From NCBI GenBank assembly GCA_037043015.1, contig CM073330.1:12046512-12110511 (forward strand): a DNA stretch of 64,000 bases, in the 5' to 3' direction. The notes beneath the pieces were generated by a model. The model was not told where the DNA came from. It was given only the letters and a program-made list of their open reading frames with translations, and ran no database searches. How positions within the stretch are numbered: the first letter of the stretch is position 1; each line of letters opens with the position of its first letter. The position numbers and the translations under genes are program-made. The DNA is from Bryum argenteum (lineage: Eukaryota; Streptophyta; Bryopsida; Bryales; Bryaceae). Positions 1 to 64,000 of the stretch are shown here, in pieces.

Positions 1-547
1 GAAAATTTTCATCTTGCATTAAAAGAGGTGCTTCATTCATGGACATGTTTTCTGTACTGTACAAAACGTACTCGGTACACTGTACGTGATAACAACGGAT
101 AAAGGACCACGAGGTACTTTCGAAGAAACAGCCGTAAACCAGCGGCAAAGTCTACTCTGACGCGCTCCGCCGCGGCAGCAACCGCCGTCGCGGCCGCGGT
201 GCCTCCTCGATACCTCCAGATTCCAGGTGTACCGACCGCTTCCACCGGCAATTCGGCATCTCCCGCGAACTTTCGGGCTCAAGTCGCTATCCAATGCTGC
301 TATTCCGGCCAGAATTTCAGTCCACCGCGGGCTTTGACTACCTCCACGAAGATCGTCAGCTCATTTACCGCGTCCAGTTCCTTTTATAATCGATCCAGAG
401 CCTCCAAAGCCATCCACCCAACTCAACAGTGTAGTGAAACTCGAGAGCCCATTCGACATCCGAGAGCCCATTTCACATTCGAGTGAGGTTTCAGAGCAGC
501 AGGAAGAAATTTGAACGATTTTTTTGTTGGGTTTAGAATCGACAGAG
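1..547. other. 5' flank of the AIM24-like gene
   Basis: No convincing gene is seen here. The stretch is GC-rich around 130-400 and contains short open frames on both strands that resemble no protein I know. It probably holds the promoter and leader of the gene starting at 548. Confidence 0.4.
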
Positions 548-1324
548 ATGGCGTGCTCGTTGCAGCAATTTTTGGCGGACACACGCGACCAGCAACAGAA
601 GCAAGGGGCAGCATTCGAGGTGGAGAAGCAATGTTTCCTCCAAGTGAACCTCGGCACACCGAGCTCAACAGGCGGCATCCTCAACCACGTTTGGATCAAG
701 ACAGGCTCAATGGTAGCATACCAAGGCGACTGCAAGTTCGAGCGGGAAGGGATGATGGACCATGGCTTCAGCAATATGCTCAAGAAGCAGCTCACAGGGG
801 AGGGCGCGACGTTAACTAAAGCCTCCACCAAATCGCGCGCCCAGCTTTACCTCGCCGACAACAGCAAGCGCGTCACAGTCCTTTTCCTCCAAGGGGAGTC
901 CATTGTCGTCAACGGCGACGATCTGTTAGCTTTCGAGCCTTCCGTCTCGCACAAGATCACGATGATGAAGAAGCTGTCCTCGATTGTTTCCGGGGGTTTG
1001 TTCAATGTCAAATTGCAGGGGCGAGGGTTTGTAGCGATTCTTAGCCACGGGGTCCCGTTGACCCTTATGGTGGCTCCAGGGTACCCGCCGGTTTTCACTG
1101 ATCCACAAGCGACGGTGGCTTGGTCTGGTGACCTTGTGCCGGACTTTAGATCCGATGTTGGATTGAAGACGTTGATCGGACGAGGGAGTGGCGAAAGCTT
1201 TCAGATGAAATTCGATGGTAGTCGTGGTCAGGGTTTCGTTGTTGTGCAGCCGCATGAAGAAGTGTCTGCGAGCTCCGGTGGTGGCTCTTCGGGTGGCTCT
1301 GGCCTCTCTAATCTCCTTATGTAG
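548..1324 (+). CDS. AIM24-family protein (DUF124-like)
   Basis: Single-exon 258-residue frame. The ATG at 548 is chosen because the eight upstream in-frame residues start only at a TTG. The beta-rich pattern (NLGTPSSTGGILNHVWIKTG near the N-terminus, then repeated short strands with glycine turns such as GEGATLTKA and GRGFVAILSHG) fits the AIM24 / TIGR00266 fold, a double-stranded beta-helix family found in bacteria, fungi (Aim24, inner mitochondrial membrane organisation) and some plants. Length is close to bacterial members (about 220-260). The C-terminal 25 residues are a Gly/Ser-rich tail unlike the core. No targeting peptide is obvious, so the cellular site is open. Family assignment is by recognition; precise function is unknown. 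Confidence 0.7.
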   Translation: MACSLQQFLADTRDQQQKQGAAFEVEKQCFLQVNLGTPSSTGGILNHVWIKTGSMVAYQGDCKFEREGMMDHGFSNMLKKQLTGEGATLTKASTKSRAQLYLADNSKRVTVLFLQGESIVVNGDDLLAFEPSVSHKITMMKKLSSIVSGGLFNVKLQGRGFVAILSHGVPLTLMVAPGYPPVFTDPQATVAWSGDLVPDFRSDVGLKTLIGRGSGESFQMKFDGSRGQGFVVVQPHEEVSASSGGGSSGGSGLSNLLM

Positions 1325-1399
1325 CTCCCCATTGTATAGTACATAGGCTTTCACCTCTTACTGATTTTTTATTACATAAAAGCGCGTATTCTTCTTGCA

Positions 1400-1980
1400 G
1401 ATTCTTTTGCAGATGTTGCCATTCTTGTGCTTGCCCATCCCTCTCTCACTTTTCTTGTAGAAATCCGCGCAGATTCGTATGCAGATGTTTCCATATTTGT
1501 GCTTGAGTCTTCTACTTTTTAGTGAGATTCGATAGTGCAATTGCATGAAGAATCTAGGATCTTTCTCTTGTGCAGTACCATTCCTCTATTCCTGTTTTTT
1601 CTTAAAGGAAAATGCGTGTTCTTCCAGAAGTGTGAGCAGCAGATGTTGCCATTTATGTGTTTGCCCAATCGTCTTGCAGAAAAGTGCGTGTCTCTCCAGA
1701 TTTTGTGCATAGTTGCCATTTTTGTGCTTGCCCAATGCCTGTATCTCTACCACTTTTCCTGTAGAAAATTGCGCAGGATCGTATGCAGATGTTGCCATTC
1801 TTTTCCTAGTTTATGTATAGAAAATCACGCATTTTTCTTAATTCCTTTGCTGATGTACCCATCTTTGAGTTTGCCCATTCCTCCCACTTTTGCTGTTAGA
1901 AAAGCGTGCATTTTTCGAGAATTGTATGCATATGTTGCCACTTTTGTGCTTGCCCATCTCTCAAAGAAAAGCGTGATTTA
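1400..1980. repeat. degenerate tandem array 3' of the AIM24-like gene
   Basis: At least seven diverged copies of a unit with core GCAGATGTTGCCATTYTTGT followed by GCTTGCCCAT and, further on, TTCTTGTAGAAAA. Copies begin near 1409, 1481, 1639, 1707, 1785, 1849 and 1928, so the period is about 65-80 bp. The array starts about 85 bp after the stop codon and probably overlaps the 3' UTR. Confidence 0.75.
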
Positions 1981-1990
1981 GTTAGTTTGA

Positions 1991-3405
1991 TGAATTCAAA
2001 GTAATATATCTGGTTGGGATCTTTGATGAGTGAACATGAGTAAGAATCTGTGGTGTTTTCTTCTTTTAGGATTGTAAGCTATTTTGAGTTTTGTAGATTG
2101 TGATTTCAGTGTGTGAAGAAGATGTTGCTTCGATGAAGATGTACAGTACAAGGTTTTCTTAAGGTTACCTTCAAATTATAATCCTACCTTTTTAATCCCC
2201 TCGTACAAACTCAATTTGATTTGTGCGTTCATATTCAACTCCTAGAGATAAGTTTTCTGACGTCCACTTAGACATATTGACAGATGTGAAGGTAGTGGGA
2301 GTCGTTGGATTCACTAGCATATCACATCGGTGACCCCTTGCCAGCAACTTTTCTCAATACTCTCCACCTGAACCTGAAATCAGTGGAATGCAAAAAAGAA
2401 AGAATCTGTTTCAAAGTTCTGTCGTGAGACATTTGAATTGCTGAACTGGTTCTCCATTTGTTGGTGCAGGAAAGCTCGCTGGTGTATTGTGGATGTCCTC
2501 GAGGTGTAGAAAGTTTATCTTCCTGCCTTGCGAGGGGCCGACTTAGTGTTCAAAGCTCCGAATCCGAAACCCTCAGTGACCTCAATTCTGTTGAAGTACC
2601 GTTTCGGCAAGGCTACATGTGCCATTGACCCCGGTGGAATTCTGAAACATGAAATCATGTAGCCTGTGCTTTTCTGCGTCAATCTACCATTCACCTGCTC
2701 AATTTTGCTATTAACCAACATAAATCTCTATTCCTTTACTCAAAATCTACTCTGAAATCCACTACATGCGCCAACAGTCGGTGGTTGTGCACTGGAAAGT
2801 GAGACCGCCGGCTTTTCAAGCATGCCGATCTTGAAAATGGAAACTAAGGCCTCCACAGATTCTTGGTGCTCGCGTTTCCTGATGCGGCGTTGAACTCCCG
2901 TCCAGTTGCCCCTATAAAATTGCCAGACGTTACGCGAGAGAATTCTCGTTTCAAAAAAGGAGGGGAAATCAATTGCCGCCAGATCGAAATCACACAAGCA
3001 ACTTCAAATTCAAAAAACCGACACTGATAGAGCGAAGCCGCGCTCAACCAATCCAAAATTCCCCGTGATGCAACTCGATAAAATCGAAAAAGCGGTATTA
3101 TTGTAAGGACCCTGACCGACAAAAGCAATACATCACTCAACCTCGAAATCTCTCCAAACTCCAGATGAATTTTCCAATTCCTGATACATCAATTACTTCA
3201 GAAAAGAAAAGAAAAAGAAAAACTCTCCAATCTTGATTGCGAGGAAGCACGCAATCCCTGTCGTATCATGCTACGAGGAAACTTCACACTGCCGCTGTAA
3301 ATCCGCGTCGAATCGAATCTTTCACTTTCCGATCAGAATCTTCGAGCGTTTCTCGGAATGATGCCAGCAAATGGTCAAATGGAAAGAGCAGAATCTTCAT
3401 AGTGG
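1991..3405. other. unassigned stretch with small minus-strand frames
   Basis: No gene is recognised. On the minus strand, short open frames lie at 2515-2721, 2740-2997 and 2844-3140; one contains a compact basic peptide starting at the ATG at 2625 (MAHVALPKRYFNRIEV...) that might be the start of a small protein or a last exon, but I cannot join it to a family. The plus strand shows only short frames. Confidence 0.3.
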
Positions 3406-3408
3406 ACC

Positions 3409-3513
3409 ATACCCGGCGGGTATCGTAAGCTCAAGCATCGGAAAGTGACGAGAGGATTTGTTGAATCTAAGGTGATTCTAGATTTGGGATACCCGGTTTC
3501 GACACCGGGTATC
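3409..3513. promoter_or_regulatory. two ATACCCGG palindromes
   Basis: A 7-bp perfect palindrome (ATACCCG, one base, CGGGTAT) lies at 3409-3423. A second with 10-bp perfect arms (GATACCCGGT / ACCGGGTATC, 6-nt spacer) lies at 3488-3513. Both have the same half-site and sit 300-400 bp upstream of a TATA-like box. They may be binding sites for a dimeric regulator; this is inference. Confidence 0.5.
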
Positions 3514-3607
3514 TGACACAGAAGCATCCGGAACTCTTGAGAACAAGTGGCCGTCGTGGTTCACGCGGATTGGCCAATCGCAGTCCAGGTCAGCCCATCC
3601 ATGTCAC

Positions 3608-3880
3608 GCCACGTGGTCACAGTCGGAGATCCGCCGTGGACCTCCGGGTCACAGTCACACAGGAGCAACCACGTGGCGGAAGCTCCAAGCACAACAGTCG
3701 TTCCAATGGGATGCTGGGCGCCTCCAAGCGAATTCGAGGCTCCCATTGATCCACTTGTTGTAGTCAAATCTGCTTGTGAGGCTCACGTCCTCCCTATAAA
3801 TCTCCCCATTCTGCCCTTTTCTGCTGCTTACCGCTCGCTTCGTGTGCTGTATTCGCGACGTTGACAGCATTTCCTAATTT
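3608..3880 (+). promoter_or_regulatory. probable promoter and first leader exon of the APD-like gene
   Basis: Two G-boxes (CACGTG at 3610-3615 and 3670-3675, both in a CCACGTGG context), a TATAAA at 3795-3800, then a pyrimidine-rich stretch ending in a strong donor (g|gtgagt at about 3881). This looks like a core promoter plus a short non-coding first exon for the gene whose coding starts near 5.6 kb. G-boxes are bound by bZIP/bHLH factors in plants; actual use is not shown. Confidence 0.5.
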
Positions 3881-5587
3881 GGTGAGTCATTTTTGGCGCA
3901 TTTTCAAGCACGGGAAGCGAAAACGACCTAAGGAAGCTCACTGTCCAGCGAGTTGCGGAAGCTTGAAGAATCTCGAGTGCGTAGAGTGGAGTTTCTTAGT
4001 CGGTGAGCAATGTCAGCTACTTAGATTTTTGTCGTGAATGTAGTGAACACAGATTTTCTTTTGGCGTATTTTCGTTCACATTCGAGCATTGGAAGAGAAA
4101 ATGATTCAGGAGAGCTCACTGTCCGTTTCTAGCGACACATTTTGTAGTCTTGCGGAAGTTTAAATCTTTCAAGGTCAGCGATGGCAGTCACTTCGTTTTC
4201 AGCAGTGAACGCAGTTTTATGGTTTTGTAAGTGAGAATGATACTTTAATTTTTGGAGCGCTTTGGTTAATGATAGAGCTTGTTAGTGTTTCCGGAGAGTG
4301 AATAAATGATAAGGTCTGAGGATGTTACCAGCAATATTCTTTTTTATTTAGTGAGTTCTACTCCAAGTTTCCGAGGATTTTAACTGCGTCCGCTGAGTAT
4401 TTTAAGTCGGTGAGCATTGACAGCGACTTGGATTTTTGTTTTTTGGAGCGTTTCGGTGTATGATTGAGCTGGTTAGTGGCTGTAAGGAGCGAAATGACTT
4501 CTGTAGTGAACACAGTTTTGTAGCTGAACAGTGGAGATGAATTTAATTCGCTTCCTTTCGCAATGAGATTGACTTTCATCTGCGTCAGAAAGACTAAAAA
4601 CTCAAAATAGTAACTACCGATCCACAAAAATGCTGATTTTTTTTTTCAAATCATAAATTTTGCGGATTTTGGCATATTTCAATTTTCACGCGAAGGCTGA
4701 GAAGATTTCAGTTGTGTGGACTGGAGTTTGAGCTGTTTTCTGCGCATCTTAAGCTTTCTGAAGATAGCTGACAATAGTCCAGGATTTCTGCGGGGTCGAC
4801 TTTAATGAGTGAAGTGTTAAATTGAGGTTTTTCAACAGTCAAGTTGTGCTTAGTGGAATTTCAAGTTCGATAAGTAGCTTATCAGATTTTTTCTAGATTT
4901 TTTTCTAGATTTAGATTTTTTTTCTGGATTTTTTCAGATTTTTAAGATATTTTTTTTTCAGTATTGTGTCGGTCAGTGACGCAGGTTCAAAGTGAAGTTG
5001 ATTGCTGAAGTTTGGAAGAAAGCTGGCGATTTGAATTTTTTTGGTCGATCCTGAAGAAAGATGACATACTGTGTCGTATTAAAACTTCCCGTGGATTTCG
5101 CATTTTTGTAACTTCTACGCCAAGGTGAAGAGGATTTCAGTTGTGTGGACTGAAGTTTCTGCTTTGGCGAGAATTGATTAAGTGTTCTTTTGAAGGTCGT
5201 ATTGGTTAGGAAGGTTCGTAGCTAGAATAGAATATGTTTTTGAAGAATGCTGGCGATTTGACTGTTTTCTGCTTTTGATGAGTCAGGCCGATCACTCCGA
5301 TTTTTGGACCACCTCCAAGCATTAACCAGAGCATTTGGCTGGATTCCATTAGATCTTCGTCAAATGTCGCAAAAAAGTCACTCAAGGTCATTTTCGTGAA
5401 TTGAAGTTCAGCTTCCTATGCTCATTATGTCTTTCATTCTTACTGAAATGACCTGGTTACAGAAGAAAAAGCATTCAAGAGATCTAAGAAAGAGAGTTGA
5501 GACAGGAATAATTTCAGTTACACTGTATCCGTATTATGTGGATACTGATGTTACTTACAAATCTGATATTCGTGATCTTACAGATAT
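3881..5587 (+). repeat. leader intron(s) with diverged internal duplications
   Basis: T-rich non-coding DNA between the putative first exon and the coding start. It contains several diverged internal duplicates: a block ending GAAGCTCACTGTCC near 3945 recurs as GAGAGCTCACTGTCC near 4112; TTTGGAGCGCTTTGGT near 4250 recurs as TTTTGGAGCGTTTCGGT near 4440; GATTTCAGTTGTGTGGACTG near 4705 recurs near 5132. No protein-coding exon is supported here. Confidence 0.55.
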
Positions 5588-5635
5588 ATGCATTCAGGAA
5601 ATCTGGAGAAACGTAAAAGACGAACGAATGGTGGC

Positions 5636-8600
5636 ATGGGAACATCCAGCGGTGGAGCAGGCGTAACACCTGCTGAAAGTTCAGGTGGTAGTGGAGAATT
5701 CCACGACGCAAGTTCCCTGACCCGTCGGAGGGGATCAATGGACGAGGCCAGAAGGAAGACTTACTATGACTCGTACTGGAATCGTTCTTATTCAAGTAAT
5801 CAGAGGGCGTGGAGCACAGAAGAGGAGCAACGGAGTGGGCTTCAAGCTGGCTATGGCATCTGTGCCGTGTTCGCATCTATTGCAATATTACGTAAGTGTT
5901 TATCAACACCAACACTCAATTACATCATGTGTTGATTAACTAGAATTGAACTTGTCAGTGGCTGTTCTTTGTGTCGAGGATTAGGGTTTAGATCCTCGTA
6001 GTTTACGAAAAAGGTGAGGTGCGTTTCTCTGACTCATCAATGCTTGTCACTATGGTATGTTTGCTTTTTTTCCAGTCACAGAAGTTTCACCAACGAATCC
6101 AATTTGTTCTGTTTCTGAGATGGTCCGCTTGCAAAGTTGCTCATCATTCAACGTTGCTGATATCGAATATGGTTCTGATCATTCATGATTAGTAATCTTG
6201 AAGAATCGACATACTTGCGATATTGCTCACTATCTGGTTCCCGGTGATGCTGGAGCAGTGTCGATGTGGTTGTTGTTTGGTCTCTACGGAAACCAAAAGC
6301 TGGAGATGGGGATGCTATATTCGAGGGTGATAAAGGTGAACTCCTTCTTCGTGAAGCAAATACAGGTGAGTTTCATAGTACTTGTAGAGCTATGTCTTCA
6401 TTTCCAAGAAGCAGTTGTGATCGTGACATGTGAAAACTCGGATTTAGATCACTCATGAGTTTTTTTCGCACACATTTGTAGGTACCGATCTGATTGCACT
6501 GATGATTATTATTGGACCGAACTAGGTACAAAATATCAAGACCATTGGCCCAGTTGCGTATTCATTTTCGACGAGGCCTGAGCTGGATTCTCCAGTGTAT
6601 GACAAACTAGAAATGAATGATATTGTCGTTGATCCAAGGTGGCAGAAGGTAATTTTATTCCATGCCCTGTCGACCAGATGAGATGCTCTGTAGTTCTGGT
6701 CTTTGTTTCCAATGCTTCGAATTAGTAGAATTGCAAAAGGCAAAGCGATTTCACGTGGATGTTTTGTTTGATCTTGCAGCGGTATACTTACTGGTTAAAT
6801 AGGGGCTCGCATCTCGAGATAACGACCAGCTTGAAAGATCCCGACGCTGGAGTAGACGGCTTGATTGTTGCTATCGTAAAAGGTGCAGACTCGTACCATC
6901 TTCACGTGACCGTTAGTAAGACAGACAGTAGTTACTTGAGTCGCACTTCAGTTGCTTATGTTTACCGGCAGCATGCTTTGCCTTTGATGTTTTGGTATTT
7001 ATTCTGACGACGGTATTGACATCCAAACTGGTGTGTAGGCGAATATGGGTTCCAGGATTGGAAAGATGACCCAGATAATCCCAGCTTGGCGTTGAGATGG
7101 AAACGTATTTTCGGTGTGTAATGTACTCAATAACATGTGGAGGAACTCTGTGTGGAGAGCTTGTGAAGTATTATCTGATTGACTGCTTCATATTCTTGTA
7201 TTGTTGTAATATGCAGATGTGTTGTTTAAATGCCATCTTTAATGTCCTGGTCATTCTATACTGCATTGATGATGTTCCAGAGTGCAAGTTTTCTCCTAAA
7301 CTTTCAGAAACAGTGACATTTTCGAGCTGGCTGTTACGTTGATGTGTAGATAAGGGGAAGTTGAGATTAAACGTCGAGGACGACGATGACTATTGTATTG
7401 TCTTTGGCAATCTGAATAATCGGAAAATTACTGTGAGTCAAGGAGGTTTTGTCTTAAGAAAATGTATGACATCGTGCTGTTATTGAATCTGGTGCACATA
7501 GTTTGACATAGCACCTGTAGTGTCTTTTTATGATGATGACGATTATAGAAGCTTCTTGCTGAGTTGAGATTCTTTCCGAGTTGCTTCTCTTGCGATCATT
7601 GGAATCCATTCCGAGTACATTATGATAACGTAGCTGCGAAGTATCTCGTATAGAAATTGTAAAAGCATTGCTTTGTCATACTAATCTATTAACTTTCACT
7701 GAAATGACTAAACGATGCTGGTGTTGGTTGTGATGCAGTTCTCTTTTGAGCTGGAATTGCGGTATGTACTACATTCAACGGAGAATGCAGATTTTGTGTG
7801 CTCTTCACATCGTACGAGCACTTGCGAGTTTCCTGTTTCGCTGGGACCACCTGCATATGTGTTGATCACATCTCCAGTCGTAAATCTGGTATTTTCTTAA
7901 ACCCTTGATTGTCTTGAGAATTGTTGTTTTGAACTCTCTCTCGTCTCTATGAGTTTAGATTGCTCGTTTAAATTACAATTGAGTTCACTCGTAACAAGAT
8001 AGAACAATCTGGAATCTGGACTACGAAAATGTACTTATCGATGAATCGTTGACTGTTACTTGCAGCATGGAGTGGAAGTTTGGCACATCGAGCTATCATA
8101 TGTGCCTCGCTTGACTACCTACATTTTCGTTTGGGGTAAGTCATGATGATACTCCAAACACACTTGAATCTTCATGTATACAATATTATCGATGGAACTG
8201 CATTTGCATACTGAAATGACTACGTTGAACACCACACTGAGCGCTTGGCAGCTACAACGAGATTCCTGAACGCCCCAGTGACATGATCACGCAGGTTTGG
8301 TAGCAGTTGGACTGCTATTCACACGAGCATTTGAATTGAGACAGGCTACTCTACAGATTCCTCTGTCGCAGGACCATGCTCCTCGGATATTTGACGACGA
8401 TTCCTTTTCTACACAATTAGAAGATGAAATTGAGAAACCCGCAATACCTTCGGCTCAGCTCTGCTCTATTTGTTTGGACGCTCCCAAGGATAGTTTCCTT
8501 GATCCGTGCGGCCATTGTTGCACCTGTTACACTTGTGGAAAAAGGTAACCATCTTTCCTGGCTCTTCTCCATACTATGAATTAGTCATATAGTGAATCCT

Positions 8601-8716
8601 TGGTATTCTATGTCTGAGCGACTTCTTGTGATTGCAGGATACAGAATGGAGATACGAATAGATGTCCAATATGTCGGCAAACAATCTGGACAGTGCGAAG
8701 GATTTACGATGCTTAA
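5636..8716 (+). CDS. APD-like RING-type E3 ubiquitin ligase, two membrane segments (11 exons)
   Basis: Exon model: 5636-5891, 6076-6171, 6259-6365, 6526-6648, 6780-6882, 7039-7113, 7350-7432, 7739-7888, 8066-8135, 8295-8544, 8638-8716. All junctions are GT-AG and all phases close to 463 residues. An in-frame upstream ATG at 5588 would add 16; the ATG at 5636 has the better context. Order: Ser/Gly/Arg-rich N-terminus, membrane segment about 71-88 (GYGICAVFASIAIL), lumenal beta-rich region with VNSFFVKQIQ and AYVLITSPV, second membrane segment about 348-367, then a C3HC4 RING at 411-450 (CSIC, PCGH, CPIC) with a short RRIYDA tail. This is the architecture of plant APD1-4 ligases (Arabidopsis roles in male gametogenesis), which act on endomembranes with the RING in the cytosol. 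Exons 2-3 are the least certain. Confidence 0.85.
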
Positions 8717-9642
8717 GTGCAATCACTTCAGAGAGAAACTAACTCATGGCCAAAGAGAGAAGTAGTTTTTCAGTATACTCTCTTCTCGCATCTTATTAGG
8801 GCCGTTTTGTATAACGCAATTTGCAGTAGAGACCGGCGTGGTCCTCTTTTTGACCTCATTTGAGTCTCTGTGCTATCGGAGTTTGGGTATGGCAAATTAG
8901 ATTTGCATGTTTCTTTTAATATATTAGCAGCACGCCATCAAGGCGATGTTTATCTCTAACCCAAGAAGCAAGTTATGCATATAAAATATTTGTTTATCGA
9001 TTTGTCACAATGTAGGGTATGGTTATGCATATAAAGTATGGGTTAAATGATTTTTATTTGATCATACAGGGCTGAAATGCGTTCGGAATGATTGGAATGA
9101 TTTCATGTGCGAATAGAGTTGTGGCACTAACTTGTCCAAATGTTTGCGCAAAGGTACAGTATTGTTGGTTAGAGTGAGAAATTGTGAAATTGTAACGCTA
9201 ACATAATGTGATTGTTGTCATGTGTTATGCGGTTTATTTTACATATTCTTTACAAGATATCTTCCAAGCTGAAAGTACCTCCAATCTTATGCATAACTTC
9301 TACATGTTCATTTTGAGTTTACCTCATTCATATAAAATTATATAGCCTTTTTACATGCATACTTCTAACATGCTTTGTTGTTATGCTCTTATTAATAATT
9401 CTCTAAAAACATAGTATTTATGCAAGAATTTAAAGATATCATCAGGTTTGACAAGGATTACAAATTAGTTGTGCATGGACATTGTTAAAGTGACAGTCAA
9501 TGAATGCATTTAGAAGGTATATGGATTTAGTTAAAACTAATAGTTTGGGTGTACTCAAAAACACCATTTCTAGAAGATACTTCTATATCAATAACAAAAG
9601 AGAGAGTCCGAGAAAGAGTATATGGACCGAGGTACAAGGAGA
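8717..9642. other. 3' flank, no gene seen
   Basis: AT-rich DNA following the APD-like stop codon; it should contain the 3' UTR and poly(A) signals. I see no coding frame, tRNA or clear repeat before the copia target site. Confidence 0.4.
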
Positions 9643-9647
9643 GAAAT

Positions 9648-9872
9648 TGTTGTAAATAGAATGTTCTACTCCTACCATAAGTTACTATACTATTCGTTAA
9701 TTAGTGCATGTAATAAGCACCAACCACTATTTGTGAGTTGGTGCATGAGATTAGCCTATCCTTTAACAAGGAGTTACAATAGCAAGTTAAACTATAGTTA
9801 CCTTCTATATAAAGCTACAAGAGAGCTAGCCTCTCCTCACTTCTTTCCTGTCAATCTCTCTTGCACACAACA
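9648..9872 (+). repeat. copia 5' LTR
   Basis: Starts TGTTGTAAATAG and ends CACACAACA. A TATATAAAG promoter-like box lies near 9812. It pairs with the 3' LTR of exactly the same length. Confidence 0.95.
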
Positions 9873-9887
9873 CGTTATCAGCACGAC
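9873..9887 (+). other. copia primer-binding site, fits tRNA-Ile(IAU) anticodon arm
   Basis: CGTTATCAGCACGAC directly abuts the 5' LTR. It does not match the usual initiator-Met PBS (TGGTATCAGAGC). It is complementary, from memory of plant tRNA-Ile(AAU), to the anticodon arm GUCGUGCU-I-AUAACG, with C opposite inosine-34. That suggests priming by an internal or half-tRNA, as in Drosophila copia but with a different tRNA. Confidence 0.55.
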
Positions 9888-10302
9888 TATACTAGAACAG
9901 GATCTGTTCTATCTAGTGCGTACACGACTATACTTGAACAGGATTTGTTCTATAGTGCGTACATCTGATCTGTGTATTCATGCAACCTGAGGCTCATCCT
10001 ATGTTTTGAAGCTATTTTCTCTTTTATCCTTTTGTTCTCTCTTAGCCGGAGGCCTGTCCTGCAAGCACGAGAGCCCAGCCCAGCCGGCTGTACCAGAGCA
10101 CTTACAGCAAGGCGCAGCCTCGTTGAAGGCCGCAGCACCCTTGCTGCAGGCCCCAGCAGCCCAGCACGCTGCTGTATGCTCTTGCATGCTACCATTCCTC
10201 TTGCATTTTCACTCACTTCCTCATTTTTTGTTTTACATTTTTACTTTCATTCACTCTTAGTTACTTCATAAGATATTATCTTGTCCTTTAAGTTTTGCTA
10301 GC

Positions 10303-11481
10303 ATGGCTGCTTCTAAGCCAAAAGTAGAAAATAAAATAGCTAAGAGTATCGAGCCCCTTATATTTCCTGAGTTAGAAGCTGATGGTAGAAATTATTTACG
10401 ATGGTGCGTTGATTTCAAAGGATACTTTGTATCTAACCAGTTAGAAGATATTCTAACTTACCCGGTACCCGCAAATTTCATGGCCGCAGAGAAGAGTCGG
10501 GCCATCGTTTTTATGCGAAAGCATATTGACGATTCTCTTCAACAGCAATACTTACAAGTTGATGACCCAGCAGATCTATGGAGGCAACTGGAAGCGAGGT
10601 TTCGACATGAGAAGACCATCTTTTTGCCCAAGGCCCAGAGTGACTGGGCAAATCTAAGGGTGTATGATTTTGCACACTTCTCATCATACAACACTCAACT
10701 CTTCACAATTACATCTCAACTACATATGTGTGGAGAACCCAAGAGCGACGAGGAGATGATTGACAAGACTTTGTCAACCTTCCCAACTGCGTCTGCATTG
10801 TTGGCCCAAATGTACCGGACTATGAAGTTCAAGACTTACAGTGAACTCACCCAATTCCTGCTTCTCTTTGAACAACAACAACAATTCTTGCTAAAGAACA
10901 ACGAAGCCAAACCGCCACGCGAGACCAACGCAGTGGAGGTACCAACACGGAAGGCCAAGGGAGGCGGGAAGTCCAATCAACAGAAGCAGAAACAAACTCC
11001 GTATACCAAGCCTCAAAATAAGTCCTCTAACTCAGACTCTCGCTCTTCTAGTAAGTCTGTTTCCCGCAAATGTTTCAAGTGTGGTAGAGACGGTCACTTA
11101 CAAAAGGAGCGCCGAACGCGCGAGTGTAAACAGTGTGGTGGCCCGGGACATCTAACTCGGGATTGTAAGTCCAATATGTGTCAAAGATGTGGCAGAGTTG
11201 GACATAAGACTTCTGATTGCCGGGCCGGAGCGTATACAGAGAAGTTGTACAAAGAACTCCAAGAGCTCCGGAAGGGTCAGAAAAAGTCACACTCTCTAGA
11301 TGCCCCAACTCTTGATGGCACTGACCCTGAAAACTACACTGCCATAGTTGAGTCTTTGAGCACTCACATCCACCCGGAGACGTCCGATGGAGACATGGCT
11401 TTGCTGGACAGTGGTTCCACGCATACAATCTTACGTAGCGCACGCTACTTTGATTTCTTGAGACATGATTCCGAGATGTGA
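10303..11481 (+). pseudogene. copia Gag plus start of protease
   Basis: 392-codon frame starting at ATG 10303. Residues about 15-200 form the copia capsid-like region. A basic linker follows, then three zinc knuckles at about 257-305. Knuckle 1 has lost its last cysteine (CFKCGRDGH..., Arg CGC where TGC is expected); knuckles 2 and 3 are intact CX2CX4HX4C. The protease motif LLDSGST is near residue 367. The frame stops at TGA 11479, just after the protease active site, beside a short duplication of GAGACATGATTCCGA (11459 and 11500). Confidence 0.9.
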
Positions 11482-12594
11482 AGGCATGACCCCACCGCTT
11501 CGAGACATGATTCCGAAGCATGGCGCACTTGTGAGCTCAGCACAATCGCCGGAAAACGGAAGATGATCTTCCGTGAGGGCCGGGCAAGAGTGAAGCTCTC
11601 CGGAGGCGCCACCCTCATCTGCTCCAATGCCATGTTCGCCCTGGAGGCAACCCAAAGTCTGATCAACTTTCGCAACCTCCGGGCACATGGAATTCACGTC
11701 CTGACTGCGATCAGGAACGGTGAGGAGATTCTAAACCTGATTCAAGGAGACAAGTGCCTAGCTACTGCACACTGCGGAGCTAACGGCCTCTATGAGATTC
11801 CGATCTCTTGTCTCAATACTAGTCAACACGACCATTCAACATACTCAATTGCCATACCTGACAAGGTTGAACTTTGGCACTCGAGGATGGGCCACCCAAG
11901 AGTGACCATGCTTAGACGGATGATACCTGTTTTAACGGGTCATGAAGTCTGTCTAAGTGATGCCCACAAGCTTGGAGTGTGTGAGGCGTGTGCTCAAGGA
12001 AAGCTTATCCTTAAGCCCTCCGAGTGGAAACTTCCGCAAGAGCTCCCTCCACCACTTCATAGATTTCAGGGGGACGTCTGTGGCCCCATCAATCCTCCAT
12101 CCGGACCTTTCAGGTACTTCCTCATTCTTGTTGATGCTGTTGGGGTCCATTTTGAAGTCTCTTTACTACGCACCTGAAACATTGTCTTTTCTAAGATCCT
12201 AGCATCGTTGATAAGGTTCAAAACCCATTTCCCAGAGTATCCAGTAAAATTCTTGCGCGTGGATAATGCATAAGAATTTAAGTCCCATGTTTTTGAAGAT
12301 TACTGTAAAGCCACTGAAATTACTCTAGCTTACAATGTCCCATATGAGCATTCTCAAAATGGGCTGGCTGAGGCTTTTATAAAGAAAATCCAATTTATAA
12401 GCCGGCCTCTTTTGATCCATGCTCATCTACCTTCATTGTTTTGGTCACATGATGTATTGCATGCTACTGCCTTGCTTAGGTATAGACCTTCCCTACTTCT
12501 TCAACATTCTCCCCTTGAGAGTTTAACTGGTCAACCTCCTAGCGTTGCCCACTTCAGACTCTTCGGATATCGTGTTTGGGTCCGTGTTCCATAG
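11482..12594 (+). pseudogene. copia protease end and integrase, interrupted
   Basis: Same frame as gag. The GAG-pre-integrase motif is seen (LWHSRMGHP, then CEACAQGK), followed by the integrase core (GDVCGPI, VDNA, HSQNGLAEAF) holding the D, D and E positions. Three stops break it: TGA 12175, TAA 12271 and TAG 12592. The TAA falls immediately after the second catalytic Asp motif. The element cannot make integrase without outside supply. Confidence 0.9.
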
Positions 12595-14676
12595 CCTCAA
12601 CGTAAGACTATAGGGTCCCATTACCAAGAGGGCATCTATATAGGATTTGACTCCCCAAGTATAATCCGTTATGTGTGTCTTCAGATAGGCATCCTACGTA
12701 AGGCCCGATTCCAAAATTGTCAATTTGAAGAAAAGGTCTTCCCTTCTCTTATCTCTCCGGGTTCTTCTCAACCCCTTGTTTTCTCTGCTCCTCAAACCTT
12801 CACAATAAATCCAGATCCTATTACTAACCTCACAAACTCAGAAGTTAGGAAACTACTAGATCTCCAAGCCTTAGCTGAAAAGCTTCCAGATGGTTTCAAT
12901 GATTCTTCTCGAATCACTCGAAACCCTCTTCCAGACACTGGTCTATCTTCCATCAAAATCTTACCTAACCAAGATACTGCTCAGTCTTTACCGCTCAAAG
13001 CCAAGAAACCTAGGTTGACAAGTCAGCCTCTAGTCTCTTCTTCTTTTGTATCTAGCTTAGAAGAAGTTACTGACCCCCTTACACTAGAAGAAGCAAAGGC
13101 CAGACCTGACTGGCCCCGCTGGCTTGAAGCCCTTCAGCATGAGTATGCTTCTTTGCGAAAACATCATGTCTTTGGACCGCTTGTGACCAACCTGGACACC
13201 AAGCCAGTTGGCCAAAAATTGATTTTCACAAAGAAAAGAAATGCTCAAGATCAAATTCTCCGCTACAAAGTCCGATTAGTAGCCCAAGGTTTTGCTCAAC
13301 GCCCAAGTATCGATTACACCTCTACTTACTCTCCTGTCATGGATTCTTCTACTTTTCGATATCTCTTAGGAATGGCTGTCCAATACACTTTGGAAACCCA
13401 ACTACTAGATGTAGTAACAACCTATCTATATGGTCCTTTGGACACCGAGCTTTATATCAAGCCACCTCCTGATTTTCTCTCTCAACCTATCCCGACTGAC
13501 ACATCTAAGTCCTACTCCGGTCTCAAACTTCAACGTGCCTTGTACGGCTTGAAGCAAGCTGGTCGAATGTGGTACTTTCATCGACATTCTTTCTTGATAC
13601 AGCATAAATTCCAGCATGACCAGAGTTTGCCTTGTATCTTCATCCTTAGAGAGTCATCTGACTTTGCCATACTGGCCATTTATGTTGATGACATAAACCT
13701 AGTGGGTACCCCGGCAGCATGCAAGAAAGTTGTAAGTCTACTAACATCCCGCTTCGAAATGAAGATGTTAGGGAAAACCTCCTATTGCCTTGGCTTGCAG
13801 ATTGTTCATCTTCCTGATGGCACTATCTTTCTCCATCAAACGAGTTATACTCAGAAGATGTTGAAGAGATTTAAAATGGACAACGTCAGCCCTTTGTCAG
13901 CTCCGATGATTGGCAGAAGTAGCACGAAGGATGATCCCTATCATCCATGTCAAGACAAGGAGGAGGAGTTCACAGATAGGACACACTATCTTTCAGCTAT
14001 CGGCGTCCTATTGTATCTAGCAACATTTACAAGACCTGACATCTCTTTCACTGTGAGTGTATTGGCAAGGCATAGTCAAAATCTCTCCATCAAGCATTGG
14101 CGCGCTGTCAAGCATATGTTCAGATATTTGCGTGGCACTGAAGACTTGGGACTTCACTATACCAAGAGTGAATCATCCGACATCATTGGCTACGCAGATG
14201 CTAGTTACAAATCTGATGTCACCACAGACAAGTCCCAAACTGGCTATATTTTTCTATATAGTAACGCACCTATCTCTTGGAAAACTGTGAAACAGACAGT
14301 GACAGCCAGCTCCACCAGCCACTCGGAGCCGATTGCTTTCCATGAAGCAACCCGAGAAGTTGTCTGGCTTCGCAATCTCCACAGATTGTTGATAACCAAC
14401 TCGGGCCTGAAGACTCCTATCAGCCCAACTATCCTATATGAGGATAATGCAGCATGTGTAGCACAAGTTGGTGCTGGATTTATCAAGAGCGATCGTGTGA
14501 AGCACATTGATCCGCAGATCTTCAGCTACACTCAAGATTTGATGATGAGTGGACAAATCCAAGTGCATAAGATTGAATCCACTCACAATGTTGCTGATCT
14601 TCTGACGAAGGCCTTCCAGCCCACACTCATCGTCGACTTGTACAAGCCGCTGGGATGCGGCTCCTACATGAGTTAA
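12595..14676 (+). pseudogene. copia reverse transcriptase and RNase H
   Basis: Open from after the TAG at 12592 to the stop at 14674-14676. The integrase C-terminal part (GIYIGFDSPSIIRYV) leads into RT with RLVAQGFAQRPSIDY, LLDVVTTYLYG and the catalytic YVDD at 13681-13692. RNase H follows, with YADASYKSD, SHSEPIAFHEA, LYEDNAAC and a VADLLTKAF end. Catalytic residues of RT and RNase H look intact. It has no start of its own and would normally come from the gag-pol polyprotein. Confidence 0.92.
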
Positions 14677-15444
14677 GCTATATACACTCTTTTCAACACT
14701 TTGAGCTTTTCCTATGAGATAGGTTTTTACTCAAAGGTAGTTTTTAACGAGGTATCTAGTGGGTGATGGTCTGGTTGGGGTACCCAAAAAGGTTGTCCCA
14801 TGAACAATTGCACTCTATGCTGGTGTGACAAACATATCCATTTTTAAACTGTAATACAATAAGACTACATTAGATGTGGTTTTAGTTGTCTATACTTATA
14901 ATGTATCAAGAAAAAAATTTTAAAATTAAAAAAAATATTTTGAAGTGATTTTATTTGATTTTTTAGTTGAAAAAGTAAGTCATGTCCCAATAACCTAAAA
15001 TCCATAGAATCAAGCAAATGGAATATCAACCATTTTTATTTTAATATAATTTTTGAATATGACCTACATCTTCTTGTATAGAATACAAAAGAATTTATTT
15101 AATAATAAAAAAATTAATTCATTGTGCACTATAATGCCTGCAAATCCCCAAATTCAACACTTTTCCCTCATCTATGAATGGATCCAAAAAAAATAAAAAA
15201 TCTAAAAGGAAATCTATAGGCATATATACTTTGATTTCAGTGAGGTGCATGATATTTTATTTTCTATTTTAGGGTCTTTTTACTTGATTAAAATGACTAA
15301 ATTAGACAAACTTTGGAGGTTTTCAATAAAAATAACCTAATTAGTGTGTCCAAAAAGTGATACCCCAAGCTTACCATTGCACTAGTGTTTGAGGAGGAGT
15401 ATATAGGCACAAACACTAGTATAGTAACTTCAGTATTCGAGGAG
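14677..15444 (+). other. copia 3' internal non-coding region
   Basis: AT-rich, no frame of note. A short purine tract (GAGGAG, 15439-15444) directly precedes the 3' LTR and is the likely but weak polypurine tract. This untranslated 3' part is long (about 770 bp). Confidence 0.6.
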
Positions 15445-15669
15445 TGTTGTAAATAGAATGTTCTACTCCTACTATAAGTTACTATACTATTAGTTAGTTA
15501 GTGCATGTAATAAGCACCAACCACTGTCTGTGAGTTGGTGCATGAGATTAGCCTATCCTTTAACAAGGAGTTACAATAGCAAGTTAAACTATAGTTACCT
15601 TCTATATAAAGCTACAGGAGAGCTAGCCTCTCCTCACTTCTTTCCTGTCAATCTCTCTTGCACACAACA
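15445..15669 (+). repeat. copia 3' LTR
   Basis: 225 bp, same ends as the 5' LTR, followed by the target duplication GAAAT at 15670-15674. About six substitutions relative to the 5' copy. Confidence 0.95.
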
Positions 15670-15674
15670 GAAAT

Positions 15675-16475
15675 GATGAACAATATTTTTTTCTCACAGG
15701 TCTAAACTTGGTGGTATCTTACACTAGTGATTGACTCAACTAGCTACTGGACCAAGGAGAATGTATGTATGAATATTAACTCTCAATACATTTATTGCAC
15801 GGTTAGTTTGTTGAAACTCAATATACAAGGAGGCTTTTGCAATAGAAACGGCACATGAAAAATTATTCGATTGAAAATCGAAATACTAGATTCATGCATT
15901 GGGACCTTCATTAGAATTAGTTTATCGTATGGAAATTTTCACAAACTCTACAAGCTTTGATTATTTTAATTTTTTTATACGGTACAAGTAAATTACTATC
16001 AACTTTCTTTGATAAGCAATATTTTTTTTCTATTTATTATGATTTACCCTATATTGATGTTAGTTTTAATAAGGATGATTATCTCACCACACCACCCTCC
16101 CAAAGCATTCTCTTTTCTTCTAGAAGAACAAAGCCATAATTGTTCTTTGTTATTGTACGCTCATTCAAGTACAAAGAAGATCGTACATCAAAGAAGTTCG
16201 TACATCAAGGAGCACACTATTTAATACTCCACACTAAATCATGTACCTGCCGAATCTCTCCGTTACTCACAGTGCAAGATTCAGGTCCCACTCAAAAACC
16301 TCATAGCATTCACATCCACAAAGTTGCAATAGTATTGAAAATTGAATGGTTCGCTGTTTATTCATGAAAAACGCAAACCTGTGCACACGATTCCTTGGGA
16401 ATCACTGAGCTCTGCACACTGTAATTGTAAGAGAGAGCATTCACCAATTGGTAGAATGCACAACTAAAAACTACT
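15675..16475. other. AT-rich spacer and 3' flank of the subtilase gene
   Basis: No gene or clear repeat is seen. The right part probably contains the subtilase 3' UTR on the minus strand. Confidence 0.4.
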
Positions 16476-18779
16476 CTATGTTAAGATGTCGTAGGCCATG
16501 ACAGGGCTTCTTACACTATGGACACCATCGGACCAAACAAGGCTGCCAACAGAAAACGCCGGAGCATTGGCCACGGTACTCACCGGAGTGATAGTGAGAA
16601 CAAACCTCTGAACAAGCGCTGTCGGTGAGAAACTCAGAGTCGGAGGATCGACAGTCACCGAGAATCCTTCTGGTGCTACCACAGTCGCCGTGTAATTGGA
16701 AGTCTGAGAAGACACGGTCGTGACGAAGCGTTGGAAAGTGATCGGGGCCTTGACTCCCAGCGGGAAGACGGCCGTGAACGATGGCAAGTTCAAGTCTTCG
16801 ATGCGTTGGCTCGGCGGGCAGGTGAAGGGCATGGGTTCGTAGACTGCGATCTGAGCAGTTGTGTAACCCAGTGCACAGAGAAAGTTGAAGTAATCTGTCG
16901 GGCCCATGTCGTAGACCAGTCCTGGATTCATCGCCAGCTCCGGGCGCGCTAGTCCCGAGCCCATCTCCCATGGTGACGCCGTGTTAGAGCGCTCCGCGGT
17001 GGTGATGGTTGCACCCGATGTGTCTTGTGGGGTCGCGGTCGTCATGAGCGCGGATTTGATGGCGGCCGGGCTCCAGTTGGGGTGGACGGATTTCAGCAGG
17101 GACGCGAGTCCACTGATGTGAGGGCACGCCATCGAAGTTCCGGACATGAAGGCGAACTGCTCGGTTCTGATCCCGGCTGCGAGAATGTCCACTCCCGGTG
17201 CTGAGATGTCTGGTTTCATCCACTGCCCGTCGGACATGACGGCGAGCGGACCACGAGCGGAGAATTTCGCAACCATGGGTGCCGGTTTCACGCCGAGCAA
17301 GGTTGTTGCTGGGAGGATTCTCGCCATGGGGTTCGCGGCGGCCACGTAGTAGGCCATGATCGCTGTCCGCGCGGCGTTTCCAACGAAGGTGACCGGATAG
17401 TCACCTGTTGGGCCTGGAAGTTGGAGCCCCTCGTCGCCTGGGAGTTTGTTTGCGATGATTAGACCCCCCGCGCCTGCGTTCAGAAGCTCGTAGGGGCTCG
17501 CATCTGGATCGTCGTCGCAGAGCACGATCTTGCCGGCGATGAGAGTGGGGTTGAGATACTGAGATGATAGGCAGATGCTCGCATTGAGTGCGTCGGCTGT
17601 GGTGATCGCAGCGTCGCCCGCGTAGATTAGTGGGTATGAGGCGTTGCCATTCACGCCGCTTGGAGCGAAGACGGAGCGGCCAGGATGGAGCTTGCCATCG
17701 CCAAGCTGCACGGAGGAATCGATAGCCCGGTCTTGCGTCGTGGCGCCCACGGTCGTCACCCAGGGCGCGGCGTGATTAATTGTGTAAACCTCTGGACCAG
17801 CGTTTCCCGCCGCGGCAGAGAAGAAGATCCCTTGCTTCATTGCGTTGTAGGCCGCGATTGCGAACGGATCATTAGCAAGTGGCTCGGTTAGGCTAAACCC
17901 AGAGACGGAAAACGAGATGATGTCCACCCCATCGGCCACCGCTTTGTCGATAGCCGCAACGATGTCGCTGGTCGAACCCTCCCCCCTGTCTCGCCACAGC
18001 GCTTTGTAAGCAGCAATTCTAGCTCTCGGCGCCATCCCGGTGGCCGTCCCGGGCGCGAGGTTATTGTACGCGAATGCTGGCGTCACCGGACTCCCCGCGG
18101 CCGTGGAAGCACAATGCGTCCCATGGCCACCCCAATCCCTCACAGACAAGTACTCAACAGTCTCGTTGATGGGACCGAAGTCAGCCACGTTACCTTGGTA
18201 GAAGTACCTGGCACCGATGAGCTTCTTGTTGCAATGTTGCGACACGTTGAATGCATAGCCCGGTTCGCAAGCGCCCTTCCACCGAGCGGGGATCGGACCC
18301 ATACCAACATCGCTGAAGCTCGCGCGCTCAGGCCAGATTCCGGAATCGACCACGCCGATGATCACATCTTCCCCGAGCCGGCTCTCGTTCCAGAGACGGG
18401 CAGTCGCCGCGGTGAGGCCCAGAAAGTTCGGTGTGTTCGTGGTGGACGCTGTGTGTATCCTATTCGGGTACACTGCCAATACTCCCGGAGTACTACTCTT
18501 CATGTGCTCCGCTTGCTCGGGGGTCATGCGAGCTGCAAATCCGTTGAAAGCCTTGTCGTAGACGTGATGCATACATTCCGATCCTTCGGTCCCGTCGGGG
18601 TGCGCATCCTTCGCTCCTTGCATGAGCTCAGTGTACCACGCTCCCTTCGCCATCACATCGTTGTGGGAAACATTGTGCGCCATGTGCACAATGTACACCT
18701 TGCTGGAAACTGGCTCACCAGTTGCCGCAACTAGCAACATGAGCACCACCGCCACTCGAGCCACCCCCATCGCTGCCAT
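16476..18779 (-). CDS. secreted subtilisin-like serine protease (plant SBT, S8 family)
   Basis: Intact 767-residue intronless frame. Signal peptide about 1-26 (VARVAVVLMLLVAATG), I9 inhibitor prodomain about 27-117, S8 catalytic domain with Asp145 (VVDSGIWPE), His219 (GGHGTHCAS), oxyanion Asn326 (AAAGNAGP) and Ser549 (SGTSMACPH). A PA insert (about 385-480) lies between His and Ser, and a fibronectin-III-like domain ends the protein. Length matches plant SBTs (about 740-780). Such enzymes act in the cell wall or apoplast after removing their prodomain. The gene is clearly more GC-rich than the flanking DNA. Several NXS/T sites suggest glycosylation. Subfamily is not assigned. Confidence 0.96.
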   Translation of the reverse strand: MAAMGVARVAVVLMLLVAATGEPVSSKVYIVHMAHNVSHNDVMAKGAWYTELMQGAKDAHPDGTEGSECMHHVYDKAFNGFAARMTPEQAEHMKSSTPGVLAVYPNRIHTASTTNTPNFLGLTAATARLWNESRLGEDVIIGVVDSGIWPERASFSDVGMGPIPARWKGACEPGYAFNVSQHCNKKLIGARYFYQGNVADFGPINETVEYLSVRDWGGHGTHCASTAAGSPVTPAFAYNNLAPGTATGMAPRARIAAYKALWRDRGEGSTSDIVAAIDKAVADGVDIISFSVSGFSLTEPLANDPFAIAAYNAMKQGIFFSAAAGNAGPEVYTINHAAPWVTTVGATTQDRAIDSSVQLGDGKLHPGRSVFAPSGVNGNASYPLIYAGDAAITTADALNASICLSSQYLNPTLIAGKIVLCDDDPDASPYELLNAGAGGLIIANKLPGDEGLQLPGPTGDYPVTFVGNAARTAIMAYYVAAANPMARILPATTLLGVKPAPMVAKFSARGPLAVMSDGQWMKPDISAPGVDILAAGIRTEQFAFMSGTSMACPHISGLASLLKSVHPNWSPAAIKSALMTTATPQDTSGATITTAERSNTASPWEMGSGLARPELAMNPGLVYDMGPTDYFNFLCALGYTTAQIAVYEPMPFTCPPSQRIEDLNLPSFTAVFPLGVKAPITFQRFVTTVSSQTSNYTATVVAPEGFSVTVDPPTLSFSPTALVQRFVLTITPVSTVANAPAFSVGSLVWSDGVHSVRSPVMAYDILT

Positions 18780-20172
18780 CGATCCCCTGCAAGCTAGCTA
18801 CAAGCCAAAAACAACTCTTCAAAAACTCAAGTTCCCCAGCCTCTACTTACTCATTTGAAGCACAAGCTCAGTGTTTTATGTTTCCACCGAGCTTCCTGGC
18901 TCTCCGCGTTGCCGACTCCAATCAAGTACAGACTACAAATTGCACCTGCGTAGAAGATTCTCTCATCCGGTCACAACGCCGTCGGCTTTGTCAGAGCACT
19001 GAAAGTCAACGTAGGGAGCCACCCTCGTGCACATTGAAAACGTCAATTCAAATTGATGCTACTGTGCAGGATTTCAAAACGATGAACATTATGCTCGGTA
19101 TATAAATCACTGGTCTGGTCAAATGGTGCTACTGTTTATAAAACGGTAATGGAGCATATGCTTATGCTGGGACTAATCCATCCTGAAATTCTCAAATTTT
19201 GGAGGAGGCTACTAAAACAGCGCCTCCTAGTTTCTAGTGTATAAGAGCCCATTCCCATGTAAGACCTATCCCCGTAATTCCACTGTAGTAGAAGTCCTTG
19301 GGTCACTGTCAAGGGAAGATTCGGAAGGGCCATTCACATGTGTTCCCTTAAACTCCAAATTTGAAGTCCTCCATTTGAGGGAATAGTGGTCCTCCATTTG
19401 AGGGAATAGTGGTCCTCCATTTGAGAAAGCACTCTTCATCCTCAAAAAAGCAGAGACAAGAAGATAAAGCCTTCAAATTTGTATTACGAATTCTAATTTT
19501 ATTTCAATGGCTTTGCCACCTCCCCTTAGCATCTTACTACCGGTATTCCTGCAAAACTAACTACACTCCTGGTTGGGTTGCAATAGCCTGTTTTTTGAAG
19601 ACCCTCACAATTTTACCAGGACGAGTCTCACATGGAGATAGGCCCTCACTCAGCCCTTGAAATTCCATAGAGAACTTGGCGGCGTTGACCTCGTTTTCCA
19701 GACAAAAACTTCATTTGAAAGATGGCTTCCAGGAGGTCAAAAAACAGATTGAATGTATTGAGCGGCAAGTTACATGAGTCGGTGAGAAAGATCAACTCAC
19801 CTGTCGGTCAGGGGGAAATGCCATTTGCAGGTTTTACTTGTCGGTAAAGTGTGGATGTAAAGTCAGGTCCGTCCCACTTGCCGGCTTGCCGCGTATTGTT
19901 AGCCCAAAATTAGTACGAATGGGATGAGAGCGCATCAAGCGAGACAGACTTGTTCATAATGAGTCCTCCTGGAATGGCGGAAGCACCCATTTGCGACTAC
20001 TGTACCTTAGGCCCCTCCGCCCCTATTCTACACTCTTGCCCCCATCGTACTGCTCTCACCAGCTCAGTTTCCAGGAAAAGCTGCATTCAAGAACTCCAAT
20101 TCAAGTGGGAGCTTCCAATTTATTTTATTCAAACCAATGAATGTGATATCAATTGAAAAAGTAAATCTGTTC
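18780..20172. other. upstream region of the subtilase gene
   Basis: Should contain the promoter (minus strand), but no decisive element was found. It includes a 23-bp unit (CCTCCATTTGAGGGAATAGT plus GGT) repeated about 2.5 times at 19368-19424. No other gene is supported. Confidence 0.4.
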
Positions 20173-20174
20173 TA

Positions 20175-20472
20175 AGGTAGACAATGCTAAATCCGTGCAT
20201 CTCCTTAAACCCACCCACTCCAGATTCTTGCCTACTTTCTAGATTTCATGCAGAAGAATGTACCTCACATGAGCATGTGAACGGTTTTAGGTAATGCGGT
20301 ATTTGTCACTTTTGAATTTTTTTATTTATTTTTATAAGTGCTTAAAAAATACCACAAAATATGGAAACTTCTTCATTTTTTCATATTTATAATTGAAAAA
20401 TATTGATCCACATATTCTAACTTTCCAATTGTAGTGTAGTCCTTAAATGCACGGATTTAGCATGGTCTACCT
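20175..20472. mobile_element. MITE family A, copy 1 (TA target)
   Basis: Terminal inverted repeats of about 26 bp beginning AGGTAGACAATGCTAAATCC; the right end reads GGATTTAGCATGGTCTACCT. Flanked by TA on both sides (20173-20174, 20473-20474). A second copy lies at 22192-22494. TA duplication suggests a Tc1/mariner (Stowaway-like) relationship, but the ends are not the classic Stowaway CTCCCTCC. Confidence 0.85.
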
Positions 20473-20587
20473 TACAGCAGAACCACTGCATCAAGAATTG
20501 ACTACACTAACTAAAGTGAAATAATGGAGAAAACGCGTATTTTTTTATGATGAGAATATTCAAATTAACAATTCAATAACAACTAAG

Positions 20588-20880
20588 CTTGAGTCGAACT
20601 AAATGTACCCAGAGATTGGGTAGTACTTCACTCAAACTGGACAAAACAACCAATTGTAAGCATTTCCAAATGGTCATAACTTACTCAAATTTTGTTTGAA
20701 TTTGGCATATGAGGTGCTTTTTGACATTTACTCTTTCTGGGGATGTCTAAAAACACCTCATGTGCTGCATTTGGACAAAATTTGAGTAAGATATGGCCAT
20801 TTTAAAATGCCAACGATTGGTTGTTTTGTCCAATTCCAGTGAAGCACCCATTTTGTGGGTACATTAAGCTAGACTCAGAC
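20588..20880. mobile_element. foldback element, arms about 130 bp
   Basis: The left arm (AATGTACCC, then GGACAAAACAACCAAT, then CTCAAATTTTG) returns inverted on the right side. The core around ATGAGGTGYTTTTTGACAT is also present in the unrelated-looking foldback at 41170-41507. No target duplication is clear. Confidence 0.7.
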
Positions 20881-21209
20881 CTAAAATATATTTTTTCAAA
20901 ATCATTGAATATTCCAATTCTAACCAGATAAGTGTTAGAGAGAGATGAGGAATGGGAGGCACTTCCAAATTGATAAATCACATTAAAAAAATTGAATTAA
21001 GAAAGGGATTGTTCGTTTTATTACATTTTATTACTTTTATCTCACCATTCATAATATTAACTAGTTAGAATTGACTACATTGAAGTCAATTGAGTTTACT
21101 AAGGATTGTTTGCTCCGAATGAGGTTACTAAACATGTTAGCCATCCTTTAAACTTATAATCCCATAAAAAGATCAGATACCCTTTATAATAAAAATAAAA
21201 ATAAAAACT

Positions 21210-21437
21210 TCCTCTACAAGGTTATGTACAAGCCCAACCTACCTACCACAATCCTTTCAAAGCACAAAATCACTCATACAAATTGTGATTTGAATTCTAA
21301 AATTTCTCTTTTTGAATGCATCACAAGAAGGTGACCGGTTTGACGTCAAAATATAAGTGAAAAGTTGAGTACATTGAGAGCTACAAAGGAGGTTCTGTTG
21401 GAAAAGGACCCCTCGGGTCACCTTAGACGTTTAAGGG
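21210..21437. mobile_element. fragment of the TTAA-element 'j' type
   Basis: About 230 bp nearly colinear with 51490-51717, the right part of the large element j, ending GACGTTTAAGGG followed by TTAG instead of TTAA. The left half is missing, so this is a truncated or decayed copy. Confidence 0.65.
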
Positions 21438-21613
21438 TTAGCATCCCATGGAAAAAACTTGTTAGCCGGTTGATTCTTGAAACACCAACTAAAAACCGAT
21501 GAAAATTTCTATTATCAATATAAAATGAGACAATTGCGGGGATAGTTTCACGTGATTGGATAAGAAAACTATAGGATATTAGGATGAAATTATTTCCTGA
21601 ACCCTGGCACGGT

Positions 21614-21831
21614 GGGGTAAGCGTTCGTAGCAGCTACCAAGGAGGATGGAGGAGGGGTAATGAGCCCCCTAATTTTTGGATGTATAGGCGTTAAATGTCA
21701 GGAAGTATACTGCCAAGGGTAACTTGGGGTCGCAGACCTCAAATTTGAATTCAAAATTATCAAAAACGGCCTTGGAAGGTCCCCACGGATTCTAGGGTGC
21801 CTCCTTGGTAGCTACCACGAACCATTGCCCC
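21614..21831. mobile_element. MITE family B, copy 1
   Basis: 218 bp with inverted ends GGGGTAAGCGTTCGTAGCAG and (right end, reversed) GGGGCAATGGTTCGTGGTAG, both followed by CTACCAAGGAG. A copy of identical length lies inverted at 31841-32058. The target duplication is not visible at this copy. Confidence 0.8.
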
Positions 21832-22191
21832 AAATATATCAACATGTACACCCATATTGGCAACTTACACCCACGAGGCGTTGACAACACGAGAAATTCG
21901 AAAAGGTGACCTCTCCTTGAGCCGAACTCTTAGGATGGCTTAGCTTGGACTAGCTGGCATGTTCATGAACATCCTACGTTGACTTGCATTTTGGATGAAT
22001 ATCGTTGTCATTTTGGATGAAAAGTGTTGACTTCATCCGGAGAGCACGCCGATGAAGGTGGAATGCAGGTGATTTACTGTGGCCTAAATTAGAGTGTCTG
22101 TATAGTACGATGCACGTACTTGAGTACAGTAGTAATGATCTTTCGGGTACTGTACATTGTTATACAGTCTTGTAGAATATAATCCTGATTA

Positions 22192-22494
22192 AAGTAGACA
22201 ATGCTAAATCCGTGCATCTCCTTAAACCACTCACTCTATATTCTTGCCTACTTTCTAGATTTCATGATGAAGAATGTACCTCATGTGCACATGGAGCATG
22301 TGAACGGTTTTAGGTGATGCGGTATTTGTCACTTCTGAATTTTTTATTTATTTTTATAAGTGCTTAAAAAATATCACAAAATATGGAAACTTCTTCATTT
22401 TTTCATATTTATAATTGAAAAATATTGATCCACATATTCCAACTTTCCAATTGTAGTGTGGTCCTTAAATGCACGGATTCAACATGGTCTACCT
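22192..22494. mobile_element. MITE family A, copy 2 (TA target)
   Basis: Same orientation and about 90% like copy 1 by eye; flanked by TA (22190-22191, 22495-22496). A few extra bases occur in the ATGTGCACATGGAGCATGTG stretch, otherwise colinear. Confidence 0.85.
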
Positions 22495-22613
22495 TAGTTA
22501 TTGATTGATTTTTAACCCCTAAAATAAGAAGTTCTACAGTGACCTACAAGAAGGGCTATGTCTGATATATGTGAACAAATATATTTTGGATTCTGTTTTG
22601 GGAAATCCAACTG

Positions 22614-22770
22614 TAGGATCTTGTTTACAATTGTCTAATTAGTCTTCCAACTAATTTTCGAATTTAGGACCTTGCTTACAAGCGTCTAATTGGTCTTCCT
22701 ACCAACTTTTATCAAATTTAGGATCTTACTTTACAAGTGTCTATTAGTCTTCTGATCAAAATTTCACTTG
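22614..22770. repeat. tandem repeat, about 54-bp unit, 3 copies
   Basis: Unit starts TTAGGATCTTGTTTACAATT and contains GTCTAATTAGTCTTCC; copies start near 22614, 22667 and 22721 and have diverged. No coding potential. Confidence 0.65.
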
Positions 22771-23060
22771 ACAAAGCTTGAGAATTATTCAGTTGAAATT
22801 TTAGTTCTTAGCAAAAACAACATATCTTTTTTAAGCAAATTGATTTTTGAATTTAGGGGTTAATGAAATACTATTAGGTAGCAAGAATGATAATGATGTA
22901 TTACATTCTAGTTGATTTCAAATTCGCTACAGAATTCAACCTGTTATGTTTTAAAATGGGACATGGTTTAATATCAATGTTGGTGATTTTGAAGTCACTA
23001 CAATATCCAATAACGCCATTCCACTCATTGGGCTTCAAAGAGCTTTTTTATGTTCTACTA

Positions 23061-23061
23061 G

Positions 23062-23093
<32 letters not shown>

Positions 23094-23160
23094 AAAAAAA
23101 ATAAAAAAATTAAAAAGAAAGAAAAGAAAAGAAAGAAAGAAAGAAAAGAAAAGAAAAGAG
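23061..23160. repeat. (TA)n and A/G-rich microsatellite
   Basis: About 14 TA units (23061-23089) followed by an AAAGAAAG-type purine tract to about 23160. Confidence 0.9.
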
Positions 23161-23205
23161 AAATTCAATAATTTACAGGTAAGGTCTGATGGGTGAGCTC
23201 CTTAT

Positions 23206-23610
23206 GTGATGCTCTTCATAAATTATCCTCTGTTATTGGTTCCCTCGTTTACGGTCCCCCTATTTTTTAAAATTTTTAGTATGTTTTTTGTTCCTTTATT
23301 CCTGGTTCCTTATCTGCTATTCTCAATTCTCCATCCTCAGGTTCCTTCTTCATGGTTCCCCATCTCCAAACTCTCGTTTTGGTTCCAATCTTTTGTTCCT
23401 AGATCCCATTCTCTATTCCCCATCCCCAACTCCTCTTCTTAGTTCCCATCATTCCTTTCTGGTTCTTATTTCAGTTCCCAATTCCCATCATTTGTTCCTA
23501 GTTTCTATTCCATGTTCTCTCCATCTCCTATGCACTCCTCTTTTGCTCCCTTTTTCATATTCCACATTACTTGTTCCTTCGTCTCCTTGTTATATTGTTG
23601 GGATTCAATA
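23206..23610. repeat. pyrimidine-rich degenerate satellite
   Basis: About 400 bp built of loosely repeated GGTTCC/CCCATTC/TTCTATTCCC blocks, strongly C+T-rich. It opens long frames by composition; I see no gene. Confidence 0.6.
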
Positions 23611-23875
23611 AACCATCAATAACAATCAAATATCTCTTACCAAAACTCTTCAAAATCTTTAAAACTCTTCATATTGTGTATATATGACCAAATAATGATG
23701 ACCATGACCATGTATGGATCACCAAGGGCGGATAGACAGACACTATTCTGTCTTTTAGTGAGTCATTACAGTGGCATATGGTCTTGTTTGTACATGGTTT
23801 GAACATAGTAATCGTGCTCTCTTACTAATACAAAATGTTTTGAATCATTTACAACCAACATTGACGGTTGCTTGA

Positions 23876-24421
23876 CACTATGGCCGAAGGTTGAGAGGCC
23901 GTCGATTTCAACCAATGAAATTGCAGGAAACCATAGTTTTGGCCTCTCGAGCCTTCACACTAGAAGCAAAAGTCCACCGGCCATCGCTCTCCAAATGGCT
24001 TATGTGGCGATGCTTTTTGACCAAGGCGACGGCCTCTCGGCATTTGTTTGGGTCTTGCATTTTGCAAGACCCAAACTATGGTCGAGAGGCCGTCGCGTTT
24101 CATTCATAAAAAATTCAAAAACTAACAAGATCTTGGCCATTAGATCAAAAGGAAGCCTTGAACAAGGAATAAAGTGATATGGGTTTGGACTTTGAGCTTG
24201 GCCTTTGGAGGCTTCACACTACAGCTCTCCAAGTTGAGAGGCCATGGGAGTTCATGGCCAAAGCTTTCGACTTTGAGCTTGGCCTTTGGAGGCTTCACAC
24301 TATGCCCGACCAAAGGCCTCAATTATACTATTTTATTGGCTATTTTCAGTAAATTTCTTTGGACTCTCAACAAAGTTTGGACTCTCAATCCCACGGCCTC
24401 TCGACTTGGACGGCCATAGTG
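23876..24421. mobile_element. small CACTA-type element (CACTA-3)
   Basis: Begins CACTATGGCCGAAGGTTGAG; the right end reversed begins CACTATGGCCGTCCAAGTCG. The 3-bp duplication TGA is at 23873-23875 and 24422-24424. Inside are repeated CGAGAGGCCGTCG blocks, a direct repeat of GACTTTGAGCTTGGCCTTTG (24186 and 24268) and a long hairpin at 24027-24095. Size 546 bp, no transposase. Confidence 0.8.
24027..24095. repeat. 34-bp-arm hairpin inside CACTA-3
   Basis: GCGACGGCCTCTCG ... CGAGAGGCCGTCGC at the base and GTTTGGGTCTTGCA / TGCAAGACCCAAAC at the top, with a 6-nt internal mismatch and TTT loop. Geometry is compatible with small-RNA processing, but it may only be palindromic subterminal DNA. Confidence 0.7.
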
Positions 24422-24737
24422 TGAAGTTGTGATAGAGGCACATGGTGTACCATCAATACTACTATTCCAACATGGTGTGATGTTGTTGTCCTTGCTCAAA
24501 TCCACTACAAGAAGATAATCCAAACACCTTATTTTTCTCAAGTGCTTAGATTCTCTAATCTCAATTATGAAAAAAATATCAATTACCTTCTCTCATAACA
24601 AAACCTTGCAGTCAAAAACCTTCAAATCATCATTAAAAAACTCAAAAGTTCTCTCCTTTATTGCCACGTATGAGCAAAAGACCATACAACAAGGTAGAGA
24701 TGTCACAACAAGAGATCAAACCCTCAACCCTCACCAC

Positions 24738-24844
24738 TGTCACTTGCTAGTTAACCCTTAAACGCCCAAGCATGTCACTTGCTAGTTAACCCTTAAACGC
24801 CCAAGCATGTCACTTGCTAGTTAACCCTTAAACGCCCAAGCATG
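24738..24844. repeat. 35-bp tandem triplication containing a TTAA-element end
   Basis: Three identical units (TGTCACTTGCTAG, TTAA, CCCTTAAACGCCCAAGCA). TTAA occurs at 24751, 24786 and 24821. The third unit runs into element b. Confidence 0.9.
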
Positions 24845-24896
24845 CCCCTGGAGCTTGCTTTTCAGTGTATTTTCAGAGGGGCTAGGCATTTAAGGG
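24825..24896. mobile_element. TTAA-flanked MITE b (72 bp)
   Basis: Ends CCCTTAAACGCCCAAGC and (reversed) CCCTTAAATGCCTAGCC; TTAA at 24821-24824 and 24897-24900. The smallest member of the piggyBac-like family in the window. Confidence 0.75.
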
Positions 24897-25257
24897 TTAA
24901 GGTCATTCAAACAGTGGGCTTCCTACCCAGTGGGCTTCTACAAATCAAGAAAATAATGGATGAACAACGTGAAGAACAGTAATAAGTCACTTTATGGCAC
25001 AAGAGGTCATGAGGTGCATTTAGCCATCGCACCATTGCAACATACCATATCATGCGTAAAAGGAGGCGATATAAAGGATAAATACTAGTTACAAAAGTAC
25101 CGATGCACAGCAAACGGTTTCTCAACAGACCTCTCTTACAATTTCAGCTTTCTTACAGCAACCTAGATTGATGTCACCGAACTCCAGAATGAAAAAAAAC
25201 CAGCCAGAAAAGAAAAAAGGGTACAGCCTAGGGAGTGGGGATCGTGGTTTCCGATAC

Positions 25258-28200
25258 TCAGGCAGCAGGTTGACCTGGAGCTGCTCCACCCGCAAACTTA
25301 CTGAACATTTTGGCGATTATTGGTGCTACCTTCGGATTTCCTTGATGCTTGGCCAAATTGGCGGGGTTCTTCATTACTGCATCACCAGAACGAGAACGTG
25401 AGAAGTCAAAAGAGTCTACGATGATAAAGAATCTTGTATAGATTGCAAAACTCGTAGCACGTCTCTGTAGATCATTACATGCAACGCTCTTGATTGTGAT
25501 GGTGCAATTATTTCCTCTTTTCAACGAATTAGCAAAATTTCATAGCGAGAACGAGAACGAGAACGTCAGAAGTCAAAAGAATCAGCGATGATAAAGAATC
25601 TCGTATAGAATACAAAAGCCGTGGCACGTCTCTGTAAATCACTACACGCAACCCTCACTATGATGATTAAGCAATTATTTCTCTCTCTATGTTGAAGGAG
25701 ATGGAGTCATTCTTCAATTTCAAGGCGATGAAGTTTAAGATGGGTATCAAAACTCAAATTTGAAGATGGAGTTATCAGAAGTGTGTAGTTGAAGAGGTTT
25801 GAGGTACAATACCATCTTGAAGTGCTGCCATGACATCCGGATCTGAGAATGCAGCCATAAGCTCTGGGTCCTGCTTGTGGAGGTTCGACACGGTTAGCAA
25901 TTACGACAAATGGAGCTCACTGAAACGAGTTTTGATTGAATAAGCGTATGCAATTCTTACATTAAGAATCTTGCTCATATCGATACCTCCTGGGCCGCCT
26001 CCGCCCATCCCTGGCATTCCTCCCATTCCTCCCATACCCGGCATACCACCCATACCTGCAGGCATGCCTCCCATGCCTCCCATACCCGGCATACCACCCA
26101 TACCTGCAGGCATGCCTCCCATGCCTCCCATACCTGGCATACCACCCATGCCTCCCATACCTGGCATTCCACCCATGCCCGCAGGCATGCCCCCTGGAAA
26201 ACCTCCCGCTCTAGGTGAACCGCGAGGAGGTGCTGCAGATTCTGCTTTCTTGGCTCTAGCATATGCTGCCTGCGAGTACAAACAATTCACACGTCTACGA
26301 ATAACTTCCAAATGCCACGATATGAACCCTGAACTGCCTCACCAGGTAACCAGAATAATGGCTCAAATTTCAAAATAAAAAATCTGAAGTGAAGTTAGGC
26401 ATGCAAGCAATTCGGAAATAGGAGGATTGATCATACTCGAATCATTATTTTTGGACCTTCTTCGGTTATGATAGATTTATGAAGTTGAACTTATAACTGT
26501 TCCTACAATGAGGAACATTGTATGACGTAGTCTAATATGTTCATGGAGAGTACATTGAAAATCAGCCTTTGAAGCTATTATGTACATCCTGAATTAATTC
26601 TAGTGGGCCATTTTTGGGACTGCGCCAGTTTAGAGTAGTCGAACTGTACTCAGCGTCAGTTCTTGAACTTGAGAGTATAATGAGTGAATTACCTGAGCCT
26701 CAGCACGGCGCGCTTCCCTTTCGCGAGTAGCCCTCTTCTCATCCCGTTCTTTTCGCAGGCGATCGTACTTCCTTTTGTGTTCTTCAATTTTGTGCACATT
26801 AGGCTCGACCTACCAGAATCGAAATGGATCAGAATTCTATCACAGTGCTGGAAAGTGGAAACTAGAGGTTTTCCATGTCTAGAAGCATTGCAAATCCTGT
26901 AGAGATGAGAGTCGAAAGACTACCTTTTTAAGAACCTTGGCAGTATCCTCATCGTAGTCAAGCCGACACGCCAAACGTAAATCCTTGGCTGCTTCTTCCC
27001 ACTGGCCTAACAGTGCTTTGGCCTCACCTCTCCACTTGTAGCCCTTTGCAGAATCTGGGTTGATCTGTCGCAAATATTCCAAGCTTAGCCACATTGAACA
27101 AACTCAAGATTGAAATCGTCAAACTACTGAAATGCACAACAATCGAAACTTAATTTCCTAGTTTCAGACGCCCATAAAGGTAACACAGTCAAGCCTTCAA
27201 AATGGAAAGAACAAAGACAAAGAAGTAAGTATATTGAGTAACGGTATCAGGAATACGAAGCTAAATGTTGCTACAAAACAAGGCGAACAAATGAGATCGA
27301 ATTCCTTGGTAAGAGCAATTCCGGAAATAAAAAGAGTGTGAGGTAGGAATGCATGATCAGATTCACCAAACACTATCTATTTCCCTTACCTTGATGGCAG
27401 CGTCAGCATCCCTGATGGCAGCGTTCGGCTTCTTCATTTTGACATACACACCAGCTGTTGGAAACACAACGACTTGATTACCATCTAATTCACTACTTGA
27501 AGATATACATAACATATGAATTCACTAACTTAGCAATTACTTATTGAGAATGATAAGATTTTAGTAGTTGACCTTAACGTACGGCCTATATTTCTGCCTC
27601 AATCACAGAGAGGTTCAGGAAACCTAAAGAAGTGAGAAATGAGAAGGCCCGAAGCTGTAATCTTCGAGTTCCTGATGATATTCCTCAAGTATTATCGTAC
27701 CTCGGTTAGCAAATAGGATGGCTGAATGCGGATTGCAGATAATAGCTTCCGTGAAATGCTCAAGTGCTACGTCCAACTTTCCTGTAACCAGTGATAAAAT
27801 TACCATGAGATTTTAGTAGCCACCCACTCAGTCCACGGAATCGTGCCTTAAAAGACGTCGATCCTTGAAACTCTTATATACATGAACCATCAGAGCCATT
27901 ATTCAGCAAGTTAATCCTGACAAAAATACCTTCGGACATGGCCTCTACGGCTTTGCCCTTCGAAAGCTGAGCCTCGTCCATCTTCTCTTCAGTCACCTCC
28001 ACGTTTTGATCACCCATCTGTTAAGAAATGCATAATGATTATGAGCTTCAAAGCAGATTCCGTGATATTTCTGGCTTTGCAACAACTAACGAGCCGGAGA
28101 AATAGATAATAACAGAATCTTAAGACTATGAAGCTTGCCTTCTGCGGAGGCTCGTCGTCAGCATCCACAACACCCTCATTGTCTAACTCGAGATCTGACT

Positions 28201-29852
28201 CGTCGTCAGTAACATTCTCATCTTCGTATGTCTTGGGTGGCATTGACTTCTCCTCCACCCCAGGCATGTCATCGTCACTCTCTACATCCTCCTGTCACCA
28301 GAACAAAGTTTAGGGAACAAAAACGCCAACGCCACAATATTAAAAGAAACTTTTCTAGTTCAAAACTTCTTACTTTTCTACAAACGATTCATAATTACAA
28401 AAACAACAGAATGCCACAGAACCAACATAAGTGAACTGCAACAATCACCAGCCACCTTTTCAAATCGATCCAATATTGAAAGCCTGAGAGATTACTAAAG
28501 CAACAACGGTCTGAATGGAACTGCAAAGGTACAGAGTACCGTAGGCTTCTAAATAAATTTGAGCAATAAACATCTTAAAAGAATTGAATATGCTAGTAAT
28601 CCATCAAAGACCTACCACATCTCCGTGTCCATGGCCTCCAGGGCCGTGGCCTGGGCAGCAGCCTCCTGTCTGAGGTTTAGCTTCAGACTCGTAGGCAACT
28701 GATGGAAGTTTCGCTCCATATCTGTGGTCATTCATCAGTGGCCCCCCTAAGAACATTCGGATCAACAAAAGCGTCCTCACAAAAGACACATGACGCAGAG
28801 CTTGGAGGAGAAAGTGCTGAAAATCCATGAGTGAAGCTCTAAGTCATTCCAATAAATGACTTCATGTGAAGTCTTCCGACAATTCAAACAAGGTACAACA
28901 AGTCTTCACTCGAAAATTCACAATCACAAGATGTTTTGTAACATGCATAATCGTGAATCTTTAACAGAAGATCAATTATCTACAATCATCAATGAACACA
29001 AGCAATCTCATAGTATCTCAGAAAATTTAAATTCCATGACATATACTACACAATCAGTTTATGTGAATGAATGAATTTCTCAAGATCAACTCAAACCACA
29101 AATTTTGAGTGTTTTCAATATTCAACACAAAATCAATTATCTCTGATGATCTATGAATCACAAAGATTCCGCAGCCTTTCAGAAAAGGTGAAGAATCCCA
29201 TGACATATACTCCATAAATTCTTTAAGCAAACAAATAAATTTCTCAAAGTTGCGTAACGTAATTCCGAAATGGCAGCATAAAATGTAAGATCCAAACAGT
29301 AAACATATACCAGACCCAAAGAATAAAATATTCTTCATGTAAGAATAGCGAAAAAAATCAAGAACAAAATTCTCTATTCGACCAACACAAATACTAACGC
29401 TCAACCGCCGAAATTGATGAAAATGGCATACAATCAGAGATATAGACCGTACACAGGCCATGTGAAGCACATCGCAACACATTAATCCGCAACCACAGAC
29501 ATTTCTCATGACGAGCCACGCGACTGCCATTAAATCGCTTTCGATCGCTTAGGAAAACCGCAACTTCCAAGAATTCCATGCGCCATTGAGTCCATCAAAT
29601 TAAATCACTTAGAAAAACAATCGCAAATGTTTCTCATGGCGAACCAACGCTACTGCCATTGAATCGATCAATCCGCAACCACCGACAATATTTATGCGCC
29701 ATGAGTCATCGAATATTTTTTAATATTGTTCGATCTTAGTACCTTTCCAAGTAGTCTCGGAAGAAGCGGAGGGCCGGGTTAGCGAGCAGCGAAGGACTGG
29801 CCTCCAATTGCTGAACAAACAGCTTCAGCTCCCGCAGCTTTGTCGCGTCCAT
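25258..29852 (-). CDS. HIP: Hsc70-interacting protein, HIP/ST13 (FAM10) co-chaperone, 11 exons
   Basis: Exons in gene order: 29743-29852, 28616-28721, 28139-28291, 27930-28017, 27701-27781, 27390-27454, 26924-27064, 26693-26809, 25961-26269, 25813-25870, 25258-25376. They sum to 1347 nt, 448 residues, and every phase closes. N-terminal dimerisation helices (residues 1-45, [12 protein letters not shown]), acidic linker (73-123), three-TPR domain (about 135-248), charged helix (249-287), a GGMP-repeat region (300-375) and a C-terminal STI1/DP domain (385-448, [20 protein letters not shown]). HIP binds the Hsp70 ATPase domain via its TPRs and stabilises the ADP state in the cytosol. Intron 3 uses a GC donor (AAG|gcaagc). 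Promoter side carries a heat-shock element. [14 protein letters not shown] stretch in the linker is unusual. Confidence 0.95.
25385..25690. repeat. tandem duplication (about 157 bp) in the last HIP intron
   Basis: The block CGAGAACG ... GAAGTCAAAAGA ... GATGATAAAGAATCT ... GCACGTCTCTGTA occurs at about 25388 and again at about 25545 with modest divergence. It lies wholly within the intron between the last two exons. Confidence 0.75.
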
Positions 29853-29963
29853 TGTCGGTCAATCGACTATTCTATGCTATCGATCGATTGATCGGAACTT
29901 TCATACAACAATCTGATCTGCTGGAGCGAGGTACTGGATTATGACGAGGAGGAAGGTGCAGAG

Positions 29964-29994
29964 TTCTGGAAGCTTCAACGAAAATTAGGGTTTC
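29964..29994 (-). promoter_or_regulatory. heat-shock element and telo-box upstream of HIP
   Basis: TTCtgGAAgcTTC at 29964-29976 is a perfect three-unit heat-shock element, about 110-125 bp upstream of the HIP ATG. Immediately beyond, TTAGGGTTT (AAACCCTAA on the gene strand) near 29986 is a plant telo-box, common in promoters of housekeeping genes. Both fit a stress-inducible Hsp70 partner. Confidence 0.7.
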
Positions 29995-30377
29995 CCTCCC
30001 CCTCCGAAGTATCGTAAACCTTTCCCCTGTGTCAGTTGCCAAGTAAGCATTGGGGTGGACCTTGCGCGGGTATGTCCCCTACCAGGATATTGACAGGGTA
30101 TATACTGATTGGCAGGTCGTCAATGGGTAAGGGCATGAAATGGGTACCCCCTCAGAAATAGTGTGATTTTCTGAAACTACTTTTTTTGATAAAAAAATAA
30201 TATTGAAAATTTATTCTAACTAGATGGTATTATAGGTGACATGACTATAGTTGTATACATGGGTTTAAAAAGGATTTCCTAGCACATATAAAGTGCATAT
30301 AGGTCACACATAATGATAGCCCGCGCACATGGGGCTGAGGGAGGGCTGAAACAGGGCTCTTCAGCCACCCTCAGCCT

Positions 30378-30504
30378 GCCGTGAGCCCTCTCCGAGGCTC
30401 ACGGCAAAACGAGCTACCAGCTCAGCCCACCCTTCAGCCATGTCGAGCGGCTCCTGCCCGACGCTCCACCAACCTGCCCGACGCTCCACCAACCTGCCCT
30501 AAAA
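30378..30504. repeat. short hairpin and 22-bp tandem duplication
   Basis: GCCGTGAGCC and GGCTCACGGC form perfect 10-bp arms at 30378-30405. Just after, CTGCCCGACGCTCCACCAAC is repeated twice near 30464-30504. The surrounding 29995-30700 stretch holds no recognised gene. Confidence 0.7.
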
Positions 30505-30705
30505 ACCAAAAGTGACCCACTACCCCTTAACTCCACTTACCTCCATCCCCTTAACCCTCACTTCTTCCCTTATTCCTTTGTATTTCCTTCATCCCCTCAC
30601 CCACCACCTCTTAATTCTTATCCACCTTATCCAATTGCCATGTGGCAAATTAATAAAACAAAATAAGAAAAAAAATCTTAAAAAAAGTCAACCTAACTTA
30701 ATTAA

Positions 30706-31679
30706 CCCCTAAACGCTCCAGCCTATTTTTAGTAGAAAAGCACATTTCCATAAAAATTGTCATAGATGAAAATGAAGAGAAGCTATTAAGATCTCAACCG
30801 TACAAACTTGTAATAGACTTATCGTAGATCATGTGGACCAAAAGTTGAGTCATGAGGCCTTATAGATCGGGAGATCATAACATATTAATACTAAAAACAA
30901 ACTGCAAAATTTCATCATTTTCACTTTGAGGTGGAAATGCTACCAATATATCTATTGCAATGAAAAAATCACCAACTAGAAAGATGTTCACCTTCATCTT
31001 AATAAATCCTTTACCCAACACAAATTCATCAAAAAGATTTCTTGGCTCAAATAAAAGCCATGCAATGGTAATAACTACCGAACAATTTACAAAGGAAAAA
31101 TAGTCCAAAACTAGACCCTTTGCATTCAATTTCATGCCTTATCTTCAAAACATCTTCGATCTTGTTAAGGTTTCTAGCACTTAGACTACACTCTAATTGG
31201 AGGCCATCCCAAAAAATAAAGTTGAAATCCAACAGTGGATGAGGGAGATATAGCTCCTCAAACATCATCCAATTTCTCACTTTTTCTGTTGACAAAACAT
31301 CATTGCAAATCCAATAGCAAAATCATTTGAATCAAAAAACTTCTCACTACAAAGTTGTTAAAAATCACCTTAAGATCATGACCATGAAAAAACATAATCA
31401 TGAAAAACTATTTTTAATTTCACATAATTGGCTTGCAACAGTAATACATGCTCCATCCTTGTAAACCCAAAAACAAGAGCTGTCTTCACTAAAGTGCATT
31501 CCATTAATTCATACTTTATTTTATGGGCTTGCAAATTTAACAACACAAGCTAGACTTGATTTGGAACCTAACCCAAGTGATTTCATCCAAAACGGACCTC
31601 GGATGAAGAAGATATGGCTATTCAAAGTTGTTGCCTTCCATCCAAAATGTCGTTTTTCGACATTCGGCGCGTTTAGGGG
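30706..31679. mobile_element. TTAA-flanked MITE v (974 bp)
   Basis: Ends CCCCTAAACGCTCCAGC and (reversed) CCCCTAAACGCGCCGAATG; TTAA at 30702-30705 and 31680-31683. The right sub-end CGTTTTTCGACATT is shared with elements m and p. Open frames inside (30875-31295) look like chance AT-rich frames. Confidence 0.8.
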
Positions 31680-31840
31680 TTAAATAGTATACAAAGGTGC
31701 TTTTGTTGGTTAGTTTTATTTTTTTAGGTAAAGATATTTATAAATTTAGTATCTTAATTAATGAAAAGTTATTAAAAAAAATCTAAATAGCATCTAAATT
31801 AATTAGGGGTAAGAGGGGGGGAGCTGGGAATACAGTGGGA

Positions 31841-32058
31841 GGGGCAATGGTTCGTAGCAGCTACCAAGGAGGCACCCTAGAATCCGTGGGGACCTCCCAA
31901 GGCCGTTCTTGATAAATTTGAATTCAAATTTGAAGTCTGCGACCCCAAATTAGCCTTGGAAGCCTACTCCTTGACATTTAATATCTACACATCAAAAAAT
32001 TAGGGGGCTCATTACCCCTCCTCCACCGTCCTTGGTAGCTGCTACGAACGCTTACCCC
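31841..32058. mobile_element. MITE family B, copy 2 (inverted)
   Basis: 218 bp, inverted relative to 21614-21831, ends GGGGCAATGGTTCGTAGCAG and GGGGTAAGCGTTCGTAGCAG (reversed). AGTGGGA with following G residues flanks both sides (31834 and 32059), a 7-10-bp duplication whose exact length is blurred by Gs; an 8-bp hAT-type duplication is possible. Confidence 0.85.
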
Positions 32059-32089
32059 AGTGGGAGGGTAGAGGGCTGGGAGAGCAAAA

Positions 32090-32240
32090 GGGGGGTAATC
32101 ATGGGGGGGGCGGGGTTAACCATGGGAGGGGGGCTGGGGTAATTGGAGGGGGGGGCTGGGATAATTGGAGGGGGGGCTGGGGTAATTGGGGGAGGGGGTT
32201 GGGCTGAGGGCGGGGGGGGGGGGGTTGGCTGCCCTGCAGC
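32090..32240. repeat. G-rich minisatellite
   Basis: Units like GGAGGGGGGGCTGGGGTAATT (about 21-27 bp) repeated about five times with G-runs up to 15. Strong G-quadruplex potential on the plus strand. Proline/glycine-rich open frames here are compositional. Confidence 0.85.
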
Positions 32241-32299
32241 CAGCTGCCGGCCCCTGCCGCAGCAGTTGCCGCGAGGCACGCAAGGGCCCCTCCCAAAAT

Positions 32300-32679
32300 T
32301 AGGAGGCGTGGCCCAGGCCCAGGCTGAGGAGAAATTGTCCATGTGCGAGGGCCATGAGACTCATCTCAGTGATACCCATATCATGCCCTTGCCCCAATAC
32401 AAAGTATATTGTATGCTTCATCTCAATGAGAAATATTATGAGCGGTCAAATTATTAGCGTAATTTGATTTTAGCTTGTTTGGTTTTTAGCTTGTTTGTAG
32501 ATAAGGCTTTTTAAATATGAACAAACTTTGCACACTTTCTTTAGATTATTTTACGTTCACTTTATGATGAACTTACTACAAAATTTGTATCATATTTGAG
32601 CATATTACTTCAATCCTTAAGTGCGGTGTCATCCACGAGTGTGTGAATGTTCTTTGTGTTTTTTAAACTCATCTTATGA
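32300..32679. other. spacer, no gene seen
   Basis: AT-rich DNA between the G-rich minisatellite and CACTA-1. No frame or repeat supported. Confidence 0.35.
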
Positions 32680-35600
32680 CACTATAAGAAAACCATCAAA
32701 TTTTGGATGTCTTAAATAAAACATCTAAAGTCGATTAGACGTCTTAAAAATGACTTTTAGACTAAAATTTGGGTTGGTGTCTAAGAAGACATCAAGAAGA
32801 CATTTGAAATACATAAAGATGTCTTGGAATATATGATGTCTTGGAATAAAGGTAAACTTGGGAGGGTAAGAAGTGAGTCACGTGGAGGACACATTAGCGC
32901 CATGTAGACGGGCAGTGCCACATGACGATGAATTTCATCCTGATGTGGAGTTTTCTGTGGTCAATCAAATAATGACGTGGCGGCGCCAAAATCCAACGTG
33001 GATCCGAGAAAATCTGACGTAGCATCCGGGAACATCTGATGTGGCACCCAGGAAAATCCAACGTGGCATGCCACGTCAGCATAGCTTTGACTGCTTTTAT
33101 ATTGAAATAATGGTCATTAAAGACATTGAAAGACATCTGAGGTTGTCTTACGAGACATATGAGGATGTCTAATGAGACGTTTTACAATGTCTTCTGAGAC
33201 ATTTTACAATCTCTACGGTGATGTGTTTAGTAGTGCAAGCGCCTCGTCGAAGCTGTCCACTTAGACATCGTAGTGATTACTTTTCATATTGCACGATGTC
33301 TTAAATGATGATTTGCAAGATGTGTATAGGATGTTTACTGTGGTCTTAGTGTCTTACAAAATGTTCTATAAGATGTCATATATGATATTTTGAAGATGTC
33401 TGCAAGGATGTTTTGGAGGTGTTTTTTGTGATGTTTCACAAAATGTTTTATAAGATGTCTTCAAAGACGATGTCCCTCCATGATGTTCCTCCACTACCAT
33501 CGCTTGCGGTCGATACTTCTACGGTCATGTGCATGTCCTATCGCTGCACATGTTCAATAAGTCAATATCGACTACATTTAAACAAGGGGTTTGTAAAAGC
33601 AAAAAATTGTGATTTAGTTCCATTTTATTGCACTATCTAGGTTATGATGGTTTTCATCATGACCTCAAGATATTCTTGCGGACATCTGCTTAAACATTCG
33701 GGCAAACTTCCTTGAAGACATTTTTGAAGACATCATTGAAGACAACGTCATAGACATTCATACATACATTTGTTCGCGGCGTTAGATCATGTTTTGCTCC
33801 CTCTTCGCAGTTGTGAAAATACAACAACTCACTTACTTTGGCATACTTTTTCTATGTTCATGTGTTTTCTAAGCTTTTCTTACCATCGTACGGGGACCTC
33901 GACCCCTCATATTCCACCCTACAAAACAGAATTCAATGATCAACACAATTAGACAATTTTTTAGACATTTTCATAGACATGCTCTAAGACATTTCTGCAG
34001 ACATCATCATAAACATCTGATCTGGCATACTTCTTCTATGTTCATGTGTTTTCTAAGCTTTCCTTACCTTTGTACAGGGACCTTATCCCCTCATGTTCCA
34101 CCCTACAAAACAAAATTCAATCAACACAATTACACATCCATTTAGACATCTTCATAGACATGCTCTAAGACATCCGTGCAGACATCATCATAAACATCTG
34201 ATGACATTTTCAGGTTATCAACCACAACACATCTACTATAGAAAGTTTTTTGTTTCCTCCACAACAAATCAAGTTCCTAAGTTCCTTCCTCAACAAAGCA
34301 CGTATTGTAAGTCATAGAGTTTATTCCATAATAAGTTTTAGGGTTTTTTCCACAACAAATCAAATACTACAAGTCCTAGGGTTTCTTATACATGCTGCTT
34401 TTAAAATCTACCTGTTCTGAAGTAGTGCATGTTCATGGCTCTTTTTACAACCACTATTCTCTTAATATTGTACTTAACAATCATTTTAAAATTGAATGGA
34501 AACAATTTTGAAATCCTCTACACTTCAAACACTAATTCCTTGGAGAATTGAGGCAAAAATGAGCTTTGTCCAACTTCTACTTCCACTTAAAGGTCTTATA
34601 ACCTAACTATGGCGGCGGCAACAAACCCTAGCTACATGAAGAAGCAAACCCTAGCCTCTACACTCTAAACACTAACCCCTTCAAAAAATGAAGGCAAAAA
34701 TGAGCTTTGTGCGGCTTCTACTTCTACTTAACCCTTAAAGGTCTGAACAACCATATTTAGGTTGCTGGAATACAGCGTATTTTGGTTGTATTGGAATGAG
34801 TGCACACCTTTAATAGATTTGAGTTCAAAGAACAAGTTGACATATAAATCCATGCGGTTCTACTAAGCTTTTAAGATCACAATATAGAGTTTCTTGTTGG
34901 TAGCAAATCTCAATTATACGCCACCGTACATACTATCTCCAAGGGACCTTTAAGGGTTAAAAGTCTCGTGACCTATCTATGGCGACAGCAGCAAACCGTG
35001 GCGGCCTCTGTTCATCCACAGAAGTCGATTCCAATAACACAATGTCTTCTAAGATGTTTTAGAAGACATCTTTTGAATGTCTACGAAGACACTCCATAGA
35101 CAATGTATGACATGTACCCTTGTTTAACGTGGACTTTTGTTTACCATGTAGATAATCAGCTGTAAATTATGAAATTAATGAAATATCCACGTATAATTTT
35201 GTTCATGAATATTCAAAAATTGCGGTATATATTTAAATAACTATATTTTCTAACTAATTAAATAATAACTAATAATAATATTCAAATATTTTACTAATTA
35301 ATAATAAATTTTTATAATTTTTTGATTTATTAAACTATTTTATTAATATTTATTATTAAAATATTCTCAAATATTTCTATAATATATATTTAAAATTAAA
35401 TTATAATATCTAAATATTATTATAAAAATTGGACCAATGAAAAAATCTGAAATTACAAGATTAATACTATGAATTTCATATTTCAATTTTTAGTTGTACA
35501 AAATAAAATCATAAAATTATAATGCACAAATAACTAAAGAGTATTTAAAAGGATGAAGTTCTTTCTTTTTCCCTCATACAAACCGCTGCCCATTATCATG

Positions 35601-35906
35601 TTTTTTTAAAAACCGGGCTACTTTCTACCTCTGTACTGGTAACTTTCAAAAAATTCACTTGGTGAAACCGGAATTTTTTGCCAAAGTGGCAGTTTCATGT
35701 TTAACGCGATGTCTTAATAGACAGCTTATAAAACATCCACGTATATTTGGATGTCTTCAAATCATCCCACACTCCTACTTGAAGACATCTTTAAAACGAC
35801 AAGATATCTTCCCATCTTACAAGACATTTTGCAAGACAACAAGACATCTTAAAAGTGATCTTCCCAAATCTTAAGACATCTAAAATTTGATGGTTTTCTT
35901 ACAGTG
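32680..35906. mobile_element. non-autonomous CACTA element (CACTA-1, 3.2 kb)
   Basis: Begins CACTATAAGAAAACCATCAA; the right end reversed begins CACTGTAAGAAAACCATCAA, with the match continuing about 36 bp. Target duplication TGA at 32677-32679 and 35907-35909. Both ends are packed with AAGACATC / GATGTCTT subterminal repeats, as expected for En/Spm-type elements. No transposase is recognised. The interior has a 187-bp tandem duplication (about 33843-34210) and another near 34536-34730, plus a GTGG-rich stretch (32880-33080). Confidence 0.93.
34732..34956. mobile_element. TTAA-flanked MITE d (225 bp), nested in CACTA-1
   Basis: Ends CCCTTAAAGGTCTGAAC and (reversed) CCCTTAAAGGTCCCTTG; TTAA at 34728-34731 and 34957-34960. 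The neighbouring tandem-duplicate of the host sequence has one TTAA at 34587-34590 and no insert, so it serves as an empty site. Confidence 0.92.
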
Positions 35907-36159
35907 TGATATTTCATTAATTGAAATATCATATAGAAAGTCTTGGCCTTCATCTTTACAATCATTAGGCAACACGTATTTTATTATAATGGAAATATAC
36001 AAATTATTAATTTAGTGATAGTTGAGCTTGAGTCAAGCGTATTGAAAACTTTCGATTCGGAAGAGACTGTGGCTGCATGAAAAGGAACGACAATCATCAC
36101 ATAAAACATTCGAAACGCGGAAAAAAATCATTGAAGTGCACATTATAGGAATCCATCAC

Positions 36160-36727
36160 TCACTTTTTTGGTGCGTAGCAACGCACAAAGTATGCCCTTG
36201 GTTGCTTCCCTTGGACACTTGCTCTGAACACGAGCTGGTGGCGCCACAGCCGTAGTCGCATTTCCCAAGGCGTCGGCACGAACAGATCACCAGTTTCATG
36301 AATATAACCTAAGTAAAGTCCCACAAGGATTGGAAATTGCGGTGTTGTCATCACCAGCCACCACATTGCTCCGTAGCAGTTGTGATGCTCACTACTAGAA
36401 AGGAGGGGGGTTTGCAACGCCACAAAAGTTGCTTTTAAGTAAAAAAATGTTTAAATTTACTGTAGCAACGTTTTAGAACTTGCTTGAGCAATGTTCTCAA
36501 GAAAATAAGCAACGTTCTCAACTAGATTATAAATAACATTGCTTGTTGATTGGATAACATTGCTTAATTTTTTGAAAACATTGCTCAAGCACTTTCCAAA
36601 ACGTTGCTAAATTTGAGCAAGGTTTGAGAAGAAAACGACAAACCCTCTGAAATTGTAGTAGTGGCTTGAGCTCCTCCGCTGCCATGGCATGTGCCAATTG
36701 GCAAACCTTGCCCCTGATTGTTGAGGG
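36160..36727 (-). pseudogene. unknown small ORF split by CACTA-2
   Basis: Minus strand: 36667-36727 and 36160-36389 join into one open frame if the CACTA insert and one copy of its duplication are left out. An internal ATG (MAAEELK...) would give about 82 residues with NCYGAMWWLVM and PTPWEMRLRLWRHQLVF. I recognise no family; it may be a gene remnant. Coding status is uncertain. Confidence 0.35.
36390..36663. mobile_element. small CACTA-type element (CACTA-2, 274 bp)
   Basis: Begins CACTACTAGAAAGGAGGGGG; the right end reversed begins CACTACTACAATTTCAGAGG. Target duplication GCT at 36387-36389 and 36664-36666. Subterminal GCAACGTTCT / AACATTGCT / AACGTTGCT repeats are present on both sides. 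Confidence 0.85.
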
Positions 36728-37364
36728 CAAAGGATTCTAAGAATGCCACCAATTTTCCCTTCCACGCACGAGCTAATCATCGAGGGTGCCATCCACGAGC
36801 TACCGTCATCGTTTTACAGATTTAAGGATGTTATGTAATCGTCTTCTCCGAGCTGCCATTCGAATATTAAACAATTTTCTGTCATGATGCAACACGATCA
36901 TTAGAGTCCTTGCAAAATGTTGTATCATAAAGGACAAGACTTTTTCAAAATTATGTAGTAGAAATAATTCTATTGCTTGAAAAATAAGAATATGATAGAA
37001 ATAACATAAGACGTCAAGTTGATTGAGGTAGTTGTACCAAATATCTTTTTGCCCCAGAACTTGAGAAAGTGTTGAACAAATACATTTATCTTGACAATGA
37101 AGTCTCTAATACTTGTACTTGTGAAGTGATACCCATGTGAAGTGATACCCATGATAGAAACTGTCAAGTCCTACTTGTACACGAAATCTTACTTTTGTAG
37201 GTGATCTCCTACGTACATGGCCATGAGGGTTATGGCGATTATCTTCCATAGTTTCTTAATGGCGATTATCTTCCATAGTTTCTTACCGCAACTCTCAACA
37301 TGAAAATCATAATGCACGACAAAACATTCAGCACAATAGAAAGCCGATCTGCAGTTTCTAAGCC
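36667..37364. other. spacer with short duplications
   Basis: Beyond the ORF remnant there is no gene. A 27-bp block (ATGGCGATTATCTTCCATAG plus TTTCTTA) is repeated in tandem at about 37210-37285, and GTGAAGTGATACCCATG is repeated near 37125-37150. Confidence 0.4.
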
Positions 37365-40000
37365 ACTTACCGTATGTCCTTCCAAATTTGAAGTCTTTCA
37401 AAACACATAGTAGAAAACATGGATTTCATGCATCATAAATTTCTATTTCAAGAAAAACAAATACATATGCACAAGTTGATTTACTTTCTCGACTAATAAA
37501 ACAAAGTGGCTTGAGAGAATTTATGGAATATTTGAAAACTTATAAAACATCACTAAATGATTAAGTTGATTTCATTGTTTGAAAGGAATTTTAAGAGTCC
37601 CTTATAGCATTTGAGGGTTAAGTAAATGCTATGATCCAAATGCTGACAGCGATAATATTGGACAATATTGAAATAAACGGGCCAATAGTCAGTGGACAAT
37701 TCAAATGAAAGGGAAGACAAGAAGTGACGTAAAGAAAGGGATGTCACTTGAGCATGCAACAAATGGGCAATGTCAGCCTGTACATTTTCATACCATGTAT
37801 GTTTTCACCTTTTTCATTTCTTGCATCAATTTTTGCATTAGAATTGTTAAATGACATTAGGGGTTATACATCTTGGTCAAATTATCTTGGTCAAAGGAGA
37901 AAATTTGAATTTTATTTTGGAAAATCTACAATTCCAAAAAGGATTCACTCTTCAGCTTCCCAGTGAGATAGCCGATCTGCAGTTTCTAAGCCACTTACCG
38001 TATGTCCTTCCAAATTTGAAGTCTTTCAAAACACATAGTATAAAACATGGATTTCATGCATCATAAATTTCTATTTCAAGAAAAACAAATACATATGCAC
38101 AAGTTGAATTACTTTCCTGACTAATAAAACAGACGTGACTTGACAGATTTTATGGAGTATTTGAGAACTTATAGAACATCACTAAATGATTAAGTTAATG
38201 TCATTGTTTGAAAGCAATTTTAAAAGTCCCTCATAGTATTTAAGGTTTAAGTAAGGGCCATAATTCAAATGTTGACACTGGCAATGTCGGACAACATTGA
38301 AATAGACTGCCAATGGTAAGTGGGAAATTCAAATGGAAGGGAAGGCAAAGTGACATAAAGAAGAATTCAAATGGAAGGGAAGGCAAAGTAACCGTAAAGC
38401 AAAGGGATGTAGATGGGCATGCAGCAGATGGGCTATGTCAGCCGGTACGTTTTCACACCATGTGTGATTTTCATCTTTGCATCAGTTTGCATCAGCTTTT
38501 AGTAAATGTGATTTTCATCTTTGCATCATCTAGAGCCCATGTGTGATTTTCATCTTTACATCATCTAAAGGCCAATAGGATCAGTATGTTGTTGTAGATC
38601 TCCCCGTACTGGCCAAGGGCCTGTGTTGCCAATGGCACACCATGTATCTTATTTTATTCTATCACCGGGAATGGGATTCAACTACATCAGCTTTTGTTGA
38701 ATGACATCTCGGTCAAAGGGGAAAAAAAAAGAATTTTATTCTACAAGTTTGAATCCAAATTGTTTCTTAATTTTTGCGGCTGATGGACGAAGGATGGAGC
38801 GGTTGGTTGTTAAATTTCTTTCTTGGTTGGTTGTTAATTTTTCTTTCTTGTTGGACGGAGATTCTTAGTGTAAGTTGTGTGCGGAAGTAGAAGAACTAAC
38901 ATTGTCTTGAGGTTGTATGTTTACTAATCATATGTCTTCATTTGAGCCAAAAAATACTAAAAAAAAATATCATAGTTATGAGTTAAGTGGAACGTATGAA
39001 TGTTAATTTAAAGAGCTTGTCTCTCATATTCATTTGTATCAAGGGCATCGTATATACACAGTCTTGTGCTTTTGGGGGGACAACATCCTTGTGCAATTTT
39101 TTGCATAGAGCTTTATTATCGATGCATGGCAAGTTTAGACTTACAAATAGAATGCTCTTGTGGGTAGTAACTAGGCTAGAAACTAGCATAGTTATAGTGT
39201 CCACCCTCGAGAGGGGGAAGTAGTATTGTTCCAATTTCCCCTTGTCCGGTGGCCATCGGGATATTAGCATTACGAACGGACACTTCATTCACGCCGGCCC
39301 CTTAGAAAGGGACCGGAGTTTCTATCTATCTCTTGTGGGTAGATTTTACTGTAGTAGAAATGTTTGCAATTTCCATCAGGCTCTCCACTAGTGTTTTTGT
39401 CAAGAATGTTTTAGTAGTGATGAAATAAGTAACTTCAATTTTGTGGAAGTGCACACCTATCCATCAGTGTTACCCTATACAAAGAAACGTTGACAACATA
39501 CAATGGCTTGTACTTAAAGGCGTACCACACAGCTGGTAGAAGAGCATATGCGAGGAATGCGAATGGTCGATGGTTGACTCTACTCCAGAGGTAGTTTTGT
39601 GGTAGGAAGTTTGACGAAGCTTGTCAGCTAGCCGCGGTGAAGCGGTGAATGATGCCTGTAAATGCTGGTTTCCGCCCAATGAGCACCGGGCTCATGCGTT
39701 ACATTCTGTTGGCAGCGGCTTTCCGTTTAGTTTTCTGTACTCAACTTAATTGCGACGACCTTTGTTGAAGCTAAATCATTTTGCGCACACATACTCTCCT
39801 TTTCTCCCACGCACTTTGCTCTATGGATACGCATAGACCTTCATCACAAATAGGTGTTGCCAATGCAAAGGATGTCTCCACCACCAATCCTCTTGTTAGG
39901 TGGAGCAAATCAATCCTCTTGTCCGGTGTTCAACGAGGGTGTTCAACGAGGCGACATTACTCCTCCGCCATTTGTCCACGGTACTATTCCTCTTCTTCCA
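37365..40000. repeat. segmental repeat unit A
   Basis: Non-coding unit beginning CTTACCGTATGTCCTTCCAA (37365), whose first part is itself duplicated at about 37990-38560. It continues through a GGTTGGTTGTTA-type segment (38750-39167), a retroposon insert (39168-39331) and a segment ending near CACGCACTTTGCTC (39812). Most segments recur in unit B in the same order. Confidence 0.75.
39168..39331 (+). mobile_element. SINE-like retroposon, copy 1 (5'-truncated)
   Basis: 164 bp starting TAACTAGGCTAG and ending GGAGTTTCTATCTATCT. Target duplication of 11-13 bp (CTCTTGTGGGTAG, 39155-39167 and 39330-39342). Nearly identical to 60719-60882, one difference seen. Compared with copy 2 it lacks about 43 bp at the left, which is the 5'-truncation expected of target-primed retroposition. 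Confidence 0.85.
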
Positions 40001-41169
40001 TGTTCATCGTGGTTTTCTATATAAAGAAAATAAAAAGATCCTTTACTTGTTCACAATGCCTCAAACAATCATATTGCAATCATAAAAAGGGGTATTATAT
40101 TTTAGTAGTTTGGATGTTAATCTTTTTCCACAAAAGGCCTCTGACAGGCACGTACAGAGTATTATGCATTGGACATTCGTACACCGTATTAGGGCCTTCC
40201 TAACGGTAAAGGGTTCAATCATTGAGCATATAGTTGTTGAGTAAAATTATAGTAAGACTGGTTCGTAATTCATTTTCATGCAATTTTTAAAAGTGCCTGA
40301 AAATTTTCATACCTTGTGCATTTATTGAAGAATCTAATATCTCACATTCAAGAGATCGTAGTAGCATGATAAATTTTGAGAAATTTCTATTTCATTTCGA
40401 GCCTCCTAAAGTTCAAGTGCTAAGTGAGAACTTGGTTTTGCATCCATAATTTATTTCTCACTAAAACCAATACAAGGTCAATACATGATCTACCATCTCC
40501 AATGTCAAAAATTTTGGGCAATAGTAACAAAAAACATGCAGAAATGTTTTAGAGATTGCGGAAGAATATAGTGGGTGGCTTAAAACCCACAAGGATCACA
40601 AACTGCTTATTAGACCTATCCAAGCAAGAGGTACATTATAGTCTCCAACTTTAAATCTCAATGTGTGTTTTTGGTTGTTATAGGTTGCATGGTTTTGGAT
40701 TCACCTATGAGTTCCCCTTTCAAAATTCATGAATAATTTCATATGATATCAAAATTCATGATTCAAATCGGTCCGATCTCCTAAGTACTTTTCACAATCC
40801 AAAAATGATTCCCTCTTTAACTTCCCAAGTAAGATGGCCAATCTAAAAAAATTAGGCGGTTTCTAGGCCACTTACCGAATGTCCTTCCAAATTTTAAGTC
40901 CTTGAAAACATATAGATTACATGCATCATTTATTTCTCCTTTGGGGAAAAAAAAATACATATGCACAAATTGAATTACATTCTTGACTAATAAAGCAAGT
41001 GACTTGAGAGATTTTATGGAGTATTTAAGAACTTATATAACATCACTAAATGATTAAGTTGATGTTATTGTTTGGAAAAAATTCCAATAATAATTAAGAG
41101 TCCCTTATAGCATTTATTATAAGTGTGAAGTAAATGCCATGGTTCAAATGCTAACACTTCTAATGTTAT

Positions 41170-41507
41170 CTGATATTTAACTAATTATGGACAAATTCAT
41201 AGTTCAGAAATAATGTCGGCTGTCCGCCGATATAACCTTGAGACTCCATCCGTAATCTTTGAAAGGTCATAACTCAGTCAATTTTTGTCCAAATTAAACA
41301 TATGAGGTGTTTTTTGATATCTACAGAAAATGTAGATGTCAAAAAACACCTCATATGTTTGATTTGGACAAAATTTGAGTGAGTTGTGACCTTTTGAAAG
41401 TCGCAGATGTGGGGATGTGTCGGCTGGCCGCCGATAAAACAAACGTTCTTCATTAGTTGCAAAAAGTCCATAAGTTCGAGATAAGTCCATAATTAGTTAA
41501 ATATCAG
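41170..41507. mobile_element. foldback element in unit B (338 bp)
   Basis: Perfect outer ends CTGATATTTAACTAATTATG / inverse, with inner arms containing GTCGGCTGTCCGCCGATA and CATATGAGGTGTTTTTTGA. The loop at about 41325 is tiny, so nearly the whole element is a hairpin. Absent from unit A at the same site. Confidence 0.85.
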
Positions 41508-42471
41508 TTTGTTGGACAATGTTGATGAGTGAAATTGAAAAAGACGATCAATGGTCACTTGTCAATTCAAATAAATTAAATTGACCTAAAGAAAGGGATG
41601 GGTAATGAGCATGCAGCGGATGGACAATGTCAGCCGGTACGTTTTTACACCAGACATGTGTTTTCATCTTTACATCAGCTTTGTGGAAATGACATGTGAG
41701 GTCTCTATATCTTAGCCAAAGGAAAAATAAATTTGATTTTTATTCTGGAAAATCTACAATTGTTCTTCAACAATTTCAGGGTTGATGGGATGAAGGTATG
41801 GAGATTGGATGGAGCAGTCGGTTGTGAATGTTTCTTAGTAGACGGGGATTCTTAGCGTAAGTTGTGTATCCAAATAGAAGAACTAACGTTGCCTTGACGT
41901 TGTATATTCAATAATCATACGTCTTCATTTAAGCCAAAAAATTATTATAAAAGAATATGATAGTTGTGAGTTAAGTAGAACAAATGAATGTCAATCTAAA
42001 CAGATTGCGTCTCATTTGATTGTATCGAGGGCGTCTCATACCCACAAGCTTGTACTTTTGGGTGGGAGCAATTTTTTAGCATAGATTTTTTTTTAACAAT
42101 GCATGACAAGTTTAAACTTACAAGTAGAATGCTCTTGTGTTTAGATTTTACAGTGGTAGAAAAGTGTGTAATTTCCACCAAGCTCTTCTCCAGTAGTTTT
42201 ACAATAAGTATTTCATAAATCACCAAATCCTACTGAAATGAGTGACTTCAACTTCGTGGAAGTGCACATTTATCCATTAGTGTTACCATATACAATGAAA
42301 CGTTGACATATGACAATATAAAATGACTTGTACTTAGAGGCATACCACAGAGCTGGTATGAGAGCAGATGTGAGGAATGCAATTGGTTGATGCAGGAGCG
42401 TTGTCTTTACACAAGAGGCAATTTCGTGGTAAGAAGTTTGATGTGGCTTGCCAGCTGGATGTGGTAAATAA

Positions 42472-42731
42472 CCCCTAAAGATCCAAGAAAGCCGAAATGG
42501 CTTTTTGGGATTTCCGCAGGGAAAAATTTCAGCCAACTTTGACCATTATAATCTCAAAATAGGAGAAAAATTAACGGTTCAAATTTATTATTTGAGTAAA
42601 GGGTCAAGTTAGCTTCAAGATCCTATGGTTGGATCTTCTAATTAATGCTTAGATTGAGTTTCTTTGGGCCTGAAGTAGAAGAAAGTTCTTTTCAATGATT
42701 TAGACAATTTTGTATCAAGGATCTTTAGGGG
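42472..42731. mobile_element. MITE f (260 bp), ATAA-flanked
   Basis: Ends CCCCTAAAGATCCAAGA and (reversed) CCCCTAAAGATCCTTGA, clearly the same family as the TTAA elements, but the flanks are ATAA on both sides (42468-42471, 42732-42735). A non-canonical target of the same enzyme is the simplest reading. Confidence 0.8.
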
Positions 42732-44129
42732 ATAACCATACACTAATGCTTATAAATGTTGGTTTCCGGCCCAGTCAGCACCAAATCCAAGATTCACACT
42801 CTGTTGGCAACGCTTTCTATTTAGTATCCTTTACTCAACGTGCGACGACCTTCGTCGTTGCTCACTTCATCTTGCCTGCCCGTATTGTCCTTATGTCTCG
42901 CGCACTTTGCTCCATGGACTCCCGCGCACTTTGCTCCATGGAATCGCAAGGACTCGCAAAGACCTTCATTACAAAGGTGCTGTCAATAGGAAGATGTCTC
43001 CACCACCAATCATCCTACGTGGTCAGCAAATTCGGTGTTCAATGAGGCGGCATTACTCTGCCATTTTTCAAGTGTTTCCCTTCTCTTCTTGGCCACTTGC
43101 CTTTTCTATTCCCACATTCTTTCATGCCTTCGGTTCAAGGACTAGGGTTTGCACCTCCTTCGGAGATTGCACCAACTCCATACAACCACCAATTTCAGGA
43201 TATGTTTTCAAAAGTGTCGTTCAGGGGAGTGCGCCATGGACCCTTCTACAAGTATCAAGAAATAAAGAGGAGGTCCAAGAAAAAGGATTTGAATTTTATT
43301 TTAGAAAATCTACAATTGTTTCTTAAAAATTTCACAGTTGATGGGATGAAGGATGGTGCGGTTGGTTGTGAATTTCTCGTTTCTTGTTTGACGGAGAATT
43401 TTAGTGTAAGCTGTGTGCAGAAATAAAAAACATGTTGATGAGTGAAATTGAAAGAGATGGCCAATGGTCAGTACGGAGGCAATTCAAATGGATGGGAAGA
43501 AATAGTGACGTAAAGAAAGGGATGGGTAATGAGCATGGAGCAGATGGGCAATGTCAGCCCGTATGTTTTCACGCCAGGCATGTGTTTTCATCTTACATCT
43601 GCTTTGTGGAAATGACATGTGAGGTCTCTATATTTTGGTCAAAAGACTTTTTTTTTGTTTTGTTTTCTGTCTGCTGACAGGCCATGGAAGAATCTCGTGC
43701 TATGGTGATGATGCATGTTATGTTATGGAAATCTAAAACGAAATGGATAAGCTATCTAAGTGAGAGCTTGAATATGGTGATTTATTGATTTGTGATAAGG
43801 TAATGGTGTATGTAATTTTTGTGTATGGGAATGAATTGGAAGAAGAGTAAAAGGGAATTCATCACTGTTGGGCTTTTCTCCAATTTTTGAAGATGAACTT
43901 ATAAGTGTTTCTAAAATGGCGCCCTAATTTAACACCATGTTATGTTTGGCACGAGTACATGACATTGTTGAATAGTGAATGTATTATGTACATGTGGGAG
44001 AAGAAGCCTAGAGCTTCATTATTGGTACAGTTCAAAGCAATCTCCCTTGTGTGCCTTAGACCATCTTATTATAAATATTCCAACTTTGTAGCATGGTGAG
44101 AATGTAAAATCTTTCATGTTCATCGTGTG

Positions 44130-44133
44130 TTTA

Positions 44134-44164
<31 letters not shown>

Positions 44165-44170
44165 TAATTC
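44130..44170. repeat. (TA)n/(AAAT)n microsatellite
   Basis: About 10 TA units followed by AAATAAAT. No function inferred. Confidence 0.85.
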
Positions 44171-44383
44171 AGTAGAGGTATCGAAGAGGGGTATTGGGAA
44201 AGGTTTAGGGGAGGAGGTTTGGAGTAGGAGTGTCTGGCTAGGACGGGCAATGGCGTGACCAAGCGAGAGCGTGGAAGAATGAGGCCTCCCTCGTCATGGG
44301 CACTAAGGTATGCCCGGGCAGGGGCCTTACAAAGTAAAAACAGAAGAGTCAAGTGTCGTACCCCATGGAGTGCATCAAATTAA

Positions 44384-44891
44384 CCCTTTTCATTGCGTTG
44401 AACCTTAGGTGATGATGAGCTAAAGTAGGAATCTTATCTTGGAAAAAGCTTGATGAAAATGGTGTAGTGTTTCTAGGTAGCGAAAGTTCATTTTTGAACC
44501 TCCACTCCTTGCACAAATTCTTTGAATATGCTACACCCCTTCTTTACTTCTAAAAAATTGTGAACAAGGAACTAATATCATGATAAACATAATGTTTATG
44601 AATTTAGACTTTGTATAGTGTAAAATTTTGACACGAAGTGAAGTCAAAGTCTGCTGATCCACTCAACACAGGGAAGAAAATGAACTTTTTTTCCTACTTC
44701 AAACACTATAATCTTTCAATTCGTGTGGTCAAATTCAATGAAATTTTGTGAGTAGGTTACTTATTAGTTCTTAGTGGAGATCTTATGGTTAGGAATGAAA
44801 ATAGAAGTTTTTATTTCCTTCCTTACTGATGGCACTAGAATCAGCAGGTTTGAAGTGTGTTTGATGTGAAATTGACAATGAACTTTAGGGG
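44384..44891. mobile_element. possible decayed TTAA-family element g
   Basis: Left TTAA then CCCTTTTCATTG; right end reversed CCCCTAAAGTTCATTG, followed by TTAC. It contains AGATCTTATGGTTAGG, the internal motif common in the family. The ends are degraded, hence the low confidence. Confidence 0.4.
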
Positions 44892-45287
44892 TTACAATCA
44901 ACTTACTTGCACGGTTTCATCATAGGAAAGGTTGGGGTTCTGCATGATATTCTTGTCCAAGATGTTGGCAGCTACACCAAATCATACAATAACCATACAC
45001 AAAAAGAACAATCATACAAAAAACATCAATAGAAGATGAACTAAGAAATTACTTGCAAAGTAAGGCAAAGACTTTGGTCAAGAATTTTGATCTCTTTTAG
45101 TTATAGAAATTAGCTTTGAAAGAGCTCTGGGTTTCCTATAATCACCACAAGGAGGAAAGAGGCAACTAAGATTCATGCCACAACATGACCTCTCTTTTGT
45201 TCATCTTAACCCTGTAAGGACAATATCTACAATTAGGCCTATGAATGGTCACAACGGGTACATTCCATCACGACAAATCATTTCATC

Positions 45288-45555
45288 ACATATAACCCTA
45301 ATTCCGTTAAAATGGCACTATGCCATGTGCCATTTTGTCACACTAGATCTTACATTTGTGCTCATATAAAATGGTATATTCTGTAATATCACATTGTTTT
45401 TGGTATTATCACTTCTTTATATACATTGTCACTCATTTTCCCTAATATCACCTTAAAATTCTGTTATATCACATGGTTTTTGAGCTACAGTTCAGAAAGT
45501 TGAGGTGTGCCATTTTACCAGAATAATGCCATTTTAACGGAATTGGGTTTATATG
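45288..45555. mobile_element. foldback MITE with ATTCCGTTAAAATGGCA arms
   Basis: Left arm TATAACCCTAATTCCGTTAA with AATGGCAC; right arm is its inverse ending GGAATTGGGTTTATATG. About 268 bp. Target duplication not resolved. Confidence 0.7.
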
Positions 45556-45759
45556 CAGTTAGCACATTTCTTTTGGAGTGGTCACTGCAATCGGTCTTAA
45601 GACTTCAGGATACATCTCAAGCGTATTTGTTGGAGACGCAAGGTTTCCATTATCTTAAATTAGTTTTTAAATCAAACAAAGATGAAGTCTAGATCCACCA
45701 AATTCACAAATTACTCCAAAAATTAACCACCTATGAGCTTCTCATCCTCGAAGGGTTAA

Positions 45760-46691
45760 CCCCTAAAGGACCCAGCGTTTTCTGGACCTCCAAAACCAAA
45801 AACTGCAATTTTGGACCACCTTGTACACGTTGAGGTATAGTTCAATTTAATTTACATTCTTTGTATTTCCAACCATAAGATCTTGAAATTTACTACCTGC
45901 ACTAATACCAAGTAAAATTTCAACTGCTGGATCTTTACCAAGTGTAAGATCATAACGTTCAAAGTTGACTAAAAAGTTTTTTTGGGCTTTGCGTGAAAGA
46001 CATAGTCCAAATGGTGCCAAGGGAGACTTGATGATTATTACTCCAAACATTTTGCTCATATTTTTTCCCATGTAGGTAATCAAGTTGGCTACGCTCATGC
46101 AAAATTTTAAGGACTCATTCCGCTTTTTGGACCTTCGTGCAAAATATTTTCTAAGAGAAGGTCTAAAAACAACGATTTAGTAAAACTTGCATATTATTAA
46201 GTATATTTGGTTCAATCAAAGATCCGAACGGTGAGTAGGTGCCTTTATGAGTTTGTGAGTTTTGGGAAAAAAAAATTGGGAAAATTCCCAAATCTCAAAT
46301 TTTGAAATTTTTTGTAAGAAATAATTCAAAAATTACTAGAAATTGAGAAGATTTGTTTTGTAAACTTTGGAGGCTGCCCTTGTGAAATTGACTAACTTTT
46401 TGACTTAGGTCACTTTGGAACTTGAACAATGATTTGGTTATGAAAATGAATCTAAAAAAAAAAAAAATCAAAAAAAGTCTAAATTTAAACTGCCGTATTT
46501 GGACTTGAAACCTAAAATTTCTAGATGAAGGTTCTAAAATTAGAATTTGGTTTTGAAAATTTTAAGGCGTACACTTTGCGGTATACGGAGCACTCTGTAA
46601 AAATCTTAGGAAAAAATATTACTTTTAACCCCTTCATCTAGGCTGCCCGAAATTGCAAAAATCAGAATTCACTTTCTTGGTCCTTCAGGGG
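45760..46691. mobile_element. TTAA-flanked MITE h (932 bp)
   Basis: Ends CCCCTAAAGGACCCAGC and (reversed) CCCCTGAAGGACCAAGA; TTAA at 45756-45759 and 46692-46695. Inverted, diverged relative of element k, which is also 932 bp. Carries CCAACCATAAGATCTTG at 45869. Confidence 0.88.
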
Positions 46692-46727
46692 TTAATGGTA
46701 GCTAGAACTATTTTTAACTTAATCAAC

Positions 46728-47516
46728 CCCTAAACACTTAAGGCATTTCCACACCAAAAACTCTTTAAGACTGCCATTTTCAGCTCATCCAACACAAAAT
46801 GATACAAAAAATTATTTGTAAATGTAACTATAGGATCTTGTAATGAAGTTGTATGAGAGTGTGTGGCAAAATTTTGGAACTTCCGACCGCATGGATTGGA
46901 AGATTTTTGAAGTGAGACAAAAAGTATTTATGAGGTCATACTAAACACCATTAGCAAACTTTGACCACCTTTTATGACATTTTTTTGCACCACATATAAT
47001 GATTTTCTATTTTCAACCAATAGAGGATCATGTTAGGTGCATGTAAATCTAATTTTTGAAGTAGAAAAGGGATAGAAGATGTCATAAAAAATCTTGCAAT
47101 GCAACCATGTGTTGAGAGCTAACAATACACTAACAAGTTTTGCATATAACATATTCTTTCACATTTTTAAAATTCAAAAATCACTACGGTAGATGCAAAC
47201 ATCTGTAAATTCTTTCAAGGAAGAAATGTTTCTTTTTAATAATGAACCAAATATATAATTTCTAATGAATTAAAAAATTTATTAGAGTTTTTCTACACTA
47301 TTTGTCATTGGTCGCATGAAATTGGTGTACTATTTACATATGTCATCGAAAATCAGTTGTAACTTTTGAACCATAAGTCGGTTTTTTACAAAAATGATAT
47401 TTTCGGAAAGCTCATAAAAAATTGGCCATTTGATATAAAAAAATCTCAGAAAATTTGAGAACGTGGTACCCTATCCAAATTCAAAACATCCGGGGGGAGC
47501 ATCAGGCCTCTAGAGG
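46728..47516. mobile_element. possible TTAA-family element i (789 bp)
   Basis: Left end CCCCTAAACACTTAAGG after TCAA, right end reversed CCTCTAGAGGCCTGATG before TTAA. Interior has TATAGGATCTTG and the same style of AT-rich sequence. Ends are diverged. Confidence 0.5.
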
Positions 47517-47651
47517 TTAAGAGATTACCAAGTTCTTTAATTGATTGAGGAAAGAAATAGTAATTGAAATAAGAAGAGATGGTATTTTGAGTAACTTTGA
47601 GTGACATGATGAATCTACTTACAAAAGTTTTGCTCAGTAGGAGGTTTGAGG

Positions 47652-47692
47652 TTTAGGGTTTAGGGTTTAGGGTTTAGGGTTTAGGGTTTTAG
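47652..47692. repeat. interstitial telomere-type repeat (TTTAGGG)5
   Basis: Five perfect TTTAGGG units followed by TTTTAG. This is the Arabidopsis-type plant telomere sequence and helps place the organism among plants. Confidence 0.95.
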
Positions 47693-48481
47693 TCGCAGGT
47701 GTACACACAACACGCATACTCATGCATATTATTTTCTCATTAAAGTTTTCCTAAAAGCCCTTCTATAAGAGGAAGATGAAGACTAGGATGACATATAACT
47801 CCACCATCTAACTTCAACATTTCACTATTCTATTGTTGAAGCTAGTCAAAACCCCTCTCCTGAGTTTAGAGACCAACTTCTCTAACACTATCCTTATGTG
47901 CCAATCTTGATCAATGCACAATGGAGAATGACCCATTTTTTTGGAGATTCAAAAGACTTGTCTACCTACTATGCATATAATACCTTGGTGATACCCATTG
48001 TGTCTAAATGCCCTTGTAAGGGGAAAACAATGATTTTAGCAGGTAAGTGCTGAGATTGATCCAAACGTACAATACACTAAAGATGGTATTTAGTGTTAAA
48101 TATGTTTAGTATATGACTTAAAAACACCATAAGTTTTTATGCTTGATGAATGTTTTTACCGACTATATTTACAATCAGTACATATAGTTGTGCTTGTAGT
48201 AACAATATGGTTCATCAAGAGTAAAAACTCATGGCATTTATAAATCATTTACTAGACATAACACTAAATATAATCTTTAGTGTAGTTGAATGAAGGATAG
48301 GGCCACAAGTATGGCCATGTAATATACTAATCAAATATAGGAAAAGCAAGTAGTACCTCTTTGCAAGGTAATGCACAGGTATTTCATACCCCAATTTGAA
48401 TCGAAACTCGGCTGCCTCAGCTCGTGCATGTCTCACCAAAGACTTGGCATCCGCTGCAACACACATAATCATACTTTGTAA

Positions 48482-49160
48482 GAGCATCTCCACGAGTAAG
48501 CGGGGCCGTAGGCTGGCCTGGCTGGTTGTAATTGTGAGTGCCCCACCAGTAAGGGGGCCTCGCTCGCCAATGGGGAGGTTCTTGGAACCCCCACTTCGTC
48601 TCCCAAAGCTGCTGGCTCTGTGCACCCTAAAAAAAAAGGCTAAAAAAGGTTGCATAAAAAGCTACAGTTGCTTACGATGGCACTAGAAAGGCATGCCATT
48701 TTCCAGGGCCGCGCTACTTGTATGGAGGCCTTGACCACTCCAGGCTGCCAACAGTGCCATTGGTGGGGTAATTGATTCTGCTACAGGAGCCCGCCCTCGA
48801 CACTAAGGGCGGGACAGTGGAGGACCTACGCCTCCCTGCCCGCCCACAAAAGCCTGCCCGCATAAAATAATTTGGGAGTAAATTTGCCCCCTAAATTTTT
48901 GTTGTTGATGTCACCAATGTCATCATGGGACACATCTTAGGGTGAATTGGGGTCGCAGATCCCAGTTTTAAACTCAAAATCTGATAAAAAATATTGTAGG
49001 GCCTCCAAAAATGCAAAAATCAGATTTATACGAATTTTTTCCGGGCAGCGAGTATGGGCGGGCAGCGGAGGCGTAAGTCCTCCACTGTCCCGCCCTTAGA
49101 GACGAGGGGAGCCCCGCAGCTCCATTTCGAGTGGGGCCTCGCTTGCTGGTAGAGATGCTC
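48482..49160. mobile_element. PIF/Harbinger-type MITE with nested insert
   Basis: Ends GAGCATCTCCACGAGTAAGC and (reversed) GAGCATCTCTACCAGCAAGC; TAA duplication at 48479-48481 and 49161-49163. Three-base TWA duplication and GAGCATCTC-like ends suit the PIF/Harbinger superfamily. Another element (48803-49099) is nested inside. Confidence 0.8.
48803..49099. mobile_element. nested MITE, CTAAGGGCGGGAC ends
   Basis: Left end CTAAGGGCGGGACAGTGGAG, right end the exact inverse over about 20 bp and near-exact over 33 bp. The interior shares GGGGTCGCAGA and an AAATTTTT context with MITE family B, hinting at a distant link. Target duplication not resolved. Confidence 0.8.
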
Positions 49161-49454
49161 TAAAGTGATAACCATGAGGTTTAACCATTTTTTTCTCACA
49201 TTTTATTAGTGAAATTATTACTGTAAACTCTCACCGGGGGAAAGGTGGCTAAGATTCACATGAGAAATTTGGATAACGTGAGAAGATTGCATGACACTGA
49301 TAGATGATACCTGTCATCCCAGTTGCCAGAAGGCCAATGCGTTTGGTGATAACAAAGAGATGAATATCATAATGCTTGACCGGTCCAGCAGCTTGTCCTT
49401 CAAGGGCAACACAAGAAGAGGCTAAGTAAGTTATTCTATTTAAATTCTACTTAA

Positions 49455-51717
49455 CCCTTAAACGCCCTTGGGGTCTGAAATGGGCAGCCCAAAATTGGAT
49501 CACAACATCTTTTGGACTTGGGCATCATGAATAGTGCACTTTTTGAACTAAGGCATTGTGAATGAACCAATCAATGATGAGCTTGCAACCTCCTACAAGG
49601 TTATGTACAGTACCCACCAACAAGTTTACGTTCAGGAATGAAAGAAGAGATCATGCCCCAATCTTCAAACAATTCCCATGTTCACAAAAATAATCCAAAT
49701 TACCAACTACAAATTGTATCGGAAAGATGATGTAGTATTCTATATCATCATTTGAAGAAATTCCAATAAAAACTTGAAATTCTATCTTAACCCCTAAAGA
49801 TCCAAGAGGACCAAATCGGGCTTTTGCTATTTTGGGCAGCCTAGATGAATAGGTTAAAAGTAATACTTTTGCCCAAATTTTTTAATGGGTGCTCCCTATA
49901 CTGCAAAGTGTATGTGGTAAAATTTGCAAAGCCAAATTCCAATTTTTGAGTCTTCTACGACAATTCTTGGTTTGCGAGCCGAACTGGGGCAGTTTAAATT
50001 TAGTATTTTTTTGAGATTTTTTTTTGGAAATATGTTCATGACCAAATTACTACTTGAGTTCCAAAGTGAGCTAACTCAAAAAGTTTGTGAATTTCACAAG
50101 GGCAGCCCTCAAAAATTACAAAAACAATCTTCACAATTTCTAGTAATTTCTGAATCAACTCTTACAAAATTTGTCAAAATTTGAGGTCTTGGAATTTTCC
50201 CATTTTTTTTTTTTTCTCAAATTTCACAAACTCATAAAGGCACCTACTCGCCGTTTGGATTTTTAATTAAACCAAATATATTGAAGGAAATGCATGTTTT
50301 ACTATATCAATGTTTTTAGACCTTCTTCTAGGAAATAATTTGCATGAAGGTCACACAAATGGAATGAGTTTCCAAAATTTTGCATGAGAGTACCCAACTT
50401 GATTATCTACATGGAAAAAAATATGGGAATTATGTTTGAGGTAACAATTTTCAATTTTACCTATGCTCCATGGAAACAATGTCTCACAAGCAATGCCCAA
50501 AAAAACTTCTGCACCAACTTTGAATGTTAAGATCTCACAAATGGTGAAGATCCAACGGTTGAAATTTCACATGGTAGTACAAATAGTAGGTAGGTTTGAG
50601 ATCTTACGGTTGAAAGTACAGAAAAACAATAAATTTTTTGACCATATCTCAATTCGAACAAGGTGGTAGAAAATCACAGTTTTTGGTTTTGGAAGGCCAA
50701 AAAACGCTTGGATTTTTAGGGGTTAATATACAGCTTTTTAACATATTATCTACTATTTATCCTTAGCTCTTATTGAAGCTACTATTGCTGAGGCATGAAA
50801 CAATGAAAACCTTCAACCATCTCTAAAGAAAGCTATTTCGATACACTTTCTATATCCGCAACTCTTTTTTAGAAAAAGATTGAATTGTACCCCCCATGAA
50901 GCCCAACATTGAACTTTTGTACTCTAAGTAAATGTCACGGTAAACAAAAGCAACTTCAAGTGATCATAACTACCACCTCGAATAACCAAATTCCATGACA
51001 CTACCACCAAAGTGCTTGAAATGTAGCCAACGCTATCAAAACTAATTGCTTTCGTGCTAATCCAAGCCTCATGTGTAAGAAAAGGTCATGAGCAATCACC
51101 GCACGTTAGAATGTGTATGTAACTTTTTCAATAAGAGACAACATCAAGGTCTCTCACACTAACTCACCTCAATATTTGTGAATGTAAGACACATATATGT
51201 AAAGGGCATCAAAAGAGGTTGCTAGAGAGATATTTATACTCTCTTTCCCAACAAACCTCACCATGAAATGATCTTCATAACATCTAAAGGTAGATACTAA
51301 AAGTAAGTTAAAAGATACTAAAGTTATCAAATCAATTTACACTTTTTATAGAGATTTTTCATGCATTGGCAAAGAAAAATTCACTACCTTACTCTCACAC
51401 TTCATAATTTGCAATTTGGATAGAATTTACAAACATGGTGATCATTTGAAATTTGGGGGTATGTTATCTCTTCTTGCTCTGAACGTAAACTTCTTAGTGG
51501 GTACTGTACAACCCCAACCTACTTACCACAATCCTTTCAAAGCACAAAATCATTCATACAAATTGTGATTTGAATTGTGAAATTTCACTTTTTAAATGCA
51601 TGAGAAGAAGGTGACCAGTTTGACATCAAAATATAAGTGAAAAGTTGAGTACAGTGAGAGCTACAGGGAAGATTCTCTTGGAATCAAGCCCCTCCGGCTT
51701 GCTTGGGCGTTTTAGGG
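49455..51717. mobile_element. large TTAA-flanked element j (about 1.3 kb plus nested k)
   Basis: Ends CCCTTAAACGCCCTTGG and (reversed) CCCTAAAACGCCCAAGC; TTAA at 49451-49454 and 51718-51721. The two halves are partly inverse to each other (a block near 49610 containing ACGTTCAGG is inverted near 51475). The right part recurs at 21210-21437. No transposase recognised. Confidence 0.8.
49791..50722. mobile_element. TTAA-flanked MITE k (932 bp), nested in j
   Basis: Ends CCCCTAAAGATCCAAGA and (reversed) CCCCTAAAAATCCAAGC; TTAA at 49787-49790 and 50723-50726. Inverted relative of h. Carries AGATCTTACGGTTGAAAG near 50600. Confidence 0.88.
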
Positions 51718-51979
51718 TTAAACTTGAGAATATCTATGATAAATCATGGCAGTGAACTAAGCATTCACACTACAGTACCGGCACTTTCTTCTGCGTAACA
51801 ACACATACTGAGTCTCTGCCTCGGACTCCAATTGAAGTGATCCCTGTGGCTTTCACTGCCTTGAAAGCATATTCTTCGCCAAGATTTTTTTTAAAATTAG
51901 GTTAAATTAGTCCAAAATTTCATCAGGAAATTCCTTAGGTTGAAGGATGTCCAGATGTTATTACTTCATGTTTGATTAA

Positions 51980-52186
51980 CCCCTAAAGGAGAGTGGCCTC
52001 AAAAGTGCCAAAAGTCCTCAAATTTGCCCTCTTTTGATGCAACATGCAAATTTATAATCTTTGACAAAATTTGAAGTATGTAACCATAGGATCTTGTAGC
52101 TAACTTGTATGTACTCGTGCATACCAAATCTTAGTTTCGGATTCCTCACCATTTGTGAGATCATAACATTTAAAGTTGAAAAAAAA

Positions 52187-52221
<35 letters not shown>

Positions 52222-52829
52222 CCATGTTGTAGGATGGCAAAGTAAAGTTTTGGGGGCCAAAAATTTGACATGAGGCTCTTCAAATTCTTGTTCCTAGGTG
52301 GGTAAGGAATATGTCTATGTAATTTTTACCCTCTTAGGACCTATAAAACTTGAAGAAAAGCTTGCTTTTTCACATGGAGGTATGCTGAAATTGAAATACA
52401 AAGGCTCCATTTCGACAATCAAAAAGGCATGTGAAAAATTCTTGGATTGGAAATCCAAACGGTGAGATTATGCCTTGGTACTTCTTCTACATGCCCAAAA
52501 AAGAAAACTTGAAAAAAAGTAAAATTTCAATTTTTGGTGAATTTTCAAATTTTCTGCGTTTTAATTGATTTGGGGCAGATTTTGAGAATAAATGAGCATA
52601 TACCGCAATTTGGGCAGTTTTGGGCAGTTTTCAAATAGTGTTTTCAAACTTTGAATGTAAATATCTCCTAAAGTATGAGGAATTTTGAAGCATGAAATGA
52701 CTTTTCGGAAAGGTATGGGAAAACTCTACAATCCTCAAATAACTCCAACTCCATACTGTCTATATTTAGTAACTGCGAGGCTGACCAGAGTCAAATCGAC
52801 CCGCTTCGGGTCGATTTCTCCTTTAGCGG
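51980..52829. mobile_element. TTAA-flanked MITE l (850 bp)
   Basis: Ends CCCCTAAAGGAGAGTGG and (reversed) CCGCTAAAGGAGAAATC; TTAA at 51976-51979, TTAC at 52830-52833. Contains a long T-run (about 52190-52221). Inverted copy of n; at 52561-52564 it has a single TTAA where n holds a nested insert. Confidence 0.85.
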
Positions 52830-52989
52830 TTACACCAGTTAACCAGTTAACTGGTTAACTAATTCCGCATCTTTGTTTTTCACATACAATGTCATTTGAG
52901 ACCCCAACTGGCTTATTTTGTCGGTTTTGCGTGCCTCCACCTTCGTTCAGAAGATCTTTGGCTCAGGGACTCATTATTAGTGTTCATGT

Positions 52990-54267
52990 GTACAGGCCTA
53001 AGCGTCATTGCAACCACAAGGACACCAGGTCAACATTCTCCAGCTACAGCAACAACAACAGGCCAAGCTACAGCAGGTCTGCTTACTTCTCTTCCATTGT
53101 ATGCTTTCTTATAAAGATGCCATGAGTTTAACCTTTGATTTGGTCCTCAGAATCAGTTGCAACAACAGCTGCAGCAGCATCATTACCAGCAAACCCAACA
53201 GGTCTCCCTCTTCTCCTTTCAAAGAGTGTATAATCTATGGCTGTTTTCTGAGAGAAACCTTCTGTTGAGCAGTTGCAGCAGCAGCAACAGCAGCAGTCGC
53301 TTCATAACCAGCTTCAGAACACGCAGCTGCAGCAGAACGTGCTTGCTCAGGGGAACCAGGGGCGCTGGGGAACATGAACCCCTTGTATGGGAACAACCAG
53401 TCCTCTCTCTTGCCTCCCACCATGGTATGCATCCTCACAACTAAATTCCAACCTCTTTCATGTATGGGAACAACCAGTCTTCTCTCCTTTTCCACCTCCT
53501 TACAGTGCATGCATACGGTGGTATCGTTATGCAGTCTGAGCAATCGCAAGCATTATTGCAACAACGCTATGTAAGTGTGTTACCCATTGATACAAACTTT
53601 CACAAATGAAGCAATGGCATGGCTGATGTCTTCACTATACATATCATTTACTCAAGAGTAGATGCAGGGGTCATGTTTGTATCTGAACCTTTCCTCATTA
53701 TTCTTATTGTTTTCGAGTGTCTGTAACTCACTGATGACTTTGTACTCCGTTTTGTGAAGCAGCTTCAAGGGAACGCCTCACAATGTAATTCCCCAACTCT
53801 TCCCCTGTTTTCAATCTCTTCTCTTTCATATAACCAGTTTAGAACAGTCAATCCTTAGGCAGACTTCACTTCGACAATCTCCACTTGCTCGTCAAGGAGA
53901 GGGGAGCTGCTTGTCTCATAGAACAGGTTGCTGGCACCTGAGTGAGTAATGTATCATTTCTTTCTTGATTTTAAACGTGCTCTTTCCTTTTGCAGTGTAC
54001 AATATGGGCAACAACATGAGTAGCACCATGGGGAACTCGCTGGGCGGTGGCCTGGCCAACCCTTTGGTGAGCAATATGGGCAACAGCCTGGTGGGGAACA
54101 TGGGCCTGGTGGGGAGCACGGCGCAGGGCACCTCCACTTTGGCGTTGCCGCTGCAGCAGCAGCAGCTGGCCGGGCCCGGCAACTACAGCGGCCTCCTGAA
54201 CGCCAACCAGCTCAACTCCTTCACCCAGCAGAGGCAGCAGCAGCAACAACAACCTCCACCTCAGTAA
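52990..54267 (+). pseudogene. Q-rich protein gene fragment, frameshifted
   Basis: Apparent exons with GT-AG borders spell glutamine-rich protein: up to 53075 (QVNILQLQQQQQAKLQQ), about 53155-53200 (LQQQLQQHHYQQTQQ), about 53270-53423 (QLQQQQQQQSLHNQLQ..., then NMNPLYGNNQSSLLPPTM), and a last exon about 53998-54267 (MGNNMSSTMGNSLGGGLANP ... SGLLNANQLNSF, poly-Q, stop). In the third exon the Q-frame and the NMNPLYG frame differ by one base at a GGGG run near 53355. No upstream domain is found, so this looks like the C-terminal part of a Q-rich nuclear co-regulator, but the family is not recognised. Confidence 0.5.
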
Positions 54268-54548
54268 GCAAATTCACTGTAAACTTGGGAGCTTCCACTC
54301 AGTGCTTTGTCTTCCAATCTTTCATTCTTGGGTGTGGTCAATATAAATTTTATGGTTGGGAATGGACATTTTGGTCCAGAGTAGATAGAAAATTAAGCTT
54401 ATTGTTCACTTTGGGAGGTGCCCTTTTCTAATGGAGGAAGTGCCTTGCTACCCTTTCACTGAGGATTGAGGATGGGCAACAACCCTTAGCATCCTCTCCT
54501 ATTCCTCTGGCTCTATCTTGTATAAACACAGCTCTCTTGAATACTTAA

Positions 54549-54976
54549 CCCTTAAGCGCCCACAGTGTCGTTTTTCGACATTTTGGATGTGAGGCTCCGT
54601 CTTTGGTGCACAACCCCGCTTTCATCCCATCGATTTTTCATCCACCGTTTTTTTTTGCTCAACTCCTCGGTGGGTTTACTCTACTCCTTCATTGAATAAA
54701 TAGTAAAAACCTTGATCCTCAATTTGTGAGAGTGGGCAAAAGAGATTTTTCATGAAAGTTTTGGTGGTGTGATCTTCTCTCCTTTTTTGCATGGATCTTG
54801 AAATCCATACCTCCAAATGGCATACAACTCGGCGGTCATACTAATTGCCATGCTCCAAAGAAGATCCTACGGTTGGATTTTCCATTTTCATCTTTTAATT
54901 GTTTTTACGCAGTTTTGAAAAAATCAGCATTATTACCAATTGTTAGGAGCTTTACCCCCCCTTGGGCGTTTAGGGG
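54549..54976. mobile_element. TTAA-flanked MITE m (428 bp)
   Basis: Ends CCCTTAAGCGCCCACAG and (reversed) CCCCTAAACGCCCAAGG; TTAA at 54545-54548 and 54977-54980. Inverted copy of p (59399-59801). Carries AAGATCCTACGGTTGGAT at 54861. Confidence 0.93.
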
Positions 54977-55318
54977 TTAATTCATGGAGACCGATCCTGG
55001 TGATTTTGCTCAACTGATTCTTTCCACAATTGGTCATGATCTCTCACGTTCTTTGAATGCATTCCAAGCTCCTCGTTAGCTTCTTTCCAATCTCCAATCT
55101 ACGCATGCACTAGCACACTACAGCGATTTCTGTGTGAAGTGGGGTTGTACTGAAATGTTTCCATTATGTATTAATCCATTATGATGTTGTGCTGAATTTA
55201 TCATGTAGCCTTGTGGATTCCCTTTGGCTCTCATGGTCCACTCAGGTGTTACAGGGTTAAGTTAACTACCTAGGTGATACCCATTGTGCCAGATCCACTG
55301 TGACTCGGAAAATTATTT

Positions 55319-55503
55319 GATTCAAACTGGTGGAAAATTGATTAATTCAAATTGGTGGAAAATTGATTAATTCAAACTGGTGGAAAATTAATTAATTCAA
55401 ACTGGTGGAAAATTAATTAATTCAAAGTGGTGGAAAATTAATTGATTCAAGGTGGTGGAAAATTAATTGATTCAAGGTGGTGGAAATTTAATTGATTCAA
55501 ACT
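55319..55503. repeat. 25-bp tandem repeat, about 7 copies
   Basis: Unit TTCAAACTGGTGGAAAATTA followed by ATTAA; copies are 85-100% alike. Lies downstream of the stop codon of the Cys-rich gene. Confidence 0.93.
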
Positions 55504-55715
55504 GTACGTACGGTAAAAAACAATACGAATTTGATTAGCATCCTTATTCTTGTCATATACTTGTATACCACTAGAATCTACAGCCACTCCTATAGTATAA
55601 TATTAACTTCTATAGCCGGTAAGGTTATCTCAAAGGTAGCGGCGTTCTATATGCAACTCCATGGAAGTCATCTACTGCCTTCATGGCTAACAACGTCAAA
55701 TTCTCATATGCATGC

Positions 55716-57345
55716 TCAGCAGCACCACCGTCTACAACAATTATAGACTGGTTGGCAGCAATAAATGACTGGTTGGCAGCAATAAATGACTGGTTGGCAG
55801 CAATAAATGACAGTGTTATGTATATATTGTACCACAACCTTGGCCTTCTTGGCACACTTCTTCTTCAGCGAGTCACACTGTATCATTTACCATCCATTTG
55901 TTCAATCAGTCATCAAATTGATGAGCAAAACCATTTGAACATTCTCAGCATGCCTTTTGTGTATTTTTACAATCATGGGTTTAGTGAATATAATTACTAA
56001 GGACTGACAGAAAAGTATGACTTATTTTCTCCTTTCTTGACCCTTAAACGTCAGTCAGGAACTGTATGTACTCGTAAGTATTGAAGTTTAGCAAGCACCA
56101 GCTTACACCTTTGGATCAACTAACATCTTTCTTTCATTTGAAGGTCATTTCAATCAATCATGTCCAAATATGACACCATAGACATAGAATATAGTGGCTA
56201 CCCACTGGCACCATGCGATGTTTAAGGGTCAACCCTTATACGTCATAGCAACCCACTGGTAGTCACTGCACTCTACATGTGTGGTGTTGTTTTTGAACAT
56301 GATAAGGTTCAGTTTGATTGAAATGACCTCCAATTGAGAGATGTTAGGTGAAGGATCTTCAATCCAAAGGTGTCAGGTGCTTGCTAAAGTATTTGATGCA
56401 TGTACTGTATACTACGGAGTCAAATACGTTCCTGTATTTACGGTTCCCATCTGACGTTTAAGTGTTAATCAACAGATTTCAAGAGTTCGAAGTGAAAAGT
56501 TCTTGCAGATGATAGTAACAAGGACATAAGAAGTACCTCATCTGCTTTTTTACAGAGCTTGGCGCAGCAGCAGTTTTTGCACTTCTTCTGTTTATGGATG
56601 AGACAGCATGTCAGCTTGTCCTTCTCCTTCTTGCACTTGTCCAACTCCTTCTTGCACTTGTCCAACTCCTTCTTGCACTTGTCCAACTCAATCTCCAAAT
56701 ACTTGATCTGATCAATCAACCAAGCCTACAGTTAGAATCATGTCTAAACAGTTCTCACTTATCCAAGCAGAGGAAGAAAAACTCGTGAATCTGTAACCAT
56801 ATACTTCAAAAGGTGCCACTAGTGACCACAGTATTCTACATGTATAGTGCCGTATTTGAACATGATAAGGTTTAGAACCTCAGATTGATTGAAATGACCT
56901 CCAAATGAAAGATGATGTTAGTTGAAGAATCTCCAATCCAAAGGTGTAAACTGCTTCCTAAGTATTTGATATATACATGTACTGTATTCTACGTGCCTGA
57001 ACATTCGGTTAACCAGAAGAGGAAGCTGCATACCTTCTCACTGGCAGGCTTGTAGTTCCTCTTGCACTTCTCAAGCTCCTCCTCCAGGCCCCGCTTCTCA
57101 TCCTTGAGCTTGTCCAGCTCACCCTCGTCGCCGGAGCTCCTCTTGCACCTCTTGAGCTCGTCCTCTAGGCGCGTGTTCTCCTTCACCAGGCGCGTGTTCT
57201 CCTCCGTCAGTCTCTCGTTCTCGGGCCTGGTAGTCTCCACGACGATCCACCAAGTCATTATCAAGTTCCACAACGAGGAGAAGGAATGTTTTCTCTCCCT
57301 ATCTTTTATCTCTTGCAACGTAGGCATCACATTGTCATCCCCCAT
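55716..57345 (-). CDS. novel Cys/Lys-rich coiled-coil protein, 3 exons
   Basis: Exons in gene order 57034-57345, 56537-56725, 55716-55877; GT-AG junctions, all phase 0, 220 residues. Exon 1: a hydrophobic run (SLWNLIMTWWIVV, about 24-36) then heptads (NERLTEENTRLVKENTRLED). Exon 2: three copies of LDKCKKE, then a Cys-rich cluster (CKNCCCAKLCKK). Exon 3: CDSLKKKCAKK then three copies of VIYCCQP and a NCCRRWCC end. Both peptide repeats come from 21-bp DNA tandem arrays (about 56625-56690 and 55744-55806). No family recognised; a membrane-anchored coiled coil or metal/disulphide-rich protein is possible. The second intron holds MITEs r and s. Expression is unproven. Confidence 0.6.
56041..56228. 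mobile_element. TTAA-family MITE r (188 bp), intronic
   Basis: Ends CCCTTAAACGTCAGTCA and (reversed) CCCTTAAACATCGCATG. The flanks are TTGA and TCAA rather than TTAA, probably decayed. Directly abuts element s. Confidence 0.65.
56233..56464. mobile_element. TTAA-family MITE s (232 bp), intronic
   Basis: Ends CCCTTATACGTCATAGC and (reversed) CACTTAAACGTCAGATG; left flank TCAA shared with r, right flank TTAA (56465-56468). A related segment without clear ends lies at about 56800-56990 in the other intron (both have GATTGAAATGACCTCCAA), and a fragment lies near 58990. Confidence 0.65.
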
Positions 57346-57422
57346 TGTCGCTAACCTCTCCTACAACCTGGGGCAGCTGAGAAAGATACAAAGGATACAA
57401 GGGAAGAGAAGTGATGGGAGAT

Positions 57423-57450
57423 ACGTCTCTCTCTCTCTACTATATACTCT
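57423..57450 (-). promoter_or_regulatory. TATA and GA-repeat upstream of the Cys-rich gene
   Basis: On the gene strand GAGTATATAGTAGAGAGAGA, about 80-105 bp before the ATG at 57345. A TATA box followed by a GAGA tract is common in plant core promoters. Confidence 0.5.
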
Positions 57451-57607
57451 TGTTAAAAATCACATGGGAAATGACGTATAAGTGAAGGCAACTTTCCATT
57501 CGTACGTTGGACTTACCATAAGCGATTTGCTTTGTGGTGGAGTAAAAATTTCAGTCTGAATTTTTATGAACAGGCACGTGGTTTCTAGTACACTGAAAAT
57601 GCATTAA

Positions 57608-58982
57608 CCCCTAAAATGGAGATGACCCGAATCGGGTCGATTGCCTTCTGGTCAGCTTGTGTTGATTCGAATATCTATCTCATGAAGTTCGAACCATTGG
57701 CAGGTTGTAGAGTTTTTCGATACCTTTCCGAAGAGTCATCTCATGCTTCTAAATTCTTCATACTTTAGGAGATATTCACGGTCAAAGTTTGAAAACACTA
57801 TTTGAAATCTGCCCGAAATTGCCCAAACTGCAGTATATGCTCAAAATCTGCCCAAAATTGATTAACCCCTAAGAGCCCAATCGACCATTTTATGGTCGAT
57901 CCCGAATTTTGAGGAGGTGTACCTGGATTGAAAAAGAATTTTTTTGGAATTTTTTTTAACATTCCAGAAGTTTGATAAGTTGGGAATGACATCCAATTTA
58001 CAAAACCCTGTTTGGATTCATAGATTGTTCAGAATAAGCCTTCAAACACAAACAGGGCAAAGTTTTCTTAGTGTAAAAAAACTTACTATTTTGGGAAACT
58101 AATAAGGTTCCTCATAAGTTACTTGTGGCCTCTCTCCATTTTATCATATAATATGTGACTTTAGCCAATCATAGCAATTTCCAATTACTAATAATAGAAA
58201 TTACATTCTATATTGATTTTCAAAGTTTTACTCTCTTTAATTAATTTTGAAACACATCTTACTTATTTTAGGACATTTAATCGTATAGATCTAATTTAGG
58301 GTTTAAGGTCTTTATACTATTGTTAGAGCGCTACTTCATAAGAGTTACCAAATCCATATTTTATAACACATCTAAGTTTTTCTTCAAACCCCTTGGGCCT
58401 TTAGGGGTTAAAACGCAGAAACTTCCAAAATTCACAAAAAATTGAGATTTTACTTTTTTTTCAAGTTTTGTTTTTTGTACATGTAGTAAGGCATGATCTT
58501 ACCGTTCGGATCTTCAATCCAACAACTCTTTGCACGCCTTTTTAATTGTTGAAAATGGGCCTTTGTATTTCAATTTCAGCATACCTCCATGTGAAAGATC
58601 AAGCATTTCTTTAGGTTTTGTAGGTCGCATGGGGGTAAAAATTGCATAGACATGTTCCTAACTCACCTAGGAACAAGAAGGTGAAGAGCCTCATGTCAAA
58701 TTTCCTTTAAAAAATGGTTTTTTTGACCCCCAAAACAATTTTGACTTTGCCATTCTACAACATGGAAAAAAAACTTTTTTTTCAACTTTCAACGTTATGA
58801 TCTCACAAATGGTGAGGAAATTAAATTTTAAGATTTGGTATGCATATACATGTACAAGTTAAGTACTAGATCATACAATTACATACTTCAAAACTTGTCA
58901 AAATTCAAAACTTTACATCTTGCATCAAAAGAGAGCAGTTTTGAGGGTTTTTGGCTGTTTTGAGGCTCCTCACCTTTGGGGG
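57608..58982. mobile_element. TTAA-flanked MITE n (about 830 bp plus nested o)
   Basis: Ends CCCCTAAAATGGAGATG and (reversed) CCCCCAAAGGTGAGGAG; TTAA at 57604-57607 and 58983-58986. Inverted relative of l, including a shared CGACCC palindromic sub-end (GACCCGAATCGGGTCGAT near 57625). Confidence 0.85.
57866..58407. mobile_element. TTAA-flanked MITE o (542 bp), nested in n
   Basis: Ends CCCCTAAGAGCCCAATC and (reversed) CCCCTAAAGGCCCAAGG; TTAA at 57862-57865 and 58408-58411. The matching place in l has one TTAA and no insert. Confidence 0.94.
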
Positions 58983-59398
58983 TTAAAATAAAGCATGGAC
59001 CTTACACCTTTGGATTGAAGATTCTTCAACCAAACATGTTTTTTTTTCTTTTTTCTTTTTTCTTTTTTTTTTTTTTGGACACAAATGAAAAGGAATTTCA
59101 TTCCAAAAAAAACCGAGACCACAACCAAAGTAGTGTTAGGACAGCCAACAACTAATATTCACCTACAAGGAGGCGGAGGACTAAGACACTAAGAACACGA
59201 TGTCGTAGTCCAGTGGTTCATAATTCCTTAAGATAACCAATATTAACCTTAAGCGAGCCCCCCTAACCAGCTGGTTCCAGGAATTTTCATCATGTATTAA
59301 AACTTCCTAGATCTAGAAGAATACAATTACAATACCTTAGCCCACTCGGAAGGGTAGCTTCCCAAGTACTTAGATAATGAGTAACCCCAAGCGTTTAA

Positions 59399-59801
59399 CC
59401 CCTAAACGCCCAAGGGGGGTAATGCTGATTTTTTCAAAATTGAGTAAAAACAAATAAAAGATGAAAATGGAAAATCCAACCGTAGGATCTTCTTTGGAGC
59501 ATGGCAATTAGTATGAACGCCAAGTTGCATGCCATTTGGAGCTATGGATTTCAAGATCCATGCAAAAAAGGGGTGAAGATCACACCACCAAAACTTCATG
59601 AAAAATCTCTTTTGCCCACTCTCACAAATTGAGGATCAAGGTTTTTACTATTTATCCAAGGAGGGAGTAGATTTAACCCACCGAGGAGTTGAGCAAAAAA
59701 AACGGCGGATGAAAAATCGATGGGATGAAAGCCGGGTTGTGCACCAAAGATGGAGGCTCACATCCAGAATGTCGAAAAACGACACTGTGGGCACTTAAGG
59801 G
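59399..59801. mobile_element. TTAA-flanked MITE p (403 bp)
   Basis: Ends CCCCTAAACGCCCAAGG and (reversed) CCCTTAAGTGCCCACAG; TTAA at 59395-59398 and 59802-59805. Inverted copy of m. Carries ATCCAACCGTAGGATCTT at 59474. Confidence 0.93.
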
Positions 59802-59997
59802 TTAAATTGAACTCTGTTGAGCGTCAGAGTAGTTTTCCAGTAAGTTTTTACAATGCCTAAAAAGTCAGTGTGCACAGTTCTCAGATCCCAGAGGCCACAA
59901 TCTAATTCTACACCATGAAAATAGTTAAAGGTTGCAACAAGTTTACTGGATTAACGTATATTCAAGTGAAAGACTGGTAAACTAGTTCTTCAACTGC

Positions 59998-60140
59998 TAA
60001 CCAAGTCGTTCAATGGTACTATTGACATGTGATTTGTTCAACAAATATTCTTCAAATGGTGATGCTAACCAAGTCCTTTTATGGTACTATTGACATGCAA
60101 ATCGATCAACAAATATTCTTTAAATAATGATTCTTGGTCA
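59998..60140. repeat. 62-bp tandem duplication
   Basis: CTAACCAAGTCGTTCAATGG ... ACAAATATTCTTCAAA occurs twice in tandem with a few differences (second copy from about 60065). No coding signal. Confidence 0.7.
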
Positions 60141-60375
60141 AGGCTTACAGGAGGTGGATATAGGAGGTCACCCACTAAACATCAACAACACACTTCAAAG
60201 ATTCAGAACCGATTCACATTTCATTTACAAATATGAAATCAATTGGTTGAACTTATAATTCTATTGATAATAATTGAAAAGTAATCACGTATATTATTCT
60301 AAACAAATCACGTATAATATAATAAATTACACTATTTTATTTTATTTGATTCTCCCATCTCTGCACAGTGCTGAA

Positions 60376-60609
60376 CCCTTAAAGGTCAGACCCAGCCTGA
60401 GGGGTTGGGTTTTTTTTTGAGAGAATCTTGCTCATAACTTACACTCCATTATGCCAAATGGAATTTTTAGAATTCCAAACTGAGCACCTTAAAGAGATCT
60501 ATACTTTCTTAGAATAGAGCTCAAGCAAATTAAAAATAGAATAATGCTAAAAATGGAGTTTAAAAGAGATTTTGGGTGTGGTATCAGGAAAGCATATGAC
60601 GTTTAAGGG
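60376..60609. mobile_element. TTAA-family MITE q (234 bp)
   Basis: Ends CCCTTAAAGGTCAGACC and (reversed) CCCTTAAACGTCATATG; left flank TGAA (mutated), right flank TTAA (60610-60613). Same size class as d. Confidence 0.75.
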
Positions 60610-60675
60610 TTAACCTATTGTTTATGGGAGGTCTTACCAGAGCGAATATTATGACAATAATATGCAAGCATCAAT

Positions 60676-60882
60676 GCCCTTTGGGGGGATACTATGTCAA
60701 GTATCTTCAAGGCACTAGTAACTAGGCTAGAAACTAGCCTAGTTATAGTGTCCACCCTCGAGAGGGGGAAGTAGTATTGTTCCAATTTCCCCTTGTCCGG
60801 TGGCCATCGGGATATTAGCATTACGAACGGACACTTCATTCACGCCGGCCCCTTAGAAAGGGACCGGAGTTTCTATCTATCT
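60676..60882 (+). mobile_element. SINE-like retroposon, copy 2 (full length)
   Basis: 207 bp from GCCCTTTGGGGGGATACTAT to GGAGTTTCTATCTATCT, with perfect 12-bp target duplication GCAAGCATCAAT (60664-60675, 60883-60894). Contains stem-loops: AACTAGGCTAG / CTAGCCTAGTT with AAA loop, CCCTC-GA-GAGGG, GTCCG...CGGAC and a 3' CCGG-CCCTT...AAGGG-CCGG hairpin before the TATCTATCT tail. No clear tRNA-type A/B boxes. A minus-strand frame across both copies is a by-product of conservation. Confidence 0.85.
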
Positions 60883-60970
60883 GCAAGCATCAATTACTTT
60901 CGATACTACATGTCTGAAACGGACATTACGAACTAAAGTCTTCTTCTCACACGCTTTGAAAACAAGTTTT

Positions 60971-61110
60971 TATAGACAAGTAAAACTGGTACAGACAAAA
61001 TCAAAATTGGTACAGACAAGTAAAATTGGTACAGACAAAATCAAAATTGGTACAGACAAGTAAAATTTTGTCTGTACCATAATAACAAATTTTGTCTTTT
61101 TTTACAGACA
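60971..61110. repeat. 40-bp tandem repeat with inverted tail
   Basis: Unit GGTACAGACAAGTAAAATTG followed by GTACAGACAAAATCAAAATT, about 2.5 copies, then TTTTGTCTGTACC inverted. Could form a hairpin. Confidence 0.8.
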
Positions 61111-61542
61111 AGTTCACTTGGTACACAAGTTCACTTGTTTAGTTTTGTACAGACAAAATAAAGGTGTTTCCACCATATATTGTTGTGTACAGACTTTATA
61201 TTGTCATGATGACAGAGTCTTTGTATTGGGTCCCGCAGCGAATTGCTCAAAAGGTCCAATGACTTATCTACTTTTGAGTTCACACTTGCGTGCTTCTCTG
61301 GGTTTCCTCATTCCGCATTCACACTAGCCTGTATTTGTGTTTTTCGAGCGTGCTTGTCTATTAGGGTTTTTGCGTTACTGTGCGTGCACCGATTACTCAG
61401 TTTACTACGAACGGTGATCCTCGTGCTTTGTAGCGGCCATTCGCTTTGTAGCGCACATTGTATAGCATGTTTGCCTATAGTGCGTTTTCTCTCATCTCCT
61501 GTTTCTCGTCCTGCTCCTGGGCGCGCGCCCTTATTGCCCGCC

Positions 61543-61900
61543 ATGGTGTTCAAGAGCGACTACTCCAAATTCGACCAGGAAGTGCCCGAGGACTTCGACC
61601 CTGCCAAGCTCTATGCCGATCCCGTGGCCATGCTGGAGCACCGCGAGTACGTCGTCCGCGAGAAGCTCATTCAAGTGGAAACGGCCAAGATCCTGCGCGA
61701 GCGCCTGCATCACTGCTGCTGGGAAAGAGGACGTCAACCACTACCCGAAGTGCCGCCCTTTGGTTAAAAAGTACATGGCCTCGTTGCAGAACATCGGCTC
61801 GGGCAAGGACGGTCGCCCTGCATATCTCAACAATCTTGAAGCCGAATCGAATCCGAATCGAAGTGAAGAATCCCTCCTATCCTTCTCTTTGCTAGGTTAG
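61543..61900 (+). pseudogene. NDUFB10-like (complex I PDSW subunit), frameshifted
   Basis: ATG at 61543 opens 74 residues: DFDPAKLYADPVAMLEHREY and VREKLIQVETAKILRERLHHCC match plant NDUFB10 (mitochondrial NADH dehydrogenase, membrane-arm beta subcomplex). The homologous continuation (KEDVNHYPKCRPLVKKYMAS, GKDGRPAYLNNLE) lies in another frame from about 61717 to 61900, so one small indel in the run TGCTGCTGGGAAAGAGG breaks the frame and gives a stop at 61765. No introns interrupt it. Either a processed or damaged copy, an assembly error, or a real gene with an unusual splice. The conserved Cys residues (HHCC, KC) are present across the two frames. Confidence 0.75.
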
Positions 61901-64000
61901 GGTTCTGTCCTCCTCCTCGGATGTGTCCAAGACTGGCTAGGGTTTTTTTCTCCTCTTCTCGCCCATCCCTTCTTTCCTTCGTTGCTGGGCAGGGCGTGAA
62001 GCCACTGCGGAATCAAGCACCTTTTCAGAGGGGAGGTTCAAGACTCGGTAAGGCTCCTTTTTCCTCCCCTTCCACATTCTTCTATGGTTTTCGCTCGATC
62101 GCTTCATTTTGTTCTGATGTCGGAATTGTGTGCAGGTCGTGAAGTTGCAAGTCAGATTGCAGCGGTGGTAGCAGCTGCCTTCTTCCTTTGCCGAACGCAA
62201 CGTTCCGCTTGAGTAGCTTATGTCTGCTTGCGAAAGCGTCGAATGGCAGGTAAGCTTCTTTTTCTCTAATACCTTTCATTAGCGCATTACATCAGGGTGT
62301 TGATCGGAGGTTATATCTTAGATTTAATCCATGTTCGTTTTTGTGATAGTTCACATTCTTCTGCTCTGTAAATTAGTCTTCCACTCAAACTGTTGGAATG
62401 CGAGATTAGAAATGGCGTGGTCCTTATTTGGTGGGCTTGAGTCAGTATGAGTACAATTGACTTGTATTTTTCATTTTTTTAGTCTTGAATCATGACAGGC
62501 CCTGATTTTGATTAGTATTATCACCATTTTAGATGGAACTTGGTCCTCTTGTTTGAAAGTCACAGCAACCTTGCATCTCCAGAATCAGAAGAGAGAGTGC
62601 TGTATTTAAGCATGATTCTATCAGGTGATAGTTGCATATTTTAAAGTACAATGAGCTAGCTTACTTGAAGCTTTGTCGAGGGTCTGAACATTTGGAAGCT
62701 GAATTGTTGCTTTTCAGTAGCGGAATCTGGCTTAGGATTTTGGTTGATTATATCGCGACGGGAACTCTTTGAGAAATATGAAAACTCTCACTAACTTGTA
62801 AACTGCAATAGTGGTTAGCTTGTTTCCGTTGATGTCTGAACTTTTGAATTTGCTAATGTCTGGAAGTTTTGGTAATCAGGCAATCCAGGAATTGGACTGG
62901 AGCAAAATCTATATAGCTTCGAATTTGGAGAATGTGGAGAAACATGGATCTGAGGTTGAGGTAGGGCACACCTGCGTATGTTCACAGAGCATGTAAGGCG
63001 AGTCTTGAGAAACTTAGTATGAATTGCAATGATCTCAATTACTGGCATCGTATTGATGCGAAGACGCTTATCGAAGATACAGTATGTGCTCCTTCGAGTA
63101 CCTGAATTCTGCTTGCTTGTGATGTGTATTCAATGAAGAGCTCCAGCAAAAGAGAATGTGCATCGCTTTTAAGCATAACTGTATCACAGACATCAAGTGT
63201 TTTTATTTTGATAGGATATTGTTGTATATAGTGTGGGTGTTTCTTGAAGATTTGGTTATATGAAGCAGTTCATATCTGCTTATGAAGAAGTGCTAATTTT
63301 ATCTTACTCAAGGGTCACATGAAAAACTTTTGTTTTTTAACTGTGTTCGTGTTTGGTATAGCCTTGCATTTCAGCCTTTGGCAGATTCGTTGGAGTTGGT
63401 GCACAGGTGTTCTATTCATGCACCCAAGTTCCAAATTACTCAAATTACTAGATACTTACGCAAATTACTCAAAAGCCTTCATTCAAAAGCATTTATATTT
63501 TTCCACATTTGTACATTTTCTTCAGTATTTTTTCAAAGACTCAAAAAGCCTTCTTATGGAAGCACTCAAGAAGCCTTCTTATGGAAGCACACAAAAAGCC
63601 TTCATTAAGAAGCATTTATGTTTTTTACATTTCTACATTTTCTTTAAAACCATTCGAAGACCTAAAATCGTGAACTCCAAAGCTTGTATTCAAAAGCCTT
63701 AACAGTGTCTACATTCTTACAATTTTTAGAAACTATTCACATCTTCTTAGAGGCACTCTCATGTTTCTTAAATTGTCCAAACTACTCAAACATATTTACT
63801 CATAATCATTTATCCAAAAATGTATCATCAATTGCTTACATTGGGAGGCATTCATTAAAAATATTGTTCCAAAATACATTCTTCAAAAAAGAATGTATTT
63901 ATAAAGACTTGTTGAAAGGTTATTAATCATTAAATCATTTCTCAAAAGTTGTTAATCCAAGAAATTTAGTCATTTTTTACATCATGAGTGAAAATTTTAC
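61901..64000 (+). other. possible start of another gene; repeat-rich tail
   Basis: 61901-62250 looks like a leader (TAGGGTTT, pyrimidine-rich, strong donors at about 62049 and 62250) with an ATG at 62220 opening a ten-codon exon, MSACESVEWQ, before gtaagc. A phase-compatible exon follows at 62880-62960 (AIQELDWSKIYIASNLENVE). I do not recognise the protein. From about 63430 to 63720 there are loose tandem blocks with AAAGCCTTC and AAGCATTTAT (period about 130 bp); beyond that only AT-rich DNA. Confidence 0.35.

Follow-up and report, generated by a model that had tools for sequence, protein, structure and literature searches.

The window, i.e. the whole stretch of 64,000 nucleotides of Bryum argenteum DNA analyzed here, carries plant genes, among them one for a subtilase on the minus strand at 16476-18797. 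Among the best 120 of its 3,738 protein matches, the top two stand at 82% and 63%; the first with a name comes from the moss Ceratodon purpureus (59%), further Ceratodon proteins and one from Physcomitrium are found at 50-51%, and a long Cinnamomum protein (41%) is fourth by score. This one gene family points to a moss as the likely host. The long frames at 10261-14676, with zinc knuckles and reverse transcriptase, have, by eye, the look of a retrotransposon of the copia type. The region 32700-35900, likewise judged by eye, is rich in AAGACATCTT-like repeats and hosts a 225-bp element listed below; it is perhaps another DNA transposon. A short run of the plant telomere repeat TTTAGGG occurs inside the contig at 47640-47695.

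Elements with CCC(C/T)TAAA ends in the window

Sixteen elements with CCC(C/T)TAAA inverted ends were defined from their ends. They are given here without strand assignment, together with a guest of another kind (49608..51506), each with the observations on which it is based:

22512..22863, TTAA/CCCCTAAA element of 344 bp, outside the range of the earlier note; TTAA on both sides, ends matching over 8 bp
24751..24900, 72-bp element at 24825-24896, TTAA on both sides at 24821-24900; ends and flanks
30702..31683, member of the 972-bp family, TTAA on both sides; 99% identical full-length copy at C6:7257302-7258275
34728..34960, 225-bp element, TTAA on both sides; 97.8% identical stretch in locus L018
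42468..42735, member of the 260-bp family, ATAA direct repeat on both sides; ends, flanks and family comparison
45756..46695, member of the 932-bp family, TTAA on both sides; ends, flanks and family comparison
46723..47520, decayed element with TCAA and TTAA flanks; poorly matching ends
49451..51721, member of the 362-bp family enlarged by guests, TTAA on both sides; ends and family comparison
49608..51506, guest inside the preceding element, TA-flanked, with CAGTACCCAC inverted ends; end and flank reading
49787..50726, member of the 932-bp family nested in this guest, TTAA on both sides; ends and family
51976..52832, element without guest, one good and one decayed end; uninserted form of its relative at 57604-58986
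54545..54980, 428-bp element of the family of 59395-59805, TTAA on both sides; ends and family comparison
56037..56468, element with TTGA and TTAA flanks; ends and flanks
57604..58986, host element with a nested guest, TTAA on both sides; ends and its relative at 51976-52832
57862..58411, guest element, TTAA on both sides, TTAA duplicated on insertion; relative at 51976-52832 with a single TTAA there
59395..59805, 403-bp element, TTAA on both sides; ends and family comparison
60372..60613, 234-bp element with TGAA and TTAA flanks; ends and flanks

The earlier note on this DNA had claimed about 17 such elements at 24751..60613: 15 are recognizable there and one more lies outside. Its description of the ends was borne out, since 16 facing pairs of a plus end and a minus end lie 60-1500 bp apart in the window, and not one of 30 shuffles contained such a pair; the end sequence TTAACCCYTAAA itself, with at most one mismatch, gave 38 matches against a mean of 1.35 and a largest value of 7 in 100 dinucleotide shuffles. 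As the note had also stated, most elements (11 of the 16) are flanked by TTAA on both sides; the others include one with ATAA on both sides, three with one altered flank, and one with a decayed end. The elements measure 72 to 974 bp without guests and 1.38 and 2.26 kb with them, and their union of about 8.8 kb amounts to 13.8% of the window. Neither the pairings 56037-56232 and 56229-56468 nor the lone ends 37605-37621 and 44879-44895 gave a convincing element.

Two local arrangements were observed. At 24751-24900, the left end and flank of the 72-bp element (35 bp) are present in three tandem copies, perhaps resulting from aberrant transposition or slippage. The element at 49451-51721 is a nest three deep, in which a 362-bp piggyBac MITE contains the TA-flanked CAGTACCCAC element, which we take from its ends to be mariner-like, and this in turn contains a 932-bp piggyBac MITE.

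Ends, families and target sites throughout the genome

The search of the whole genome for TTAA-bounded ends that the earlier note had proposed was carried out on the 258.8 Mb assembly (25 contigs; length of the first, 44.1 Mb). The profile TTAACCCYTAAANGYCC gave 4,530 + 4,531 exact matches, i.e. 9,061 against the 1 (1 + 0) obtained with the reversed control. When the ends were counted regardless of TTAA, 5,154 + 5,156 were found (reversed control 292 + 289, i.e. 581), and TTAA thus precedes 9,061 of the 10,310 ends (88%). The elements of the window and of 20 end-centred loci can be sorted by length into families of about 972, 932, 362, and 260 bp, besides several that are smaller; since these loci were chosen for having a TTAA end, their flanks are no independent test of the preference for TTAA. 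In the case of the 972-bp element of the window, the copy on contig C6 is its 99% identical partner; 39 other full-length copies were scored, from the top of a list of 6,592 first-look candidates, and every one of them has an identity of 94% or more. At positions 5189-5915 of locus L019, two members of the 362-bp family lie head to tail with one TTAA common to both.

The length of the target-site duplication can be read from a pair of relatives in the window. The element at 51976-52832 aligns unbroken (78% identity) to that at 57604-58986 when the flanks of the guest at 57862-58411 are joined over one TTAA, and it has a single TTAA at the point where its relative carries the guest. Genome-wide, 260 ends are preceded by VTAA and 227 by TTAB. 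The pairing of these flanks was analyzed in 97 of the 100 VTAA rows and 95 of the 100 TTAB rows listed: 27 of the 97 VTAA ends have a facing TTAB partner at the length of an element, where 2.1 would be expected under independent change, and direct repeats were found in all 10 of the VTAA/TTAB pairs with readable letters. No VTAA-VTAA pairs occurred, and among the 95 TTAB ends, 2 are paired with another TTAB end. The single TTAA in the uninserted relative and the direct repeats in the VTAA/TTAB pairs establish that the target duplication comprises four bases, not TA, and is targeted to TTAA. Since 70 of the 97 VTAA ends have no TTAB partner, most of the odd flanks are probably later mutations of one flank. 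An insert of about 170 bp in locus L015, considered as a second uninserted-site case, was rejected as it is not flanked by TTAA.

Transposase genes and complete elements

The piggyBac transposase profile PF13843 (DDE_Tnp_1_7), with which the earlier note had suggested searching, gave 775 first-look candidates, of which 116 were scored; all 116 were above the cut-off (best E 7.4e-82), and none of the 14 control genomes matched. No stop interrupts the match in 93 of the 116 rows, and all 10 of the open frames scanned carry PF13843. The stop-to-stop frames, which overstate the length of the protein, range from 447 to 1,331 codons. As the matches are spread over contigs C1 to C11, contamination is unlikely to be their source.

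By sequence, the frame of locus L030 matches the solved structures of piggyBac (6x67, E 2e-29) and piggyBat (9c0f, E 7.7e-24). Its aspartates 572, 651, and 764 do not vary among 15 alignment rows, and D767 hardly does; the catalytic aspartates line up with those of the solved piggyBac. The AlphaFold model of this frame has a mean pLDDT of 62.8, with values under 50 for almost all residues up to 229; its best fold matches are 6x67 and 9c0f, followed by Tn5, with 23% identity in the fold alignment. A C-terminal Cys/His pattern is present in most of the alignment rows, and zinc-finger matches, all below the cut-off, were obtained in 1 of the 10 sequences scanned.

The 6x67 chain has 594 residues, and many of the frames exceed this length. 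Residues 225-322 of L030 are predicted, with a pLDDT of 81.7, to form a small beta barrel, the sequence of which recurs in L044 and in the public sequences P0001, P0002, and P0010 (40-64% identity) and is weakly present in L036, L043, and L037 (20-26%). By fold it matches the widespread SH3-like barrels (Tudor, KOW, BAH, PWWP), below the level showing kinship, and a Pfam search with the N-terminal domain returned no family (one match at E 0.25). That the barrel might serve to read chromatin is a guess.

Downstream of the 20 transposases fetched, the GGG-TTAA rule gave clear ends in seven cases (L029, L030, L033, L036, L038, L043, and L044) and a possible end in L048, and L035 has another possible end, with 2 mismatches; a clear CCC end was absent within about 1.2 kb downstream in 13 of the 20. 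Seven of these 20 loci were extended, and in five of them the transposase lies in an element of 4.5-5.4 kb bounded at left and right by TTAA-CCC ends:

L030, 5,191 bp between TTAAs, 897-codon frame, ends CCCTTAAACGCCC
L029, 4,942 bp between TTAAs, transposase over two frames
L038, 5,404 bp between TTAAs, transposase over two frames
L036, 5,278 bp between TTAAs, 1,187-codon frame, ends CCCCTCAAGGCCCATG
L044, 4,461 bp between TTAAs, 915-codon frame

The other two (L033 and L043) have one TTAA-CCC end each, and no second end was found in them. The transposases of L029, L033, and L038 are split over two frames and are therefore either broken or contain an unrecognized intron. At positions 379-614 of the autonomous element read in L030 + L050, an array of 21-bp direct repeats lies near one end, and L029 differs there; this array is possibly a transposase-binding or length-variable region.

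These five elements are of the autonomous type that the earlier note had recommended looking for. The L030 ends CCCTTAAACGCCC are identical to those of many miniature elements. In the case of CCCCTAAACGTCC and CCCCTAAAGGYCC, which are frequent among the miniature elements, no identical ends occur in the autonomous copies read, and the ends of one transposase lineage, TTAACCCCTCAAGGCCCATG, gave only 8 matches. The 362-bp family matches one end of L030 or L029 over about 36-39 bp at 85-87% and the other end over 30 bp at 93%, and one of its members matches L030/L029 over 111 bp at 68-69%. No other miniature family matched at E 1e-4 except the 72-bp element of the window (30 bp at 90%), and the families of 972, 932, and 260 bp have only short ends in common with the autonomous copies read. 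The earlier idea that many unrelated interiors had been mobilized is supported in part: these three families share the short ends alone with the autonomous copies read, and the 362-bp family matches terminal and near-terminal sequences of the autonomous elements.

Identity amounts to 97.7% over 4.5 kb between L029 and L030, and to 98.6% over 2.3 kb between L034 and L042. A search with L039, in which 50 candidates were scored, gave two sets of frames without stops having equal or near-equal scores: those of one set measure 831 codons and lie at four places (C4, C9, C7, and C8), those of the other measure 786 codons and lie at five (C3, C4, twice C2, and C6). These near-identical dispersed copies point to recent movement, and the equal-scoring frames on different contigs to a recent spread of the transposase genes. 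The other lineages show 28-35% identity with L030. In a quick tree of 83 rows, 13 of the transposases from this genome form a group (SH-aLRT 99) with 13 public ones and 2 further public ones, apart from 12 animal sequences; own and public sequences are interleaved in this group, with at least five changes of the label "own". The tree left out L042, P0002, P0014, P0015, P0022, P0077, P0108, and P0118, which are short or partial, and P0055, which has fewer than 250 filled columns; from P0067-P0120 it used only nine named animal proteins, the named animals P0090 and P0107 not being used.

Origin of the elements and relation to known systems

By the defining features tested, the elements belong to the piggyBac superfamily, and they are almost certainly non-autonomous piggyBac MITEs, mobilized by transposases of this superfamily which the genome itself encodes. 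By analogy with animal piggyBac, a transposase dimer would bind the CCCYTAAANG ends and cut the element out with hairpin ends; the excised element would then insert at TTAA, and excision would leave TTAA behind. The miniature families might arise as internally shortened copies or from unrelated DNA acquiring such ends, and their movement, which seems to be recent, may still continue.

TTAA is also the target of Kolobok and Sola3, to which the ends might belong if the piggyBac genes were unconnected residents of the genome. We consider this very improbable: the fact that PF13843 frames lie between TTAA-CCC ends in five of the seven extended loci, which supports the earlier suggestion that a piggyBac-type transposase has been active in this lineage, and that the 362-bp family resembles the L030 element at either end largely refutes this explanation in the case of the CCCTTAAACGCCC ends. 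Even less credence can be given to elements of the Tc1/mariner kind that would duplicate the two bases TA and strongly prefer T or A outside them, although TA is contained in TTAA and a TA-flanked guest with mariner-like ends occurs in the window. The base beyond TAA is duplicated too, as in the ATAA-ATAA repeat at 42468-42735, and the direct repeats in 10 of the 10 readable VTAA/TTAB pairs refute the two-base model.

A further reading, which is compatible with an origin as piggyBac MITEs, is that the miniatures are mostly old and immobile, having been left by two or more transposase lineages, recent movement being confined to a few autonomous copies. Many copies within a family differ by 5-20%, and several transposase lineages about 30% identical coexist, which favors this reading; the copy on another contig that is 99% identical to the 972-bp element of the window speaks against it, and on balance it seems rather unlikely. 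To return to the piggyBac MITEs and the transposases moving them, mosses may have, somewhat speculatively, a long-resident piggyBac clade of their own, composed of several lineages, some of them with the N-terminal barrel, which is still moving and feeding thousands of MITEs; if so, this clade would represent in plants a native equivalent of animal piggyBac.

PiggyBac is best known from animals, and the earlier note was aware of no established family in land plants. This view is not secure: PMC10813416 describes piggyBac as isolated from insects, fungi and plants, and the review PMC8086355 cites a 2017 survey by Bouallegue et al. as counting plants among the hosts. PMC6890710 contains a fern repeat table with 1,230 PiggyBac annotations, and the eukaryotic repeat survey PMC4438587 places PiggyBac among the superfamilies present in all the groups studied, land plants among them; in PMC10619864, the word used is "piggybacking". 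Among the papers listed by the literature searches, which cover few subscription papers, none was, by its title or the opening of its abstract, a report of native piggyBac in a moss. Since two papers name plants among the hosts, no claim to a first case in plants is made here, and an earlier description in plants may exist. The case is strongest in its scale, in the complete elements that contain frames of intact appearance, and in the coexistence of several lineages. A plant genome with more than 100 piggyBac transposase copies, several lineages next to each other, and miniature ends in the thousands would provide a system for asking how plants tolerate and silence TTAA transposons and how miniature families arise. 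As to applications, the uses in plants described in PMC5505980, on marker excision in rice, and in PMC10794571 rest on the moth-derived transposon; could a native enzyme serve for footprint-free excision in plants?

The system described here shares with the piggyBac of Trichoplusia ni (6x67), the end spelling of which starts with CCC, and with piggyBat (9c0f) the TTAA target and its duplication, the CCC-starting short inverted ends, and a DDE_Tnp_1_7 domain with three aspartates followed, in most rows, by what may be a C-terminal Cys/His region. It differs from them in its host, which is a plant instead of an animal, in the size of its elements (4.5-5.4 kb, whereas animal piggyBac measures about 2.5 kb), and in its frames, which, as stop-to-stop readings, run from 447 to 1,331 codons with a long N-terminal part in many cases, against 594 residues in the chain of 6x67. 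The public transposases P0001, P0003-P0013, and P0021, which group with those of this genome, show up to 60% identity with them. The piggyBac-derived MITEs of insects and bats are also short elements with common ends and TTAA flanks; here such ends number in the thousands and belong to several length families, in a moss.
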